Source: Rufibacter immobilis
Lineage (GTDB): Bacteria; Bacteroidota; Bacteroidia; Cytophagales; Hymenobacteraceae
Assembly: GCF_003721565.1 (NCBI RefSeq)
Contig: NZ_RJJE01000002.1
Location: 124,001-188,000 of the forward strand
Reading direction: 5' to 3'
Length of the DNA stretch: 64,000 nt
Shown here: positions 1-64,000 of the stretch, in pieces
Position numbering within the stretch: the first letter of the stretch is position 1
Layout of the letters: every line of letters begins with the position of its first letter
Position numbers and translations under genes: made by a program
Notes under the pieces: generated by a model
Databases searched by the model: none
What the model was told of the DNA's origin: nothing
What the model saw: the letters and a program-made list of their open reading frames with translations, nothing else

Positions 1-441
1 CATGTCCAGCTGCTGGCCTTCGCACACTTGGGCGGCACAGGTACTGAACAACTTTAGCACCACCGGAAGCTTCTCGGGCTCAATGTCCAGGAAGAACTCA
101 TAGGCGCGCACCAACATCACGTCGCCACTCAAGATAGCGGTGCTGGTATTCCACTTTTCATGCACCGTGGCTTGCCCTCTGCGTAACGGGGCCTTGTCCA
201 TGATGTCATCATGCATGAGCGTGAAGTTGTGGAAAACCTCTACGCCTATGGCGGGCATAAGGGCGTTGTCCACGTTGTCATGGAAGAGGTAAGCACCTAG
301 CAGGGTAAGCAGCGGACGCACTCTTTTCCCGCCCATTTCCATTGTATAGCGGATTGGCGCATACAGCTCCTCTGGATTTTGCCCGTACTGGAGCGTGGAC
401 AACTGCTGGCGAATGCGTTCTGAGAATTGTGAAATATCCAC
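1..441 (-). CDS. Polyprenyl synthetase, N-terminal part (cut by window edge)
   Basis: Reading frame of 147 codons open to the left edge, starting at GTG 441. It belongs to the trans-isoprenyl diphosphate synthase family, which condenses isopentenyl diphosphate onto an allylic diphosphate to make quinone or undecaprenyl-type precursors. Visible family marks are the GGKRVRP motif near residue 40 and the first aspartate-rich motif HDDIMD near residue 80, followed by LRRGQATVH. The second aspartate-rich motif lies beyond the edge. GTG is chosen because the frame upstream has no ATG before a stop at 499-501. It follows rnr in the same direction, separated by a palindromic element. Chain length cannot be judged from the fragment. 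Confidence 0.88.
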   Translation of the reverse strand, partial: MDISQFSERIRQQLSTLQYGQNPEELYAPIRYTMEMGGKRVRPLLTLLGAYLFHDNVDNALMPAIGVEVFHNFTLMHDDIMDKAPLRRGQATVHEKWNTSTAILSGDVMLVRAYEFFLDIEPEKLPVVLKLFSTCAAQVCEGQQLDM

Positions 442-559
442 AGAGATAATTTTAGCTAAAGGGTAAAAATCTGGCTGCAGCTTTTGGAAACAGCTTCTTT
501 ACTTGCTCAAAGCTACAGTAAAATAAAGAAACAGCCTTTTTGTTTTTGTGTTTAGTTAA

Positions 560-607
560 AAAAGCGTTTAGGGGCGCTTTTTGGAAAAAGAGCCCCTAAA
601 CGCTTTT
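560..607. repeat. Extragenic palindrome, copy A
   Basis: Core 564-603 (GCGTTTAGGGGC ... GCCCCTAAACGC) around a TTTTTGGAAAAA centre. The flanks AAAA and TTTT extend the stem. It lies 20 nt past the rnr stop codon and is followed on the minus strand by a T-run, so it may terminate rnr transcription. Confidence 0.9.
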
Positions 608-626
608 CAGGGTGAGCAGCAACCTG

Positions 627-2966
627 CTATTTCTTTACCACATCAATCAGTTCAAGGTCAATGGTACGCTCCAGCACGTTGGCCGCTTTCACTTCCACTA
701 TGACCTCATCCCCGAAGGAAATGATGCGCTTGTTGTTCTGCCCAATGAGGCGATAATTAGCGGCATCAAGCTCATAGAAATCGTCTTGCAGGTCTGCCAG
801 CCGCACCATGCCCTCGCATTTGTTCTCCTCAATCTCCACGTACATGCCCCATTCCGTTAGGCCAGAGACAATGCCTTTGAACTGCTGCCCAAGGAACCCG
901 CTGATGTACTCCACCTGCTTGAACTTGATAGAGGCCCGCTCTGCGTCTGCCGCGCGTTTCTCCATGTCTGAGGAATGCAGACTGCGTTCTTCAAACTCTT
1001 CCTTCTCTGCGGTGAAGTCTTTGTGCTGGTACAGGTCAATGAGGCGGTGGGCCATCATGTCTGGGTACCGCCTGATGGGCGAGGTAAAGTGCGAGTAGTG
1101 CGCAAACGCCAACCCAAAGTGCCCTTCAGCCTCTGTGCTGTATTTGGCTTTGGCCATGGTTCTGATGGCCAGGTTCTGCAATACGCTCTGTTCCGGCTTG
1201 CCTTCAGTTTGGCTGGCCAGTTTGTTCAGTTCCTTGGAGATGTCCTTGCCTTCCTCCAGGTCAACCTTATAGCCGAACTTACGCGCGAACACCGAGAAGT
1301 TCATGAGTTTCTCCGGGTCTGGAGCACCGTGCGTACGGTACACCATGGTCAGTTTCTTGGGCCCTTTCTTGAGCTTGTACACGTGCTCGGCCACGTACTT
1401 GTTGGCCAGCAGCATGAACTCTTCAATGAGCTTGTGCGCGTCTTTGCGTTCTTTCACGTACAGGTGCAGCGGCTTGCCGTTCTCGTCCAGCTTGAATTTT
1501 ACTTCAATGGTCTCAAAGTTCACGGCTCCGTTCTTAAAGCGCTTGTCTTTGAATTTCTTGGCCAGTTCGTTCAGCTTCAGAATCTCCGTGGAGAAATCAC
1601 CCTCGCCGGTTTCAATCACCTGCTGGGCTTCTTCATAGGCAAACCTGCGGTCTGAGTGGATGATGGTGCGGCCAATCCAGTAATCATGGATCTTGGCGTT
1701 TTCATCTATCTCAAACACCACGGAGAACGTGAGTTTGTCTTCATTGGGCCGAAGGGAGCACAACCCGTTAGACAGGCGCTCCGGTAACATAGGAATGGTT
1801 CTGTCTACCAAGTACACAGAGGTGGCTCTGCGGTAGGCTTCTTTCTCCAGTCTGCTGCCCGGGCGCACGTAATGCGTTACGTCTGCAATGTGCACCCCAA
1901 TCTCCCAGTTTCCGTTTTCCAGCTGCTGCACACTCAGGGCATCGTCAAAGTCTTTGGCGTCTGCGGGGTCAATGGTGAAGGTGGTTACGTCTCTGAAGTC
2001 GCGGCGCTTGGCAATTTCCTCTTTGGTAATGCCCTCCGGGATGCTCTCGGCCTCTTTCTCCACCGACTCCGGAAACTCAAACGGCAAGCCAAATTCGGCC
2101 ATGATGGCATGGATCTCAGCGTTGTGTTCTCCGGCCGGGCCGAATACCCTAGTGATCTCTCCCGTAGGATTGCGCTGCGGATCTTCTGGCCACTCGGTCA
2201 CTTTCACCAGTACTTTGTCACCGTGCTTGGCATCGGCTAGGCCGCGTTCACCCACAAACACATCAAAGTACATGCGTTTCATGTCTGGCACCACAAACCC
2301 GAAACCTTTGGACATCTCCAGGCGGCCTACCACTTCCTCACGCTCGCGCTTGAGCACTTCCACTACTTCACCCTCGGGGCGGTCACCTTCGCGGCGGCTG
2401 CGCCGAAGCTGCACCCGCACGGTGTCACCGTCCATGGCAAACCTAAGCCGTTCCACGGGTACGCGTACGTCCTGTTCGCTTTCCTCGCTCACCACATAGG
2501 CATGACGGCCATTGGCTAAATCTACCTTGCCCACAATGGTGGCGCCTCCCCGGCGGGAAAGGAACCCACCACGGTCTGTGTCTCGTCGGCTGCCGCGTTC
2601 CCCGCGGTCATAGCTCTTCTCAGTAGTGCCTTTATAGTCAGGGTTGAAGATATAGGCGTCTTCCTGCAGGTGAACAAGCTCACCGCTTTTGCGCATTTTC
2701 TTCAGGAGGGCGAATACTTCCTCACGTCCTTCTTTGTTGTTGATGCCCAACCGGCGGTGCAGTTGGCGGTAGGTGAACACCTTCTTCGGCTCCCGGCTGA
2801 AAATATTCAAGAGCACTTCTCTGGACACTTCACCGGCATTTACGCCCCGGCCACCACGGCCCGAGGAAGCACTGCTCCTGCGTGGGGCACCTTTGTCTTT
2901 TCTGGTATTACTAGAACGGGGCGCAGAATCTCTGCCTCCACCCGAACCTCTTCTTTTTCTTTCCAT
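627..2966 (-). CDS. rnr: Ribonuclease R
   Basis: 779-residue RNase II/R family 3'-5' exoribonuclease that degrades structured RNA. Order of parts: a basic Gly/Arg/Ser-rich tail (residues 1-45), a winged-helix segment (about 45-105), cold-shock-type RNA-binding domains (about 140-280), and the RNB catalytic domain with DPADAKDFDDA at 333-343, whose aspartates bind the catalytic Mg ions. A C-terminal S1 domain follows (about 690-775, with VSGLTEWGMYVEIEEN). The length fits RNase R rather than RNase II. It starts at ATG 2966. The N-terminal RG-rich tail looks disordered and could bind RNA. Confidence 0.96.
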   Translation of the reverse strand: MERKRRGSGGGRDSAPRSSNTRKDKGAPRRSSASSGRGGRGVNAGEVSREVLLNIFSREPKKVFTYRQLHRRLGINNKEGREEVFALLKKMRKSGELVHLQEDAYIFNPDYKGTTEKSYDRGERGSRRDTDRGGFLSRRGGATIVGKVDLANGRHAYVVSEESEQDVRVPVERLRFAMDGDTVRVQLRRSRREGDRPEGEVVEVLKREREEVVGRLEMSKGFGFVVPDMKRMYFDVFVGERGLADAKHGDKVLVKVTEWPEDPQRNPTGEITRVFGPAGEHNAEIHAIMAEFGLPFEFPESVEKEAESIPEGITKEEIAKRRDFRDVTTFTIDPADAKDFDDALSVQQLENGNWEIGVHIADVTHYVRPGSRLEKEAYRRATSVYLVDRTIPMLPERLSNGLCSLRPNEDKLTFSVVFEIDENAKIHDYWIGRTIIHSDRRFAYEEAQQVIETGEGDFSTEILKLNELAKKFKDKRFKNGAVNFETIEVKFKLDENGKPLHLYVKERKDAHKLIEEFMLLANKYVAEHVYKLKKGPKKLTMVYRTHGAPDPEKLMNFSVFARKFGYKVDLEEGKDISKELNKLASQTEGKPEQSVLQNLAIRTMAKAKYSTEAEGHFGLAFAHYSHFTSPIRRYPDMMAHRLIDLYQHKDFTAEKEEFEERSLHSSDMEKRAADAERASIKFKQVEYISGFLGQQFKGIVSGLTEWGMYVEIEENKCEGMVRLADLQDDFYELDAANYRLIGQNNKRIISFGDEVIVEVKAANVLERTIDLELIDVVKK

Positions 2967-3056
2967 TAATTCTTGTCAAATGTGTGCTGCTCCCATGTTT
3001 GGAAAATAGCACTTGGCGGCAGCTTCTTTTACCACTGCCCAATTTTGTTTAGTTCT

Positions 3057-3076
3057 GCTCCCCTGGCTTGGGGAGC
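3057..3076. terminator. Small GC hairpin upstream of rnr
   Basis: GCTCCCC and GGGGAGC are separated by six bases. It sits between the rnr start and palindrome copy B. On the plus strand it runs into a T-rich stretch, but no plus-strand gene ends here, so its role is unclear. Confidence 0.35.
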
Positions 3077-3088
3077 GGTTTATTTTCT

Positions 3089-3124
3089 GTTTAGCGCCTG
3101 TTTTTGGAAAAACGGCCGCTAAAC
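3089..3124. repeat. Extragenic palindrome, copy B
   Basis: GTTTAGCGCCTGTTTTT, GG, then AAAAACGGCCGCTAAAC. The arms pair with two mismatches (CC opposite a GC-type position). It lies 31 nt beyond the stop of the double ABC ATPase and upstream of rnr. Confidence 0.85.
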
Positions 3125-3155
3125 GCACCTCAAGAAAAGCTGCCTACAAATATAT

Positions 3156-4970
3156 CTATTCATCTATACTTGCTTTGTACGCATTTCGTTTCTCTTGCGC
3201 CGCTAAAATATCTGCTATTTCTCCGGCCGGAATGGCCTGCAGCAGTGCCTTGGTATAAGGTTGTTGCGGAGAAGAGAAAATTTGCTGTGTGGGTCCCTGT
3301 TCCACTATCTGTCCTCTGTCCATCACCAACAGGCGGTTAGACATGAATTTGGCCACAGACAGGTCATGGGTAATAAAGAGCAGCGTGAGGTTGAATTCTT
3401 GTTTGAGACGGTTGAGCAGGTTCAGGACCTGGGCCTGCACAGAAACGTCTAAGGAGGAAACTACCTCGTCGCAGATGATACACGTGGGTTCCAGGGCCAG
3501 CGCTCTGGCAATGCAGATACGCTGTAATTGACCACCGGAAAATTCATGGGGATAACGGTGAAAATGCTCTGGGAGAAGGCTTACTGTTTCCAGTAACGCC
3601 AAGGCGCGTTGTTTTCGCTCCCATTGATTCTTTAACACCTGATGTACCTGCATGGGTTCCATAATGGCTTGCCCAATGGCGAGGTTTGGATTAAGCGAAG
3701 CATAAGGGTCCTGGAAGATCATCTGAAAGTTTTTCCGCCTCTTTCTCAGTTCCTCTTTAGACAAATTGCTCCAATCTTCCCCGTTGAAAACTACTTTACC
3801 GGCCGTTGGTTCTATCAACCGTAATAAGGTTCTGCCCAACGTGGTTTTCCCACAGCCAGACTCGCCTACAATACCAATAGTTTCCCCGGGGAAAACTTCA
3901 AAAGAAACTCCGTTTACAGCTTGTATCTGCTCTTTCTGCTGCCAAAAGAAGATCCTGCCTCTGGTGAATTCCACGTGGATATCCTGTACCTGCAACAATG
4001 GCTTCTGCGGTGCTTCTTGCTCCTGTTGAGATAGAAGAACAGCTTGCTCATCTTTCCGTTTTTCCACAGGCAAATGCTGCTCTTCTATAGGTAAGGCATC
4101 TACCGGAAGAGTTCCCTCCTCTGGCACCGGCATAAAGTCTGTGAGGGTAGGCAAAACGGCTGCTTGCATCTTCACCGTGGGTCTACAGGCCAGCAACGCT
4201 TTGGTATAAGGGTGCTGCGGATTGCTGAAGATTTGCAGTACCGTGCCATGTTCCACTATTCTGCCCTGGTACATGACCAGAATTCGGTCTGCTAGCTCAG
4301 CGACAACTCCTAAGTCATGAGAAATGAAGAGTAAGGCCATCTCCTTTTCCAGACGTAGTTGATTGAGCAGCTGCAACAGATTAGCCTGTACCGTTACATC
4401 CAGCGCAGTGGTAGGCTCATCGGCAATAAGAAGGGATGGGTTACAAGCCATGGCCATGGCAATCATGACCCGCTGCTTCTGCCCTCCTGATAACTCATGT
4501 GGATAGCTCCTGAAAATACGGTCTGGATTTGGGAGCTTCACCAACTCAAAAAGCTCCTGAACGCGCGAATAAGCCTCTTTTTTAGAAATAGGTAAGTGAA
4601 GTAACAGCACCTCTGCCACTTGTTTTCCACAGGAGATAACAGGGTTCAAAGAGGACATGGGGTCTTGGAAAACAATTGAGATCTCTTGGCCCCTTATCTT
4701 TTGCAGTTGCTTCTCCTGAAGTGCATACAGATCCACTTGCCCTAGTTGACCGCTGTTAAAGACAGCTGAACCGGTAATCTGCGCGGCAGAAGGCAACAGC
4801 TTCATGAGTGACAGACCCGTCACAGTTTTCCCGGAACCCGACTCGCCTACAATGGCCACTGCCTCCCCCTTCTGTATCTGAAACGAAATAGAATCAACTG
4901 CCTGCACTACACCCTGCTCTGCCTGAAAGCTAATGCTGAGTTGTTCTACCTGTAGAATGGGTGAAGCCAT
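3156..4970 (-). CDS. Fused double ATPase of a peptide/nickel-type ABC importer
   Basis: 604-residue protein with two complete ABC nucleotide-binding domains, like a DppD-DppF fusion or GsiA. Domain 1 has Walker A GESGSGKT at 42-49, signature LSGGQ at 160-164 and Walker B LLIADEP at 180-186. Domain 2 has Walker A GESGCGKT at 369-376, then an FSGGQ signature and CDEVVSSLD. Each domain ends in the oligopeptide-type tail (HPYTKALL and QPYTKALL). A Gln/Glu-rich linker of about 60 residues joins them. The family energises uptake of peptides or similar solutes, but no permease or binding-protein gene is nearby, so the substrate cannot be named. Both ATPase sites look intact. Confidence 0.93.
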
Positions 4971-5198
4971 ATAAGGTTTGTTTCTGCGTAAGAGGTACTG
5001 TTTGGATGAATATTCCAGATGTAATTCTAAAAGAGTATGGCTCTATCTAAAGACATTCAATAGTTTACCTATCGTATTAAGGTAAGTTAAAAAGCAAAGT
5101 ATATAGAAATCAATCACAGAGACAACCTAAATTCTCAAACCTAAGTATTGTCAGTACTTAACACCCATAATCCCCTTCTTCGGCATTACAGAACTTTT

Positions 5199-5810
5199 AT
5201 GAAACACTTTCACTACTTAAGCACCCTGCTTCTGAAAACAGCTTTAGTAGGGTTCTTCTTCCTATTCTTGCAGCAGAGCGCTTTTGCCCAGCACCGTTAC
5301 CCAAACCACTTCCGTACCGGCGTGGGCTTTGCGTACATCATGGAGGGAGATAACAGTGGAGCCTTGTTCTCCCAGCAATATACCCGCGAACTCACCGACC
5401 ATCTACACTTTACCGTGTCTGCGGAATATCTCAGTTCTTCAAGATATGACCAAACCAGAGAACTCTTCACTTCCAGAAAGGCATTTGTCATGTTTGATGC
5501 CTCTTTGTTTTATGACCTCACGGAAACCGCAAAATATACCATCAAGCTGGGAGTAGGACCTGCCGTGAGAAGACGCTCTGAGCTGGATCTGGTACGGGGA
5601 GAACCTGATGAAGGGGTAGTCACTCCCATCGCTAATTCTGATGATGCTTTCGTGCACATCAGGAAACGTGATATTGGTGGCAAGGTAGTGCTGGAAACAG
5701 ACTTCTTTAATGACAACCGCCTTTTCTTCGGGATGAGGGCTTCCGGTTATGTCTACAACCATGGCACCTCTATCTTTGCGGTAGGCTTAAACATGGGCTA
5801 TTCCTTCTAA
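5199..5810 (+). CDS. Small outer-membrane beta-barrel-like protein, function unknown
   Basis: 203-residue exported protein. The chosen start, MKHFHYLSTLLLK, gives a normal signal peptide ending in QQSAFAQ. The same frame is open upstream from 5148 but those 17 residues do not look like a signal sequence. The mature part has alternating polar and hydrophobic stretches with many aromatic residues and ends in VGLNMGYSF, as in outer-membrane barrels whose last strand ends in Phe. It resembles the small OmpW-like barrels common in Bacteroidota, but I recognise no named family. It faces lspA and the two share a bidirectional terminator. Confidence 0.7.
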   Translation: MKHFHYLSTLLLKTALVGFFFLFLQQSAFAQHRYPNHFRTGVGFAYIMEGDNSGALFSQQYTRELTDHLHFTVSAEYLSSSRYDQTRELFTSRKAFVMFDASLFYDLTETAKYTIKLGVGPAVRRRSELDLVRGEPDEGVVTPIANSDDAFVHIRKRDIGGKVVLETDFFNDNRLFFGMRASGYVYNHGTSIFAVGLNMGYSF

Positions 5811-5837
5811 TTCCTTACATCACCTACATACGTCCAT

Positions 5838-5879
5838 AAAAAGATGGGGCGGCTCAAATTTGAGCCGCCCCATCTTTTT
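5838..5879. terminator. Bidirectional terminator between the barrel gene and lspA
   Basis: Perfect inverted repeat with 21-bp arms and no spacer, centred on AAATTT (AAGATGGGGCGGCTC on the left, its complement on the right). T-runs are present on both strands. Its right end overlaps the lspA stop codon (5878-5880). Confidence 0.88.
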
Positions 5880-6495
5880 ATGCCTCTACAATATTAATTT
5901 CGTGCTTTTCCTTGGCCGGTGGTGGATTCAGGAATTTGTTCTGGTTAAAAATGATGATCAGGACTCCCATGAAAATGGCTGCATCTGCCACGTTGAAGAT
6001 TGGCCAAAGTGACATAGGCGTACCGCCGATGATGGGAATCCAGTTAGGTACAATACCTTCCCAGATATCAATGTAGAACATGTCTATCACCTGACCGTGC
6101 AGCCAGGGAGTAGACACGCCATAAGGGGCATTGTCTAACAAAACCCCGTAGAAAATACTATCAATCAGGTTACCAACAGCGCCGCCCAGAATCAGACCCA
6201 CGCACCAGATCAATCCTTTGTGGTAACGGTGCTGCACCAGGTAGTAGACCAAATACCCAATGGCTACCATAGCCACCATTCTAAACACGGTAAGGATGAT
6301 CTTGCCGTAATCTGAGCCCAGTTCCACGCCGAAGGCCATGCCGGGGTTCAGGGTGTAATGCAGCTTAAACCAATCCCCGAATACCGGAATCTGTCCGGGC
6401 ATCCCCATCTGCATGTTATTGTGCACCAGCATCTTCACGACCTGGTCAACAATGATTACCAACACGGCAACCAGATAGTATTTTGTGTACTTCAT
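5878..6495 (-). CDS. lspA: Lipoprotein signal peptidase (signal peptidase II)
   Basis: 205-residue inner-membrane aspartyl protease that removes the signal peptide of prolipoproteins after lipid attachment. Four hydrophobic segments are visible. Catalytic aspartates are Asp112 in GNLID and Asp171 in FNVAD. The insertion between them (about residues 115-160) makes the protein longer than E. coli LspA (about 164 residues), which is usual in Bacteroidota. It lies downstream of ileS in the same direction, the classic ileS-lspA order, but 98 nt apart with a palindrome between. Several lipoprotein genes in this window would be its substrates. Confidence 0.96.
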   Translation of the reverse strand: MKYTKYYLVAVLVIIVDQVVKMLVHNNMQMGMPGQIPVFGDWFKLHYTLNPGMAFGVELGSDYGKIILTVFRMVAMVAIGYLVYYLVQHRYHKGLIWCVGLILGGAVGNLIDSIFYGVLLDNAPYGVSTPWLHGQVIDMFYIDIWEGIVPNWIPIIGGTPMSLWPIFNVADAAIFMGVLIIIFNQNKFLNPPPAKEKHEINIVEA

Positions 6496-6508
6496 GATAG
6501 TGGTTTAG

Positions 6509-6558
6509 CCTTTGCGTTTAGCGCCTGTTTTTGGAAAAAAAGGCGCTAAACGCAAAGG
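6509..6558. repeat. Extragenic palindrome, copy C
   Basis: The stem CCTTTGCGTTTAGCGCC pairs with GGCGCTAAACGCAAAGG around a T/A-rich centre. The outer CCTTTGC extension is shared only with copy R. It lies between the ileS stop and the lspA start, so it may weaken read-through from ileS into lspA. Confidence 0.9.
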
Positions 6559-6593
6559 CGGTCAATCTTCATTTCTCTCCCGAAAGGGCGGGT

Positions 6594-9500
6594 TTATCTG
6601 GCCACTTCTAAACGGACCGGCAAACTGAATCCTTCCATGTCCAGCACGGCGGCTTCTGCATCCGCTAAGGACTGCACCAGGGTTAGTTCTACCGCCTGTA
6701 CTTCTTCCGCGATGTAGGCTCCAAAAGCTTGAACGGCGGCGGCTACTTCTGCATTGTCCTCCTGCAGGAACACTCTGATCTTATCCTGCACATCTAGGCC
6801 GCTGTCTTTGCGGAGGTTTTGCAGGCGGTTCACCAGTTCGCGCGCCATGCCTTCCAGACGAAGTTCCTCGGTGATGGTAATGTCCAGCGCCACAGTCAAC
6901 GCTCCTTCCGAAGCCACCAACCAACCCGGGATATCCTCAGACATGATTTCTACGTCTTCGCGGCTGAGCACGGTCGTGTCATCTTCCACCGGAATCTCGA
7001 AGAAACCTTCACGCTCCATCTTGGCAATGTCTTCCTGGCTCATCTGCTGGATTTGGGCGGCCACCAACTTCAGCTTCGGACCGAACACCTGGCCCAGACG
7101 CTTGAAGTTAGGTTTGATCTTCTTCACCAGGATGCCGGTGGTGTCTTCCAGGTACTCCAGGCTTTTCACGTTCACCTCAGACAAAATCAGATCTTCCACG
7201 GCTTGCAGCTGCGTCTTCATCTTCTCATCTAAGATCGGAATCAGGATACGGCCCAGCGGCTGACGCACTTTAATCATGTGCTTCTTCCGGAGCGAGTGCA
7301 CCAAAGAAGACACGCTCTGTGCCAACTGCATGCGTTGCTCTAGATCTACGTCAATCAAATCTTCCTCTACTTGCGGGAAAGATTCCAAATGGATAGACTC
7401 GGCTTTACTGCGGCCACTCACTTGGTTCAGATCCAGGAACAGGCGGTCCATGTAGAACGGCGCAATCGGTGAAGCCAGTTTAGCTACCGTTTCCAAGCAA
7501 GTATATAACGTTTGATAAGCCGCCTGCTTGTCCTGGTTCAGTTCGCCTTTCCAGAAACGTTTACGGTTGAGGCGCACGTACCAATTGCTCAGCTCATCGG
7601 CCACAAAGTCCTGAATGGCGCGGGCGGCTTTGGTTGGGTCGTAGTCGTCAAAGTACGCGCCCACTTCTTTCACCAGCGTATTCAGGCGGGAGATGATCCA
7701 GCGGTCACTTTCGGTGCGTTGCGCTACCGGGATTTCTGCTCCCTCAAACGTGAAGCCGTCCAGGTTGGCGTACAGCGCGAAGAACGAGTATGTATTCTGC
7801 AGTGTCCCGAAGAACCGACGCTGTACCTCGGTGACGCCATCAATATTGAATTTGAGGTTATCCCAAGGTGGCGCGTTCACGATCATGTACCAACGGGTGG
7901 CATCGGGACCGAAGCGGCCGATGGTCTCAAACGGATCTACGGCGTTGCCGAGGCGCTTGCTCATCTTGTTGCCGTTCTTGTCCAGCACCAGGCCGTTCGC
8001 AATGACGTTCTTGAACGCCACGCTGTCTTCCAGCATCACGGCCAGGGCGTGCAGGGTGAAGAACCAACCCCGGGTCTGGTCCACGCCCTCAGCGATGAAG
8101 TCAGCCGGGAAGTTGGCTTTGAACGTCTCCTGATTCTCAAACGGGTAGTGCCACTGGGCGTACGGCATGGCGCCGGAGTCAAACCACACGTCAATGAGGT
8201 CGGTCTCGCGCTTCATGGGTTTGCCGCTCGGGCTTACCAGGATGATGTTGTCTACGTACGGACGGTGCAGGTCAAAACCTTCGTAGTTGAAATCAGTGAT
8301 GCCCAGTTCAGCCCGAGGCTCCTCGGTACCGGTTGGGCTCAAGGCAAACTCACCGGCAAATTCCAGTAAGGTGTTGGCCTCATGCTCGTCTTTGGTGCCA
8401 GTGTTAGTAGTGCCTTTCGCGGACTTGCGCAATGGGTTCTCCGTCATCACGCCGGCAGCAATGCTGCGCTCGATTTCACGGTCCAGCTCGGCCACAGAGC
8501 CGATGCAGATTTCCTCGTCGCCTTCCTCTGTGCGCCAGATAGGCAGCGGCGTTCCCCAGTAGCGCGAGCGCGACAGGTTCCAGTCTACCAGGTTCTCCAA
8601 CCAGTTCCCGAAACGGCCCGATCCGGTTGACTCCGGTTTCCAGTTGATGGTTTTGTTCAGGTCAATCAACCGCTGCTTCACCGCGGTGGTCTTGATGAAC
8701 CAGGCATCCAGCGGGTAATAGAGAATCGGTTTATCGGTGCGCCAGGAGTGCGGGTAGGTGTGCTCGTACTTCTCTACCTTGAAGGCCTTGTTCTCTTCCT
8801 TCAGGATGATGGAGATGATGACATCCGTGGTTTTGTAATCCGGGTGGCTTTCATCTTCATTCGTGTAATTCTTCACGTAGAAGTCATCGGGCCCAAGCGG
8901 CTTGTGGGTTTTGATGTTATACTTCTGTACGCCTTCCTGCAGCCTTACCCCAATCTCATGGATGAACTTTCCTCTGCGGTCAACCGTGGGGAGTTCATTG
9001 CCCAATTCGTCTTTGATGGTGAGGGCTGGGATGCCGTGTTGCTTGGCTACCCTAAAGTCATCGGCCCCGAAGGTTGGGGACGTATGCACTACGCCGGTAC
9101 CATCCTCGGTGGTCACGAAATCTCCGGCCACCACCTGGAACGCTTTGTCTGCATCGTAGAACGGCTGCAGATACGGCATCAGTTGCTCGTACCGAAGTCC
9201 CACCAATTGCTTCCCGGTAAACTCCTGCACCATCTCGAAAGGAATGGCTTTGTCTCCGGGTTTGTAGTCAGTAAGCTGCAGGTCTTTGTTCTTCTCAGAG
9301 AAATATTTTCCAACCAGCGCTTTCGCCAGCACCACACTCACCGGCTGGTGGGTGTACGGATTGAAGGTATTTACCTGCACATAGGTAATCTTGTCGCCAA
9401 CGGCCAGAGCGGTGTTGGAGGGCAAGGTCCAGGGAGTGGTGGTCCAGGCCAGGATGAAGACATCGCCGGAAGGCTGCGCGAAAAGAAATTCTGAAGCAGA

Positions 9501-10151
9501 ATTCTTGATCACTTTAAACTGCGCCACGATGGACGTATCCTTTACTTCTTTGTAGCAGCCCGGCTGGTTCAACTCGTGGGAGCTGAGTCCGGTGCCGTCT
9601 GAAGGCGAGTACGGCTGAATGGTGTAACCTTTGTAGAGGTAGCCCTTATCATAGAGTTTCCGGAGCAAGGCCCAGTTGGATTCTATATATTGGTTGTCAA
9701 AGGTGATGTACGGTTTGTCCAGGTCCACCCAGTACCCCATGCGCTCAGTTAAGTCATCCCACTGGTGCTTGAAGCGCATCACGGTCTCGCGGCAACGGGC
9801 ATTGTACTCCTCCACCGAGATGGTCTTCCCGATGTCGTCTTTGATAATGCCCAGTTCTTTCTCTACCTGCAACTCAATGGGCAAACCGTGAGTATCCCAG
9901 CCACCTTTGCGGACTACCTGGAAACCTTGCAGCGTTTTGTAGCGGCAGAAAATGTCTTTCACGGCACGGGCCATCACGTGGTGAATACCCGGTGCGCCGT
10001 TGGCCGAAGGTGGTCCCTCATAAAACACAAAGGTAGGCTGACCCGCACGGGTCTCCACCGATTTCTCAAAGATGCGGTTCTCTTTCCAGTAGGCTCTCAC
10101 CTCTTCGGCCAGACCCGCATAGTCCAGTTGCTTATACTCGTTGTACTTCAC
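6594..10151 (-). CDS. ileS: Isoleucine--tRNA ligase
   Basis: 1185-residue class Ia aminoacyl-tRNA synthetase. The HIGH-type motif is GIHH at 55-58, inside GPPSANGAPGIHH, and KMSKR is at 729-733. The editing (CP1) domain lies between them and the anticodon-binding region follows. The C-terminal part lacks an obvious zinc-binding cysteine cluster, consistent with the longer eukaryote-like type of IleRS. Residues about 575-625 are a low-complexity stretch rich in Thr, Gly and Glu, between conserved parts of the catalytic core (see findings). Start at ATG 10151. A TAACTTTG box lies 145 nt upstream. Confidence 0.97.
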   Translation of the reverse strand: MKYNEYKQLDYAGLAEEVRAYWKENRIFEKSVETRAGQPTFVFYEGPPSANGAPGIHHVMARAVKDIFCRYKTLQGFQVVRKGGWDTHGLPIELQVEKELGIIKDDIGKTISVEEYNARCRETVMRFKHQWDDLTERMGYWVDLDKPYITFDNQYIESNWALLRKLYDKGYLYKGYTIQPYSPSDGTGLSSHELNQPGCYKEVKDTSIVAQFKVIKNSASEFLFAQPSGDVFILAWTTTPWTLPSNTALAVGDKITYVQVNTFNPYTHQPVSVVLAKALVGKYFSEKNKDLQLTDYKPGDKAIPFEMVQEFTGKQLVGLRYEQLMPYLQPFYDADKAFQVVAGDFVTTEDGTGVVHTSPTFGADDFRVAKQHGIPALTIKDELGNELPTVDRRGKFIHEIGVRLQEGVQKYNIKTHKPLGPDDFYVKNYTNEDESHPDYKTTDVIISIILKEENKAFKVEKYEHTYPHSWRTDKPILYYPLDAWFIKTTAVKQRLIDLNKTINWKPESTGSGRFGNWLENLVDWNLSRSRYWGTPLPIWRTEEGDEEICIGSVAELDREIERSIAAGVMTENPLRKSAKGTTNTGTKDEHEANTLLEFAGEFALSPTGTEEPRAELGITDFNYEGFDLHRPYVDNIILVSPSGKPMKRETDLIDVWFDSGAMPYAQWHYPFENQETFKANFPADFIAEGVDQTRGWFFTLHALAVMLEDSVAFKNVIANGLVLDKNGNKMSKRLGNAVDPFETIGRFGPDATRWYMIVNAPPWDNLKFNIDGVTEVQRRFFGTLQNTYSFFALYANLDGFTFEGAEIPVAQRTESDRWIISRLNTLVKEVGAYFDDYDPTKAARAIQDFVADELSNWYVRLNRKRFWKGELNQDKQAAYQTLYTCLETVAKLASPIAPFYMDRLFLDLNQVSGRSKAESIHLESFPQVEEDLIDVDLEQRMQLAQSVSSLVHSLRKKHMIKVRQPLGRILIPILDEKMKTQLQAVEDLILSEVNVKSLEYLEDTTGILVKKIKPNFKRLGQVFGPKLKLVAAQIQQMSQEDIAKMEREGFFEIPVEDDTTVLSREDVEIMSEDIPGWLVASEGALTVALDITITEELRLEGMARELVNRLQNLRKDSGLDVQDKIRVFLQEDNAEVAAAVQAFGAYIAEEVQAVELTLVQSLADAEAAVLDMEGFSLPVRLEVAR

Positions 10152-10295
10152 CTTATTGTTTGTAGGATGTGGTAGGTGTTACTCTATATTAATATGCAGT
10201 AAGGCCAGAAACCAAATGGAACCGCCCCCGGCAGATACTTGCAAAAGCGTAGGACCGCAAAATACGACCTATGTAGCTCTCTTCGCTCCTTTTAG

Positions 10296-10303
10296 CAAAG
10301 TTA
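10296..10303 (-). promoter_or_regulatory. Possible ileS promoter -7 box
   Basis: On the minus strand it reads TAACTTTG, matching the Bacteroidota -7 consensus TAnnTTTG. No clear -33 TTTG was found at the usual spacing. Confidence 0.4.
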
Positions 10304-10330
10304 AGCAATAAAAACTTGAGTACAGGTTTT

Positions 10331-10390
10331 CAGCGCTTTTCCGTTTAGCGGCTGTTTTTCTAAAAACAGCCGCTAAACGGAAAAGCGCTG
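10331..10390. repeat. Extragenic palindrome, copy D, 29-bp perfect arms
   Basis: The longest copy. Arms 10331-10359 and 10362-10390 are exact reverse complements, with only CT between them. The core (CCGTTTAGCGGCTGTTTTT) matches the family, and the outer CAGCGCTTTT is specific to this locus yet perfectly mirrored. It lies upstream of both flanking genes, so it is not simply a gene-end terminator. Confidence 0.95.
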
Positions 10391-10482
10391 ATGTATGGTT
10401 GTTCATGGCTAGTAGTAGGCGCTGTAGTTACTGCCTGTGCCAAGCGGCAATTACTGTTCTTCAGGTAAGTGGATAACCGCAC

Positions 10483-10519
10483 GTTTAGCGGCCGTTTTTC
10501 TGAAAACAGCTCCAAAACA
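10483..10519. repeat. Palindrome-family element, copy E, one arm divergent
   Basis: The left arm GTTTAGCGGCCGTTTTT is intact. The right arm reads GAAAACAGCTCCAAAAC, not its complement. It belongs to the asymmetric subfamily described in the findings. It lies 92 nt from copy D. Confidence 0.75.
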
Positions 10520-10643
10520 GGAAAATCATTTTTTCACTGGATAACTTCAGGAAAAATAGGGCAGGTATGATTCTTAGGCGGATTTTGTGTTGTACGGCTT
10601 CGCTTTCTTTGTTTCTTTGCCGCTACATTTTTCCACCAAAACT

Positions 10644-11732
10644 ATGACTTCTACCAAAATCGCCTCTGTACGTTATCAACCATTGAATTTACCCTTGATT
10701 GAGCCCTTCGCCATTGCCACGGGCACGCAATACCAAGTAGAAAATGTGGTGGTGCAGATCACCTTGGAAGACGGAACCCTTGGCTTGGGCGAGGCAGCCC
10801 CCTTCCCCGCGGTGAGCGGCGAGACGCAGCAAAGCACCCTGGCCATGCTGGGCGAACTGGAGAAGCACCTGCTACAGAAAGATGTGAAAAGCTGGCGCAC
10901 TCTGGCTAAAGAACTGGAGCAATTGGCTCCCCAGGCACCCGCAGCCCGGTGCGGTCTGGAGATGGCAATCTTGGATGCGCTCTGCAAACATTACCAGATG
11001 CCGCTCTACGTGTTCTTCGGGGGGGTGCAGACAGAACTGAAAACCGACCTCACCATCACCGCCGGCGACGAGGCCCATGCAGCCGCCTCTGCCAGGTCAA
11101 TCGTGGAACGTGGCTTCTCTGTTATAAAGGTGAAGACCGAAGGAGTAGATGTGGATTATGACTTGCGTCGTTTGCAGGCAATTCACAAAGCGGCGCCGGG
11201 GACAAAACTGATTGTAGACGGAAACTGCGGCTATAATCTGGCCCGGGCGCAAGACTTTGTCAACAGAGCTACCGAAGCCGAAATCCCGGTTATTTTACTG
11301 GAACAGCCGCTTCCGCGCGAATCCTGGGAAGACCTGGCAGTGTTGGCAACGAACTGCCCTTTCCCCATCGCCGCCGATGAATCTGCGCGCGGTGCCCAGG
11401 ATGTTTCACGATTAGCGCAGGACCGAAGTGCCTCGGTTGTCAACATAAAATTGATGAAGTGCGGAGTGTTGGAAGCTATGCAGATGGCGGCGCTGGCTCA
11501 GGTGCACGGCCTAGGGCTCATGATTGGCGGAATGGTGGAGAGCATTTTGGCCATGACTTTCTCGGCGCATTTCGCGGCAGGCGTTGGCGGATTTGAGTAC
11601 ATAGATCTGGATACTCCTTTATTTATAAGAGAACATCCGTTCAAAGGTGGCTTCACCCAAACAGGTGAACTCCTGCAACTGAATCCCACAATAGCGGGGC
11701 ACGGGGTGAGTTTGACTTCTCCCCTACCCTAA
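10644..11732 (+). CDS. Enolase-superfamily dipeptide epimerase (L-Ala-D/L-Glu type)
   Basis: 362 residues from ATG 10644. The frame is open further upstream, but MTSTKIASVRYQP is where the family N-terminus begins. The muconate-lactonizing/epimerase fold is shown by the VIKVKTE lysine motif, metal ligands in IVDGNCGY, LLEQPL and AADES, and the second catalytic lysine in NIKLMK. These support racemisation at a carbon next to a carboxylate. The C-terminal DLDTPLFIREHPFKGGF stretch is typical of the L-Ala-D/L-Glu epimerases used in murein peptide recycling. o-Succinylbenzoate synthase (MenC) is the main alternative, but no menaquinone genes are nearby. Confidence 0.82.
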   Translation: MTSTKIASVRYQPLNLPLIEPFAIATGTQYQVENVVVQITLEDGTLGLGEAAPFPAVSGETQQSTLAMLGELEKHLLQKDVKSWRTLAKELEQLAPQAPAARCGLEMAILDALCKHYQMPLYVFFGGVQTELKTDLTITAGDEAHAAASARSIVERGFSVIKVKTEGVDVDYDLRRLQAIHKAAPGTKLIVDGNCGYNLARAQDFVNRATEAEIPVILLEQPLPRESWEDLAVLATNCPFPIAADESARGAQDVSRLAQDRSASVVNIKLMKCGVLEAMQMAALAQVHGLGLMIGGMVESILAMTFSAHFAAGVGGFEYIDLDTPLFIREHPFKGGFTQTGELLQLNPTIAGHGVSLTSPLP

Positions 11733-11753
11733 GAAATTCCTGCTTAAAACCCA

Positions 11754-11799
11754 CGGGCGTTTAGGGGCTCTTTTTTGAAAAACAGCCCCTAAACGCCCG
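11754..11799. repeat. Extragenic palindrome, copy F
   Basis: CGGGCGTTTAGGGGCT pairs with AGCCCCTAAACGCCCG around a T/A centre. The CGGGC extension is specific to this copy. It lies 22 nt after the epimerase stop codon. Confidence 0.9.
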
Positions 11800-11869
11800 A
11801 TACAGTTTCGCCTTAGTACCACGTGGAAAACCGCTGATTCTTCTGTGCTCGGGTCTCTAAGCTTTCCAC

Positions 11870-11910
11870 AACAAAAAAGGCTCTCCTGTAGCAGGAGAGC
11901 CTTTTTTGTT
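11870..11910. terminator. Bidirectional terminator, epimerase / glyS
   Basis: 19-bp perfect arms (AACAAAAAAGGCTCTCCTG and its complement) with a 3-nt loop. T-runs are present on both strands, between convergent genes. Confidence 0.88.
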
Positions 11911-11916
11911 ATTTCT

Positions 11917-11953
11917 GTTTTGGGCTTTATTTCAGAAAAAGAGCCGCTAAACG
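11917..11953. repeat. Palindrome-family element, copy G, one arm divergent
   Basis: The right arm GAAAAAGAGCCGCTAAAC is intact and continues GCA. The left arm reads GTTTTGGGCTTTATTT. It is a member of the asymmetric subfamily, directly beyond the glyS stop codon. Confidence 0.7.
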
Positions 11954-11959
11954 CACAGT

Positions 11960-13456
11960 TTACAGTTTCTCAAAAATCCGCTTGAAGCTAACCGCGTCAC
12001 CAATGTACTGGCGCAGTTCTGAGATAGGCATACGCTTCTGCTCACGGCTGTCGCGGTCACGCACGGTAACGGTGTTGTTCTCCAGGGTCTCATAATCAAC
12101 CGCAATACAGAACGGCGTCCCGATCAAGTCCTGGCGGGTATAGCGTTTGCCAATGGCATCTCGCTCTTCGTAGATCATGTTGAAGTCATAACGGAGATCG
12201 TTGAAAATTTCCATGGCTTTCTCAGGCAGCCCGTCTTTCTTCACCAGCGGGAACACGGCGGCTTTCACCGGGGCAATGGCCGGGTGGAATTTCAGGAAGG
12301 TACGGGTCTTGGTGTTCTCGCCTTCGGTGATTTCCTCTTCCTGGTAGGCGTTGCAAAGGGTCATCAGGAACAGACGGTCGGCGCCAACGGAGGTTTCTAC
12401 CACGTATGGTACGTAGTTTCCAAACGGTTTGCCATCTTCGTTCAGGTCGTTGTCAAAGTACTGCTGCTTTTTACGGCTCAGTTCCTGGTGCTGCGTCAAG
12501 TCGAAATCGGTGCGGGAGTGGATTCCTTCTACTTCTTTGAAACCGAACGGAAATTCAAACTCAATGTCAACTGCGGCGTTGGCATAGTGGGCCAGTTTCT
12601 CGTGGTCGTGGAAACGGAGTTTTTCGGCGGGAACGCCCAGCGCCTCGTGCCAGTTGCGGCGCATGGTTCTCCAGTGCTGGTACCATTCCATTTCGGTGCC
12701 AGGGCGAACGAAGAACTGCATCTCCATCTGCTCAAACTCACGCATTCTGAAGATGAACTGACGGGCCACGATCTCGTTCCGGAAGGCTTTCCCAATCTGG
12801 GCAATCCCGAAGGGCACTTTCATACGGCCCGATTTCTGCACGTTCAGGAAGTTCACGAAGATTCCCTGCGCGGTTTCGGGGCGTAGATAAATGGTGCTGG
12901 AGTCCTCGGCCACGGATCCTACCTGTGTGGAGAACATCAGGTTGAATTGGCGCACCTCGGTCCAGTTAGAAGTACCTGAAATTGGGCACTTTATGTTTTC
13001 TGAGATAATCAATTGCTGTACGCCTTTGAGGTCTTCGGCTTCCAGCAGACGCGCCATTTGGTTGAGCAGATTCTGCTTTCTTTCCACATCGCCGGCTTTC
13101 TCGTACTCAGCGGCTTTCTCCTCTAAGAGAACATCGGCGCGGTAGCGCTTCTTGGAGTCGAGGTTATCAATCATGGGGTCATTGAACGAGTCCACGTGGC
13201 CCGATGCTTTCCAGGTGTTGGGGTGCATGAAGATGGCGGCGTCTATACCCACCACGTTTTGGTTGAGCTGCGTCATGCATTTCCACCAAAGTGTCTTGAG
13301 GTTATTTTTCAGTTCTACCCCATTTTGGCCATAGTCATACACGGCCTGCAGTCCGTCATAGATCTCGCTGGAGGGGAACACGAAGCCGTACTCCTTGGCG
13401 TGCGAGATGATATCTTTTAACTGTGCGTTTTCTGTGGTTTTCTCAGTTGTGCTCAT
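11960..13456 (-). CDS. glyS: Glycine--tRNA ligase, single-chain class II type
   Basis: 498-residue class II synthetase of the homodimeric type found in eukaryotes, archaea and some bacteria, not the alpha/beta GlyQ-GlyS type. Class II motifs are visible: FRNEIVARQFIFRMREFEQMEMQ fragments (motif 2), YLRPETAQGIFVNF, and GADRLFLMTLC near the C-terminus (motif 3). It charges tRNA-Gly in the cytoplasm. Start ATG 13456. A TATATTTG box ends only 5 nt before the ATG, suggesting a very short or absent leader. Confidence 0.95.
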   Translation of the reverse strand: MSTTEKTTENAQLKDIISHAKEYGFVFPSSEIYDGLQAVYDYGQNGVELKNNLKTLWWKCMTQLNQNVVGIDAAIFMHPNTWKASGHVDSFNDPMIDNLDSKKRYRADVLLEEKAAEYEKAGDVERKQNLLNQMARLLEAEDLKGVQQLIISENIKCPISGTSNWTEVRQFNLMFSTQVGSVAEDSSTIYLRPETAQGIFVNFLNVQKSGRMKVPFGIAQIGKAFRNEIVARQFIFRMREFEQMEMQFFVRPGTEMEWYQHWRTMRRNWHEALGVPAEKLRFHDHEKLAHYANAAVDIEFEFPFGFKEVEGIHSRTDFDLTQHQELSRKKQQYFDNDLNEDGKPFGNYVPYVVETSVGADRLFLMTLCNAYQEEEITEGENTKTRTFLKFHPAIAPVKAAVFPLVKKDGLPEKAMEIFNDLRYDFNMIYEERDAIGKRYTRQDLIGTPFCIAVDYETLENNTVTVRDRDSREQKRMPISELRQYIGDAVSFKRIFEKL

Positions 13457-13460
13457 GGCG

Positions 13461-13468
13461 CAAATATA
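13461..13468 (-). promoter_or_regulatory. Possible glyS -7 promoter box next to the start codon
   Basis: On the minus strand it reads TATATTTG, matching TAnnTTTG, and ends 5 nt before ATG. If used, the transcript would start at or near the start codon. Confidence 0.4.
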
Positions 13469-13662
13469 GAGGTTTCCTTGGCACTTTCTCTAAAGCGCCG
13501 CATAGGTTTGGTTATGGCAATACCGCTTCTGGAGGAGAAATGTTTGGTTAAAAATCCTGAGAATGAGAAGGGTTTATGCTTACTTCGTACTTTTGTGTCC
13601 GTATAATTTCCTTTCAACTGATTCCTTAACAATTCGGTAACATTACAAGGAATTAATTCCTT

Positions 13663-13670
13663 TACTTTTG
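13663..13670 (+). promoter_or_regulatory. Possible promoter of the phosphate transporter gene
   Basis: TACTTTTG matches the Bacteroidota -7 box, 29 nt before the ATG. There is no obvious -33 TTTG. Confidence 0.45.
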
Positions 13671-13699
13671 GCACCTTTTTTTCTCACCAATACTTAATT

Positions 13700-15106
13700 A
13701 TGTTCGGATTAGAGACACATTTACTGATCTTGCTGGTAATTTGCTTACTGGCCGCGTGTGCTTTTGAATTTGTGAACGGTTTCCATGATACCGCCAATGC
13801 AGTGGCTACCGTTATTTACACCAATACGCTCAGACCATGGGCAGCGGTAGTCTGGTCTGGTTTCTGGAACTTCATTGGCGTTTTTGCCGGCGGTATTGGG
13901 GTGGCCATGGGAATTGTGTACCTCCTGCCCATAGAAACGCTTATTGACCAAGATGTCTGGCACGGCATTGCCATGATTGGTGCACTGCTGTTAAGTGCGA
14001 TCATCTGGAACGTGGGTACCTGGTACTACGGCTTGCCTTCTTCCAGCTCCCATACCTTAATTGGTTCTATTCTAGGCCTTGGCATTGCGTATTCTCTACT
14101 TCCTTCCACCACTGAGGCTACTTTCTCCTGGGACGAGGCCAGCAAAACCGGTATGTCTCTTCTGGTTTCCCCCGTTTTGGGCTTTACCTTAACCGTGTTT
14201 CTGATGTTCCTCCTGAAGCGGTTTGTGAAGAACAAGACTATTTTCAAGGAGCCGCATAAACGCAAAGCCCCCCCTCTGTGGATCAGAATCATCTTGATTA
14301 TTACGTGTACCCTGGTTTCATTCTTCCATGGTTCTAATGACGGTCAGAAGGGAGTAGGTCTGGTGATGCTGATTTTGATTGCCATTGTGCCTACTTATTA
14401 TGCTCTGGACAATGACAAAGACCCAGCCGGACTCAGAACCTCCATTACCCAAGTTGAGCAAGTTCTTTCTAAAGTAGACAGCACCGTGCTTTCTGCGTCA
14501 GATGCCAGAGAATTAAGTTTGCTTAACGCCGAGGTAAGAGAAATGAACGGTGTTTTTGCCGCCAATCCTACTACTCATAACCTTCCTAAAGATACCCGTT
14601 TCCTTCTGCGCCGCGATATTCTCCTGATTACTAAAGGAACAGACAGACTCATGGAGAGCCCAGACATCACGTTGAGCCAGCGCGACCGTGATCAGCTGAA
14701 AGCTGGTGTCACCGGTATGCGGTCTTACACAGATTATGCTCCTAATTGGGTGATTATGATGATTGCGCTTTCTCTGGGTATTGGAACCATGATTGGCTGG
14801 AAGCGCATTGTGAAAACCATTGGCGAAAAGATTGGAAAAGAGCACCTCACCTATGCCCAAGGAGCCTCTGCCGAGTTCATGGCAGCCAGCGTGATTGGTT
14901 TCTCTACGTTTATCTTTAAGTTACCCGTTAGTACCACCCACATTCTTTCCTCTGGTATTGCAGGTAGTATGGTGGCCAACCGCGGTATCAAAAACTTGAA
15001 TGCCGGTACCATCCGGAACATTGCTTTGGCTTGGGTACTAACGTTACCAGTCTCTATGTTCTTATCTGGTACCTTATTCCTGCTTTTCCGCTGGATGTTT
15101 GCCTAG
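13700..15106 (+). CDS. PiT-family inorganic phosphate transporter
   Basis: 468-residue inner-membrane protein of the PiT family, which carries metal-phosphate complexes with a proton or Na ion. The two inverted family signatures are present: GFHDTANAVATVIYT near residue 27 and a second half beginning EFMAASVIGF, with PVSTTHILSSGIAG near residue 415. About ten hydrophobic segments are visible. A hydrophilic loop of about 100 residues (about 240-340), with DKDPAGLRTSITQVEQ and many charged residues, interrupts the membrane parts. This matches the large central loop of bacterial PiT proteins. No PhoU-like regulator gene is adjacent. A terminator follows the stop. Confidence 0.94.
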   Translation: MFGLETHLLILLVICLLAACAFEFVNGFHDTANAVATVIYTNTLRPWAAVVWSGFWNFIGVFAGGIGVAMGIVYLLPIETLIDQDVWHGIAMIGALLLSAIIWNVGTWYYGLPSSSSHTLIGSILGLGIAYSLLPSTTEATFSWDEASKTGMSLLVSPVLGFTLTVFLMFLLKRFVKNKTIFKEPHKRKAPPLWIRIILIITCTLVSFFHGSNDGQKGVGLVMLILIAIVPTYYALDNDKDPAGLRTSITQVEQVLSKVDSTVLSASDARELSLLNAEVREMNGVFAANPTTHNLPKDTRFLLRRDILLITKGTDRLMESPDITLSQRDRDQLKAGVTGMRSYTDYAPNWVIMMIALSLGIGTMIGWKRIVKTIGEKIGKEHLTYAQGASAEFMAASVIGFSTFIFKLPVSTTHILSSGIAGSMVANRGIKNLNAGTIRNIALAWVLTLPVSMFLSGTLFLLFRWMFA

Positions 15107-15126
15107 GACTATAGTAAAGAGATATA

Positions 15127-15160
15127 AAAAGAGCCGCTTCAGAAATGAGGCGGCTCTTTT
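15127..15160 (+). terminator. Terminator of the phosphate transporter gene
   Basis: AAAAGAGCCGC pairs with GCGGCTCTTTT, 21 nt after the stop codon. Confidence 0.85.
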
Positions 15161-15463
15161 GCTTTATAATATCTTATACTCTTTGAATAGCTTAAACGCT
15201 TACGCTCTCAAGCTCTTATCTGTACCTATATGGGAAATTAGAAGCTCCAACAATATTCTGATGATCAATAGTAGGTCGATTCATTAGCGGCAAGGCTGAT
15301 GAACTCCTATGCCTGCCCTTCTATAACCCAGTAGCCCTCGAAGTCCTTTTCCCTTTTTAGACTCTGTAGAAGACTTTGAAGATTCTAGGCTCTCAGAGTT
15401 CGCTATTTCTAATAGGTGGTCTTGTAGGGCTTAAAAATGGCCTCTCTTAGGGCCTTCTGAAAG

Positions 15464-15493
15464 GCTGTTCCACGCTAAATACCGTGGAACAGC
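15464..15493. other. Isolated hairpin in an intergenic region
   Basis: GCTGTTCCACG and CGTGGAACAGC are separated by 8 nt, with no T-run beside it. It could be a fold of a non-coding RNA or an operator. Nothing in the sequence decides. Confidence 0.5.
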
Positions 15494-15618
15494 AAAAATG
15501 AATCGCGCGAGAATGGCGTATTTTTATTGAAATGGGTAGTTCATGGAGAATAATGTCAGTAGCAAAAGGATTCTTTAAAGCTTAATTATGCTAAGGAGGC
15601 TTACACAGAAGGTATTAA

Positions 15619-15655
15619 AAACAGAAAGAACCGCTTGAGGCGGTTCTTTCTGTTT
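15619..15655 (-). terminator. Terminator of the acidic unknown gene
   Basis: 16-bp perfect arms (AAACAGAAAGAACCGC and complement), 5-nt loop, and a T-run on the minus strand. It lies 34 nt beyond the stop of the gene at 15689. Confidence 0.85.
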
Positions 15656-15688
15656 AAGTGAGATGTTATAAGAATGTCTCAGTCTGCA

Positions 15689-16168
15689 TTAGGCTTGTTT
15701 TGGCCAAAGAACTTCCAGGTTATCGTCCATATGAACTCCAAAGTTCACCGCCAGCAGCTTTCCTTCTTCAAAATAAAGGTCAATCATTTCACGCTCGTAA
15801 GAAAGACAGGTCACGTTGTTCTCAATCTTTTCCTTCTCCACGTTCTGCACGCCGTTCTGTTTAAACAGATCCTCCACTTCCTGCTGGCTCATTTCAAAAA
15901 TCTTTTTGCCAAACAGTGTTACGTTAGGGTTTGCGGTTTCAATGCAGCTCAGGCGGTAGTCATCTTCCTTATCAAAGTAGAATGAGAAGCCACTGTCCCA
16001 GTAGTTCCAAGCCTTGTGCTCAAATTCATCTTCTTCATCAGACTCTTCAATTTCCTCTGGCTCGCCCATGATCTCCTCCACGTCATCCATGCTCAGCCCG
16101 AAGTACAGGTCACCTATGCCGTACCCTAATTTTATCTCGTTGTCAAATTCTTCTCTGTCCTGTTCCAT
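15689..16168 (-). CDS. Acidic conserved-looking protein, unknown function
   Basis: 159 residues, strongly acidic (a run EEIEESDEEDEFE near residue 40), with no signal peptide and no membrane segment, so probably cytoplasmic. It has two stretches of the form G-hydrophobic-S-hxxV-hxxhhG-P/E (GLSMDDVEEIMGEPEE and MSQQEVEDLFKQNGVQ). This resembles the repeated helix pattern in BamE/SmpA-like and PepSY-like small domains, but similarity is too weak for a family name. It lies next to the candidate replication origin, transcribed away from it. Function unknown. Confidence 0.75.
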   Translation of the reverse strand: MEQDREEFDNEIKLGYGIGDLYFGLSMDDVEEIMGEPEEIEESDEEDEFEHKAWNYWDSGFSFYFDKEDDYRLSCIETANPNVTLFGKKIFEMSQQEVEDLFKQNGVQNVEKEKIENNVTCLSYEREMIDLYFEEGKLLAVNFGVHMDDNLEVLWPKQA

Positions 16169-16351
16169 AGTTTCAAATGATTATATGGTGGTCCGTTTCC
16201 GGCTTTGTTTTCCTAAAACTACTCAAAAATTGCGGTTCTTCCACATTGTACACCTGTTTGGGGCCTGCCTAAAAAATTTGCGCCGCGCCCCAGCTCCCCC
16301 TTTCTCTTTTCTGATCTGCGCGCTTTTCCCACTTTTCCACGAAGTCAACTT

Positions 16352-16737
16352 GATATCTATTATAAAATGATTTTTTTAAAAAGAATCTTGTTCGTCATTA
16401 GGGCTGTGTAGAAGTGGATAAAAAATCTTATCCGCACGTTTTCCCCGCACTTTCTCAATATCCGCTTACTACCCACTTTTATACTCACTGTTGTGTGGAT
16501 TCTTTTTTTATCATTTTCAAGCACTTAAATCAGATTTCCACTTCTGCACACATATTCTGGAAAATTGAGGCCTACGTTTATACTCAGGTTGATAACTTCT
16601 CAAAAACTTTGATTTTATAAACGCTTCCCCACATTTCTGCTAGTTCTGCTCCTTTTTGGGTTCTGGTGAATCTGATTTTTCAGACAATGGGTTCTTTTAT
16701 CCATATTCTTGTCCACAGTTATCCACTGTGAATCCAC
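16352..16737. other. oriC: Candidate chromosome replication origin (oriC)
   Basis: The gene-free gap at 16169-16737 is AT-rich and carries DnaA-box-like words (consensus TTATCCACA). They are TTATCCACT on the minus strand at 16413-16421, and on the plus strand TTATCCGCA at 16428-16436, TTATCCATA at 16697-16705, TTGTCCACA at 16709-16717 and TTATCCACT at 16719-16727. A T/A-only tract near 16352-16380 could be the unwinding element. mnmG, often near bacterial origins, begins 4.4 kb away, and a perfect parS lies at 21165. The role is inferred from sequence. No dnaA gene is in the window, and dnaA need not adjoin oriC in this phylum. Confidence 0.6.
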
Positions 16738-18327
16738 CTAAAATCTGATTTCCTGAGTTTCTATTTCCCAATTGGCCCTGATCTCCCATTTATCAACTGG
16801 CAGGACCACGGGTTCAGGTAATCTTCGTTCTTTTAATAGACCATTATCCCATTTTCCATTGCCGTTCTCGTCTACCAAAATCCTGATTTGGTAAGATCCT
16901 GGTTCCAATTGGTCCCACAGAATTGACTTTTGGTCCCTCACTTCCTTCACCACCACATTCTGACGCATGAGCTGTACAATGAAGTTTTTCTGTTCAGTGG
17001 CCAATTTCACGAGCAAGCTACCTACGTCTACTTTATCTGTGATCTGTATTTTCTGTGGAGTATTGGCATAAGGCGCACCTATGAAAGGCACTACCTTAGT
17101 TGTGTCCATGGTGATAAGAATATCTCTTTTGGCTTCCAGGGGAAGATTAAAAGTAATAGTGGTACCTTCTTGGTTTAACTGAAAGTCTTTGGCAGATCTA
17201 GTAGCTATAGTGGTAGCTGAATCTAATAGGAAGGTAAAGGCGCCTACTGTGTCTCGTACAACTGTGGGTACTTCAAACTGTACCGTAATCTTCTCTGTTG
17301 GCGCTATGGAAGAACCATTAGTCACCGCAAAACTATTGTTCTTTCTGGCCGCAGCGTTACCACTCAGACGTACAGCTACGGTGTCTACTCTTGGATTGGA
17401 GGCGCTGTCCTGTACTTCTACCAGCCAGCGTTTCTCTTCTGGTTTACCCGGGAAAAGACGAAGTGTTTTGCCGTTGTTGGCAATCAGCCATTTGATGTTC
17501 TGGTCCTTATCTGGGGCAGTTACAGTTGCTTTAGAAATACCCTCATTATATTCTACTTCATACACATTCAGGAAACTTTTGCGTGAGACAACATTGGGTT
17601 TGGTCACATCCTGGAAGTGTAGCTTTAGCTGTATGTTTTCAGCTACAGGACGTACCTGAATAGAATCGCTTATATAAGCTATATTCTCCTTTTCATTGTC
17701 GTACCGCAGGTTGTTGTTGGTTTCCGTTAACCCATAAATGAAATAATTGCCTTCTTTAATGTTCCGGATGCTGAAGTTTCCGCTGGAATCTGCGGTGGTC
17801 ACATAGAGAGGTCTTCCTTTGGTAACCTGTGAGGTATCATTAGTAGGGTACAGCAGTATGTTTGCCTCCTTAGGTGGCGTATTGCTGAACAGTAATTGGG
17901 CTGTACCGCTCACCCTACCTGAATCTAAATAAGACCCGGTGCTGAAAGTGATGATCACATCTTTAGCCGGATTCTTTTCAGTGATATCTGCCAGGCTATT
18001 TCTGAAATTCAAACTGTAGGTAGTGTTCTCTTGCCAAGGGTCAGTGAAGGTGAGTTCTACTGTATTGTCTTTTACTTTGCTTTTATACGTGTTGTCTGTG
18101 AAGGGCGCAATGATGAGTTGCCGGGTAAGGTCCACGGTCTGGATGTCTTCATCAAATGTTAAGACAATTTTCTCCGGTTTTACGTTGATCTGCCCGCTTT
18201 TTGGGTAGCTCTGTACTAGTTTTGGAGCAATGATATCCCGTTCCCCTCCTTCTGGGCTACTGATGCTAGCGCACCCGCTTAGAACTAAGGCTAACGCCGA
18301 TAGTGCGTTTTTAAGCTGTTTTTTCAT
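16738..18327 (-). CDS. Ig-like domain lipoprotein
   Basis: 529-residue exported lipoprotein. The N-terminus MKKQLKNALSALALVLSGC ends in a lipobox (LVLSGC) for LspA cleavage. Residues about 30-135 are an SbsA-type bacterial Ig-like domain: the pattern APKLVQSYPKSGQINVKPEKI, then VLTFDEDI and a TYSLNFRNSLAD strand, ending in VIITFSTG. This family is common in Bacteroidota as an outer-membrane lipoprotein of unknown function. A carboxypeptidase-regulatory-like stretch (DSSGNFSIRNIKEGNYFIYGL) follows. The C-terminal half is beta-rich and ends in a segment like DENGNGKWDNG. It is transcribed away from the methyltransferase terminator, and its stop borders the candidate origin. Confidence 0.8.
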   Translation of the reverse strand: MKKQLKNALSALALVLSGCASISSPEGGERDIIAPKLVQSYPKSGQINVKPEKIVLTFDEDIQTVDLTRQLIIAPFTDNTYKSKVKDNTVELTFTDPWQENTTYSLNFRNSLADITEKNPAKDVIITFSTGSYLDSGRVSGTAQLLFSNTPPKEANILLYPTNDTSQVTKGRPLYVTTADSSGNFSIRNIKEGNYFIYGLTETNNNLRYDNEKENIAYISDSIQVRPVAENIQLKLHFQDVTKPNVVSRKSFLNVYEVEYNEGISKATVTAPDKDQNIKWLIANNGKTLRLFPGKPEEKRWLVEVQDSASNPRVDTVAVRLSGNAAARKNNSFAVTNGSSIAPTEKITVQFEVPTVVRDTVGAFTFLLDSATTIATRSAKDFQLNQEGTTITFNLPLEAKRDILITMDTTKVVPFIGAPYANTPQKIQITDKVDVGSLLVKLATEQKNFIVQLMRQNVVVKEVRDQKSILWDQLEPGSYQIRILVDENGNGKWDNGLLKERRLPEPVVLPVDKWEIRANWEIETQEIRF

Positions 18328-18345
18328 TTTTTGCTTTAAAATGGA

Positions 18346-18377
18346 AATGACCTTATAGTGTCAACTATAAGGTCATT
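18346..18377 (-). terminator. Terminator after the methyltransferase gene
   Basis: 14-bp perfect arms (AATGACCTTATAGT and complement) with a 4-nt loop, between the methyltransferase stop and the lipoprotein start. Confidence 0.75.
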
Positions 18378-18395
18378 ACTCTAAGTATAGATTCT

Positions 18396-19283
18396 TTATT
18401 TCTTCTCGGCAATGAAGATTTGGCTTGAGTACGAATTACCATTTTGGGCACCATGAAGATTAGACCTGAAGCCCGTATAAAACGAATCCAGCATCTTAGT
18501 CTGCCCATGTTTGTACTTCTCGCTTAAGATGCTCACATAATAGGCATCCCACTTCATGGGCAGTACTTCTTTCAGCTGTAGCCGGTGCTTTTTCAAAAGC
18601 CGCTGCATACTGGCTTTGTTAAAGTGGTACAAGTGACGGGGAACATCATATGCCGCCCAATCTGCACCGTACTTTTTAGCATCGTAGGAATCTGCATTAG
18701 GAACAGCTATGACTAGATGACCTCCGGTTTTAGTTGCGTTTACCAAAGTTTTGAGCGTTTCATTCAACGTGTGTACATGCTCTAAGACGTGCCACATAGA
18801 AACAACATCAAAACGTTCTTCGCCTAACTCCTGCAACGGCTCTTGAAATAAGGCTTTCCCAAGCTTTTCTTCGGTCTGTTTACGGGCTGCTTCATTCGGT
18901 TCAAAACCTTCTACTTTCCAGCCCTCTTTCTGACAGGCTTGCAGGAAATACCCTACCCCGCTACCATAGTCTAAAATTTCTCCTTTGCCACTAAGGCGGT
19001 TTACTAATTCCACCTTATTTTTCACGGCCATTGACCTAACCAACCGGTAGGTCTTGTTCAGTAGACCTTTACTGGTATCTGAATGTGAAATATAAGCCTC
19101 AGAGGCATAGTAGGGGCCAATACTTTCTTCGTTGGGCCGGGGATTTGTAAATTTGAGTTGGCAGTTGGTGCACTGCACAATCACAAAACTCTCCTGGCTT
19201 ACACTTTTGTCTTGTACTACTAGAAAATTTTTAAACTCTGTTTTGGAACAAATGGGGCAATGGTCTAGCCGTTCGTAGCTCAT
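18396..19283 (-). CDS. SAM-dependent class I methyltransferase with zinc-ribbon-like N-terminus
   Basis: 295 residues. Cys9, Cys12, Cys38 and Cys41 (CPIC and CTNC) form a probable zinc site, as in many sugar or small-molecule methyltransferases. The Rossmann methyltransferase core has motif I ILDYGSGVGYF at 103-113 and FDVVSMWHVLEHVHTLNETL, with the HVLEH signature of the methyltransferase_11/23 group. Substrate unknown. Its ATG is 1 nt from the mnmG stop, so the two genes are probably co-transcribed. This does not imply a shared pathway: MnmG modifies tRNA, and no tRNA-specific feature is visible here. Confidence 0.85.
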   Translation of the reverse strand: MSYERLDHCPICSKTEFKNFLVVQDKSVSQESFVIVQCTNCQLKFTNPRPNEESIGPYYASEAYISHSDTSKGLLNKTYRLVRSMAVKNKVELVNRLSGKGEILDYGSGVGYFLQACQKEGWKVEGFEPNEAARKQTEEKLGKALFQEPLQELGEERFDVVSMWHVLEHVHTLNETLKTLVNATKTGGHLVIAVPNADSYDAKKYGADWAAYDVPRHLYHFNKASMQRLLKKHRLQLKEVLPMKWDAYYVSILSEKYKHGQTKMLDSFYTGFRSNLHGAQNGNSYSSQIFIAEKK

Positions 19284-19284
19284 T

Positions 19285-21147
19285 CTATTTACCTAAGTAT
19301 ACCATCAGGATGGAGATATCTGCCGGAGATACGCCACTGATGCGAGATGCTTGTCCTAATGTTTCTGGTTGGATTTTGAGCAATTTTTCACGGGCTTCAT
19401 TGGAAAGCGCAGTGATGGCTTTGTAATCCAAGCGATCTTTGATGCGGTAATTCTCCAGTTCCTCCATTTTAGAGGCCATCTGGTTTTCTTTGTCAATATA
19501 GCTGGCATACTTCAATAAGATTACCGCCTGTTCTAAACTTTCTGGTAAATACTTGCTCAGGTATAGTTTCAGACTTTCAGAAGATTCCAGCAAATGCTCC
19601 AGCTCCACATTAGGGCGCTTCAACAAATTGCCGGCCTTAGCTCTCTCACTGATAGGCGCTGAATCTAAAGATAGAAGCATAGCGTTTACTTCTTCCGGTT
19701 CAATGCCTTTCTGCTGGAGATAAGTTAAGACTTCTTGGGTCTCTTGCTTTTTACGCATGACTTTCTGCAGACGCTCTTCTGAGGCCAGCCCCAGTTGGTA
19801 ACCTTTCTCTGTTAAGCGGAGATCAGCGTTATCCTGGCGAAGCAGAATGCGGTGCTCGGCGCGGGAGGTGAACATACGGTAAGGCTCGTTGGTCCCTTTA
19901 TTCACCAGGTCATCTATCAAGACACCAATGTATGCCTCTGATCTTTTCAAGATGAATGGCTCTGCGTTATGCACCTTGTTGTGGGCGTTAATTCCCGCCA
20001 TAAGGCCTTGGCAAGCGGCTTCTTCATATCCGGTGGTACCATTAATTTGGCCCGCGAAGTAGAGGTTATCCACCAACTTTGTTTCCAGAGTCAGGTTCAA
20101 TTGAGTTGGTGGGAAGAAGTCATATTCAATGGCATAACCTGGCCGGAACATCTTCGCATTCTCAAAACCCGGAATCTCACGCAACGCCTTTAACTGTACA
20201 TCTTCGGGCAACGAGCTGGAGAAACCATTTACATATACTTCCACGGTACTCCACCCTTCCGGTTCCACAAAAATTTGGTGACGGTCACGTTCCGCGAAGC
20301 GGTTGATCTTGTCTTCAATGGATGGGCAGTAGCGCGGACCTAATCCTTGAATCCTTCCCTGGAACATAGGCGATTTCTCAAACCCGGTCTTCAGTATTTC
20401 GTGAACTTTGGAATTGGTATAAGTGATGTAGCAGCTCCGCTGATTGGTAAGCGCCGGCGTATCGGTGTAAGAGAACTTGGACGGATTTTCATCGCCCTTC
20501 TGTTCTTCCATTACCTCATAGTTCAAGCTCCGGCCGTCTACCCGCGGTGGTGTTCCGGTTTTCATGCGACCGGCTTCAAAGCCTAATGACACCAGTTGCT
20601 CTGTAATACCCTTTGCTGATTTTTCGGCGGCTCTGCCGCCGCCCAATTTTTTCTCACCAATATGGATGATGCCGTTGAGGAACGTACCGTTGGTCAAGAC
20701 TACCGCTTTGGCTCTGATCTCAATGCCCAAGCTAGTCTTTACTCCCACCGCTTTTCCTTCTTCCACTATAATCTCTGACACCATCTCCTGCCAGAAATCA
20801 ATGTTAGGCGTTTGCTCCAGAGCCATTCTCCACTCCTCCGCGAAACGCATACGGTCACTTTGGGCACGGGGGCTCCACATAGCTGGGCCTTTAGACATAT
20901 TGAGCATCCGGAACTGGATCATCGTCTTGTCCGTGATGATTCCGCTCATGCCGCCCAGAGCATCAACTTCTCTTACTATTTGGCCTTTGGCCACGCCACC
21001 CATGGCTGGGTTACATGACATCTGAGCTATGGTATTCATGTTCATGGTTACGAGTAATACCTTCGATCCCATGGTTGCGGCCGCATGTGCTGCTTCACAC
21101 CCGGCATGTCCCGCCCCTACTACTATTACATCATAACTTGTGAACAT
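19285..21147 (-). CDS. mnmG: tRNA uridine-5-carboxymethylaminomethyl synthesis enzyme MnmG
   Basis: 620-residue FAD-dependent protein (GidA) that, with MnmE, installs the carboxymethylaminomethyl group on U34 of certain tRNAs. The FAD-binding motif [12 protein letters not shown] is at 9-20. Family signatures include [24 protein letters not shown] fragments near residue 45, [10 protein letters not shown], and [10 protein letters not shown]. The C-terminal helical part that binds MnmE ends in [21 protein letters not shown]. Length is standard. parS lies 18-33 nt upstream of its ATG. Proximity of mnmG to the origin is common in bacteria. Confidence 0.97.
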
Positions 21148-21164
21148 AGTGTGGATTAATGTGG

Positions 21165-21180
21165 TGTTTCACGTGAAACA
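21165..21180. promoter_or_regulatory. parS: parS centromere-like site (ParB binding)
   Basis: TGTTTCACGTGAAACA is a perfect 16-bp palindrome that matches the bacterial parS consensus TGTTNCACGTGAAACA at every position. ParB dimers bind it, load CTP and spread, and ParA and SMC then act on the complex to segregate origins. It lies between mnmG and ybeY, 4.4 kb from the candidate oriC. No other copy was found in the window, and parA/parB are not in it. Confidence 0.9.
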
Positions 21181-21216
21181 TTGTTGATAAGTGAGGAAAA
21201 CTTCAGAAATGAGTGT

Positions 21217-21648
21217 TTACAACTTAAAGAGCTCTAAGCATTCATTTTCTTTAGAACGCATGATAGTCTGCTTTTCTGGTGATTTATCGTCAAAACCAAG
21301 CAGATGAAGCAATCCGTGCGCCATTACCCTGTGGAGCTCTTCTTCTGGGGTAATGTTGAAAGTTGCGGCATTGTCCACAATGCGATCAATACTAATAAAA
21401 ACATCACCTTCAATAACTCCTTCAAAGTCGGAATTATCAAAGGTGATGACATCAGTGAGCGTGTCATGCTCCAGGTATTCTACATTCATCTGATGAAGAT
21501 ATTCGTCAGAACAAAAAATGTAGTTCAAAGATTCTAATTCAAAAGAATATTTTGAGATAATTTCTGAAAGCCACTCTTTGACTTTCTCTTCGTTCTTTAC
21601 CTCAAAGTCTACCTCCTCGGTAAAGAACTCAATTGGCAGTTCCTGCAT
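21217..21648 (-). CDS. ybeY: Endoribonuclease YbeY (rRNA maturation)
   Basis: 143-residue zinc-dependent endoribonuclease that acts in 16S rRNA 3'-end maturation and ribosome quality control. The metal motif is HGLLHLLGFDD near residue 110, which keeps the H-x3-H part; the third ligand position is taken by Asp, as in part of the family. The central DVITFDN is another signature stretch. The ATG at 21648 lies 20 nt inside the end of the upstream rsbW-like frame, so translation is probably coupled. Confidence 0.92.
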   Translation of the reverse strand: MQELPIEFFTEEVDFEVKNEEKVKEWLSEIISKYSFELESLNYIFCSDEYLHQMNVEYLEHDTLTDVITFDNSDFEGVIEGDVFISIDRIVDNAATFNITPEEELHRVMAHGLLHLLGFDDKSPEKQTIMRSKENECLELFKL

Positions 21649-22048
21649 TCTCTATATTAAAAGTTAACGAAACGGTGCGGCCGTCATTGCTGAAAGAAAC
21701 GTCATCACAGAGGTTACGCATTAGGAAGATGCCCCTACCGCCTGGATTCTCCAGATTCTCTGGAGCGGTTGGATCTGTCAAAGACTCCGGATCAAAACCA
21801 TTTCCTTCATCTTCTATTTCAAAGCGCAATTGGTTTGGTTCTACAAAAAGAGAAAGATAAACGTTTTTATCTTTATCAAACTTGTTTCCGTGTCTAATGG
21901 CGTTGTTCACAGACTCCGTTACGGCAACCATGATATTACCATAGATGTCATCCTCTATCTGGAATTTCTCCCGGGAGTTGTCAATGAAGCTCTCCACAAT
22001 GCGGATATTCTCAATGATAGAAGGAATCTGAATTTTTACTTGATTCAT
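21629..22048 (-). CDS. RsbW-like serine kinase / anti-sigma factor (HATPase_c)
   Basis: 139-residue GHKL ATPase of the anti-sigma (RsbW/SpoIIAB) type. The N-box is ESVNNAIRHGNKFD near residue 50, the G1 box is DEGNGFDP near 80, and the G2 box GGRGIFLMRNLCDDVSF is near 103. These proteins bind ATP and either phosphorylate an anti-anti-sigma protein or hold a sigma factor. No sigma factor or STAS protein is encoded nearby, so partners are unknown. It overlaps ybeY by 20 nt and follows the DUF4175 gene by 33 nt, so all three may form one transcript. Confidence 0.9.
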   Translation of the reverse strand: MNQVKIQIPSIIENIRIVESFIDNSREKFQIEDDIYGNIMVAVTESVNNAIRHGNKFDKDKNVYLSLFVEPNQLRFEIEDEGNGFDPESLTDPTAPENLENPGGRGIFLMRNLCDDVSFSNDGRTVSLTFNIENAGTAN

Positions 22049-22081
22049 AATATGTTTACTATATCTGAAATGTCTGCAAAT

Positions 22082-25000
22082 CTAATAACCTAATCGCTTA
22101 TAATAAGCATCTACTTGCTTTTTATAATAAGGTGTCAAAGCAGGTAGGTTCTGACGGAGCGATTCTGTCTGCTGTTTCTGGCGTTCCTGGTACTTCTGTA
22201 ACGAAGGCGGGATACGAGCGGGCAAATCTTTGGCGGTATTGGCCTCTCGTTTCTCATCCAGATCACGTTCATTGGCAGCTTTCTCAGCCTGTAATAAGCG
22301 CGTCAGAATCTCTTTCTGCCGCATCATTGTCTGCTCCGTGAGACGTTTATTAACGAGATCAGTTTCGGTTTGTTCCATGAGCTTGTTCAAATTGCTTAGT
22401 TTCTCGCCGCCTTCCTTTCCGCCTGGGGAGGTAGGCGATGGAGCCAAGTCTTTCATGGCATTTCTGAGCATTTCCTGTTGGGCTGCCAAACGGGCCAATT
22501 GCTCAGACAATTCTTTGCCGCTTTTCCCGCTCTGCTGTAACTGCTGTATCTGCTGATTGAGCTGCTGTTGCATTTGGCCCAATGCCCCCGGCAGATTCTT
22601 CCCGCTCTGGCCCTTCCCTTTCTTCTTGCCTGGCCCGCTCTGTTGTGCCGCCATCATGGCTTGCTGCATTTGCTTCTGCACATCACTCAGCATTAACGCC
22701 AGGTTGTTCATAGAGGTCATAGCCAGTTGCTGGTGCGTACCGGTTTTGGAAAGATTACGGTCTTTGATAGACTCAGAGCTTTTGCTCATTTCTTCTTCCA
22801 TGGCCCCTACCTCACGGGTCACGAATGACTGAATCTGGATTACCCGCTTGGCCAATGAGAGCAGGCTGTCTTCAATGATTTTGGCGTCATCAGACAACTT
22901 GAGTTGCTGTTGGGCTAATCCAATGAATCTGGGATCACTTTGCTGCACGTTCCGGAAGTCTTTCATCAGTTTCTCCTGATCAAAAGATAAGGTAACCAGG
23001 TTCTCCAGAATGTCGCGGAGATGGTCCAGGTTCTGCTGCATCTGCTGCATGTCTCCGCTCATTTCCTGGCTCTGCATTTGCTGGGACATTTGCTGCATTT
23101 TCTGCGCCGCCGATTTCTGCTGCTGGCTCGCTTTTTTGTTCTGGCCTTTCTGCATAGATTCCTGCGCATTCTGCTGCTCCTGCTCTATCTGCTCTTCTAA
23201 CTGCTCAGTGTTGGGCATGTCTTCTGGGTGCTCCAGTTGCTCATTCATCTGTTCGGCCTCCTTGAGGTCTTCCTGCATTTGCTTGAATTCCTCTTGCAGT
23301 TGTTTCTGTTCCTGCTGCAGGCTCTGGTCTGCTTTGTCTTTCTGCTGGGCTGTCTGGTTGGCTAGCTCTTCCTGTTTCTTGGCCAGATCATCTAGCTTCT
23401 GCATAGCGTTCTCCAGTTTCTGTTCTGCCTGTAGCTGCTTGAAAAGTTCCAGTAGTCGGTCTAACTCTTTCTGAAGGTTCTCTTCCTTGTTATTGAGCTT
23501 GTCTAACAGCGGCTGAATCTGGGCGGGATTTGGCTCTTTCTGCTGCAGAAGCTTCTCCAGTTCCTCATAGAGCTTCTTGGTTTCATCGTCCAGCAGTTGG
23601 TCCATCATTTTCTGGAGCTGCTCGCGTTTAGCGGCCATTTTTTCGTTTTGAGGCGAAAAACGCTCCTGTTGTTGGTTTAGCTGCTCGTTCATCTTCTGCA
23701 GGGCTGCCAGGTCTTCCTGCAAGGCTTTCTTCTTTTCTGTCAGTTCCTGCAGGGCTTTCTTGTCTTGGTAAGACAATTCGCGTTTCAGTTTGGTCTTCTC
23801 TTCATTTCTCTCCAGTGACTTCTGCAACTCCTCTGCTTTGGTAAGGGAAGATTTCATCTGTGACTGCACCTGCTGGGAGGTCTCCTCAATGGACTTTTGC
23901 AGTTCAGAGGGGTCTGGGTACTTGAAGAGGAAGGTAGAAGTGCGGGCGCTCTTAGGTTGGGGCACCTGATCATTATCACTTACCTGCACGTAGTACTCCA
24001 GCTTATCGCCGGGCTGCAGGTTGAAAGGTTTCAGGTTGAGCTGCTGGAAATAGGATTGGGTGGCCAGGGAGCCGTTGAAAGGGATGGCCACAGTTCTGTA
24101 ACCCGATGTAGAGTTGTTTCCCTTCAGCACGCGGTAATGGAGCGCTAGCCTGCTGAATCCATAGTCATCTGAGATGGTTCCTCCTACCACCAGGTAAGAA
24201 TACAGAACTGAATCTTTGAACTGCTCCAGCGTAATTTCTGGGGCTCGGTCTGGAACAACCGTAATCTGGTGCGAGATTTCCTCCTTATTCTCGCTGTAGC
24301 GATTACGGAGATGCATGCTATAGCGCTGGTTCTGCATAAACGTGCGTGTGACCACAAACCCGTCTTCCCGGGCCTCTGCTTTTACTTTCTGTGCGGGAGC
24401 GTCAAACTGTAACCAAAGGGAATCAGCATTGTCAGCGGCTAAGTGCCAAGTCACCTGAGTTCCTTCTGGGATGGTGAGGTCACCGGTGTTGTCCAGCACC
24501 TCGGCTGGTTTGCGCAGATAAGATGGGTACTTCAGCTCTGCCTTCAACTGCCGAAGGGCAGGCCTGGCTACCACTGTTAAGCGGCTGGGTTTAGAGTAGA
24601 AGCCAGCACCGGCCAACTGAAAATCCACCGATTCCTGCACCTGCTGAAATTCATAGACGTAGGTCTGCCCTTTTCCTTTTTTAAGAGGTACTTCCTGCCC
24701 ATCCAGCACCAAGGCCACTTCTTCGGGCACCGATTTTCCTTTGATTGCAACCTCCAATTGAAAATCCTCGCCCTTGAAGGCTTGCAGGCTTGAATTTTGG
24801 ATAACAAACTCAAACGGCGCCTCGGGAGCATAATGCGTCTTGAAGTTGATGATGCGCTCAGTTCCCTTCACAAACAGAGCCGGATAGATGAAGGCCAGGA
24901 TGAGCACCAGTGAGAGCGGCAACAGCAGGTATTTGAAGTAAGATCTGTTCTGGGTGAATTTGATCCGCTCAGGGAATTTATAGGAAGCCAGTTCGCCAGA

Positions 25001-25402
25001 GCGTTGCTCTACGCTGGCGGCCACCAAGTCATTGGTCATGGCCACGTTCTTGAGCTGGAGCAGGTTTAAAAGCCGGTCTTGGATCTCGGGGAAAAACTGC
25101 GCCACCTGTTGGGCCGCCTGTTCATCTGTGAGCAGTTTCTTGAGGTTGGCCAAAGCCAACAGCGGAGTCCAGAGCCAGCGAACTACGGCAAACGCGCTTA
25201 TGCCCAGAAATGAGAAAAGAAGGAATGCCCTCACCTCCGGCTGAAAATAGAAGAAGTACTCCAGCACAGTGATCAGCAGATAAGAAGACAGCACCAAGCC
25301 TAACGTGAGCAAAATACCTCTGAAAAGCAGGTTCAGGTAAAATTTGCGCTTAAACGCCTGAAGCTGCTGTAAAACTGTATTCAAGGAGCTGGCCGCCTGC
25401 AT
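22082..25402 (-). CDS. DUF4175 family membrane protein with long coiled coil
   Basis: 1106 residues. The N-terminus has two hydrophobic segments at about 25-75 and a third at about 160-180. A beta-rich extracytoplasmic part (about 200-500) contains FKYPDPSELQKSIEETSQQVQ at its end. Residues about 500-950 are almost wholly Gln/Lys/Glu/Leu heptad-like coiled coil (for example QQKDKADQSLQQEQKQL), followed by Gln- and Gly-rich repeats. This layout is known in the Bacteroidota DUF4175 family, whose function is undefined. The Gln bias makes the opposite strand open as Cys-rich frames, which are not genes. Probably envelope-anchored. Confidence 0.85.
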   Translation of the reverse strand: MQAASSLNTVLQQLQAFKRKFYLNLLFRGILLTLGLVLSSYLLITVLEYFFYFQPEVRAFLLFSFLGISAFAVVRWLWTPLLALANLKKLLTDEQAAQQVAQFFPEIQDRLLNLLQLKNVAMTNDLVAASVEQRSGELASYKFPERIKFTQNRSYFKYLLLPLSLVLILAFIYPALFVKGTERIINFKTHYAPEAPFEFVIQNSSLQAFKGEDFQLEVAIKGKSVPEEVALVLDGQEVPLKKGKGQTYVYEFQQVQESVDFQLAGAGFYSKPSRLTVVARPALRQLKAELKYPSYLRKPAEVLDNTGDLTIPEGTQVTWHLAADNADSLWLQFDAPAQKVKAEAREDGFVVTRTFMQNQRYSMHLRNRYSENKEEISHQITVVPDRAPEITLEQFKDSVLYSYLVVGGTISDDYGFSRLALHYRVLKGNNSTSGYRTVAIPFNGSLATQSYFQQLNLKPFNLQPGDKLEYYVQVSDNDQVPQPKSARTSTFLFKYPDPSELQKSIEETSQQVQSQMKSSLTKAEELQKSLERNEEKTKLKRELSYQDKKALQELTEKKKALQEDLAALQKMNEQLNQQQERFSPQNEKMAAKREQLQKMMDQLLDDETKKLYEELEKLLQQKEPNPAQIQPLLDKLNNKEENLQKELDRLLELFKQLQAEQKLENAMQKLDDLAKKQEELANQTAQQKDKADQSLQQEQKQLQEEFKQMQEDLKEAEQMNEQLEHPEDMPNTEQLEEQIEQEQQNAQESMQKGQNKKASQQQKSAAQKMQQMSQQMQSQEMSGDMQQMQQNLDHLRDILENLVTLSFDQEKLMKDFRNVQQSDPRFIGLAQQQLKLSDDAKIIEDSLLSLAKRVIQIQSFVTREVGAMEEEMSKSSESIKDRNLSKTGTHQQLAMTSMNNLALMLSDVQKQMQQAMMAAQQSGPGKKKGKGQSGKNLPGALGQMQQQLNQQIQQLQQSGKSGKELSEQLARLAAQQEMLRNAMKDLAPSPTSPGGKEGGEKLSNLNKLMEQTETDLVNKRLTEQTMMRQKEILTRLLQAEKAANERDLDEKREANTAKDLPARIPPSLQKYQERQKQQTESLRQNLPALTPYYKKQVDAYYKRLGY

Positions 25403-25560
25403 ACGGGTAAATAGGGTTAGTAGAAGTATTGGGATTAGGAAGCAAGGGTAGGCGAAGCCTTTCCCCTTCTGTTCCTCCTATACGTAATTGAAGATTAGAA
25501 TATTAACTCTTCTGCTTACTAATTTATTGTTATTTCTTAGATAAGAGCCTGCCTGCTCCT

Positions 25561-25596
25561 GGTTTTGCCTCAAATTAGGAAAAAGAGCCCCTAAAC
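25561..25596. repeat. Palindrome-family element, copy I, one arm divergent
   Basis: The right arm AAAAAGAGCCCCTAAAC is intact. The left arm reads GTTTTGCCTCAAATTA. Asymmetric subfamily. Confidence 0.65.
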
Positions 25597-25667
25597 GCGC
25601 TTTGAGTTGCTAGTAAACAAAGAGCCGAACCAGAAATTGCTAGGTATTTACAACGGTTCTAAAAGAA

Positions 25668-25715
25668 AATTGCGTTTAGCGGCTCTTTTTGGAAAAATAG
25701 CCGCTAAACGCAATT
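25668..25715. repeat. Extragenic palindrome, copy J
   Basis: AATTGCGTTTAGCGGC pairs with GCCGCTAAACGCAATT around a T/A centre with one arm mismatch. The outer AATT is mirrored and specific to this copy. It lies 19 nt beyond the exonuclease III stop. Confidence 0.9.
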
Positions 25716-25734
25716 ACTGCTGGGTGATTTAATT

Positions 25735-26508
25735 TTACGCCTCTACCGGATGCATTTCCAGCAAAATTGGGCAGTGGTCAGAATGCTTGGCTTCTGGCAG
25801 AATGGCCGCTCTCTTCAGGAGCGGCTTCAGGTGCTCAGAAACCAGCAGGTAATCAATGCGCCAGCCCAGGTTCTTCGCCCGCACGTTGGCGCGGTAACTC
25901 CACCAGGTGTATTGGTGTGGCTCTGGGTTAAAGTGCCGGAACGAATCTATGTACCCGTCTTGCAAGAAGCCAGAGAACCAATTCCGTTCTTCCGGTAAAA
26001 ATCCGGAGCTGTTGGCGTTGGCTTTCGGGTTGTGGATATCTATAGCCTGATGGCAGATGTTATAGTCGCCGCAAATGACCAAACCGGGCACAGTGGCCTT
26101 CAAATCCTGAATATACTGTTGAAAATCTCTGAGCCATTCCATCTTGAACGCCTGCCGGTGCTCCCCACTGGAGCCCGAAGGCATGTACACATTCAGGACG
26201 GAATAGCCTTCATAATCTGCCCGGATAACCCGCCCTTCCTGGTCATACTGCTCCATGCCGCAGCCAATGCACACGTTCTTGGGCGCAACTTTTGAGAGGA
26301 TGGCCACGCCGCTGTAGCCCTTCTTCACCGCCGGGTGGATGTACACGTGGTAGCCTAGTTCCTCAAAGCAGGCCTTGTCAAATTTGCTCTCATCGGCTTT
26401 TATTTCCTGGAGGCACAGCACGTCTGGGTTAGCGGCCTTAACCCAATCCAGGAATCCTTTGGAAATAGCAGACCTGATTCCGTTTACGTTGTAGCTAATG
26501 ATTTTCAT
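25735..26508 (-). CDS. xth: Exodeoxyribonuclease III / AP endonuclease
   Basis: 257-residue member of the exonuclease/endonuclease/phosphatase superfamily that cleaves abasic sites and has 3' exonuclease activity. Catalytic motifs: NVNGIRSA (metal Asn7), LQEIKADESKF (metal Glu), GDYNICH (Asp and Asn), and HSDHCPI at the end (the Asp-His pair). Length matches bacterial XthA/ExoA. Its ATG directly abuts the TAA stop of the upstream gene, so the two are co-transcribed. Confidence 0.95.
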   Translation of the reverse strand: MKIISYNVNGIRSAISKGFLDWVKAANPDVLCLQEIKADESKFDKACFEELGYHVYIHPAVKKGYSGVAILSKVAPKNVCIGCGMEQYDQEGRVIRADYEGYSVLNVYMPSGSSGEHRQAFKMEWLRDFQQYIQDLKATVPGLVICGDYNICHQAIDIHNPKANANSSGFLPEERNWFSGFLQDGYIDSFRHFNPEPHQYTWWSYRANVRAKNLGWRIDYLLVSEHLKPLLKRAAILPEAKHSDHCPILLEMHPVEA

Positions 26509-26850
26509 TTACTTCATTTGATCAAAATACTCCAGAGCGTGCCACTTGAGCATTCGCTCCTGCTCTTTCAGATTACAGGCCGGCAGCGGCTTCACCGATT
26601 TCCAGTGCGGCCATCCTTCCTGGTCCAGCCCTTCCAACGCATAATAACCCGACAAACTCAACAGTTTGCAGGTGGCAATGTGCATCAGGTCCTGTTTCTC
26701 TTCTTTGGTGAACTCCCGTACCCCCTGCCCCAGCTCCTGCACACCAATCAAAAAAAGGATAGCGTTCAGGTCAGGCTTTTTCCCAAACATGCTTTTGATG
26801 TTCTGCCGGAGGTCGGCCCACCGCACATCAAAATCTTCTTCGTTCTCCAT
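26509..26850 (-). CDS. Small conserved-looking protein upstream of xth, unknown function
   Basis: 113-residue cytoplasmic protein with no signal peptide or membrane segment. Conserved-looking features are FDVRWADLRQNIKSMFGKKPDLNAILFLIGVQELG near the start and GYYALEGLDQEGWPHW later. The second half is rich in Trp, Pro and Leu. It has no recognised catalytic motif. The stop codon is immediately followed by the xth ATG (TAAATG), which argues for coupled translation and perhaps a shared repair context, though that link is only by position. Confidence 0.75.
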   Translation of the reverse strand: MENEEDFDVRWADLRQNIKSMFGKKPDLNAILFLIGVQELGQGVREFTKEEKQDLMHIATCKLLSLSGYYALEGLDQEGWPHWKSVKPLPACNLKEQERMLKWHALEYFDQMK

Positions 26851-26924
26851 ACATCAATTATGAGTGAGTGGTGAGAGAACATTTCTGCAGATTTCTTTCA
26901 CCACTTATTGTTAGTTTACTCAAA

Positions 26925-26978
26925 AAGATTCCTGTTTAGGGGCTGTTTTTAGAAAAACAGCCCCTAAACAGGAATCTT
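26925..26978. repeat. Extragenic palindrome, copy K, 26-bp perfect arms
   Basis: Arms 26925-26950 and 26953-26978 are exact complements with AG between. The core GTTTAGGGGCTGTTTTT is extended by locus-specific AAGATTCCT on one side and its complement on the other. It lies 17 nt beyond the stop of the AhpD-like gene. Confidence 0.95.
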
Positions 26979-26995
26979 CTATAAAGACAAAAGAA

Positions 26996-27346
26996 CTAGG
27001 CTTGCTGTTCCGTTTTTAGTTCTTCCCAGTATTCTACCGCTCTGCGGAAATGCGGTATCACAATGGAACCGCCAATTAGATTGGCAATGGCAAATACTTC
27101 ATACACTTCCTCATCGGTAAGGCCGCATTCAAAACATTTGCCCAGGTGGTACTTGATGCAGTCATCGCAGCGCAGTACCATGGAACAGGCAAGGCCCAAC
27201 ATTTCCTTCGTCTTCACGTCTAAAGCACCCTCGGCATAGGCATTGGTGTCCAGGTTGAAGAAACGTTTGATTACTTTATTGTCCGCTTCCATGATCTTCT
27301 CGTTCATGCGGGTGCGGTAGTCGTTGAATTCTTTTATTAAGCTCAT
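26996..27346 (-). CDS. Carboxymuconolactone decarboxylase / AhpD-like protein
   Basis: 116 residues. Cys60 and Cys63 in RCDDCIKYH form the CxxC pair of the AhpD-like group, placed on the helical core after LGLACSMVL, with the downstream His in YHLGKCFECGL. Such proteins act as disulfide reductases for peroxiredoxins or as decarboxylase-like enzymes. The CxxC form suggests a redox role. Residues 85-105 (VYEVFAIANLIGGSIVIPHFRRA) match the family's second helical part. No peroxiredoxin gene is nearby. Confidence 0.85.
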   Translation of the reverse strand: MSLIKEFNDYRTRMNEKIMEADNKVIKRFFNLDTNAYAEGALDVKTKEMLGLACSMVLRCDDCIKYHLGKCFECGLTDEEVYEVFAIANLIGGSIVIPHFRRAVEYWEELKTEQQA

Positions 27347-27415
27347 TGTTGATCGGGATTATAATTGGCCCTGTAGGCCATTTCTGTAAAGTTACATCAA
27401 AATCTGCAAGAGTGT

Positions 27416-28129
27416 ATGGCGTCTCTACAGTTGGGGTTACGCACCGTTTACCATGATTTTCTGGCCCTGCTTTTTCCGGAGGATTGCAAAGCCTGTGGAG
27501 GTGAACTTGCCGTGGGCGAAACGGTCATTTGCAGCCATTGCCGCATCAAGTTGCCTTATACCAATTTCCACCTCACCCCCTCTGATAATATTGTGCACAG
27601 GGTATTTTGGGGAAGAGTACCTGTTCAACTGGCAACGGCCTATCTTAAATTTCAAGAGAAGGGCCGGGTGCAGCGGCTCCTCCATCAGCTAAAATACAGA
27701 GGACAGGAAGAAGTAGGCAATGTTTTAGGCCAATGGCTTGGTACTGAGTTGAGCACGCAAGCTGATTTTAAAGCGGTTGAAGTGGTAGTGCCTGTACCAA
27801 TGCACAAAGCCAAGCAGAGACAGCGGGGATATAATCAGGTAGAAGGATTTGCGAAAGAAATCGCGCTGGCTCTTGAAGTGCCTTTCTCCACAGACGTACT
27901 AAAGAAGAATGCCACCAAAGGCAGCCAGACCAGTAAGAACCGAGAAGCCAGATGGGAAGCCATGCGCCAGTTATACGGCATCAAGAATGTTGCCGCCATA
28001 ACAGACAAACATGTGTTATTGGTAGATGATGTCATTACCACGGGTGCTACCGTAGAAGCCTGTGCGCATGTATTGCTGAATAATGGGGCTAAAGCCGTGA
28101 GCGTAGTTTCTATCGCCTACACTCTATAA
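27416..28129 (+). CDS. ComF family amidophosphoribosyltransferase-like protein
   Basis: 237 residues. The N-terminus has a cysteine cluster, CKACGG and CSHCRIKLP (residues about 23-44), as in ComF/GntX proteins. The C-terminal half is a phosphoribosyltransferase domain with the PRPP-binding loop VLLVDDVITTGATVEAC near residue 200. ComF is required for DNA uptake in some bacteria. GntX acts in gluconate use and the biochemical reaction is not settled. It starts 69 nt from the divergent AhpD-like gene and ends in a long terminator. Confidence 0.88.
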   Translation: MASLQLGLRTVYHDFLALLFPEDCKACGGELAVGETVICSHCRIKLPYTNFHLTPSDNIVHRVFWGRVPVQLATAYLKFQEKGRVQRLLHQLKYRGQEEVGNVLGQWLGTELSTQADFKAVEVVVPVPMHKAKQRQRGYNQVEGFAKEIALALEVPFSTDVLKKNATKGSQTSKNREARWEAMRQLYGIKNVAAITDKHVLLVDDVITTGATVEACAHVLLNNGAKAVSVVSIAYTL

Positions 28130-28137
28130 ATATAATT

Positions 28138-28190
28138 AGCCATAAATAAGAAAGGCCGGGTTATTAACCCGGCCTTTCTTATTTATGGCT
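28138..28190. terminator. Bidirectional terminator, comF / gldJ
   Basis: 25-bp perfect arms beginning AGCCATAAATAAGAAAGG, with a 3-nt loop ATT, between convergent genes. Confidence 0.88.
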
Positions 28191-28200
28191 TCTAAGCCAA

Positions 28201-29388
28201 TTATTTATTTGAACCAGTGTTGATCATGGCGCAACGGAAACCGATGGTTGAAGTAGCAGAATCCTGCTCCATGTAACGACGGGTACCAGGTGACAACCAG
28301 TAAGCTACGTCTTTCCAAGAACCACCTTTGTACACGCGTACGGTGTTGGTGATTAAGGACTGGAAGCCAGCTACATCATACATAGAGGAGTCATCTTGTA
28401 CCCCATTTCTACGTACTGGGTTCAGGTCTTCTACGTCTTGGAAAGAAAGCGGACGGTAAACGTCTTGTACCCACTCATTCACGTTACCTGCCATGTTGTA
28501 AAGACCGAAGTCATTTGGCGGGTAAGCGTATACATACTCCGTGATCATGGCACCGTCATTCAGTGAACCGGCAATACCAGCGTAGTCACCGCGGCCACGT
28601 TTAAAGTTAGCCAGGAATTGACCTTGGCCTTTGCCATACGGGTTCCGAACCTGATGGCCGTCCCAAGGATAGATACGTTTGTTAGTTTGGTTTTCTTCTT
28701 CGCTCAATTGCGTGCCAATCAAAGCCTGGGCAGCATATTCCCACTCAGCCTCTGTGGGGAGACGGTAGTTTGGCAGAATGGCGCCAGACTCAATTGGAGG
28801 AGTAGATCCTTCAGTGAGTTCGCCGTCATAGTTGGCTGCCAAGCCTTTATTTACCATGGCAGTACGCCACGTACAATAATCCTGCGCCTGTAACCAACTT
28901 ACTCCCACTACCGGGTAGTAACGGAAGCCTGGGTAACGCAGGTAATAATTTACGTAGGGGTCATTGAAGGATAATTCACGCTCCCAAACAGTAGTATCTG
29001 GTAAGGCTTTGGCGTAGATTTCTTCAGAAGAGTCTTTCCGGATATAATGCAGGTATTCCAACCAGTGAATATTGGCCACCTCTGCTTCATCCATATAGAA
29101 AGAAGCTACTGTAACGGTACGCTCAATGTTGTCACGGGTCATGGCCACATCTTCCTCAGAAGACCCAAGGGTAGTTCTACCCCCTTCAATAAATACCAGA
29201 CCAGGTCCTTCAGGTACGTCGCTGTAATCAGCTACTGCGAACCCACCATCTTCTTCATCATATTCAATTCCGGTAGCGGTACTTCTGCTCCCGGGATCTG
29301 TACTGGTAGGACGGTTATTCTTGGAGCAGGAGGAGAAAACCATAGCTCCTGCGGCCAATACGTACAATAAGTGTTTAGACAGTTTCAT
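28201..29388 (-). CDS. gldJ: GldJ-like gliding motility / type IX secretion lipoprotein (SUMF1 fold)
   Basis: 395 residues from ATG 29388; the frame is open 14 codons further up, but this start gives the lipoprotein signal MKLSKHLLYVLAAGAMVFSSC with its Cys lipid site. The mature protein is a formylglycine-generating-enzyme-type (SUMF1) domain: GPGLVFIEGGRTTLGSSEEDV, YPVVGVSWLQAQDYC, LPTEAEWEYAA, GNVNEWVQDV and VYKGGSWKDV. The order and the ALPDTTVWERELSFNDPYVNYYLR-type stretch match GldJ, which stabilises GldK and supports gliding and type IX secretion in Flavobacterium. It probably has no enzyme activity. GldK, also SUMF1-like, is the alternative. It is followed upstream by a PorP/SprF-like gene. 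Confidence 0.85.
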   Translation of the reverse strand: MKLSKHLLYVLAAGAMVFSSCSKNNRPTSTDPGSRSTATGIEYDEEDGGFAVADYSDVPEGPGLVFIEGGRTTLGSSEEDVAMTRDNIERTVTVASFYMDEAEVANIHWLEYLHYIRKDSSEEIYAKALPDTTVWERELSFNDPYVNYYLRYPGFRYYPVVGVSWLQAQDYCTWRTAMVNKGLAANYDGELTEGSTPPIESGAILPNYRLPTEAEWEYAAQALIGTQLSEEENQTNKRIYPWDGHQVRNPYGKGQGQFLANFKRGRGDYAGIAGSLNDGAMITEYVYAYPPNDFGLYNMAGNVNEWVQDVYRPLSFQDVEDLNPVRRNGVQDDSSMYDVAGFQSLITNTVRVYKGGSWKDVAYWLSPGTRRYMEQDSATSTIGFRCAMINTGSNK

Positions 29389-29462
29389 AAAATTGGTAAA
29401 TACCAGGTAAAATTGTATTCTTTTGGTCAAATGCGGCTTTTAACACGTAAAAATATATAAAA

Positions 29463-30536
29463 TTAAAACGCAGGGCAAGCAATGCGATTGTATTTTTTAT
29501 CGTAACCGGATCTTTTAAAGATCTTGAGGTAATCCACTTTCTCAAAGGAAAGAACAAGTTCATGTGACGGGCCTATGGCAACCGGGCTTGAAGCCAGCGG
29601 GTGCCTATACGCATACCCTATCTTAACTCCTTTATGCGTAACGCCCAACAGTCCTTGTATAGTACTGGCAAGCGGTGTATTTTCTGTGCCTGGTAACAAT
29701 GTCATCCCAATCCCCATAGTAACCGGTGTAACAGTTGCATAAATAGTTGCGTCTAAGCGGTTAAAGTTGCGTTGCTGTGTATACGTAAGAGTGGGAATAA
29801 AGCTAATCTCCTCAAAATGATTTTTAGCGAAATAACTTCTCACGTAAAACTTATAGCCTGTCTGTAGTTGAAAACTGGGAGCTGCTGTGCTGGAAGACAT
29901 TTCCCCAACAGTAGGATTATTTAAATGATTCCCCGATAGTCCCACCCAGAACTGATTTGTGAAAAGGAGCACCCCTACTGATACCGTTAGATACGATGTT
30001 TTGTCCAAATTAAAGGTTTCAGCAGTTGGCCGGGTGACTGTTCCATTGGGGGTAAGCTGATCCTCAAATATGAGGCCGTTGGCAGAAGGCTTCTGCGACC
30101 CATACCCTATTTGCATGCCAGCACTTATATCTAGTTTTTCTCTCAGTTTGGTGTGGTACGCGTAGAGAGCCCCAATTTGTATTTTCTGATAACCACCGGC
30201 TGGTGCTCTATCCGTCATGAACGTAGCGCCTACGGCATTTCTGTTATTTTCAAACCGGTACTCGCCGCTGGCCCATTGGGTACTGAACCCGCCCTTGGTG
30301 CCTGTCCACTGAGACCTATGCCCGCCCGTGATGCTGTATTCAGACAATAATCCGGTAAAAGCAGGGTTAAGAAAAAGGCGGTGGGCATAGGGAAGAACAC
30401 TGGTGGTTTCCTGGGCCAGAGCGCAAACAGAACAGGAAAAGCAAAGAGCGCCCAGCAGAAAATACTTTCTCAGGCTTTCCTGCTTAGGAAAGAACAGGCG
30501 GCACACAAATTGCAGGGGCTCCAAGAATATTTTCAT
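29463..30536 (-). CDS. PorP/SprF-like type IX secretion outer-membrane protein
   Basis: 357 residues from ATG 30536 (MKIFLEPLQFVCRL), chosen because the signal peptide follows (LGALCFSCSVCALAQ). The frame is open from 30569 but there it would overlap the intergenic promoter space. The mature N-terminus (VLPYAHRLFLNPAFTGLLSEYSITGGHRSQW) carries the PorP/SprF signature, in which NPA and G-RSQW are conserved. The rest is a beta-barrel-like series ending in HELVLSFEK. SprF-type proteins anchor partner substrates such as SprB at the cell surface. No large adhesin gene is beside it. Placement beside gldJ suggests a gliding/secretion pair. Confidence 0.87.
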   Translation of the reverse strand: MKIFLEPLQFVCRLFFPKQESLRKYFLLGALCFSCSVCALAQETTSVLPYAHRLFLNPAFTGLLSEYSITGGHRSQWTGTKGGFSTQWASGEYRFENNRNAVGATFMTDRAPAGGYQKIQIGALYAYHTKLREKLDISAGMQIGYGSQKPSANGLIFEDQLTPNGTVTRPTAETFNLDKTSYLTVSVGVLLFTNQFWVGLSGNHLNNPTVGEMSSSTAAPSFQLQTGYKFYVRSYFAKNHFEEISFIPTLTYTQQRNFNRLDATIYATVTPVTMGIGMTLLPGTENTPLASTIQGLLGVTHKGVKIGYAYRHPLASSPVAIGPSHELVLSFEKVDYLKIFKRSGYDKKYNRIACPAF

Positions 30537-30581
30537 TTGAAAATACCTAAACTTACAAGCTGAAAACACATCATTACCAAT

Positions 30582-33500
30582 ATGAGGAAAGTATTTATAG
30601 GGTTGGCAATATTCATTGTAGTACTGCTAGCCTCCGCAGCACTTATACCTGTCTTTTTCAAAGATAAAATCAAAGAGCGGCTGGATAAAGAAATAGCCAA
30701 AAGTATTAATGCCCGCGTCTTATACGAAACAGATAACGTTGGTCTCTCTCTCTTTAGCACATTCCCAGACTTAGGATTGAGTGTAAAAGAATTAACCATC
30801 ATAGGCAAAGATTCTTTTCAGCGTGATACGCTGGCGTATTTGCCCAACTTCAGCCTGGGATTGGATTTAATGAGCGTGATTTCAGGAGATCAAATAGAGA
30901 TTAAATCAGTGCAGCTGGAGGAGCCAAGGCTTAGATTGTTGGTGCTTAAAAGCGGAAAAGCCAACTGGGATATCTTTATTCCAGATACCGCCGCCACGCC
31001 AGAAGCTCAAGATACTACTGATTTCAAAATGGGTATTAACCATTGGGAGATCAACAAAGGGCAGATTGTGTACCAAGACCTCAGTATTCCGTTTGGGGTA
31101 AACGCCTATAACGTGCAACATACCGGTAGCGGTGACTTAGCCAAAGATATCTTTGACATGGACACCAAGACACAGGCAGAGCGTTTTACGGTCACCTATG
31201 CCGGAACAAACTATATTGAGAACAAGAAGCTGGACGCTGATGTAACCTTGGCTATGGACTTGGCTAATGCCAAGTATACCTTCAAAGACAATAATTTCAG
31301 GATAAATGATTTCGTGCTGGGTATGGCTGGTTCCATAGCCATGCCAGCGGAAGACATTAATCTTGATCTTACTTTTAAAGCGCTTGAGACTGACTTCCGG
31401 AATATTTTCTCATTGGTACCAGGTGTTTTTACGGAGAAATTCAAAGACGTAAAAACTGATGGAAAGGTAGCTTTCAATGGTTACGTGAAGGGGATTTTTA
31501 ATGAGACGTCTATGCCGGGGTTTGGAGTAGACCTAAAGGTGAACAACGGTACCTTTCAATATCCAGATTTGCCACAGGCAGCCCGTAACATCAATATTGA
31601 CATGAGTGTGAAAAACACCGATGGCAATATTGACCACACTTTAGTAGACGTACGAAAACTGCACCTGGATTTAGGTAAAAACCCAATAGATGGCCGGGTA
31701 GTGATAGACGGCCTGGAGCCGATGAAAATTGACGGGAATCTGCAGGCGAAACTAGATCTGGCTGAGATCACCAAAGTGTTTCCGCTGGAAGGTACTACCC
31801 TCAGAGGCTTGCTTGCCGTAAACGCCCAGGCCAAAGGGGTATATTTTGAGAAGCATATGCCAGTGGTAACAGCTACCCTCAACCTCTCCAACGGGTATGT
31901 GAAATCTTCTTCTTTCCCAGCTCCGCTGGAGCAAGTTACAGTGGCTGCTACAGTAGCTAACCGTACGGGCAATGCCGCAGACACAGACATTCAGATTTCC
32001 CGCTTCAGAATGTTACTGGACAAAGAGCCTTTGGAAGGTAGGGTAGCTATCAAGAACTTGGCCCAGCCTCAGTTTGATGCAGACATTAAAGGGGTCTTGG
32101 ACCTCACTAAACTAACCAAAATCTTTCCCATTGAAGGAACCACCCTTAGTGGACGCTTGAATGGGAATATCATGGTCAAAGGAAAGATGACTGATGTAGA
32201 CGCCGGTCGCTACGGTAATGTTCAGGCCAGTGGAACAGTGCAGATAGCACAACTTAATTATAAGAGTACAGACTTGCCACAGGGCATGCGCATCAATTCG
32301 GCCAAAGCCACCTTTAATAATGAGCAGGTCGCATTGCAACAATTAAATGGTTATCTGGGCAAGAGCGATGTGCAGATGAATGGTACAGTCTCTAATTACA
32401 TGGGCTATCTGTTCTCTGAGAACCAGCCGCTCCGGGGTAACTTCACGCTACGTTCCACTAGCTTCAATGTGAATGAGTGGATGGTAGATGAGCGTACGGG
32501 GCAGACAGTATCCGCTTCTACCCAGCAGGCACAGGGTGTAGTACAGGTTCCCGCTAACATAGACATGGTGTTGACAACTCAGATTGGAACTGTGGTATAT
32601 GATAACCTGAAGCTACAGAATATCAATGGTAAAGTTTCACTTAAAGATCAGATAGCCAAGCTGGAAGATGTTTCTTTTAATACCTTGGGTGGTCAGTTTT
32701 CCACTACCGGTTCCTATGACTCAAGAGATCTTATCCACCCCAAGTTCTCCTTCGGACTTGATATTAAGAACCTGGATTTTCAACAGTCCTTTAATGCTTT
32801 CAATACCATTCAACACATAGCACCCATTGCTAAATTGCTGAAAGGCGAATTCTCCACCAAATTCAATCTAAATGGTGAATTGGGGAGTGACATGATGCCT
32901 GTTATGAGCACCCTTACCGGTAAGGGAATGGTGGAAGTGGTAGAAGCCGTAGTTTCCAATGTGAAGGCCTTAAGCAAGATCAGCCAGTTGACTAATTTAA
33001 AAGAAGTTCAGAACTTCTCTTTGAAAAACCGTGGCTTTGCGGCCGAGATTGTGGGCGGTAACCTGGTGGTGAAACCCTTTGATTTTTCAGTGGGTGATAT
33101 AAAAATGACTGTGGGGGGCACCAATAATCTTTCTGGAAAAGTAGACTATGTAGTGGCTATGGATGTACCCTCAGGCAAAGTAGGAAGCTCATTAGCTAGC
33201 AAGATTACTGGTTTAACGGGCGCCCAGAACCTGAACAGCCTGGAGCGGGTAACCCTGCAGTTAGGCGTTACGGGCACCTACAATGATCCGGCCGTTGCCT
33301 TGAAAGGCAGCAGCCTTAAAGCAGAAGCCTCTTCTATTGTGAAAGAAGTAGTCTCCAGTAAACTGGAGAATGTGAAAGAGAAGCTAAATGTGAATGTGCC
33401 TACTAACAGAGACAGCATTAACGCAGAATTGGCAAGGCGTAAACAAGAAGCTGAACTGAAAGCCCGGCAAGAACTGGAGAAAAAGCGCCAAGAAGCAGAG

Positions 33501-33599
33501 CAGAAGCTGAAGGAGGAGGCTAAATCACGGTTGAACAAACTTTTAGGTCCTAAAAAGCCTGTAAGTACACCGCCTGTAGATACAACCAAGCAACAATAG
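30582..33599 (+). CDS. AsmA-like large envelope protein
   Basis: 1005 residues. A single N-terminal hydrophobic segment (residues about 5-25) is followed by the AsmA start KDKIKERLDKEIAKSINARV, then long repetitive beta strands of the AsmA/TamB superfamily (for example FSTFPDLGLSVKELTIIG). A second AsmA-type module lies near residues 760-930 (MPVMSTLTGKGMVEVVEAVVSNVKALSKI). The tail (about 935-985) is a Lys/Glu/Ala coiled coil ending in a Pro-rich stretch. Proteins of this group form bridge-like structures for lipid transport or envelope assembly; here the role is inferred from the family. Diverges from the PorP/SprF gene by 45 nt. Confidence 0.87.
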   Translation: MRKVFIGLAIFIVVLLASAALIPVFFKDKIKERLDKEIAKSINARVLYETDNVGLSLFSTFPDLGLSVKELTIIGKDSFQRDTLAYLPNFSLGLDLMSVISGDQIEIKSVQLEEPRLRLLVLKSGKANWDIFIPDTAATPEAQDTTDFKMGINHWEINKGQIVYQDLSIPFGVNAYNVQHTGSGDLAKDIFDMDTKTQAERFTVTYAGTNYIENKKLDADVTLAMDLANAKYTFKDNNFRINDFVLGMAGSIAMPAEDINLDLTFKALETDFRNIFSLVPGVFTEKFKDVKTDGKVAFNGYVKGIFNETSMPGFGVDLKVNNGTFQYPDLPQAARNINIDMSVKNTDGNIDHTLVDVRKLHLDLGKNPIDGRVVIDGLEPMKIDGNLQAKLDLAEITKVFPLEGTTLRGLLAVNAQAKGVYFEKHMPVVTATLNLSNGYVKSSSFPAPLEQVTVAATVANRTGNAADTDIQISRFRMLLDKEPLEGRVAIKNLAQPQFDADIKGVLDLTKLTKIFPIEGTTLSGRLNGNIMVKGKMTDVDAGRYGNVQASGTVQIAQLNYKSTDLPQGMRINSAKATFNNEQVALQQLNGYLGKSDVQMNGTVSNYMGYLFSENQPLRGNFTLRSTSFNVNEWMVDERTGQTVSASTQQAQGVVQVPANIDMVLTTQIGTVVYDNLKLQNINGKVSLKDQIAKLEDVSFNTLGGQFSTTGSYDSRDLIHPKFSFGLDIKNLDFQQSFNAFNTIQHIAPIAKLLKGEFSTKFNLNGELGSDMMPVMSTLTGKGMVEVVEAVVSNVKALSKISQLTNLKEVQNFSLKNRGFAAEIVGGNLVVKPFDFSVGDIKMTVGGTNNLSGKVDYVVAMDVPSGKVGSSLASKITGLTGAQNLNSLERVTLQLGVTGTYNDPAVALKGSSLKAEASSIVKEVVSSKLENVKEKLNVNVPTNRDSINAELARRKQEAELKARQELEKKRQEAEQKLKEEAKSRLNKLLGPKKPVSTPPVDTTKQQ

Positions 33600-33616
33600 T
33601 CTTTTCACTTGGCATT

Positions 33617-33666
33617 AAGTTTGTTCCAGGCTTGCTTCTATGAAGCAGGTCTGGAACAAACTTTTT
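33617..33666 (+). terminator. Terminator of the AsmA-like gene
   Basis: AAGTTTGTTCCAG pairs with CTGGAACAAACTT, with an inner stem GCTTC/GAAGC and a T-run. It lies 17 nt after the stop. Confidence 0.85.
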
Positions 33667-33743
33667 AAGGGACTTTCCTTCTGGCAACTACCACGTACAA
33701 GGGCCTGCTATCATAGGATAATATTTCACCCTAATATTTTTAC

Positions 33744-34535
33744 ATGAAGAAGAGTTTCTTTTTTGCAATGCTTTGGACTGCAGTCTTCGGATTTTCATCT
33801 TGTTCAGATGAGGCAGACCCCGCGGGATCGGCACGTATGGAAGTGCGGCTAACCGATTCTCCCGGTGATTATGATGAGGTTAACATAGATATCCGCTCCG
33901 TACAGATACACCGGGAGGCTACTGATGATGGTACTGGCTGGACCACTCTAGAGCATATCACTCCCGGAGTATACAACCTTCTAGACTTTGCCAACGGCCG
34001 TGACACGCTCTTGGCCAGCGCCACTCTTCCCGCCGGGCGTATTTCTCAGATAAGATTAGTGTTAGGTGAGAACAACACGCTCAAGTTAAAAGGTGAGCCA
34101 AACAGACGCCCGCTTACCACACCAAGTGGCCAAACCTCTGGTTTAAAGCTACAGATCAATGCAGACCTGAAATCTGATGTCACGTATGTAGTCCTGTTAG
34201 ATTTTGATGCCGCTAAATCAATTGTGCCCCGTGGCAACAGCGGGCAGTACAACCTTAAGCCGGTCATCCGTACCCTAACGCAGGCGATTGCTGGTGGCAT
34301 TAGAGGCAACGTTACCCCGGCGGCTGCCAAGCCAGGAATCTTAGTGATTTCTGCCGCTAACGACACCATTGGCGGTTTCACCGATGATGCCGGGCGGTTC
34401 CTGATCAAAGGAGTACCCGCCGGGATATATAAAGTACAGTTCAGCGTTACTGAGCCTTATCAAGGAAAAGAACTCACCAACATTGTAGTGACTAATGATC
34501 AGATCACTGAACTACCAACTGTGAACCTGGACTAA
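33744..34535 (+). CDS. DUF4382 domain lipoprotein
   Basis: 263 residues. The signal MKKSFFFAMLWTAVFGFSSC ends in a lipobox. Residues about 30-170 are a DUF4382 domain, with the opening MEVRLTDSPGDYDEVNIDIRSV typical of the family, then GWTTLEHITPGVYNLLDFANG. The C-terminal about 80 residues form a carboxypeptidase-regulatory-like beta sandwich (GGIRGNVTPAAAKPGI ... DDAGRFLIKGVPAGIYKVQFS). The family is widespread in Bacteroidota surface lipoproteins and has no assigned function. It stands alone between terminators. Confidence 0.88.
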   Translation: MKKSFFFAMLWTAVFGFSSCSDEADPAGSARMEVRLTDSPGDYDEVNIDIRSVQIHREATDDGTGWTTLEHITPGVYNLLDFANGRDTLLASATLPAGRISQIRLVLGENNTLKLKGEPNRRPLTTPSGQTSGLKLQINADLKSDVTYVVLLDFDAAKSIVPRGNSGQYNLKPVIRTLTQAIAGGIRGNVTPAAAKPGILVISAANDTIGGFTDDAGRFLIKGVPAGIYKVQFSVTEPYQGKELTNIVVTNDQITELPTVNLD

Positions 34536-34550
34536 AGAATATACCTTCCT

Positions 34551-34597
34551 AAAAGAAGAGGGGGAGAAGCTTTTGAAGCTTCTCCCCCTCTTCTTTT
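34551..34597. terminator. Terminator after the DUF4382 gene
   Basis: 22-bp perfect arms (AAAAGAAGAGGGGGAGAAGC at the start) with a 3-nt loop, between convergent genes, with T-runs on both sides. Confidence 0.88.
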
Positions 34598-34606
34598 TTA
34601 TGATCT

Positions 34607-34643
34607 GTTTTTGCCCAGTTTTCAGAAAAAGGGCCGCTAAACG
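34607..34643. repeat. Palindrome-family element, copy L, one arm divergent
   Basis: The right arm GAAAAAGGGCCGCTAAAC is near-intact. The left arm reads GTTTTTGCCCAGTTTT. Asymmetric subfamily, 7 nt beyond the DinB stop. Confidence 0.7.
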
Positions 34644-34649
34644 CACTTA

Positions 34650-35135
34650 TCAGATCTCTAAGTCCTGCCCGTACTGAATACGCACATAAGTTACATAATC
34701 TGAGTTAATCGGCTCATGGCCTGCTAACCGAAGTTCACGGGCTACTTGCCCCCGGTGGTACGTGGCATGGTTAATAGCATGGGTAAGGATATCCTGTACT
34801 TTGGTAGAATAAGCTTTCCCTTGGGTATTGGTATAGTCAATGGTGCGGTTCAGTTCTGCTTCATCTGCGTTGGCGTATAGTTCTACCAATTTTGGCGATG
34901 TCTGCTCGTGCAGGCGGTGCAGTTCTTCCAGCGTGTGCCGTTGCAAAACCGTAACCGGGCTTTTAGTGCCGGTAATACGGGCAATCCAGATGGCTTGGGC
35001 ATTCAATACGTGGCTGAACATAAGTTGGGCATAGTCTGGAAGATCGCCTTCAATGCGGTCCATGCTTTTCAGAACCCGGGCGTTTGCCCAGACATTATAT
35101 TCCGTTAGGTTCTTGAGTACGTCGTTTGATGTCAT
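34650..35135 (-). CDS. DinB family protein
   Basis: 161 residues from ATG 35135. The frame is open to 35192, but a TACTTTTG promoter-like box at 35190-35197 overlaps that region, and MTSNDVLKNLTEYNVWANARVL is the usual family N-terminus. The fold is the DinB/YfiT four-helix bundle with three His ligands: His in LMFSHVLNAQ, then HAINHATYHRGQV. These enzymes are metal-dependent hydrolases or thiol-S-transferases using bacillithiol or similar cofactors; the substrate is unknown. It is 36 nt from dgkA in the same direction. Confidence 0.86.
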   Translation of the reverse strand: MTSNDVLKNLTEYNVWANARVLKSMDRIEGDLPDYAQLMFSHVLNAQAIWIARITGTKSPVTVLQRHTLEELHRLHEQTSPKLVELYANADEAELNRTIDYTNTQGKAYSTKVQDILTHAINHATYHRGQVARELRLAGHEPINSDYVTYVRIQYGQDLEI

Positions 35136-35189
35136 ATAAGAATAAGAAAAGTAAACACACAGAAGAAGTTTGTGCCGTTCAAAATTGGG

Positions 35190-35197
35190 CAAAAGTA
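35190..35197 (-). promoter_or_regulatory. Possible dinB promoter -7 box
   Basis: On the minus strand it reads TACTTTTG, matching TAnnTTTG, about 55 nt before the chosen ATG. It supports the later start over 35192. Confidence 0.5.
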
Positions 35198-35228
35198 GTA
35201 AACGCGCGGTTTAGAAAGAATGTTTATT

Positions 35229-35618
35229 TCATTTTTGAAACAGAGCCCCCAAGTAAGGGAAGAACACCAGCAAACCTACTAAGGAAGCGGTAATGGAAGC
35301 TACCAAAACAGCGCCCGCCGCTATATCCTTTGCCTTGCCCGCCAACAGATGATGCCCCGGCGATACCAAGTTAACCACCACTTCAATGGCGGTATTGAAG
35401 AGTTCAGCCATCCAGACCAAGCCTATGGAGAAACAGACAAGGGCCCACTCTATCTTGGAAAGACCAACATAAAACCCAACGGCTACCACTGCCCCAGCTG
35501 ATAATACATGCCATCTCAGGTTGATCTCTGACCGGAAAGCCGCCGCAATTCCCTTAAAGGCATAGCCAAAGCTATTAAGGCGTCTTCTTATAAAAGCAGG
35601 TCGTCTTCTTTCCATCAT
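35229..35618 (-). CDS. dgkA: DgkA family diacylglycerol/undecaprenol kinase
   Basis: 129-residue small integral membrane kinase with three hydrophobic segments. The catalytic region has ELFNTAIEVVVNLVSPGHHLLAGKAKDIAAGAV, which carries the ENxxE-type Glu and the KD pair of the DgkA family. Such proteins phosphorylate diacylglycerol or undecaprenol using ATP; in Gram-positives it is undecaprenol kinase, so the lipid in this organism is uncertain. It precedes dinB, and its ATG lies 98 nt from the next gene's stop. Confidence 0.88.
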   Translation of the reverse strand: MMERRRPAFIRRRLNSFGYAFKGIAAAFRSEINLRWHVLSAGAVVAVGFYVGLSKIEWALVCFSIGLVWMAELFNTAIEVVVNLVSPGHHLLAGKAKDIAAGAVLVASITASLVGLLVFFPYLGALFQK

Positions 35619-35637
35619 GAACGCATACGAAAAGAAA

Positions 35638-35666
35638 GCGGAAGCAGGTTTGTGGCCAGCTTCCGC
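35638..35666 (-). terminator. Terminator after the acyltransferase-like gene
   Basis: GCGGAAGC and GCTTCCGC are separated by 13 nt, followed on the minus strand by CTTTCTTTTCG. It separates the upstream gene from dgkA. Confidence 0.65.
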
Positions 35667-35716
35667 AACTATGGTTAATAAGGTTAGGGAATAACAGTAG
35701 CGTTGTAGAGCAAGTA

Positions 35717-36886
35717 CTAAACTTTGATGATGATGTTCTTTCTATACATGATCCAGAGGATGATCATCCAGAAGCCAATCCAGGTGAGCGCCCACGCTAG
35801 TGATGCATTGTAAGGGTCTAAATGAGGAGTATAGAAAGTCTCATACAGATAGGTCTTGCTGTCTACTTCTCCTGAGGCTGTCTGTACCTTGATCATCCCC
35901 ATGATACGGGGAATCAGGCCTGATAAGAAGAACACCGTAATCGCATTGATGCCATAAACCAAAAATGGAGTAGTGAACTTCTGGTACCCTTTTACATCAA
36001 TAAGCCAATAGCAAAGCCCTAACCCAAGCATAGCCAATCCGGAGGTATACAGCACATATGAGCTGGTCCAAAGGCTTTTATTGATAGGAAAATGTAGATC
36101 CCAGATTAGGCCCAGGCAGGTGCAGATCACACCCCATACCATTAGCCACGCAATCTTGTTTCCGGCATCGTCTTTCTTCTTGAGCCACTGCCCTACCAGT
36201 ACTCCCGTTAAGGCGGTAGCCACGGCCGGAATAGTGCTCAAAATTCCTTCAGGGTCCCATACTTTAGTAGACTTCCATAAGTGACCAGCCAGTAATTTAT
36301 AGTCTAGCCACGCAGCCAGATTGGTAGTAGGCTGTAGATTGGCTAGACCTATACCCGGAACGGGTGCAAACATCATCACTGCCCAATACCCTATCAGTAT
36401 AACTGCAATAGTCATGATTTGGGTGCGTCGTTCCGTCTTCAGAAAGATGATACCAGCTACAATGAAGACAATCCCTATGCGCTGGAGTACACCCGGTATA
36501 CGAACAGTATCAAATTCAAACTTTGGGAACAGTGACAGGAACATGCCTAAGGCAAACAGCGTCAAGCCCCGTCTGATGATTCTTACTATTGTTTGGGTGT
36601 GTTTCTCATGGGTGAGCTTGGCTCCGGACAACGCATAGGCTATGGAAACTCCCACTATAAATAGAAAGAATGGAAAAACCAGATCTGTAGGCGTGCACCC
36701 ATGCCAAGCCGCATGCTTCAACGGCGCATAAATCTTTCCCCAGCTCCCGGGGTTGTTCACCAGAATCATGGTTAGTACGGTTATGCCCCTAAATACATCC
36801 AGAGACAGGAGCCTTGTTCTAACAGGTTTAGTCTCTTGCAGAAGGGGTTGTTCTAAACTGGGGGCTGAGGTGGGGAGAATTTGCAC
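35717..36886 (-). CDS. NagX/HGSNAT-like membrane acyltransferase
   Basis: 389-residue integral membrane protein with about ten hydrophobic segments. The opening LLSLDVFRGITVLTMILVNNPGSWGKIY, then HAAWHGCTPTDLVFPFFLFIVGVSI, is the signature of the heparan-alpha-glucosaminide acetyltransferase-like (DUF5009/NagX) family. The histidine of HAAWHG is a candidate catalytic residue. These proteins are thought to move acyl groups onto aminosugars at the membrane; a chitin/GlcNAc context is common. No sugar-degrading gene is next to it, so this is by family only. Start ATG 36886. Confidence 0.85.
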   Translation of the reverse strand: MQILPTSAPSLEQPLLQETKPVRTRLLSLDVFRGITVLTMILVNNPGSWGKIYAPLKHAAWHGCTPTDLVFPFFLFIVGVSIAYALSGAKLTHEKHTQTIVRIIRRGLTLFALGMFLSLFPKFEFDTVRIPGVLQRIGIVFIVAGIIFLKTERRTQIMTIAVILIGYWAVMMFAPVPGIGLANLQPTTNLAAWLDYKLLAGHLWKSTKVWDPEGILSTIPAVATALTGVLVGQWLKKKDDAGNKIAWLMVWGVICTCLGLIWDLHFPINKSLWTSSYVLYTSGLAMLGLGLCYWLIDVKGYQKFTTPFLVYGINAITVFFLSGLIPRIMGMIKVQTASGEVDSKTYLYETFYTPHLDPYNASLAWALTWIGFWMIILWIMYRKNIIIKV

Positions 36887-37424
36887 GGGTGGATGTTAAG
36901 AGTGTGAATCTAAAAGATCAAATTAACTTTTTGCTTCCTTCCGCTAGAAATACTCTTAGCAAAATAAACTGTGCCATAGATAGAGTGTTGAAAAGCTTAA
37001 GTGTAAGAGAGTTTTACTCATACTAGCTACAAAAGCAAATTTGTTTAAACTTATGCAGAAAGTTTGTAATGGAGATATCTTAGCTTTAATAATTAAATTA
37101 AAATCTTCCTTGTATAAAAGGAGTATCTTAGTTATTTTCAGCATTTCTTCTAGTTTCATAAACTCGATACGGACAATATTTCTGTAACTAAAGGTCTAGT
37201 TTATAAATTTTATTAAAAAGCTTTGATTTTTCTTTTACTAATTAAAAAGATCAAAATAGAATTCGATATTTAATAAATTTATAATATTGTGCCTGTTTTA
37301 TAGAAGCCTTTAAATGTTTGTATTCCTCTCTAACTCAGGAAAACTACTTTTGCTTATGATATAACTATCTCTTTTTTATTCCGATGACCAACAACAAAAC
37401 AATCATTACCTAAACCCTTTTTTT
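36887..37424. other. AT-rich intergenic region upstream of the SusC gene
   Basis: About 540 nt, visibly AT-rich, with no supported gene. It separates the divergent acyltransferase and SusC genes and contains a likely SusC promoter box at 37345. The rest is low-complexity A/T with no clear operator. Confidence 0.6.
37345..37352 (+). promoter_or_regulatory. Possible promoter of the SusC-SusD operon
   Basis: TACTTTTG matches the -7 box. A TTTG at 37317-37320 could be the -33 element, at a spacing of 24 nt where 19-21 is usual. The transcript leader would be about 70 nt. Confidence 0.45.
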
Positions 37425-40400
37425 ATGAAAATACTATTACGGCTAATGCTATTTACTTTGAGCTTATGTATTGCTCAAGCTGGTTTTGCCCAGAGCAAGA
37501 CCATTACCGGGAGGGTGACTTCCTCCGAAGACGGCTCTGCTATGCCCGGCGTGAGCGTAGTTTTAAAAGGCACAACCGTAGGTGCTTCTACAGATGGAAA
37601 TGGCCGTTATTCCATTCAGGCTCCAGTGGGAGGAGTCTTAGTGTACAGTTTTATTGGGACCATCGCTCAAGAGAAAGTTGTGGGTGCCTCTAATTCTATT
37701 GATGTTATTTTGAGAGCTGACTCTAAAGCAATTGATGAAGTTGTAGTAACAGCATTAGGTATTCAAGAAGAAAAGAAATCATTGGGCTACGCAATTACTG
37801 AAATCAAAGGGGCAGATGTAGCGCAAACACAGCGGGAGAATTTTGTCAATGGTTTAGCTGGGCGTGTGGCCGGAGTTGAGGTTACTTCTACTTCTGGTTT
37901 ACCAGGTGCTTCTTCCTCTATTGTCATTAGAGGTATTAGTTCTTTGAGTGGTAATAACCAACCCTTATTTGTGGTAGATGGGTTACCTATCAGTAATAAC
38001 ACTACCTCTACTAGCGTGTTGGCTTCAGCAGGAGTTACTGGGAAATCTTTTGAGAACAGAGGTGTTGATTTTACAAACCGTGGAGCTGATATAAACCCTG
38101 AGGATATTGAGAGTATTACTGTACTTAAAGGACCAGAAGCTTCTGCCCTATATGGAATTGAAGCTGCTTCAGGGGCAATAGTGATTACAACAAAGCGTGG
38201 TAAAGCTGGCCAAGGCCGTATTAACTATAGCTATAACACTAGAGTTAGCAAAATCACAAGACTCCCGGAGCGTCAATTAGTATATGATAGAGGCGTTAAT
38301 GGTTATACAGCTGAGGGTAATGAGGAAGTTAGATATTTTGGAAGCAAATTCCCTGAAGGGACACAGTTCTATGATAATATCGAGAGCTTTTTTGAAACAG
38401 CTATCCAACAAAAACATAATGTTTCTTTTACAGGAGGAAGTGACAAAACTCAATATCGAATTTCAGGAGCATACACAGATTCTAAAGGGTATGTTCCTAA
38501 TACAGGTCTTGATCAAATCAATTTATCCTCTTCTATCTCTTCAACGTTGAACAGATTCATCAATACGGATGTAACTTTCGATTATACTAGATCTGACAAT
38601 AACAAGTCCTTTACCGGAGCAAATGGAGCATTCCTGCATTTAATGCTTTGGCCAGTAACAGATGATGCCAGTAATTACCTGACTCCAACAGGAGGAAGAA
38701 GAGATTATGCTGGTGCTTTCTCTAATGATGTTGAAAATCCTTTCTTTAACGTCAATAAAAATAAATTTAATACGCTCACAGATAGATATAGAACCAATGT
38801 GTCGTTAACCATTGATCCTACAAACTGGTTTAAGTTCGTGGTTCAAGGAGGGGTAGACTATTATACAGAGAAGACAACTATTGTACGTCATCCAGAATCA
38901 AATACCGGGAAGTCATATGGGGGACTTTTTGATCAGTCAGTAGGGACTACACGCAATCTCACCCTTCAGTACTATGGTGCTTTTAACAAAGCATTCTTCA
39001 ATGACAGGTTTAGGGTGAATTTTAGGTTAGGAAGTATGGTACGGGATTATAATACCTTTACTGCTTCTGCTAGTGGAGAAAGATTTCAAGCTCCCAATCT
39101 TTACTCAATCAACAACACTCTACTCACTTCACAGAGAGCTTTCAACAACCTATGGCAGTATCGTAACATTGGTGCATTCAGTCAGTTAACATTAAGTTAT
39201 TCTGACATGTTATATTTGACTGTAACAGGACGTAATGACTGGACTTCTACCCTTCCGGTGGAGAATAATTCATTCTTCTACCCGTCAGCAGCAGTTAGTT
39301 TCGTATTTACAGAGTTAGCACCTTTTGCAGGAATCAAGGACATTCTTTCATACGGAAAATTGAGAGGATCCATAGCGCAGGTAGGTAAAGATGCAAGGCC
39401 ATATAGCATTCGGCCTTTCTATGAAACAGCAACAACTACAGGTGGAGGTTATAGATACGGTTTTACAGGGCCAAGCTTTGGTTTAGAGCCAGAAATGACA
39501 ACTTCATATGAATTTGGAACTGAATTGAAGTTTTTCAATGATCGTTTTGGCATTGATGCAACTTACTTTAGTAAAACATCTGAAAAGCAAATAGTTAAAG
39601 ATTTGCGCCTGAGCTATGGAACAGGTTTCGTTTTGTCTACCTTCAATGCTGGAGAAATTAAGAATGAGGGAATTGAGTTACAGATGAATGCTTCACCTGT
39701 AGTACGTCCTAACTTTACTTGGGATGTAGCTGCTAACTTTACCAAGTTCTGGAGTGAACTTGTAAGTTTACCTGAAGGTGTAACAGAGTTTTATAATTCT
39801 GATACCTTTCTCTATGGAAACGTGAGAGCAGGAGCAAGACCAGGAGGGCCACTTACTACATTTACCGGATATGACTACCTAAGAAACAATAGAGGTCAGT
39901 TAATCATTAATCCAACAACAGGCCTTCCCTCAATAAAAGAAGAATGGATTGTTGTAGGTGATAAGAATCCAGATTTTACCGTAGGGGTACAAAATACTTT
40001 CACATACAAGAACGTATCATTAAACTTCAATGTTGACTTCAGAGTTGGCGGAGATATTTATAATGCTACTGAGCACTACATGGTAACCCGCGGTATTAGC
40101 CCTAGAACCTTGAGTCGTGAGACGCCTAGGATTGTTGATGGAGTATTACAAGATGGGTTAGAGAATACAGATAATCCTACAAAGAATAACATTCCTATTG
40201 ATGTTTCTAGAAACTCATCTTACTGGAGCTCTATCTATTATAATAACACATTTATAGAAAAAGACATCAATTGGGTACGATTAAGAGATATTACTTTAAA
40301 CTACCGTTTACCTTCTGCTTTATTACAAAGAATAAAATTCATCAAAGAGTTTAACATCTATGTAACAGGAACAGATTTGTTTATTCTTACAAACTATTCT

Positions 40401-40523
40401 GGGCTTGATCCTATAGGAGCTGGTACATCAGCTGCTACTGGCGGTGCAGGAGGTGTGGGTATGGATTATGGGAACTTCCCAACACCTAGAGGACTAAACT
40501 TTGGAATTAGAGCAGGATTTTAA
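37425..40523 (+). CDS. SusC/RagA-type TonB-dependent outer-membrane transporter
   Basis: 1032 residues. The signal peptide MKILLRLMLFTLSLC ends in GFAQ, followed by the CarboxypepD_reg-like domain (TITGRVTSSEDGSAMPGVSVVLKGTTVGASTDGNGRYSI fragments, residues about 25-95). TonB-box-like DEVVVTALGI is near residue 105, then the plug domain with NGLAGRVAGVEVTSTSG, VIRGISSLSG and LFVVDGLPI. The rest is the barrel, ending in GLNFGIRAGF. With the next gene it forms a SusC-SusD pair for TonB-powered uptake of glycans or peptides. AT-rich codon use sets it apart from its neighbours. Confidence 0.97.
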   Translation: MKILLRLMLFTLSLCIAQAGFAQSKTITGRVTSSEDGSAMPGVSVVLKGTTVGASTDGNGRYSIQAPVGGVLVYSFIGTIAQEKVVGASNSIDVILRADSKAIDEVVVTALGIQEEKKSLGYAITEIKGADVAQTQRENFVNGLAGRVAGVEVTSTSGLPGASSSIVIRGISSLSGNNQPLFVVDGLPISNNTTSTSVLASAGVTGKSFENRGVDFTNRGADINPEDIESITVLKGPEASALYGIEAASGAIVITTKRGKAGQGRINYSYNTRVSKITRLPERQLVYDRGVNGYTAEGNEEVRYFGSKFPEGTQFYDNIESFFETAIQQKHNVSFTGGSDKTQYRISGAYTDSKGYVPNTGLDQINLSSSISSTLNRFINTDVTFDYTRSDNNKSFTGANGAFLHLMLWPVTDDASNYLTPTGGRRDYAGAFSNDVENPFFNVNKNKFNTLTDRYRTNVSLTIDPTNWFKFVVQGGVDYYTEKTTIVRHPESNTGKSYGGLFDQSVGTTRNLTLQYYGAFNKAFFNDRFRVNFRLGSMVRDYNTFTASASGERFQAPNLYSINNTLLTSQRAFNNLWQYRNIGAFSQLTLSYSDMLYLTVTGRNDWTSTLPVENNSFFYPSAAVSFVFTELAPFAGIKDILSYGKLRGSIAQVGKDARPYSIRPFYETATTTGGGYRYGFTGPSFGLEPEMTTSYEFGTELKFFNDRFGIDATYFSKTSEKQIVKDLRLSYGTGFVLSTFNAGEIKNEGIELQMNASPVVRPNFTWDVAANFTKFWSELVSLPEGVTEFYNSDTFLYGNVRAGARPGGPLTTFTGYDYLRNNRGQLIINPTTGLPSIKEEWIVVGDKNPDFTVGVQNTFTYKNVSLNFNVDFRVGGDIYNATEHYMVTRGISPRTLSRETPRIVDGVLQDGLENTDNPTKNNIPIDVSRNSSYWSSIYYNNTFIEKDINWVRLRDITLNYRLPSALLQRIKFIKEFNIYVTGTDLFILTNYSGLDPIGAGTSAATGGAGGVGMDYGNFPTPRGLNFGIRAGF

Positions 40524-40534
40524 CTAAAAGTTAC

Positions 40535-42163
40535 ATGAAGAGAATAATATATATATCGCTTATAGCTGTATGTACCCTTGTATCTACTAGCTGTGAGAAT
40601 TGGTTAGATGTTAATACTAACCCTAATGGTCCAGATGCTATCTTACCACCAGACTTGTACCTGCCACAAATTCAATCTGAATTGTCTGTGGCTATTCAAT
40701 GGGATGCTAGATATGCGGGTCAATATACGCAAGATTGGGTTTCTACAGGTGTAGATAATGTCTTTGACGCCCATGGGCACCCTACTTCCAGTGATGCTTA
40801 TTCTCAATTATGGAGAGCGGTCTACTTCAGCATGGGTTATAACCTCATAGACATGATGAATAGTGCAGAGGCATCACAAAAGTATGATTTTGTGGGAGTA
40901 GGCCACATACTCAAAGCTTTAGGATGGCAAATGCTCACAGACTATCATGGAGAAATTATCTTATCAGAAGCTTTTACTCCTGATCAAAGAACATTTGAGT
41001 ATGATAATCAAGAGTTTGTATACAATGAAATTAAAAAGGAGCTACAATTAGGTATTCAAAATCTTGAAAGAACAGACGGAATTGATGCAAATGGTTCTGG
41101 TTTAAGAACCGCAGATTTAATTTATAATGGTGACCGTTCAAAATGGATCAAATTTGCATATGGTTTACTAGCTATCAATGCCAATAGACTTACAAACAAG
41201 AGTAGCTATAATCCGGATGAAGTAATCACCAATTTGAATAAATCATTTACCAGCAATGCAGATGACGCTCTTATAAGATATGAAGGGACAAACTCTGCTA
41301 ATGCTAACTGGTATGGGCCCATCAGAAACAACTTAGGAGCATTAAGGCAATCCACTTTTATAATTGGCTTACTCAATGGAACGAATCCATCTTTGATGCC
41401 TGCTGCGAATGATCCAGTTTTAACAACAGAAAAGCTAAATGATCCTCGTATTGCTGCAATGATGGCACCTGCCCCAGATGGTAAATACAGAGGGCTTACC
41501 CCACTTGCTGGATTAGGATCTGTTGTGGCAGAAAGGCCCAATACATTTTGGGGAACAACTTCTGGTAACGTAGTTACTCCAAGCAGTCAACAAGTGTACT
41601 TGTTTGGAAATGCTACTCCACATCCTATCATGACCTATGCTATGCTTCAATTCATAAGAGCAGAGGCAGAATGGCGTAAGGCAAAAGGAGCTTCACAACA
41701 AGCACTGGATGCATATAAAGCTGGAGTTACTGCTCATATTGATTTTGCACGTCAATTTGCAGTAGACAAAGCACTATATGATCAAAGAAGAACTGCTTAC
41801 TTAGGCAGTGAAGAAACAATTCCAACTACTCCTGTTGGTCTTACGCTCTCAAAGATTATGTTACAAAAATATATTGCAACTTGGGGTTGGGGACTAGGAA
41901 TGATGGAGACTTGGTCAGACTTTAGGAGATACCACTATAATGTTGATGTAGTGCCAAATGATGGTATTACTACTACAGGAGTGTACACAGGGTTTGTATT
42001 GCCATCAGCATTAGCAGTCAGCAATAATGGTCAGCTTGCTTATAGAGCACGGCCAAGATTCAATTCAGAATACATGTGGAATAAAGATGCCCTTGAAAAA
42101 ATAGGTGGTTTTGATCCTGCGTTCCATACATTTGAAACTTGGTTTAGTAAGCCTAGCGAATAA
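40535..42163 (+). CDS. SusD/RagB-type surface lipoprotein
   Basis: 542 residues. The lipobox is STSC at residues 17-20 after MKRIIYISLIAVCTLVS. The opening ENWLDVNTNPNGPDAILPPDLYLPQIQ is the SusD-like family start. The helical core follows with TPR-like parts, and the C-terminal half has YALLQFIRAEAEWRKAKG and TWFSKP. SusD proteins sit on SusC at the outer surface as the lid that captures substrate. The stop of SusC is 11 nt upstream, so the genes are co-transcribed. No substrate-specific hydrolase is in the operon, so the nutrient cannot be named. Confidence 0.95.
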   Translation: MKRIIYISLIAVCTLVSTSCENWLDVNTNPNGPDAILPPDLYLPQIQSELSVAIQWDARYAGQYTQDWVSTGVDNVFDAHGHPTSSDAYSQLWRAVYFSMGYNLIDMMNSAEASQKYDFVGVGHILKALGWQMLTDYHGEIILSEAFTPDQRTFEYDNQEFVYNEIKKELQLGIQNLERTDGIDANGSGLRTADLIYNGDRSKWIKFAYGLLAINANRLTNKSSYNPDEVITNLNKSFTSNADDALIRYEGTNSANANWYGPIRNNLGALRQSTFIIGLLNGTNPSLMPAANDPVLTTEKLNDPRIAAMMAPAPDGKYRGLTPLAGLGSVVAERPNTFWGTTSGNVVTPSSQQVYLFGNATPHPIMTYAMLQFIRAEAEWRKAKGASQQALDAYKAGVTAHIDFARQFAVDKALYDQRRTAYLGSEETIPTTPVGLTLSKIMLQKYIATWGWGLGMMETWSDFRRYHYNVDVVPNDGITTTGVYTGFVLPSALAVSNNGQLAYRARPRFNSEYMWNKDALEKIGGFDPAFHTFETWFSKPSE

Positions 42164-42175
42164 AATTTTAAAGAT

Positions 42176-43051
42176 ATGAGATATATACTCACTAGAACAT
42201 TTGCGCTACTAGCTGCAGTAATCATGCTGGGAGCTTGCGAGAAAAATGAGCTTCCAGAGATTACAGAAGCTTACAATGTCAGTACTAAGGCTAAAGTGAA
42301 GTTCTTCTTTCATTCACAGGGAGCACCTGCTGCGGCATTCTATGTGAATGATGTGAAAGTTACTGCCATTGCCCCGGTTGCAACAGGTGCAACAGCCGGG
42401 CAGTTAAGGGGTCAGGGTTTTGGTACAGTATTCCCCAATAACAATTATGCAGAAGTGGATGCCGGTAGTTTTAAGATGCGGGTAATAGATGTAGAAGCTT
42501 CTAAAACAGCTGGTCAATTGGTTGAATTGACAGCTAAAGAAATTACATTAGAGCCAGCTACTTTTTATTCAGCCTATTTTGTAGGTGTACCAGCTACAGC
42601 TACTTCTCCTGCAACGTATGAGATTCATTTGGCAAGAGATAATCAGCCTGTATCAGATTTTAGTAAAGTTTGGTGGAGATTTGTTAACACTATGGCAGAA
42701 GCTCCCTTTAAAGTAGATGCTTATGCCGTGAAAGCGAAGGTTCCGGCTACGGCTACTGCGCCTGAAGTGCCTGCTGTAATTGTACCTTTAGGAATGAATC
42801 TAGATTATAAACAACAAGGTGACTATGTACAATTGCCTGTTGTCGGTACTTGGGTTTTCAAAGTGTATCCTTCTGGAACAACGTATGACCCTGAAACCTC
42901 AGCACCGTATATTTCTCACTCACTTGCTGTAACTAATTCTCATTTTGGGCGTGTTTATACAACCCAAATAAGGGGTAAATATGAGGCTCCAGTTCCTCCA
43001 AGTATAACTCCTGTTACTACGGGCAAAATTGACTATTGGAGAGAAAGATAA
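42176..43051 (+). CDS. DUF4397 domain lipoprotein, third gene of the Sus operon
   Basis: 291 residues. The lipobox is LGAC in MRYILTRTFALLAAVIMLGAC. The mature protein is a DUF4397-type beta-rich domain, with AKVKFFFHSQGAPAAAFYVNDVKVTA near the start, then ELTAKEITLEPATFYSAYFVGVPATATSP. Many residues are Ala, Thr and Pro. Placed 12 nt after the SusD stop, it is probably the surface glycan- or ligand-binding third subunit often found after SusD, but that is inferred from position. A strong terminator follows. Confidence 0.85.
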   Translation: MRYILTRTFALLAAVIMLGACEKNELPEITEAYNVSTKAKVKFFFHSQGAPAAAFYVNDVKVTAIAPVATGATAGQLRGQGFGTVFPNNNYAEVDAGSFKMRVIDVEASKTAGQLVELTAKEITLEPATFYSAYFVGVPATATSPATYEIHLARDNQPVSDFSKVWWRFVNTMAEAPFKVDAYAVKAKVPATATAPEVPAVIVPLGMNLDYKQQGDYVQLPVVGTWVFKVYPSGTTYDPETSAPYISHSLAVTNSHFGRVYTTQIRGKYEAPVPPSITPVTTGKIDYWRER

Positions 43052-43063
43052 TCCACCCAAAAG

Positions 43064-43114
43064 CTTAAAACGAAGAAGCCCCCTCTGTATAAGAGGGGGC
43101 TTCTTCGTTTTAAG
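43064..43114. terminator. Bidirectional terminator, Sus operon / fumC
   Basis: 23-bp perfect arms (CTTAAAACGAAGAAGCCCC at the start) around GTATA, with T-rich ends on both strands. Confidence 0.88.
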
Positions 43115-43141
43115 CATGTTTTTGCCAAATCAGGTCAAAAC
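43107..43141. repeat. Possible decayed palindrome-family element, copy M
   Basis: TTTTTGCCAAATCAGGTCAAAAC resembles the divergent arm of copy N (TTTTTCCCAAATCAGGCG). Neither arm is intact, so assignment is weak. It overlaps the terminator end. Confidence 0.35.
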
Positions 43142-43146
43142 CGGAA

Positions 43147-44541
43147 TTACTTCAAGCTACCAATCATATCCTCAGGCCGAACCCACTCCGTGAATTGCTC
43201 ATCGGTCAACAAGCCTAAGTCAAGGGCAGCTTGGCGGAGGGTAGTGCCTTCTTTGTGGGCTTTCTTAGCAATTTTGGCGGCATTGTCATAACCTACGTGC
43301 GGGTTTAGGGCGGTTACCAGCATCAGAGAGTTCTCTAGCTGGCGCTTGATCACCCCGTGGTTCGGTTCTATGCCTACGGCGCAGTGTTTGTCAAAAGAAT
43401 CACAGGCATCGCCAATAAGGCGGGCGCTCATGATGAGGTTGAAGATCATGACAGGCTTGAACACGTTCAGCTCAAAATGGCCGTTCATGCCACCTACAGA
43501 TACTGCTACATCGTTCCCCATTACCTGGGCACACACCATGGTCATGGCTTCGGCCTGGGTTGGGTTTACTTTACCAGGCATGATGGAAGAACCCGGCTCG
43601 TTTTCTGGGATGATGATTTCGCCAATACCGGAGCGCGGACCAGAAGCCAGCAGACGGATGTCATTGGCAATCTTCATGAGACTCACGGCCAGTTGCTTCA
43701 GGGCACCGTGGGTTTCCACAATGGCGTCATGGGCAGCCAGCGACTCAAATTTATTCTCGGCGGTTTTTAAAGGAAGGCCAGAGAACTCAGAGATTTTCTT
43801 CGCCACCAGTTCGGCGTAGCCTTTAGGCGTGTTCAGGCCGGTTCCTACCGCTGAGCCACCCAGTGCCAGTTCGCTTAAATGGTCTAAGGTGTTGCGCAGG
43901 GCGCGCGTGCCGTGGTCTAGCTGAGACACATAACCAGACAACTCTTGACCCAACGTGAGCGGGGTGGCGTCCATTAAGTGGGTACGGCCAATCTTCACCA
44001 CGTTCATGTACTCCTGCGCCTTGGCATGCAGGGTGTCGCGGAGTTTCTGTACCATGGGAAGGGTATGCTCGGTCACAATCTTGTAGGCCGCAATGTGCAT
44101 GGCCGTAGGAAAAGTGTCGTTGGAGGACTGTGACTTATTTACGTCATCATTGGGGTGAATCTGCTTTTTCTCGTCCATCAGGTCGCCGCCCAGCAATACG
44201 TGCGCGCGGTTAGCCACCACTTCGTTCACGTTCATGTTGCTTTGGGTACCAGAACCCGTCTGCCATACCACCAGCGGGAATTGATCGGCTAATTCACCGG
44301 CCAGGATCTCGTCGCACACGCGGCCAATGATTTCGGCTTTGTCCTGGGAGAGAACGCCCAACTCAGCGTTGGTGTAAGCGGCGGCTTTCTTCAGGATAGC
44401 GAAGGCCTCAATGATCTCAGTGGGCATCAGTTGGCCACCAATGGTGAAGTTTTCTTTGGAACGTTGGGTTTGCGCTCCCCAATATTTATCGGCGGGTACC
44501 TCTACCGGACCCATGGTGTCTTTCTCTATGCGTATGCTCAT
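43147..44541 (-). CDS. fumC: Fumarate hydratase, class II
   Basis: 464-residue tetrameric fumarase of the aspartase/fumarase superfamily; it hydrates fumarate to malate in the citric acid cycle. The superfamily signature [15 protein letters not shown] is at about residue 317. Other marks are [13 protein letters not shown] and [15 protein letters not shown], which contributes the catalytic His. [13 protein letters not shown] matches the class II type and separates it from aspartase and argininosuccinate lyase. The start is ATG 44541. Confidence 0.95.
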
Positions 44542-44598
44542 GTCTGTTAGAAAATGGTTAATACTTTAGATGCCTCAAAACTACGCAATTATTCATAA

Positions 44599-44628
44599 AA
44601 AACGGGCGACTGACTAGCCACCCGTTTT
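44599..44628 (-). terminator. Terminator after the GHL10 gene
   Basis: AAAACGGG and CCCGTTTT flank a partly paired 14-nt region, 52 nt beyond the stop of the GHL10 gene, with T-rich flanks on the minus strand. Confidence 0.6.
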
Positions 44629-44659
44629 ACGCCTGATTTGGGAAAAAGGCCGTCTAAAC
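44624..44659. repeat. Palindrome-family element, copy N, one arm divergent
   Basis: The right arm is GAAAAAGGCCGTCTAAAC, itself with changes. The left arm reads GTTTTACGCCTGATTT. Asymmetric subfamily, 21 nt from the GHL10 stop. Confidence 0.55.
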
Positions 44660-44679
44660 GGCTTAAGAAGCTTCCTTCT

Positions 44680-46221
44680 TTATTTCTTCCGCTTCCCTCC
44701 TACTGTATTGGACAAACCACTTTCATTGTGCAGGCGGTCTGCGGCGGTTACGGCATAGATAAAACCCTCACCGGCTTTGGCCGAGGTGTCTGTGTAGGAA
44801 GCCTCGCCATGGTGAACCGCCAGAATATGGGCAGGGTTCTCCAGATTGATGCGTTGGCCCTTAGTTACACGGTAGATAACGTAATACCGCGCGGTATTGC
44901 CGTCTGAGGCGGCTTTGGGAGCCGTCCAGCACAGGGAGACGCCGGCCGTGGTGTTCTGCACTTTCAGGTCTGTGGGTGCCAACGGCGGAATGCTATCCAG
45001 CCAGGGCATGGTGGGCAAGAGCGCCGGGTTGGCGTAGTAATGCTGGCGCAGGCTGTCCTGTACGCCCAATGGGTTTGCCATCACAGATTTGGAGCTGAAA
45101 TACACCTGGCCGTGGGCGTTGGGGGTGGCACGGCTCAGGCGTATCTGCCTTCCGCTTTCCCGCGGGTCTGACCATTCTTTGAACTTGGTGTCACTGTTGA
45201 CTTTGTAGGTGCCCAAGCCTATGTAGGTGTGTTTCCCGAAGCTGTTCTTCGCCCACCAGTCCAGCATTTTGGCGTAGTCTGCAATGGGATAGCCAATGTG
45301 GAAGTAGATCTGCGGCACGTTGTAGTCAATCCAGCCTTTCTCCAGCCAGCCTCTTATGTCTGAATACAGGTCATCGTAGTTGTTGATGCCTCCCTGGGTG
45401 TCTGAACCGCGCGGGTCCTGCGACAGGTTGCGCCAGATCCCGAAGGGGCTTATCCCGAACTTCACGTACGGCTTCTCTTTCTTGATGCTGTCAGACAGGA
45501 CCCTGATGACCTCGTCTACGTTGTGGCGGCGCCAATCTGCCTTGCTGGCAAAGCCGGAGCCGTATTTGGCGAAATCCTCATCGTCTGGGTAAGGGTCTTT
45601 GGTGGGGTACGGGTAGAAATAATCATCGAAGTGTACGGCGTCAATGTCATAGTGGCGCACCACGTCCATAATGATGCCAATGATGTATTCGCGCACTTCG
45701 GGCAGGCCGGGTTTAAAGTAGTACTTGCCGCCGTATTGCACAAACCACTCAGGCTTGGTTCTGGTGATATGGTCTTTGGCGATCTTAGCACTGATGGTGT
45801 CATGCGTGGCCCGGTACGGGTTAAACCAAGCGTGAAACTCCATGCCGCGCTTGTGAGACTCCTCAATCTGGAACGCCAGCGGGTCGTACGGCGGATTGGG
45901 TTCCTGCCCCTGTTTGCCCGTGAGCCAATGCGACCACAGTTCTTTCTTGCTGCGGTAAAGGGCATCGGTGGTGGGGCGCACCTGCACCACCACGGCGTTG
46001 ATGCCGGTTTTCTGGTGCTCGTCCAGAATATAGCGGAACTCCTGCATCTGGGTCACAGGTGAAAGTCCGGGCTGGCTGGGCCAGTCAATGTTGGCCACAG
46101 AGGCAATCCAGACGCCCCTGAACTCGCGCTTGGGCGAGGGCTGGGCATGAGCCGATGAAATCAAAAGGGCAAACAGAACCGCCAACAGCGCGGTTGGCTT
46201 CAGGAGGAGAGGTTTTCTCAT
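44680..46221 (-). CDS. GHL10 (DUF187-type) glycoside hydrolase-like protein with fibronectin-like tail
   Basis: 513 residues. The signal peptide is MRKPLLLKPTALLAVLFALL ending in SAHAQ. The catalytic TIM-barrel domain begins REFRGVWIASVANIDWPS, then DEHQKTGINAVVVQVRPTTDALY, the GHL10/DUF187 signature. YDIDAVHFDDYFYPY carries the conserved acidic pair and DYNVPQIYFHIGYP is the strand-7 region. The last about 110 residues are a fibronectin type III-like domain (APTDLKVQNTTAGVSLCWTAP). The family includes secreted sugar hydrolases. No other glycan gene adjoins it except the D-Ala dipeptidase next upstream, so a murein role is a possibility only. Confidence 0.88.
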   Translation of the reverse strand: MRKPLLLKPTALLAVLFALLISSAHAQPSPKREFRGVWIASVANIDWPSQPGLSPVTQMQEFRYILDEHQKTGINAVVVQVRPTTDALYRSKKELWSHWLTGKQGQEPNPPYDPLAFQIEESHKRGMEFHAWFNPYRATHDTISAKIAKDHITRTKPEWFVQYGGKYYFKPGLPEVREYIIGIIMDVVRHYDIDAVHFDDYFYPYPTKDPYPDDEDFAKYGSGFASKADWRRHNVDEVIRVLSDSIKKEKPYVKFGISPFGIWRNLSQDPRGSDTQGGINNYDDLYSDIRGWLEKGWIDYNVPQIYFHIGYPIADYAKMLDWWAKNSFGKHTYIGLGTYKVNSDTKFKEWSDPRESGRQIRLSRATPNAHGQVYFSSKSVMANPLGVQDSLRQHYYANPALLPTMPWLDSIPPLAPTDLKVQNTTAGVSLCWTAPKAASDGNTARYYVIYRVTKGQRINLENPAHILAVHHGEASYTDTSAKAGEGFIYAVTAADRLHNESGLSNTVGGKRKK

Positions 46222-46306
46222 AGCGGAGGAAAAGGGTTAGTAACTCTGAAAGAGCAAATAACCGCCTTCCGCCTAGCTCTGCAAGTTTTATTTGGATTAG
46301 CTTCCT

Positions 46307-46342
46307 GTTTAGGGCCCGATTTTGGAAAAACAGCCCCTAAAC
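46307..46342. repeat. Extragenic palindrome, copy O
   Basis: GTTTAGGGCCCGATTTT, GG, then AAAAACAGCCCCTAAAC. The left arm has a few changes. It lies 13 nt beyond the dipeptidase stop. Confidence 0.8.
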
Positions 46343-46355
46343 GCAAACCGAACGC

Positions 46356-47075
46356 TTATTTTTGAAGCACCTTCAGGTCCTCAAACCGGATGTCCATCAA
46401 GGGGAAGCTGCGCCACTCCTTGAAATCGAAATGCCACCACTCGTCTAGGTACACCTGAAAACCGTTCCGGAGCATGGCCTGCTTGAGCAGATCGCGGTTC
46501 TGCTTTACTTTATGGGGCAGCTTGGCGTAGTCTGTGTGGGCTTTGGGCGTGAAGGCATCATAGGCGGTGGGCATCCTGAGTTCCTTGCCATCCCGGAGCC
46601 GGATCAGCGTCAGGTCCATGGCGCAGCCGCGGTTGTGGCGGGAACCGGTCCTCGGCGAAGCCACAAACACAGAATCACGTACTTTCTCATAGAACTTCAC
46701 CGTGACCTGGTACGGGCGGTACCCGTCGTAGATTTTGAGGCCCAGCCCCAGCGGTTTCAGCTCTTCCTGTATCTTTTTGAGGGCGTCTGCCACGGGTTCG
46801 CGGGCGTAGGCGGTGGCCAGCGTGTACACCGGCTGTTTGGCTAAATTGTCTGCCGTGGCATATTTAATGTCCAGCACCAGGCCTGGGATGTAAGAAGCAA
46901 GCTCCACCAACTCCTGCTCTGGGTGCTGCGCCACCAGCTGCTGGTACAAAGCCACAGAGGAAACCACTGGCAGCCCGTACTGGTTTTTGGGGATCACCGG
47001 TGTTTCTGGAGTCTGCGCCCCGGCAGAAGCCACGGCTGCTATCCAGAGCAGGAGAAAAAGGAGGCGCTTTTTCAT
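46356..47075 (-). CDS. D-alanyl-D-alanine dipeptidase (VanX/DdpX, M15D)
   Basis: 239 residues from ATG 47075. The frame is open to 47282, but MKKRLLFLLLWIAAVASAGAQ is a normal signal peptide. Zinc-peptidase motifs of the M15D group are present: GSRHNRGCAMDLTL (the His and Asp ligands in SxHxxGxAxD) and EWWHFDF (catalytic Glu and third ligand His). The protein hydrolyses D-Ala-D-Ala, for murein dipeptide recycling or glycopeptide resistance. Being exported and alone (no VanH/VanA), recycling or periplasmic use is more likely. Its ATG overlaps the previous stop as ATGA. Confidence 0.9.
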   Translation of the reverse strand: MKKRLLFLLLWIAAVASAGAQTPETPVIPKNQYGLPVVSSVALYQQLVAQHPEQELVELASYIPGLVLDIKYATADNLAKQPVYTLATAYAREPVADALKKIQEELKPLGLGLKIYDGYRPYQVTVKFYEKVRDSVFVASPRTGSRHNRGCAMDLTLIRLRDGKELRMPTAYDAFTPKAHTDYAKLPHKVKQNRDLLKQAMLRNGFQVYLDEWWHFDFKEWRSFPLMDIRFEDLKVLQK

Positions 47076-47236
47076 TTTCTTCTGTACACAACATAGGCCA
47101 GAATGGCTGAGGCCAGGAACGTTAGCAACCGGAGCCATTCTATACGGCCGGTGGCAAAGTAAGTGAGGCACAGGGCGGTCCAGGCCAGGAGAGACCCCAG
47201 GCAGAAAAGGAATAGGATAAGCTTTCTGTTCTTCAT
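47072..47236 (-). CDS. Small two-helix membrane protein coupled to the dipeptidase
   Basis: 54 residues from ATG 47236 (MKNRKLILFLFCLG), chosen over the open frame from 47278, whose added residues are unlike a membrane protein. There are two hydrophobic segments (about 5-24 and 33-49) and a positively charged C-terminus VVYRRK. The stop shares 4 nt with the dipeptidase start (ATGA), so translation is coupled. No family recognised. It may help the neighbouring peptidase, but nothing shows this. Confidence 0.6.
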   Translation of the reverse strand: MKNRKLILFLFCLGSLLAWTALCLTYFATGRIEWLRLLTFLASAILAYVVYRRK

Positions 47237-47312
47237 GTAACTGATGCGTAAAGGCCGGAGCAACGGGCCGGTGCCCACTCATCGCCTTGACAACTTATAT
47301 GCTCTTAAAGCC

Positions 47313-47347
47313 GTTTAGCGGCTCTTTTTCCCAAAACAGGCTCAAAC
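47313..47347. repeat. Palindrome-family element, copy P, one arm divergent
   Basis: The left arm GTTTAGCGGCTCTTTTT is intact. The right arm reads CCAAAACAGGCTCAAAC. Asymmetric subfamily, in a divergent promoter region. Confidence 0.75.
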
Positions 47348-47468
47348 CAGAAACAACTCTCTGCGCCTTCGGGCCGGGAATAGCCAATTGCTAATATAAA
47401 TATTTGCGCCTAAACAGACAGGTAAATATTTTCCTTACCTTCAAGGATAAGTAACGGTTCTACAGACG

Positions 47469-47503
47469 GTTTATGCTTAATTTTAGAAAAAGAGCCGCTA
47501 AAC
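47469..47503. repeat. Palindrome-family element, copy Q, one arm divergent
   Basis: The right arm GAAAAAGAGCCGCTAAAC is intact and continues GCAC. The left arm reads GTTTATGCTTAATTTT. Same divergent region as copy P but in inverted orientation. Confidence 0.7.
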
Positions 47504-47602
47504 GCACCTGGGGCCGCCTGTTAAAAACAGGACAATCTGTAAGAAAAGACCCGTTTGCACTACCAATAGAACGCCAAAAGACCCCTTTATTCCCGTAATA
47601 CC

Positions 47603-50467
47603 ATGAACAAAAAATTAAAGACCGCGTGCCTCTCTGTCTTAATGGGCGGCATGGTCATGAGCGCAAGCCAACCCGTATGGGCGCAGGCGAAGAAAGCTAC
47701 GGCTAAACCCGCCGCAAAAACCTCGGCCACGCCGCAGTTCGACCTCAAGTTTGAGAAATACAAGCTTCCCAACGGCCTGGACGTAGTGCTGCACCAGGAT
47801 AAATCTGACCCTAAAGTGGCCGTGGCCATCATGTACCACGTGGGTTCTAACCGCGAGAAAGCGGGCCGCACCGGCTTTGCGCACTTCTTTGAGCACATGC
47901 TGTTCCAGAACTCAGAGAATGTGGGCAAGGGCAATTTCATCAAAGCCATCAATCAGGTGGGCGGAAACTTCAACGGCGGTACGTTTGAAGACGGAACCGT
48001 GTATTATGAGGTAGTGCCTAAAGACGCCCTGGAGCGCGTGCTCTGGCTGGAGTCTGACCGCATGGGCTTCTTCATTAACACCGTGAGCGAATGGGGCCTG
48101 GAGAACGAGAAGCAGGTGGTGAAAAACGAGAAACGCCAGCGCGTAGACAACCAACCCTACGGCCACACAGACTACGTGATTCTGAAGAACCTCTACCCTG
48201 CCGGCCACCCGTACAGCTGGGATGTGATCGGGTCGCTGGAAGACCTGCAGAACGCCACCTTAGCGGATGTAAAAGAGTTCTATGATCAATGGTACGGCGT
48301 GAGCAATGCCACCCTGGTTTTGACCGGCGATTTTGAAACCCCCGAGGCCAAGAAACTCATTGAGAAATATTTTGGGGAGTTGGCCACCAAGCCTGAGCCC
48401 AAGCCGCTTCCGGCCATGCCGGCCAAACTGACGGCCACCAAGTCGCTGTTCCACGTGGACAATTTCGCCAACCTGCCGGAGCTTACCATGGTGTTCCCCA
48501 CCGTGGAGCAGTACCACAAAGACGCCTACGCGCTAGACATGCTGGGCAGCCTGCTCTCAGACGGCAAAAACTCACCTTTTGAGAGAGTGATTGTGGAGGA
48601 ACGCAAATTGGCGCCCGGGGCCAGGGCGGGGAACCGCTCCAGCGAGATTGCCGGTACGTTCAGAATCAGCGTAAGAGCCTTTGACAAGAAAGATCTGGAC
48701 GATGTACACACGGCCGTGATGGCCGCCCTGGATAAGTTTGAGAAAGAAGGGGTAAACCAAAAAGAACTGGAGCGCCTCAAGATTAAGCAGGAAACTGCGC
48801 TGTACAACGGCATCTCCAGCCTCCTGAACAAAGCGTTCCAGCTGGCCCAGTACAATGAATTTGCCGGCGACCCAGGCTTTGCCAAGAAAGACATTGCCAT
48901 GACCCAGGCCGTGACTGCACAGGACATCATGAACGTGTACCGCAAGTACATCAAAGGCAAACCGTACGTCATGACCAGCTTCGTGCCCAAAGGGCAAGAG
49001 GAATTGGCCGTGAAAGGTGCCGTGAAAGCCGATGTGGTGGAAGAGAAAGTGGTGGCCGGCGCCGAGAAAAATACCGGTCAGGAGCCTACTTCCTTCCCTA
49101 AAACCGCCTCTAAAATTGACCGCAGCAAAATGCCTGAGCTGAGCAACAATTTCAGCTTTAAAGCGCCCGCTATCTGGAGCAACCAGCTCAAGAACGGCAT
49201 GAAAGTGTACGGCATTGAGCAGAATGAGCTTCCGCTGGTGCAGTTCAGCATTCAGATCAAAGGCGGCATGCAGCTAGATGCTCCTCAGAAAATTGGTACC
49301 GCCAGTTTGGTGGATGCCATGCTCATGGAGGGCACCAAAAACAAAACGCCGCAGCAACTGGAGGAAGCCATTGGGCAACTGGGCGCGTTCATCAACGTAA
49401 ATTCATCTTCTGAAGACATCACCATCTCCGGCAACACCCTGAGCCGCAACTTCCCGCAGGTTCTGAAACTGGTGGAGGAAATTCTGCTGGAGCCACGCTG
49501 GGACGAGGCTGAGTTTGCCAAAGTCAAGCAGGCAGCCCTCACCAGAATCAAGCAGAACATGGCCAACCCTAATGCCATTGGCTCCTTGGCCTTCAACAAA
49601 GTACTCTACGGCCAGGACAGCCGCTTCGCCTACCCTACCAGCGGCACCCTGGAAACCGTGCAGGGAATTACCTTACAAGACCTGAAGGAGTACTACCAGA
49701 AGAACTTCTCGCCCAGCGTGGCCAGTTTCCAGATTGCCGGTAACATCAAGCAAGCCGATGCCACAAAAGCGCTGGCTAGCCTGGAGCAGAAATGGGCCGC
49801 TAAACCGGTCACGTTGCCTACCGCCGTAACCGCTACCGCTAAACCCGCTGCCCGTCTGTATTTCATTGACCAGCCAGATGCCAAGCAGTCGGTGATTTAT
49901 GCGGGGTACCTGGCCGTGCCGGTAGGAACCCAGGAATATCCGGTGATGCAGGCCATTAACCACAAGCTGGGGGCCGGTTCTGCCTCTACCCTGTTCAACG
50001 TGCTGCGTCTGCAGAAAGGATACACCTACGGCGCCTTCTCCGCGTTCTCCCGCCGGCCAACCGCCCCAGGCACGTTTGTGGCCTCTTCCAGCGTGCGGAC
50101 TAACGTGACCAAAGAGTCTCTGCAAACCATTGACGAAATCCTGAAAACGTACGGTTCCAGCTACACAGAGCAAGACCTGGCTACCTCTAAAGGAGCTTTG
50201 CTGCGCCAAACCGCTTTAGGATACGAAACGTTGGGAAGCCTGGTAGGCCTGCTGGAGACCATCAGCACATACAACTTGCCTACAGATTACCTCAAGCGTG
50301 AGGAGCAAGCCATTCAGAACCTGAACTACGCGCAGGCAAAAAGCATGATTGGCAACTACATTGATCCTAATAAAGTGGTGTATGTTGTGGTAGGCGATGC
50401 CAAAACCCAGCTGGAAGGCCTCAAAAGCTTAGGCTTGGGTGAGCCGGTAGTGCTGCAAAACAAATAA
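47603..50467 (+). CDS. M16 family zinc peptidase (insulinase-like), double domain
   Basis: 954-residue exported protein. Signal peptide to ASQPVWAQA. The active half has the inverted zinc motif HFFEH at 94-98 with Phe at 96, and the downstream Glu in WGLENEKQVVKNEKRQR near residue 170. The second half (about residues 520-950) is the inactive partner domain, as in pitrilysin and Bacteroidota M16 pairs fused in one chain. The protein would degrade small peptides or proteins outside the inner membrane. A terminator and a palindrome follow. No partner gene beside it. Confidence 0.92.
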   Translation: MNKKLKTACLSVLMGGMVMSASQPVWAQAKKATAKPAAKTSATPQFDLKFEKYKLPNGLDVVLHQDKSDPKVAVAIMYHVGSNREKAGRTGFAHFFEHMLFQNSENVGKGNFIKAINQVGGNFNGGTFEDGTVYYEVVPKDALERVLWLESDRMGFFINTVSEWGLENEKQVVKNEKRQRVDNQPYGHTDYVILKNLYPAGHPYSWDVIGSLEDLQNATLADVKEFYDQWYGVSNATLVLTGDFETPEAKKLIEKYFGELATKPEPKPLPAMPAKLTATKSLFHVDNFANLPELTMVFPTVEQYHKDAYALDMLGSLLSDGKNSPFERVIVEERKLAPGARAGNRSSEIAGTFRISVRAFDKKDLDDVHTAVMAALDKFEKEGVNQKELERLKIKQETALYNGISSLLNKAFQLAQYNEFAGDPGFAKKDIAMTQAVTAQDIMNVYRKYIKGKPYVMTSFVPKGQEELAVKGAVKADVVEEKVVAGAEKNTGQEPTSFPKTASKIDRSKMPELSNNFSFKAPAIWSNQLKNGMKVYGIEQNELPLVQFSIQIKGGMQLDAPQKIGTASLVDAMLMEGTKNKTPQQLEEAIGQLGAFINVNSSSEDITISGNTLSRNFPQVLKLVEEILLEPRWDEAEFAKVKQAALTRIKQNMANPNAIGSLAFNKVLYGQDSRFAYPTSGTLETVQGITLQDLKEYYQKNFSPSVASFQIAGNIKQADATKALASLEQKWAAKPVTLPTAVTATAKPAARLYFIDQPDAKQSVIYAGYLAVPVGTQEYPVMQAINHKLGAGSASTLFNVLRLQKGYTYGAFSAFSRRPTAPGTFVASSSVRTNVTKESLQTIDEILKTYGSSYTEQDLATSKGALLRQTALGYETLGSLVGLLETISTYNLPTDYLKREEQAIQNLNYAQAKSMIGNYIDPNKVVYVVVGDAKTQLEGLKSLGLGEPVVLQNK

Positions 50468-50490
50468 CCAGAAATCACATCCCTTTACAG

Positions 50491-50522
50491 GAAAAGCCCG
50501 TTGCATTGGCAGCGGGCTTTTC
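50491..50522 (+). terminator. Terminator of the M16 peptidase gene
   Basis: GAAAAGCCCG pairs with CGGGCTTTTC, with T-run. It lies 24 nt after the stop. Confidence 0.85.
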
Positions 50523-50527
50523 TTTTG

Positions 50528-50577
50528 CCTTTGCGTTTAGGGGCTGTTTTTCCAAAAATAGCCCCTAAACGCAAAGG
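50528..50577. repeat. Extragenic palindrome, copy R
   Basis: CCTTTGCGTTTAGGGGCT pairs with AGCCCCTAAACGCAAAGG apart from one mismatch (T opposite G-position). The CCTTTGC extension matches copy C. It follows directly after a separate terminator, so a terminator role would be redundant. Confidence 0.93.
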
Positions 50578-50680
50578 TATCAACAAGGGGAGGCTACTTC
50601 CTGCCATTGTGTAAAACCAACGCATGCCCCATCTTTGTAAGAGCTAAAAAGCCGCTGACGCTTTATTTCCTATGCAATAC

Positions 50681-51382
50681 ATGATCAAGAAGAGCCTATA
50701 TTTTACCTTCACCGTCTTAGGGCTGATGGCGGTGGCCTGTGAGCCGGAAAAACTGGAGAGAGGCAAAGAAATGGCCGTTGAGGCCGAACGCCACAAAGTG
50801 AAACGCATCACAGAGGAAGACATGGAAAAGCAGGCTGTACTGGCCGGAGATACCATTGTAGGCCTTATTGAAGGTGCTTTTCTGCAATTAGCCGAGAGCC
50901 AACCCAAGGAACAGGAGCTGTTTGTTGCCCAACCAGATAAGCTCCCCACGGTTAACAGCATTCTGCAACGGTATAACGCCACCCTCCAACGCCAAACCTT
51001 CTCTTCCCTAGCTGAGGCGCAGAAGTTTTTCCCAGAACAGGTGAGTTTATGTGGGGCTAAAGTTCCCGCTGCCCAAGCCCAGCTAAACGTGGCCCAGCAA
51101 ACTATTCTGTATACCAAGCCTTTGCAGATCCGGCGGCGTAATTGCGCCAGCTGCGATGAGCCTAGCCTGCTGGACTTTTCGGCGCAGAGCCTGGCACAGC
51201 TGAGGGTGTTCTCGGCCTTGGGCAAACCAGAAGGCTATGAAGCCGGTCAGGTGCGGGGCGTGTGGCTCATCACTTTTCCCCGGCAAAAGGTCATAGAACA
51301 GATCACCTTGAAAACTAAAGCCTCCAGAAGAGGCCGTGGCGGGCTCTTTGGTGGTAAGCCAGATTCCACCAAGGCTAAGTAA
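50681..51382 (+). CDS. Exported lipoprotein with a CxxC pair, unknown function
   Basis: 233 residues from ATG 50681 (MIKKSLYFTFTVLGLMAVAC), which gives a lipobox ending MAVAC; an in-frame ATG three codons up, at 50672, is also possible. Two further Cys in RRRNCASCDEPS near residue 155 form a CxxC that lacks the following His, so no heme c attachment is expected. The surrounding part (VRGVWLITFPRQKVIEQI) resembles periplasmic sensor-like domains of the DUF3365 type, though I am not sure. The C-terminus is basic and Gly-rich. Redox or metal binding is possible. Confidence 0.7.
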   Translation: MIKKSLYFTFTVLGLMAVACEPEKLERGKEMAVEAERHKVKRITEEDMEKQAVLAGDTIVGLIEGAFLQLAESQPKEQELFVAQPDKLPTVNSILQRYNATLQRQTFSSLAEAQKFFPEQVSLCGAKVPAAQAQLNVAQQTILYTKPLQIRRRNCASCDEPSLLDFSAQSLAQLRVFSALGKPEGYEAGQVRGVWLITFPRQKVIEQITLKTKASRRGRGGLFGGKPDSTKAK

Positions 51383-51385
51383 GCA

Positions 51386-54094
51386 TTACTTTACCTGAAA
51401 CGAAGCCACCAGATGCCCCAATTTTCCGTCTGGGCTCATACCTTCCAGAATTGCGCGGTAAGTGGTTTTCTGATCGGCAGTGAAGAGGGTGACGGTGCCT
51501 TTGCCCGCGGCATCGGTTTGCACAGATGGATTCCAGTAGAGGGTAGTGCGCAAATCTGGCATCTCCACGTTGCTGGCATCGGGCTTGTCATAGCGGGGCA
51601 TGTAGAACTCGCGGTGTTTCTGGTAATACAAGCCTTGGTAGGTCGCGGTGCCGGGCAGCTTGGCCGTTACAGAAGAAGAGCCATTGTCTGAGCCACCTCT
51701 TTTGGTGGTGATGGCCACCACTCCGTTCCCGCCCCTGGAGCCATACATGGCAGAGGAAGCGCCCGGTTTCAGAATCTCAACGGTTTCTACCTGGTCAGCA
51801 GTAAGGGTTCTGATGAACTCGGCGTCAATGGGCATGCCATCCAACAGAAACATAGCTGGACCGCCGCCGCGCATCACTACTTGCCCATTGCTTACCTGCA
51901 GGCCTGCCACGCGCCCCTGCAAAGATTGAATCACGTCTTGCCCTCTGGGTAATTCAGCTCCTTTCAAGACATGGTCTGGGGTAGAGTACAGGGTGCTGGA
52001 GGTAGCCTTCCGCTCTTCCTGCTTTTGGCCTCGTATTTCCACTTGCCGCAGTAGAATACCGCTTTTGCCGGAGAACTGGTCTAGTTTCAGCTGTTCGCGG
52101 TTGCGGCGCAGATACGCCCACACTTCATTGGAGTAAGGAGCCGGAACGGGTTCATAAGGTACCTGCGGAAACACCTGCAGCTGCGGCAGGTTATTGTCTA
52201 ACGTAAGCAGAGAGCCTATGCCCTTGCCTGCCTGTACCACCAGATTAGCACTGTCTGTGAACCCGTTTAGGTTGAACTGGAACTTGCCCTGCCCATCGGC
52301 CTGGCCGGTAATGGTGGTTTGCAGGTTGTTGAGGTCCATGAGCGAGACACTGGCATACGCGTCTGGCAGACCCGCTATTTTATTCACGGTACCGCTGATA
52401 TAGAGGCCTTTCTCCGCCGCAAAGTTCATCTGCGGATATTTGTCCTGTACCACGTCTTTCCAGACAAAGCGCCGCCAGCCCTGCGTGAGCATGAGGTTGT
52501 CTAAGGCGGTGGCCGCCTCTGGGGTATTAGTGTTGAAGTAGTAGGAAGGGTCTTCTACATGGCCTTTCAGGTCTGAGCTCATGAGAAGGTAAGACACAAT
52601 GGAAGCCGCATTGGGAGCCGGCGTAACGGCTTTTTGATCTGTGATGGCCAGGGAGAAGTTCCCTGCCACCGGAGCACCGGTTTCATCTTTGGCCTGCACC
52701 TGCAGTGTCACTTTCTCCCGGGGTTTATAAGCCGGTTTGTCTGGCGTAAGCGTTAGCTGTACTTGCGGGGCGCGTTTTACAAAGGCCAGACGTTCAGCCA
52801 GGGGTTCGCCGGTTTCTGAAAACACCGTAAATTGGACAATGCCCGCGGGGAGTTTGTCCAGTGGAATATCGGCTTGGAAGAGTTCACGGGCTACGGGGCT
52901 GGCGGCGGCATATACTACCTGACCCCGTACCTGAGCAATGAGGTTGAGCGCCTTGGGTTTACCGGTGCTGTCTGTATTGAAGCCCAGCATATAGAACTTC
53001 AGCCTGAATTTATCGGGTACTTTGTTGTCTACAGACAGAATAAAGCCCTTTTTCTGCGGGGCAGGCAAAGGGTATTCTTTGGCGGCACCCTTCACAGAGG
53101 TAAGGCGGGCTACATACTTTTTAGAAGCATCAGGAATGAACCCAAACCGGCCCATGCCATATTTCAGGCTTTTTAAATCGGCTACTTTCTGGCCGCTTTG
53201 GTCATAGATTGCTCCCTGCACGTCTTTTCCCAATCCGTTGGCGTCAACGGCTTTAAAGCCTACGGTATTCCAGAGACCGCTCACCAGATTGCCCCCTTCT
53301 GGGAAGAATTGCACGTCTACCTGTTCTTTCAGGCTGGGGAAAGGAATGGTTTTGTTGATGTTGCCGCCCGGCTGTTCTACCGTTAGGTGCAGCTTGGGGT
53401 TCTTGGTTTCGCCGTCTGGCAGAAAGAAGCGGAGTATGGTTTTGCCTTCGGCGTTCGTGGAGGCCTTTCTGGAAGAGGCTTTCCGGTCAAAGTTGGTGGA
53501 ATAAGAGACGCTAGTGTTGCCCAGTGGTTTTTCCTGGTGGTTCAGGAGCCGGAGGTTCACCAGAATAGAGTCTCCGGAAGACTGCCGCTTGTGGGTGAAT
53601 GCAGTAGAGGTCACCAAATCATTCTTGCGTGGGCTGTAGATGGTGATGTTCTGGTGGAAGATATAGTCTTCAGGGAAGTTCTGCATCCAGCTGGTGAAGG
53701 CCCGTAGGCGGTAAGTACCCTCTGGGAGATCATCTGGCAAGGCAAAGCTCCCCTGGCCCCTTCCCCGGTTAATACTGACGGCGTTGGATTTATAGAACGT
53801 ATTCTCTGGCGTGATGAGCTCTACATACAAAACTTTGCTTAAGGCACTGGGGACATGGTCCTGGGCCTTGACCAAGTACGCTTTAAACCAGATGTCTTCT
53901 CCGGCGGCATAATACGGCTTATCTAAGTGCAGGTACACTTTCTCCTGCGGAAACTTGGTGTTCCAGGCCTCAAGCTTGGCCAGTAATCTGTTGACAATAT
54001 CTGTCTGTGGCCAGAGAGGGGTGAAACCAGACACTGCCAGTGCAGCTATGATAAGAAGAGACAGAAGGGTGCGTTTGGCGGAAGAGAAAAACAT
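51386..54094 (-). CDS. MG2-like envelope protein with a TonB-plug domain but no barrel
   Basis: 902 residues from ATG 54094 (MFFSSAKRTLLSLL), chosen over 54166 because a signal peptide follows (AVSGFTPLWPQ). Residues about 40-175 match an alpha-2-macroglobulin MG2-like domain (FPQEKVYLHLDKPYYAAGEDIWFKAYLV). Several beta-sandwich repeats follow. At about residues 700-790 there is a plug-domain-like stretch: GQDVIQSLQGRVAGLQVSNG, VVMRGGGPAMFLLDGMPID and GNGVVAITTKRGG, the same signature as a SusC plug. No beta barrel follows; only about 100 residues of beta-rich sequence remain. This hybrid is known in Bacteroidota but its function is unclear. Confidence 0.85.
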   Translation of the reverse strand: MFFSSAKRTLLSLLIIAALAVSGFTPLWPQTDIVNRLLAKLEAWNTKFPQEKVYLHLDKPYYAAGEDIWFKAYLVKAQDHVPSALSKVLYVELITPENTFYKSNAVSINRGRGQGSFALPDDLPEGTYRLRAFTSWMQNFPEDYIFHQNITIYSPRKNDLVTSTAFTHKRQSSGDSILVNLRLLNHQEKPLGNTSVSYSTNFDRKASSRKASTNAEGKTILRFFLPDGETKNPKLHLTVEQPGGNINKTIPFPSLKEQVDVQFFPEGGNLVSGLWNTVGFKAVDANGLGKDVQGAIYDQSGQKVADLKSLKYGMGRFGFIPDASKKYVARLTSVKGAAKEYPLPAPQKKGFILSVDNKVPDKFRLKFYMLGFNTDSTGKPKALNLIAQVRGQVVYAAASPVARELFQADIPLDKLPAGIVQFTVFSETGEPLAERLAFVKRAPQVQLTLTPDKPAYKPREKVTLQVQAKDETGAPVAGNFSLAITDQKAVTPAPNAASIVSYLLMSSDLKGHVEDPSYYFNTNTPEAATALDNLMLTQGWRRFVWKDVVQDKYPQMNFAAEKGLYISGTVNKIAGLPDAYASVSLMDLNNLQTTITGQADGQGKFQFNLNGFTDSANLVVQAGKGIGSLLTLDNNLPQLQVFPQVPYEPVPAPYSNEVWAYLRRNREQLKLDQFSGKSGILLRQVEIRGQKQEERKATSSTLYSTPDHVLKGAELPRGQDVIQSLQGRVAGLQVSNGQVVMRGGGPAMFLLDGMPIDAEFIRTLTADQVETVEILKPGASSAMYGSRGGNGVVAITTKRGGSDNGSSSVTAKLPGTATYQGLYYQKHREFYMPRYDKPDASNVEMPDLRTTLYWNPSVQTDAAGKGTVTLFTADQKTTYRAILEGMSPDGKLGHLVASFQVK

Positions 54095-54233
54095 GCGGTA
54101 ACAAAAGTGGGGAAGGCAAAAATGCGCATCTATAGCGAAGATAACCTTTTTAGGTAGTAAAAACACCAGTCCTGCTGCCGGGCAGTGACCAGGGCTGGTT
54201 CAGTGATGTATTCTAAAAGTAGGCTAGAAACGC

Positions 54234-54241
54234 TATCTTTG
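54234..54241 (+). promoter_or_regulatory. Possible promoter of the thioredoxin gene
   Basis: TATCTTTG matches the -7 box, 39 nt before the ATG. Confidence 0.45.
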
Positions 54242-54280
54242 CAAGAACGTAATTTAAACCAAAATAAATTATAGTACCCT

Positions 54281-54598
54281 ATGGCTATTATTCAAGCTAC
54301 TGATACAGATTTTCAAGAAGTGCTGAAAAGCAACGAACGTGTGGTGGTAAAATACTTCGCTGACTGGTGCGGTAACTGCCGTCTGTTTTCTCCTAAATTC
54401 AAGCGTATGGCCGCCAATGAGGAGTTTGGCAATGTGGCTTTCGTAGACGTGAACGCCGAGGTGAGCCCAGAGGCCCGTAAATTGGCTGGCGTAACCAATC
54501 TGCCTTACTTTGCCGTGTTCAAAAACGGGGAGTTGGTAGAGGGCGCTGCTACCAGCAAAGAAGATTATGTCATGGAGATGGTCCGTAAACTAGCCTAA
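54281..54598 (+). CDS. Thioredoxin family protein
   Basis: 105 residues, cytoplasmic. The active site is W29-C30-G31-N32-C33, with Asn where thioredoxin usually has Pro (WCGPC), and a cis-Pro in TNLPYFAVF near residue 75. The fold order beta-alpha matches thioredoxin. The Asn change may alter the redox potential. It is followed 9 nt later by an 80-residue partner gene, an arrangement often seen in Bacteroidota. Confidence 0.92.
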   Translation: MAIIQATDTDFQEVLKSNERVVVKYFADWCGNCRLFSPKFKRMAANEEFGNVAFVDVNAEVSPEARKLAGVTNLPYFAVFKNGELVEGAATSKEDYVMEMVRKLA

Positions 54599-54607
54599 GC
54601 ACACATC

Positions 54608-54850
54608 ATGAAGATACCTGCTATTAAGAAACTGGTGGAAACGCAGACCATTGAAAGCCTGCGCGAGGCAGAAGAGCAATTGATCAATGAAGAAACGCCT
54701 GCCTTTGAGATTGAAGGCGCAGACGAAGGCGAGAAACTGACCCACGTGTTTGGGGCTATCTGGATCCTGAACCACATGGGCGACCACAACACAGATTTCA
54801 AGACGGCCCTGCGGGAATTCACCCAAAAGGTGCGGGTGTCTATTAGCTAA
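54608..54850 (+). CDS. Small acidic protein paired with thioredoxin (probably DUF6952 family)
   Basis: 80-residue, acidic, cytoplasmic protein with no cysteine: MKIPAIKKLVETQTIESLREAEEQLINEE, then EGEKLTHVFGAIWILNHMGDHN and FKTALREFTQKVRVSIS. From memory this matches the DUF6952 family found beside thioredoxin genes in Bacteroidota; I am fairly but not fully sure. It likely forms an operon with thioredoxin. Function unknown. Confidence 0.7.
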   Translation: MKIPAIKKLVETQTIESLREAEEQLINEETPAFEIEGADEGEKLTHVFGAIWILNHMGDHNTDFKTALREFTQKVRVSIS

Positions 54851-54871
54851 GCAAAAGCACCTGCTTACATG

Positions 54872-54907
54872 AAAAGGCCTGCCCAATAGATTGGGCAGGC
54901 CTTTTTT
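54872..54907 (+). terminator. Terminator of the thioredoxin operon
   Basis: AAAAGGCCTGCCCAA pairs with TTGGGCAGGCCTTTT, 15-bp arms, 4-nt loop, with a T-run. Confidence 0.88.
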
Positions 54908-54916
54908 ATAGGGAGA

Positions 54917-55525
54917 TTATCTTAAAGCGGCGAAGTACTCTTCGGCTATCTTGGTGCCTTCTTCGGTGCAGATGCCTCTTATGTAGTAGAGGAAGACGCT
55001 TCTGAATACCTCTGCCACATTAAATCGCTCCGGCGGGAAAACAGCTGGGTTTACCACCAGGGTAAGCTGTTCCAGCATGATTTTGGTCACCAGCTGGATG
55101 TTCAGGTCCCGGCGCAGTTCTTTTTGCAGAATACCTTCATTGAGGAGCTTGTACAGCACATGGGCGGTATAGTCATTAGAGTGGTTCCAGTACAGCGCCC
55201 AGGCTTTAGGGTACAGTTCCTGCGTTTCCATCAAGGCCGTAGGCCTAATGGCGCGCAGTCCCTCCAGCCCCACTTGTACCATTAACAGCAGTCGCCGCAA
55301 TGGGCTAGGCTCATTAGCAAACAGACGTTCATGTTCTTGCTTTCGGATCTCCAGATCATATGCCACTACTTGGGTAACCATATCTTCCATGCCAGAGAAG
55401 AACTCATTGAACGTGGCAGAAGAAATGTCTATGCGGCTAATAATTTCCTGCTCATTTAAATGGGAAAGTCCTTCCTGCCGCATTAGGGTGAGCAATTCCT
55501 GTAACACCGTCTGCTTAAATGCCAT
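54917..55525 (-). CDS. TetR-like helical regulator 1 (paralog pair)
   Basis: 202 residues. The N-terminal about 45 residues align by pattern with a TetR helix-turn-helix (EIISRIDISSATFNEFFSGMEDMVTQVV), although the turn is not the strong TetR consensus. The C-terminal helices carry MLEQLTLVVNPAVFPPERFNVAEVFRSVFLYYIRGICTEEG, shared almost word for word with the next gene. So the two are tandem paralogs from a duplication. A TetR-like protein would repress or activate nearby transport or stress genes; none can be named. Confidence 0.7.
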   Translation of the reverse strand: MAFKQTVLQELLTLMRQEGLSHLNEQEIISRIDISSATFNEFFSGMEDMVTQVVAYDLEIRKQEHERLFANEPSPLRRLLLMVQVGLEGLRAIRPTALMETQELYPKAWALYWNHSNDYTAHVLYKLLNEGILQKELRRDLNIQLVTKIMLEQLTLVVNPAVFPPERFNVAEVFRSVFLYYIRGICTEEGTKIAEEYFAALR

Positions 55526-55643
55526 CTGCCATAGATTTTAAAGTAGTAGATAAACCAGGCCCTTAGCCGTAGTTCCCTCCGCAAAGATAGAACTTCACCG
55601 GGAGCTAATTACACTGTAACATAATTAGCGCTAGTTATGGGTC

Positions 55644-56252
55644 TTACTGTGTGAACGTGGAAAAGAAGTTTTCCAGTTCCTTGTTGCCTCTCTCCGTAGA
55701 AATTCCTTTCAGGTAATACAGAAAGATACCCCTGAAGACCTCTGCCATGTTGTAGCGGTGCGGCGGAAAGATAGCATGGTTGAGAAGGATGTTGATCTGC
55801 TCCAACAGAACCTTGGTGACTACCTCAATATTGAGATCTGGCCGGAATAACTGTTGTTGAATGCCCTTGTTGAGCAGATCATAAAACAAATAGTAAGAAT
55901 GCATTTGTGCGTGCCGGAGGTACAGAGACCAAATGCGCGGGTACAGGTACTGTATCTGTACAAACAAGGCCGGATTGATCTGCTGCAACTGCTCTACATG
56001 GTGCTTGATTACTTGCATCAGTTTGGCAATAGAGTGATCCGCTTCCTTGAGCAGGCTAAGCTGGACCTCTTTCTGCTCTTCCAGGTACAGTTCTACTGCC
56101 TGGCGGAGGAAATCTTCCTTGTCTTTGAACGCTTCATGGAACTCTGCGGCAGTCAGCACATGCTCCTGCATCAGCTGACGCTCTGTTAAGCCTTTCACTC
56201 CATTTGCTGAAAAAGAGCGCATGGCGGTACGTAAGAGTTCTTTCTTCATCAT
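55644..56252 (-). CDS. TetR-like helical regulator 2 (paralog pair)
   Basis: 202 residues, the same length as its neighbour. The N-terminus TAMRSFSANGVKGLTERQLMQEHVLTAAEFHEAFKDKEDFLRQAV fits a TetR helix-turn-helix (GxxxhT and the FxxKE-type end) better than its paralog. The C-terminal half shares VVTKVLLEQINILLNHAIFPPHRYNMAEVFRGIFLYYLKGI with it. It lies 118 nt from the next gene, so separate promoters are likely. The pair probably senses a hydrophobic ligand. Confidence 0.75.
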   Translation of the reverse strand: MMKKELLRTAMRSFSANGVKGLTERQLMQEHVLTAAEFHEAFKDKEDFLRQAVELYLEEQKEVQLSLLKEADHSIAKLMQVIKHHVEQLQQINPALFVQIQYLYPRIWSLYLRHAQMHSYYLFYDLLNKGIQQQLFRPDLNIEVVTKVLLEQINILLNHAIFPPHRYNMAEVFRGIFLYYLKGISTERGNKELENFFSTFTQ

Positions 56253-56373
56253 CTCAAAACCGGGAGAACTACTACCTCTGAAAGTAAATATAATAATATT
56301 TAGCTAAAACTATATTTAACCGTTTAAGAATCTTAGGGAGAGCAGTAGAATTCCTTCTAACAATAGGTAGTGC

Positions 56374-56409
56374 GTTTAGGGGCTCTTTTTCCAAAAACAA
56401 GCCCTAAAC
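56374..56409. repeat. Extragenic palindrome, copy S
   Basis: GTTTAGGGGCTCTTTTT, CC, then AAAAACAAGCCCTAAAC. One base is shifted in the right arm. It lies 43 nt beyond the GT-C gene stop. Confidence 0.85.
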
Positions 56410-56452
56410 AGAATGGCCATGATAAGTGAGCGAAGCCCGTGAAGCGGCTAGT

Positions 56453-57943
56453 TTATCTTTTTGCATACAGACGCATGAATACCTGGCCGCTGCTTAGCTC
56501 ATGCACTACTACCCAGTGGCGTTGCAGGGCCTCCAGCTCCTGATCTGTGAAACTATTAAGCACATTAGAATAAAGAATATAAGGCTGGGTAGCGAAGTCT
56601 TTGGCAGAAAGCTGTCTTCTGTCTGAAGCCAAATCCGTGTCTGCGGGCGCCGCTAGGTTAGGGAAATCACTGCCCACCTGCGACCACTTGATCTGCCGTT
56701 GATCTAGATAGGCTAGCATCTCCCGGCGAAGCTCAAAATACGGCCAATGGGCCAGTGTGGCATCCCATCCTTTGGCTATCTTAGGCGGGTACAGCCAGAA
56801 ATGACCGCTCAATAAACTGACGACCAAAACTAAGTAGATTGCCTGTTTTACCCGCAGCCTAACCATTTGCTCCAGCAGGTGTGTGGTTAGAATCCCTAGC
56901 AGCACATAAATAATTAACCAGTACCTATGCGCAATAGGATTAGTAAACCAAACCAGCACCAGACTTTGGGTGATCAATGGAACCAACAAAAGCACGAGCA
57001 ATTGTTGGGTAGAAGATGAGAGATGCTTTCTGTAGTGCCAGAGCAATACTGCTGCCGTGAACCATAGCGCAATTCTGCCAAAGTCCAGCAAGCGCCAGCC
57101 AATAAGACCAACGTTCCGGAGGAACCCTGTGGGCGAGACAAAAGCCGCGTACTCTCCCCAATCCGAAGTTCTTGAAAAACCTACCCATCCATAGTGCCAG
57201 TAATGCAGTCCCAGCCAAAGGCAAAGAAGGAAAGCCGCGGGAAGGTAAACTTTACTATTTCTGATGAAGATTTGAAAAGAGATAGTTTTACTCTCTTGCC
57301 ACTGGAGGAACAGTTGTGTGAGATAAACGGCGGGGAGTAAGAGTTGGCTTCTAGGGCTGAGCAGCGCCATACACACCAGGGCGGTGGCTAAAGGAAGCGA
57401 TTGGTGCCGTAGAAGCGCGTTGAGGCAAATTAGGTAGAGGAACAGCAATGCCAGATCTGGGGCCACTTGGGTACTTTGAGCCAGCAGCGTTGGGTCCAAG
57501 AAGACCAGGAGCATGCCCAGCATTAGCCAAACCCTGGAAGCCACAAAACGCTGAACCAGTAAATACACTTGCCAGACAATGCCCAGCAGAAACGGAAGCA
57601 TGAGAAAGTGGCTCACGGGCAAACTCTTCCCGCACAGGTGCCAACCGGCGGCTATGTACATGCCAAACAGCGGCGGGTAACCAGCCAATTCCTCCGGCAC
57701 AAATAGCGTTGAAAATCTAGTCTGGTAATACCACTGGCCATACTTGGAGGCCAGCAAGATATTGTCCCAAAAGAAGCCGTTGTCTTGTGCCTGCCACGTG
57801 AGCCATCCCATGAAAACCATAAACGGCGAAACAATGGGCAAAGCCTTCCAGAAAAGGGAAACTTGGGGCATGTGCACTACGGCAGAGATTAAGTAAGGTA
57901 GTACAAGGTAAGACGTAAACCCGCACCAAAACAGAGACCACAC
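56453..57943 (-). CDS. GT-C-type integral membrane protein (glycosyltransferase 39-like)
   Basis: 496 residues with at least ten hydrophobic segments, as in the GT-C (PMT/ArnT-like) lipid-sugar transferases. Early residues GYPPLFGMYIAAGWHLCGKSLPVSHFL match the family's first-loop region. No DxD pair is clear. A GTG start at 57943 is used because the only in-frame alternatives upstream lack ATG before a stop at 57974-57976. Its target is unknown. It lies between TetR-like genes and the desaturase gene. Confidence 0.7.
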   Translation of the reverse strand: MWSLFWCGFTSYLVLPYLISAVVHMPQVSLFWKALPIVSPFMVFMGWLTWQAQDNGFFWDNILLASKYGQWYYQTRFSTLFVPEELAGYPPLFGMYIAAGWHLCGKSLPVSHFLMLPFLLGIVWQVYLLVQRFVASRVWLMLGMLLVFLDPTLLAQSTQVAPDLALLFLYLICLNALLRHQSLPLATALVCMALLSPRSQLLLPAVYLTQLFLQWQESKTISFQIFIRNSKVYLPAAFLLCLWLGLHYWHYGWVGFSRTSDWGEYAAFVSPTGFLRNVGLIGWRLLDFGRIALWFTAAVLLWHYRKHLSSSTQQLLVLLLVPLITQSLVLVWFTNPIAHRYWLIIYVLLGILTTHLLEQMVRLRVKQAIYLVLVVSLLSGHFWLYPPKIAKGWDATLAHWPYFELRREMLAYLDQRQIKWSQVGSDFPNLAAPADTDLASDRRQLSAKDFATQPYILYSNVLNSFTDQELEALQRHWVVVHELSSGQVFMRLYAKR

Positions 57944-58061
57944 CAGAAAATGCGTGAGGTTCAGGCTTCGCCTCTAAAGAAAGTAGACAAAGGAACTGCA
58001 CTTAAGCCAGGCAAGTGCTTCTTGGGCAGGAACAGCAGTTTAAGCTTGGGCAACTTTTATA

Positions 58062-59549
58062 TCATTCCGCAATAGGAGAGGAAACACCCGGTACCAGATC
58101 TGCCGCTATCTTGGCCGAAAGAAGGCAAAGCGGGATTCCGCCGCCCGGGTGTACACTACCGCCCACAAAGTATAAACCTTTGATCTTGTTGGTGAAATTG
58201 GGGTGCCGCAGGAAAGCTGCCATTCTATTGTTGGAAGAACTGCCGTACAAAGCTCCTGCAAAAGAAGAAGTGTCTGCCTCAATCCCACGCGGGTCCCACA
58301 CTTTTTCTGCGGTAATAAGCGGTTCTATGGGAGTGCCTAAGGCTTTGCTTACTTTCTGGAGCACGCTCTGCCTGGTTTTCTGAATAAGCGCGTCCCAATC
58401 CTGGCCTTGGTTATACGGCACGTTCACCATCACAAACCAGTTCTCGTGTCCGGCAGGTGCATCTGTGGGCGTGTATTTGGAGGTAACATTCACGTACACC
58501 GTAGGATCATCGGCTACCGTTTTCTTCTGGAAAATATGCTCAAACTCCTGTTTGTAGTCCTGGCTGAAGAAGATGTTGTGCAGGTCCAGCTCCGGGAAGG
58601 AGCGCGAGATACCCCAGTAATAGATAAGCGCCGAACTGCTGCGCGGTTGCCGCAAGGTTCGTTCTGGAGCCGGATGACGGGGTAACAGCCTGCGGTAAGT
58701 GGGCATGACGTCCATGTTGCTGACTACCGTGTCCGCCTGATAAGTGTTTTGGCTGGTGCGCACGCCGGTGGCGCGGGAACCCTGGAGCAGGATTTCTTCC
58801 ACGGGCTCCTTGTACCTGAACTCCACCCCCAGCTCCTCCGCTAGCCTCACTAAACTCACAGCGATGGCGTAAATGCCCCCTTCTGGGTAGAATGCGCCAA
58901 TGTTGAATTCCAGATGCGGAATAAGGTTGAGAGTGCCGGGTGCCTGGTAAGGATCTGAGCCGTTGTAGGTGGCATAGCGGTCAAGCAGCTGCACCAGGCG
59001 CGGGTCTGAGAAAGCCCGGGCATTGGCGGCGTGCATGGTGGTAGTGAGCCCCAGCTCCGGCAGGGCCGGAAGGGTTTTCAGTACATCTGGGCTCAGGAAA
59101 GTGTCCAGTTTGTGCAGAGACTTGTGCAGGAAGGTATGGGCGGTGGCGTGGTAGAGCCGGGCCACTTTCTGCAGGTGCCGGTGCAACTGCGCCTTCGGGA
59201 CGTTCAGTTTAGTCTCCACTTCCTGCGCGAAGAGCTCAGAGTCAGCGTGGGCCGTGAGATGGGTGCCGTCTGGCCAGAAGTACTGCGTGACAATGGGCAG
59301 GCGCTGGTACCGGAAGTAGTCTGTGGGGTTTCGGCCGGCCAGAGAGAATAGATCGTCTACCAGTTGGGGCAGCGTGAACAGCGAGGGTCCGGCATCAAAG
59401 CGGTAACCGCCGGGTAGGCTGAACTGCGTCATCTTTCCTCCAAAAGTGGCATTGGCCTCCAGCACCGTCACGGAATATCCTTTCACAGCTAGTCTCACGG
59501 CTGCCGCAATGCCCCCAATGCCAGAACCAATCACTACTGCTTTTGCCAT
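58062..59549 (-). CDS. Phytoene desaturase / carotenoid 3,4-desaturase-like oxidoreductase
   Basis: 495 residues from ATG 59549 (MAKAVVIGSGIGGIAAAVRL); the frame is open to 59651, but the added residues would overlap palindrome copy T. FAD-binding GSGIGG is at about residue 8. Other marks are GGKMTQFSLPGGYRFDAGPSLFTLP and, near the end, LYFVGGSVHPGGGIPLCLLSAK, both of the CrtI-type desaturase family. It would desaturate a carotenoid precursor. CrtI (phytoene to lycopene) and CrtD (3,4-desaturation of hydroxycarotenoids) cannot be told apart here, and no crtB is in the window. An SRPBCC gene, often seen beside carotenoid genes, lies just upstream. Confidence 0.82.
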   Translation of the reverse strand: MAKAVVIGSGIGGIAAAVRLAVKGYSVTVLEANATFGGKMTQFSLPGGYRFDAGPSLFTLPQLVDDLFSLAGRNPTDYFRYQRLPIVTQYFWPDGTHLTAHADSELFAQEVETKLNVPKAQLHRHLQKVARLYHATAHTFLHKSLHKLDTFLSPDVLKTLPALPELGLTTTMHAANARAFSDPRLVQLLDRYATYNGSDPYQAPGTLNLIPHLEFNIGAFYPEGGIYAIAVSLVRLAEELGVEFRYKEPVEEILLQGSRATGVRTSQNTYQADTVVSNMDVMPTYRRLLPRHPAPERTLRQPRSSSALIYYWGISRSFPELDLHNIFFSQDYKQEFEHIFQKKTVADDPTVYVNVTSKYTPTDAPAGHENWFVMVNVPYNQGQDWDALIQKTRQSVLQKVSKALGTPIEPLITAEKVWDPRGIEADTSSFAGALYGSSSNNRMAAFLRHPNFTNKIKGLYFVGGSVHPGGGIPLCLLSAKIAADLVPGVSSPIAE

Positions 59550-59627
59550 ATCGCTTATCTGCGCAGTTTCCTGCTTTTCTGGTTTTATTGTTGAATGTAT
59601 AGGGGAATGCCGCCATTGGGCTAATGG

Positions 59628-59667
59628 GCGTTTAGCGCCTGTTTTTGGCAAAAGAGCCCCTAAACGC
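59628..59667. repeat. Extragenic palindrome, copy T
   Basis: GCGTTTAGCGCCTGTTTTT, GG, then CAAAAGAGCCCCTAAACGC. It ends on the last base of the SRPBCC stop codon and lies upstream of the desaturase gene. Confidence 0.85.
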
Positions 59668-60110
59668 TAACGCACCTTCCCGAAGAACCTTTGGTATACC
59701 GGGCCTCTTACGGCAAACATGACATACATGATGGGGTACAGCAGCAAATCTAACAAACGGGAAGGGGTGCGGTATTCAATCTGTTCCTGAATAATACTAT
59801 GGTCGCCGGAACGGGAGATCAGGTGCCGGTGCCGCCAGTACGTGAGCGGGAACGGGAGCTCTTGCCCCTCGTCTGTAAACCAGGCTTCCTGCGCGGTAAT
59901 CTCCCGCTCAGTGATGAGGCTGGTCCAGCGGCGTCTGATGAAACCGGCCTGTAGCTCTACTTCTACCCTATCACCGGGAAAGCTGCCCTCAAAGCGTAAA
60001 ATTTTTAGGCGGGGGAATGGGGGTGAAAGTGCCCTGAACAGGTCTACTGTAAAACCTTCTAGCACGGTTTGGTACGGCTGGGCAACGGGCGTCTGGAGGT
60101 GCAGTTTCAT
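59667..60110 (-). CDS. SRPBCC fold ligand-binding protein
   Basis: 147 residues from ATG 60110 (MKLHLQTPV); a five-residue longer start at 60125 is also possible. The START/SRPBCC-type fold is shown by FTVDLFRALSPPFPRLKILRFEG, LITEREITAQEAWFTDEG, and a C-terminal long helix SRLLDLLLYPIMYVMFAVRGPVYQRFFGK. Such proteins bind a hydrophobic ligand in a deep cavity. Next to a carotenoid-type desaturase, a polyene ligand is a reasonable guess but not shown. Confidence 0.78.
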   Translation of the reverse strand: MKLHLQTPVAQPYQTVLEGFTVDLFRALSPPFPRLKILRFEGSFPGDRVEVELQAGFIRRRWTSLITEREITAQEAWFTDEGQELPFPLTYWRHRHLISRSGDHSIIQEQIEYRTPSRLLDLLLYPIMYVMFAVRGPVYQRFFGKVR

Positions 60111-60298
60111 GCAAGGAGTAGTCAATTACCTATATAACCCGTTCCGGCAGGGAATGTTACTGCTCAAACTCCCGAAGGGAAAGAAAAACAGGAGCTTTAT
60201 GCGCCGCAGGGGCTAGTTTAACTATCAGATTTTTAATAGATTTATAGAAAAAATATAACCATTTATCACACATTCTTTCAATCCAATCACAACCCTTT

Positions 60299-60952
60299 AT
60301 GAAAACTACTTCAGCTTTTGTTCTTCTTTTGGCCCTGGTGTTCAGCCTTGGAGCTTCGGCACAGACCAAAGAAATTTACACCAACCCGGCTTTCGCTACT
60401 TTAGCCAAACAGCACAAAGTAATTGCCATCATTCCTTTTGACGCTAAGATTGGTCTTAGACCAAACCAAATGAAGAATATGACGCCCGAGCGTATGAAGG
60501 AGATGGAGAAGAATGAGGGACTGGCGGTGCAGAGTGCTTTGCAAACGTACTTCCTCAAAGTGAGCAGCAAAGACGATTTTACTATTTCTTTCCAGGATGC
60601 CGCCACTACCAATGCCCTGTTGCTGAAAAACAACATTACCACAGAGAACATCAAAAGCTTTACTCCCGCCGAGCTGTCTAAAGTGTTGGGCGTAGACGGT
60701 ATCATCTCAGGCACGTTCAGCACAGACAAGCCTATGTCTGACGGGGCTTCTCTGGCCTTGGGTTTGGCCGTTGGTTTCTATGGGGCTACCAACTCTGGTA
60801 AAACCGCCATAAATATTCATGACGGAACTTCGGGCGAACTGCTCTGGAAATACGAGAAAAGCCTCTCCCGCGGACTGGGCAGTGACACCAACACCATCAT
60901 TACCACAATTATGCGCAAAGCCTCCAAGAAATTCCCTTACGCTAAAATCTAA
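60299..60952 (+). CDS. Exported protein, possibly LpoB/CsgG-like, unknown function
   Basis: 217 residues. Signal peptide MKTTSAFVLLLALVFSLGASAQ. The mature part has alternating strands and helices: HKVIAIIPFDAKIG, LQTYFLKVSSKDDFTISFQDAATTNALL, then VLGVDGIISGTFSTDKP and INIHDGTSGELLWKYEKS. The pattern of VAVLPF-like strand, DGIISGxF and DGTSGELLW is that of the CsgG/LpoB/GNA1162-like family of periplasmic proteins. No lipobox, so it is likely periplasmic and soluble. It stands alone between a divergent gene and a hairpin. Confidence 0.75.
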   Translation: MKTTSAFVLLLALVFSLGASAQTKEIYTNPAFATLAKQHKVIAIIPFDAKIGLRPNQMKNMTPERMKEMEKNEGLAVQSALQTYFLKVSSKDDFTISFQDAATTNALLLKNNITTENIKSFTPAELSKVLGVDGIISGTFSTDKPMSDGASLALGLAVGFYGATNSGKTAINIHDGTSGELLWKYEKSLSRGLGSDTNTIITTIMRKASKKFPYAKI

Positions 60953-60977
60953 ACATTAGAGGATAGCTCTTATAACA

Positions 60978-61013
60978 CACCGGCCACCTGAGCTATTGCT
61001 CGGGTGGCCGGTG
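60978..61013 (+). terminator. Hairpin after the exported protein gene
   Basis: CACCGGCCACC pairs with GGTGGCCGGTG and the inner TGAGC/GCTCG continues it with one mismatch. There is no T-run beside it; palindrome copy U follows 2 nt later. Confidence 0.6.
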
Positions 61014-61015
61014 CC

Positions 61016-61051
61016 GTTTAGTGGCTCTTTTTCCAAAAACGGCCCCTAAAC
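61016..61051. repeat. Extragenic palindrome, copy U
   Basis: GTTTAGTGGCTCTTTTT, CC, then AAAAACGGCCCCTAAAC. It lies between convergent genes. Confidence 0.85.
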
Positions 61052-61093
61052 ATAAGGAAGCTTTGATTTCTCTTAAATTTTAAGTAAGTTTTG

Positions 61094-61333
61094 TTATAGG
61101 GCCGAATTTTTCAGCTTCTGCCTGCGGCCGATGATGAGGTAGAGCAAAGCTCCCAACACTGGAATAAGCGCAATAGCCACCAGCCAAATGAGTTTGTCTA
61201 CCCTGTTGGAAAACTTGCTGGAAAGTAAATCTACAGTAGCCCAAAGCCAGATAGCCGCCGGTGCCCCTAATAAGACCAAAAGAAAGATGAGTTCTGGCAG
61301 GCCTATTCCTATAAAAGTAAAAGTTGTTCCCAT
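61094..61333 (-). CDS. PLDc_N-type small membrane protein
   Basis: 79 residues from ATG 61333 (MGTTFTFIGIGLPELIF), since the longer frame to 61378 adds only a non-membrane tail. Two hydrophobic segments with the phospholipase D nuclease N-terminal-domain pattern IWLVAIALIPVLGALLYLIIGRR. The domain is usually fused to cardiolipin synthase-type proteins but also occurs alone, in which case its role is unclear. Confidence 0.75.
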   Translation of the reverse strand: MGTTFTFIGIGLPELIFLLVLLGAPAAIWLWATVDLLSSKFSNRVDKLIWLVAIALIPVLGALLYLIIGRRQKLKNSAL

Positions 61334-61406
61334 GTTGTTAGTAAATATGGTATTGAATTGCTTTGCTATATGGAACAAGCCTGTGTAGCTAACAGCTGTG
61401 TACTCG

Positions 61407-62141
61407 TTAGTCTACACGAAGCCTGATATACCCATTTTTAATTCTTTTTGGCTTTGCTTCCTCCATCACCTTTTTGTCAGCGGTAATTTTTCCCTCAAAA
61501 TAAAAGAGATTAGCGGAAAACTTCGCTTCTAGCAGGTATCCTCCGGTGGACAGTTTATGCAAATTAGTGATTTCAAAGCTTGAATTCTCCTGGCAGTCAT
61601 AGCCAATGGAAGTTAGCCAGCGGCGCATTTCTGGAAGATATGTCTGCAGATTCAATCGGTTAGAATTACTGTCTATGAGGCTTGCGTCTATCGTGATACC
61701 GTCAGTAGTATTAAACCTTCCAAAATCAACGGCATAAGGTTGCATTCCTTTTGTATACAGCTCCAACACATTTGTCGGTCTGCTCATAAAATTAATACTG
61801 CTCAATTGGTTCTTGCTGTATTTCTTCACGAACCTGATGCCAATTCCCTCAAAGTTTGAATTCATCATCTTGAATTCTCTCCAGTATAAAACAGAGTCTG
61901 GATGCCCTTTGTCTGTTACACTATCCAAATTGACCTGTGCATTACCACTGCCATGCCCCAAGGGTCTATCAAATGTGTATATGCTCCCGTCTAACTCGAA
62001 AGAGATTGAATCTTGTAGACTCTCTATCTTAGCTTGCGGATCTTTAATTTCAATTTCATCAAGTACTTCAAGTTCTTCTTTGCAAGAATTAAGCAGGAAT
62101 AAAAAAGATAAAAAGGGTAATAGCAGAAAATTTGGTTTCAT
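61407..62141 (-). CDS. Lipoprotein, unknown function, AT-rich tail
   Basis: 244 residues. The lipobox is LLNSC in MKPNFLLLPFLSFLFLLNSC. The mature protein is mixed and acidic at the start, with EELEVLDEIEIKDPQAKIESLQDSI. No motif of known function. Its codon use is AT-richer than the housekeeping genes at the left of the window, as in the rest of this tail. It could be an accessory surface lipoprotein. Not recognised. Confidence 0.7.
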   Translation of the reverse strand: MKPNFLLLPFLSFLFLLNSCKEELEVLDEIEIKDPQAKIESLQDSISFELDGSIYTFDRPLGHGSGNAQVNLDSVTDKGHPDSVLYWREFKMMNSNFEGIGIRFVKKYSKNQLSSINFMSRPTNVLELYTKGMQPYAVDFGRFNTTDGITIDASLIDSNSNRLNLQTYLPEMRRWLTSIGYDCQENSSFEITNLHKLSTGGYLLEAKFSANLFYFEGKITADKKVMEEAKPKRIKNGYIRLRVD

Positions 62142-62549
62142 TTATTAAAAGGTTGAATAAAATAATTTATTGTTCTAGATTCTATCTCTAAAGTAGGCTA
62201 AAATATTTAGTTAAGCTAATTTTACATCTATACTAACGGACTTGTAGAAACAACTTGCAAGGCCGTGGGCCGAAGTATGGTGTTTATACAATAATGGCTT
62301 TAGTTATATATTACCTTCACTCTGGCTCATTTGGCAATACATAGTGAATATTGCTGCCAATCCAATTAGCTATTCCGTTTTGCCAAAAAGGCTTCTAAGC
62401 AATATCACATCAAAAGCGATAGAAAATATCTGTCACTAGTGACAAGTCTAATGTATGTCTGCCAATTTTCAGAGGAATCTTATGGTCTTTTCTTGGTAGT
62501 CCCCTCAATTGTAGGCCAGACTGCTCATTGAAGCACTACCCAGCCAATC
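62142..62549. other. Intergenic region with an attC-like structured element
   Basis: About 410 nt, AT-rich, without a supported gene. An attC-like structured element lies at 62228-62298 (see its own entry). Nothing else is recognisable. Confidence 0.55.
62228..62298. repeat. attC-like structured element 1
   Basis: GGCCGTGGGCCGAAG at 62261-62275 is followed by TTTATACA at 62283-62290. It shares this word order with the element at 63184. Lies downstream (in gene sense) of the gene at 62550. Confidence 0.45.
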
Positions 62550-62969
62550 TTATTTGATGCGCTTGTACTTGTATGAGCATCCTTCAATGCATGTGGGTGA
62601 AGTAGGAACAATGGTAAGTTCTCCAGTTGGTTGAATTTTACCGATAAGCTCGCTTTGCTTAACGTATCCAGTACTGCACGAAACGGTAATTATAATATCT
62701 TGGCCGTTTGCTACCGAATACTGCCCAGAGCAGTCTTCTTTGCCGCTGATATAATCTCCATTTGCTTTGAATTCAATAATAGAAGGTTGAGCCGGGTCTG
62801 CTTTAGTCCAAGAGCCAGGGCCACCAATACTCATATAGTATTCTTCCAACTGCCATTTACCTGTTACGATGGCATTATTTTCTGAACGAGGCTTAATGTC
62901 CTCTTGGTGCTGGCATTGAAAAGCTGACAATAATATAAAAAACAGCAAAGAAGTATAGGTGATTTTCAT
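62550..62969 (-). CDS. Lipocalin-like small lipoprotein
   Basis: 139 residues. The signal MKITYTSLLFFILLSAFQC ends in a Cys usable for lipidation. The fold looks lipocalin-like: TGKWQLEEYYMSIGG is a typical first strand (GxW), then PSIIEFKANGDYISGKEDCSGQY and ELTIVPTSPTCIEGCSYKYKRIK. Four Cys beyond the lipid site may form two disulfides. Family name not recognised; ligand unknown. AT-rich context. Confidence 0.7.
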   Translation of the reverse strand: MKITYTSLLFFILLSAFQCQHQEDIKPRSENNAIVTGKWQLEEYYMSIGGPGSWTKADPAQPSIIEFKANGDYISGKEDCSGQYSVANGQDIIITVSCSTGYVKQSELIGKIQPTGELTIVPTSPTCIEGCSYKYKRIK

Positions 62970-63183
62970 GATGGTGGAGATAAGGTTATAGTGATTTTAT
63001 AGATGACCCGGCCATGAAGGATTTGGTTGCAAGCCAATCAAAATAAATAAAAGACTGCAACTCCGTATTTAATATTAGCAAGAGCCGGTTTATTAAATAT
63101 GAAGCATTCAGATTATTCTCAAAGCGGGGCATCTTCCTTTATCTCTTTCTTTATTTTATTCTTTTCACTTTAAATTAACGATT

Positions 63184-63240
63184 AGTATAAACGACGGCGG
63201 AGGCCGTCGGCCGAAGCTGACTTTTATACAGTGTTATGTG
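63184..63240. repeat. attC-like structured element 2
   Basis: GTATAAA at 63185-63191 pairs with TTTATAC near 63223. Between them lies GACGGCGGAGGCCGTC, and GGCCGTCGGCCGAAG at 63202-63216, then TTTATACAGTGTTATGTG to 63240. The last 15 nt are mirrored at 63661-63676 on the other side of the gene at 63244. Confidence 0.5.
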
Positions 63241-63243
63241 TTG

Positions 63244-63642
63244 TTATTTTTCTTTTTTAAATTTTATACCTCTTTCGAAAAGACACGCTTTTGCATCATT
63301 TCTCACTGATTTATCTTCATGATTTACAAATTCTAATACCAACTGTAAATCTTCATCTTGCCCAATCACACATAAAACTTGAATCGCAGTTCTAATCATT
63401 ACATGATTGTCGATTTCTAATGACTTCAATGCAACTGTTCTGGCTCTTTCATAAAACTTTTCGATTGTTTCTGCACGCTCGTCAATAAAATTTTCCAGAT
63501 AATGCAAATCACTTTCGGCGTAACTAGGTTTTTCCCAAGTGAATCTTTCTCCATGAGGTCCATTGCAAATAAACCAATGCCATACTGGGTCACTAGGGTC
63601 CTCGGCTAATGAAAGAGGCGGGTGAGTGCCATATAAAGCCAT
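63244..63642 (-). CDS. Small protein with HEAT-like C-terminus, in a cassette-like setting
   Basis: 132 residues, soluble, with no signal peptide. The N-terminal half has WHWFICNGPHGERFTWEKPS and an acidic middle. The C-terminal half looks like HEAT-type helical repeats: NHVMIRTAIQVLCVIGQDEDLQLVLEFVNHEDKSVRNDAKACLFERG. No family name. It is flanked by inverted copies of a 15-16-bp word, ATACAGNTGTTATGTG, at 63226 and 63661, consistent with a mobile cassette. Confidence 0.65.
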   Translation of the reverse strand: MALYGTHPPLSLAEDPSDPVWHWFICNGPHGERFTWEKPSYAESDLHYLENFIDERAETIEKFYERARTVALKSLEIDNHVMIRTAIQVLCVIGQDEDLQLVLEFVNHEDKSVRNDAKACLFERGIKFKKEK

Positions 63643-63660
63643 TTCTTAATTTTTTAATTA

Positions 63661-63676
63661 CACATAACATCTGTAT
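63661..63676 (-). repeat. Inverted partner of the cassette end
   Basis: On the minus strand it reads ATACAGATGTTATGTG, matching the plus-strand ATACAGTGTTATGTG at 63226-63240 with one extra base. Confidence 0.5.
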
Positions 63677-63803
63677 ATCTGCACCGGTACATTTATTTTC
63701 AATATATCTCTTATAAAACATCCTTTTATCCCTTGAAATCAGCAAATAACAGGAATCGCACTATCTAATATAATAAATAGCTACCATTTAAGGAAGTGCC
63801 TCC

Positions 63804-63841
63804 CGTTTAGGGGCTCTTTTTAGAAAAATAGCCCCTAAACG
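63804..63841. repeat. Extragenic palindrome, copy V
   Basis: CGTTTAGGGGCTCTTTTT, AG, then AAAAATAGCCCCTAAACG. The arms match apart from one base. It ends 1 nt before the SNF2 helicase stop codon. Confidence 0.9.
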
Positions 63842-63842
63842 C

Positions 63843-64000
63843 TTAGCTCAACAGGTTCTCAATGTCTTCTTTGGTGAGGCGTTTGATGACGGCTTCATCG
63901 GTGGAGATGAGGTCAGAGACCATCTGGAGTTTCTTGTCCTGGAGGGCCAGGATCTTCTCTTCCACGCTGTTCTTGGTGATGAACTTGTAGGTGAACACGG
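63843..64000 (-). CDS. SNF2-family helicase, C-terminal end (cut by window edge)
   Basis: 52 complete codons ending at TAA 63843-63845; the rest lies beyond the edge. The visible part VFTYKFITKNSVEEKILALQDKK is the characteristic end of bacterial SNF2/RapA-type helicases (the VYKFITKxTVEEKI motif following helicase motif VI), then a short tail ending LTKEDIENLLS. Such proteins remodel nucleoprotein complexes using ATP. Confidence 0.88.
   Translation of the reverse strand, partial: VFTYKFITKNSVEEKILALQDKKLQMVSDLISTDEAVIKRLTKEDIENLLS

Follow-up and report, generated by a model that had tools for sequence, protein, structure and literature searches.

Genus-wide 40-bp palindromes at gene ends in Rufibacter: shared sites, species-specific spelling and apparent rewriting in place

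How similarity is kept up among short dispersed repeats of bacteria is an old question, and the proposed answers include transposition, gene conversion and selection; for REPs, gene conversion is said to have been put forward by Higgins in 1988. The 64,000 nucleotides of Rufibacter immobilis analysed here (the window; NZ_RJJE01000002.1, positions 124,001 to 188,000) raise this question through a palindrome that recurs between their genes. Were its copies inserted one by one, or were old sites made alike where they stand? In Rufibacter, position and sequence come apart, since 16 species share the sites but spell them differently. Given that some lineages are homogenised and others are not, this split makes the question of homogenisation directly testable.

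A palindrome family at gene ends

A covariance model of 40 positions, trained on 62 sequences (including those at 10341, 10481 and 11757), matches 24 distinct places in the window at E <= 0.1 (Table 1). The original prediction of at least 22 copies is thus borne out: all 20 coordinates that it listed are recovered, and the model adds 16193, 23624, 33621 and 43105. Both arms lie within two mismatches of a uniform spelling at 12 of the 24 places, the other 12 being degenerate or having one uniform arm beside a divergent one. With up to three mismatches allowed, the arm pattern occurs 37 times in the window (1.94 expected; maximum of 6 in 100 shuffles); genome-wide its counts are 1588 + 1581, compared with 47 + 54 when the pattern is reversed. 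Within 864 kb of R. immobilis, matrix matches give 387 elements, which extrapolates to approximately 2,100 in the genome. Strongly coding genes contain 17 of the 387, some of them probably by chance; copies are therefore neither absent elsewhere nor found inside genes in a fair share, either of which would have spoken against the family.

Table 1. Family matches in the window (AP, arm pattern; CM, covariance model)
Coordinates	Feature	Evidence includes
564..603	both arms uniform spelling	AP + CM
3087..3126	both arms uniform, 1 mismatch per arm	AP + CM
6514..6553	both arms uniform, 1 mismatch per arm	CM
10341..10380	both arms uniform, 30-bp perfect arms, divergent gap	CM
10481..10520	uniform arm + divergent arm (3 mismatches)	AP + CM
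11757..11796	both arms uniform, convergent gap	CM
11915..11954	asymmetric, uniform arm right	CM
16193..16232	weak family match, not uniform spelling	CM
23624..23663	element-like stretch within gene 22082-25402	CM
25559..25598	asymmetric, uniform arm right	CM
25672..25711	both arms uniform	AP + CM
26932..26971	both arms uniform, 26-bp perfect arms	CM
33621..33659	degenerate	CM
34605..34644	asymmetric, terminator-like hairpin 34551-34597 adjoining	CM
43105..43144	degenerate	CM
44622..44661	degenerate	CM
46305..46344	uniform arm + arm with 3 mismatches	AP + CM
47311..47350	asymmetric, uniform arm left, divergent gap	CM
47466..47505	asymmetric, uniform arm right, divergent gap	CM
50533..50572	both arms uniform	AP + CM
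56372..56411	both arms uniform (0 + 2 mismatches)	AP + CM
59628..59667	both arms uniform, 1 mismatch per arm	AP + CM
61014..61053	both arms uniform, 1 mismatch per arm	AP + CM
63803..63842	both arms uniform	AP + CM

The family was found in all 15 Rufibacter congeners. In 43 genomes from outside the genus there were 0-2 matches apiece among the candidates scored (up to 112 per genome, under stricter filters), a survey that could overlook weak families there and whose counts within the genus are saturated rather than copy numbers, since the same ceiling applied. No Rfam family matched the window at gathering score, and no description of this palindrome appeared in the titles and abstract openings of the papers listed.

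By our gene calls, a stop codon is no more than 50 nt away at 15 of the 24 places, in line with the expectation that most would; 25672 might be a sixteenth (stop 24 nt away) and was left out solely because a weak, probably spurious ORF overlaps it. The claim that no copy lies inside a gene fails once in the window, where the arm at 23626 falls within a gene for 1106 amino acids (22082-25402). Among gaps of at least 70 nt, elements occupy 84 of the 103 between convergent genes (82%), 158 of the 279 between genes in the same direction and 43 of the 118 between divergent genes, and in same-direction gaps a median of 50 nt separates the upstream stop from the element.

Such placement invites the thought that these are terminators or hairpins stabilising 3' mRNA ends, alike through function alone. 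Like intrinsic terminators they are hairpins close to gene ends, symmetric copies fold strongly, and 14 predicted terminators coincided with an element (and were excluded from the terminator count). However, the T and A runs sit within the hairpin and no T run follows it: the fraction of T is 0.07-0.37 per position past the element, where an intrinsic terminator would have a U-tract after a GC hairpin. Canonical A-stem-T terminators share gaps with elements in variable order (one at 11870-11910 adjoins the element at 11757), divergent gaps hold elements too, and function of this kind would leave one spelling per species unexplained. We therefore reject the intrinsic terminator, and the wider functional reading seems most improbable.

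REP and BIME sequences of enterobacteria and pseudomonads are, according to PMC3733652, high-copy palindromes of 20-40 bp forming homo- and heterodimers, located between convergent or same-direction genes near the 3' end, with some in genes. The Rufibacter elements resemble them in size, copy number, placement at gene ends and occasional presence in genes, and, being dispersed, mainly extragenic and in more than 100 copies, they answer to that part of the REP/RAYT (REPtron) definition. They differ in having sites common to the genus, one spelling per species, and neither a GTAG or CGTC tag nor, as it seems, a special link to RAYT. Of the proposed likeness to REP/BIME, the gene-end placement is thus supported and the implied mobility is not.

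Old sites without a mover

Where a window gap holds an element, the orthologous gap in the 15 congeners also holds one in 115 of 116 comparisons; when a single element is involved (n = 85), the offsets differ by 20 nt or less in 93%, with a median of 2. Of 194 comparisons made for individual elements, 179 find the element shared. In the remaining 15 the stretch is still there at equal length (37-40 versus 40 nt, once 168 versus 165), and 12 of these concern two coding matches, 18305 (which spans a gene start) and 23624. Empty sites were sought among all 194 and none was found. The element at 6514, for instance, has its site occupied in 15 of 15 congeners, within an anchored span of 118-138 nt (133 here); for that at 3087, 14 of 15 have the site filled with different spellings; and the weak match at 16193 is nearly identical across ten congeners. 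Losses, decay or gains do occur, given that some congener has an element in 57 of the 152 gaps that lack one in R. immobilis, and that sharing over all species pairs extends to 1504 of 1815 mappable elements. Shared sites and the lack of empty ones nonetheless indicate, at the level of genome comparison, that the sites are mostly older than the divergence of the species compared. As a side observation, an IleRS tree places R. immobilis beside congener G010; no conclusion is drawn from this branch because the two appear to have exchanged the ileS segment recently.

Amplification of a classical REP or MITE, in which a RAYT or another transposase inserts bursts of subfamilies, would fit the REP-like size, copy number and placement. 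Moreover, PF01797 genes, our proxy for the transposase, are present in 15 of 16 genomes, and the sole one of R. immobilis (locus L096) has a family copy approximately 270 nt off on each side. Against this stand the missing empty sites, the ordinary density at ten PF01797 loci (17 matches in 32.7 kb, or 0.52 per kb) and congener G006, which has no PF01797 match yet a uniform set of elements. Matches flank both sides of L089, L091 and L096, while L095 and L097 have none; other palindromes occur at L092, L095, L097 and L098, and by eye at L096. The tags of known REPs are not enriched at element ends either (GTAG, 0.027 versus 0.041 in controls; CGTC, 0.010 versus 0.028). CGTC-tagged REPs are alike in that no dedicated transposase is reported for them and that Bacteroidetes are counted among their hosts; the lack of CGTC enrichment sets the Rufibacter elements apart from them. 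The mobility through TnpA_REP/RAYT implied at the outset is accordingly disfavoured, insertion by a RAYT or other transposase appears already largely refuted, and we consider such amplification very unlikely. Transposition that replaced existing elements would count as rewriting in place. A retron or other PF00078 reverse transcriptase supplying a template for conversion was rejected, since PF00078 has no match in R. immobilis (nor in 6 of 15 congeners).

Species spellings and copying between elements

The spelling at these old sites depends on the lineage: it is GTTTAGSGGCTNTTTTT in R. immobilis and GTTTTCGGGCTCATTT in congener G012. Over 36 positions, 23 R. immobilis copies from the window differ on average by 9.1 among themselves and by 13.4 from copies of other species; the corresponding values are 7.8 and 13.1 in G012, 7.7 and 12.4 in G013, 8.6 and 12.5 in G006, and 8.5 and 11.9 in G001. 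For 19% of the 370 copies, the closest other copy belongs to the same species, compared with 7.7% (maximum 10.8%) over 50 permutations of the labels. The concerted signal is weak in G005 and G007 and absent from nine of the 15 congeners (G002, G003, G004, G008, G009, G010, G011, G014 and G015), which we take as decay; sample sizes of 11-80 kb may contribute, as may a matrix built partly from own strings.

Of 426 R. immobilis arms, 290 have at most two mismatches to the spelling; a second mode, lower and congener-like, lies at about 4-7. In a larger sample a shallow dip separates the two modes (arms with 2 to 7 mismatches number 85, 40, 46, 46, 51 and 32), and in G012 the distribution is graded. 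Among 213 copies, both arms are uniform in 94, one in 102 and neither in 17; over the 864 kb, 157 of 387 copies have a single uniform arm. The two sides also covary: across 62 elements of the genus, both sides changed in 118 cells (63.5 when shuffled, 15-53 with slid partners), and in copies with two uniform arms complementarity continues 4 nt beyond (0.74, 0.72, 0.60, 0.51), unlike in asymmetric ones. In the latter the uniform arm leads along transcription in 69 of 105 (p 0.0017). The simple scheme of arms switching independently, one converted and the other ancestral, is weakened because divergent arms carry lineage-specific letters too (G at position 4 in 0.46 of them, versus 0.02-0.11 in congeners).

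Selection could make the arms alike if a trans-acting protein recognised each arm as a half-site in DNA, or the hairpin in RNA, with dialects tracking changes in the protein. Arm sequence is indeed constrained even where pairing is lost (mean folding energy -8.6 kcal/mol with one uniform arm versus -22.7 with two), and both the 3'-end placement and the leading uniform arm agree with such a reader. Selection on an extragenic function, however, does not predict the protein changes in TilS described below, and nine congeners retain the sites without a single spelling; we regard this reading as rather unlikely.

A further candidate is an uptake sequence, spread by favoured uptake and transformation into a dialect per species. 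DUS and USS, the latter being those of Pasteurellaceae, occur roughly once per kb, and 527 uniform arms in 864 kb come near that density. As described in PMC3630211, DUS of Neisseriaceae have species-specific dialects and intergenic inverted pairs, with some copies in genes, and the Rufibacter elements likewise have dialects and inverted pairs between genes. Uptake would predict rewriting inside genes, and its motif may be the entire palindrome. Yet DUS and USS are short single motifs, often alone and in genes, whereas the Rufibacter unit is a palindrome of two arms with few matches (17 of 387) in strong genes. Lone arms are nearly absent: just 25 of 446 uniform arms have a partner below threshold, and the ten listed among these retain a degenerate one. 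Uptake is thus improbable.

Shared sites without empty ones, combined with lineage-specific spelling, indicate that the copies were overwritten in place rather than inserted, which is well supported by the comparison of genomes. As to how, we lean towards old, genus-wide, REP-like 40-bp palindromes that have become alike in some lineages through copying from element to element in place (ectopic gene conversion, a form of drive); RAYT, retron, terminator and uptake-sequence readings fit worse. The palindrome might fold into a hairpin or cruciform; cutting of this structure, or replication stalled by it, would then be repaired by copying one arm or both from a different element. The overwritten tract would be only about 17-40 bp, because homology stops at the element edge. 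Rewriting may be active, now or recently, in R. immobilis, G012, G006/G013 and G001, and weak or lapsed in the other lineages, where copies would drift; any advantage to the host, through 3'-end RNA or supercoiling, would come second. The same picture could still arise by slow point mutation under selection for a single spelling, because congener DNA is only 74-81% identical to the window and conversion is read from comparison. If copying is correct, it would amount to concerted evolution of dispersed sites through palindrome-targeted rewriting.

Own spelling inside genes

In coding DNA, arms within one mismatch of the R. immobilis spelling number 8 in 675 kb of R. immobilis, while the 878 kb covered in 14 congeners contain 0; within two mismatches the counts are 15 (at 14 places) and 3. 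Congener genes other than those of G012 were called with the R. immobilis codon model. The arms at 242484 (with 242503) and 290178 may precede the true start codons, and without them the comparison at one mismatch is 6 versus 0. G012 offers no second example: arms in its spelling number 0, 0 and 0 within genes of G012, R. immobilis and 13 others at one mismatch and 2, 0 and 2 at two mismatches, showing no enrichment.

R. immobilis copies were apparently rewritten even within a few genes. Orthologs were compared for 6 of the 15 in-gene arms, 284066 among them being uninformative. In TilS, R. immobilis has Ala where 15 of 15 congeners have Arg, and Gln where 15 of 15 have Glu, together with Leu/Gln-to-Arg and Gln/Leu-to-Ser; an own-spelling arm results each time. 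It is quite possible, if somewhat short of an even chance, that some 2,000 dispersed 40-bp palindromes are overwritten in place by homology-directed copying that includes look-alike coding DNA and changes conserved residues, giving a species its own genome-wide spelling without insertion. Should the in-gene cases hold, rewriting would alter proteins as a by-product. A site in a DUF4175 gene was rejected as stand-alone proof, being unremarkable by itself: 1038 of 24107 coding windows have at least two own-only changes at conserved columns. In the stretch at 23624 one arm has the uniform spelling in R. immobilis and reads otherwise in the 13 congeners listed. Finally, gene 20020-23577 contains an in-frame element that varies by species, the G012 version carrying, by eye, that species' own CTCATTTC.

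Abundance, structure and placement

The palindrome arm recurs in the window as originally noted, with 37 pattern matches against 1.94 expected, and a covariance model of 62 elements taken from the genus finds 24 window places at E up to 0.1. Genome-wide, the arm pattern gives about 3,170 matches (1588 + 1581), compared with 47 + 54 for the reversed-pattern control. With a position matrix we identified 387 elements in 864 kb of the R. immobilis genome (18% of 4.77 Mb), which extrapolates to about 2,100 if this part represents the whole genome; reversed sequence, used as a control over the first 400-kb stretch and the window, yielded no matches. The genus matrix finds 0.36-0.70 elements per kb in 15 congeners (11-80 kb examined of each) and none in a total of 400 kb from 15 genomes outside the genus. 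Over whole genomes, the covariance model returned at least 111-112 matches among 112 candidates scored in each of 16 genus genomes, and 0-2 each among the candidates scored in 43 genomes outside it (nine with at least one). Judging by titles and the beginnings of abstracts, none of the papers listed on palindromes in Rufibacter, intergenic palindromes in Hymenobacter, REPs in Cytophagales, gene conversion and concerted evolution of REPs, or related subjects describes this family; the words Rufibacter and Hymenobacter are absent from the main text of PMC12306157.

The unit reads GC-GTTT..GGC.T.TTTT, followed by a loop of 2-4 nt and the mirror arm. Its T and A runs sit within the hairpin, the reverse of canonical terminators in the same genome (e.g. 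11870-11910). Helix covariation is seen genus-wide, with 118 cells changed on both sides; shuffles gave 63.5 such cells, and slid partners 15 to 53. Two arms in the common spelling of the species (uniform arm, GCGTTTAGCGGCTCTTTTTCC) occur in 173/387 R. immobilis copies, while 157/387 combine one uniform and one divergent arm. In a 464-kb sample the former fold well (mean -22.7 kcal/mol, n=94) and the latter poorly (mean -8.6 kcal/mol, n=102).

Placement is REP-like, as had been proposed. Counting intergenic gaps of at least 70 nt (gene calls came from a custom ORF and hexamer script, with approximate starts), elements occupy 84/103 convergent, 158/279 same-direction and 43/118 divergent gaps in R. 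immobilis; the corresponding values are 32/41, 97/161 and 22/44 in the congener G012 and 29/39, 88/136 and 13/44 in five decayed congeners pooled. In same-direction gaps of R. immobilis, elements lie a median of 50 nt from the upstream stop, and asymmetric copies have the uniform arm first along transcription in 69/105 cases (p 0.0017). Matches within strong genes number 17/387 in R. immobilis, 7/192 in G012 and 18/188 in the five decayed congeners.

Shared sites and lineage-specific spelling

Five congeners show synteny with the window, at a mean DNA identity of 78-80%. Window gaps filled in R. immobilis are filled in the congener in 115/116 comparisons, and gaps empty in R. immobilis in 57/152. 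The site at 6490-6593 holds an element in 15/15 congeners at the same offset (38-40), with letters differing per congener. Element by element, 179/194 comparisons are shared; in the remaining 15 the stretch is present and equally long (two coding matches, 18305 and 23624, account for 12 of these), and none of the 194 revealed an empty site. Given these filled gaps and the lack of empty sites, no new insertion is apparent in the R. immobilis lineage; some sites were lost there, decayed or originated elsewhere.

The R. immobilis spelling, allowing up to 2 mismatches, has 1403 + 1396 matches in its own genome and 16 to 525 forward matches across the 15 congeners; outside the genus it lies near the reversed control (somewhat higher in one genome, G016). 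Copies lie much closer within than between species in R. immobilis, G012, G013, G006 and G001. The difference is only slight in G005 and G007, and among the 15 congeners compared the other nine have no such signal. The G012 uniform arm is CCGTTTTCGGGCTCATTTC, perfect over 16 positions in 107/346 arms. Shared sites with lineage-specific letters argue that elements are probably overwritten in place. Bursts of transposition are at odds with sites that are shared and never seen empty. Around ten genes of the RAYT-type PF01797 family the elements are no denser than usual (17 in 32.7 kb), although the single PF01797 locus of R. immobilis (L096) has a family copy on each side at a distance of about 270 nt, and G006 has no PF01797 match. 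No PF00078 reverse transcriptase was found in the R. immobilis genome.

Arms within genes and proposed copying between elements

Arms in R. immobilis spelling also occur in coding DNA: when up to 1 mismatch is allowed, 675 kb from R. immobilis holds 8 and 878 kb from 14 congeners none; when up to 2 are allowed, the counts are 15 and 3, with 0 and 3 for the reversed control. The excess has a binomial p of about 0.001 at either limit; the same test of the G012 spelling gave no excess in G012 coding DNA. We compared orthologs for six of the 15 in-gene arms, and the partner arm is discernible by eye at 6/6. In TilS, an Arg of 15/15 congeners is Ala in R. immobilis, yielding an arm in its spelling; about 110 codons earlier, Leu/Gln became Arg, Gln/Leu became Ser and a Glu of 15/15 became Gln, again yielding such an arm. 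Within the window, the DUF4175 gene has Ala at a position where 13/13 congeners have Glu. In a hybrid two-component gene, the R. immobilis copy looks element-like, unlike the copies in the seven orthologs and three likely paralogs examined.

A hairpin might start copying from one element into another, through repair steps that we infer. Such copying accounts for the sharing of sites, the single spelling per lineage, copies in which just one arm is uniform, the presence of a partner arm and the occurrences in genes, and a 4-nt extension of copies with both arms uniform suggests copying between the two arms of an element too. The 0/194 empty sites count for copying; the nine congeners without spelling signal, G012 without in-gene excess and the family copies beside L096 count against it. 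An uptake sequence could also drive a spelling, but would be expected alone and in genes, and the element is rarely either. Selection for a protein binding site could keep the spelling, but does not predict the loss of conserved residues.

Neighbouring stretches and other palindromes

Other short palindromes (GGGATT..AATCCC and GGAAGT..ACTTCC types) lie near PF01797 genes and are perhaps REP families of these RAYT-like genes in Rufibacter. A distinct palindrome, AAACCTATAAGGTTT plus mirror, recurs in two further genomes from the order.

Coordinates of sites and stretches (window positions, except for gene 20020-23577, in-gene site 284066 and rows that name a locus)
Location	Feature	Observation
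5116-11654	long block	88% identical to G010 (other long blocks 66-85%); looks like recent exchange between the two lineages
5835-5882	loopless perfect palindrome, 24-bp arms, separate from the family	five-base overlap with the end of gene 5878-6495
6490-6593	shared element site	anchored span 118-138 nt in congeners, 133 in R. immobilis
10300-10590	non-coding	>90% identity with G010, by eye
13457-13699	non-coding gap without element, upstream of glycine--tRNA ligase gene	anchored span nearly constant (271-273 nt) in 10/14 congeners; possibly a conserved leader
16193-16232	family-like stretch	nearly letter-identical in ten congeners, matching no lineage spelling; perhaps protected by another function
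20020-23577	gene with in-frame element	letters vary by species
284066 (in-gene site)	arm in R. immobilis spelling	partly common to R. immobilis and G010; uninformative on rewriting
L096:1200-1420; L092; L095; L097	palindromes near PF01797 genes	L096 by eye
L177:11740-11772; L177:12172-12204; L169:13797-13828	distinct palindrome
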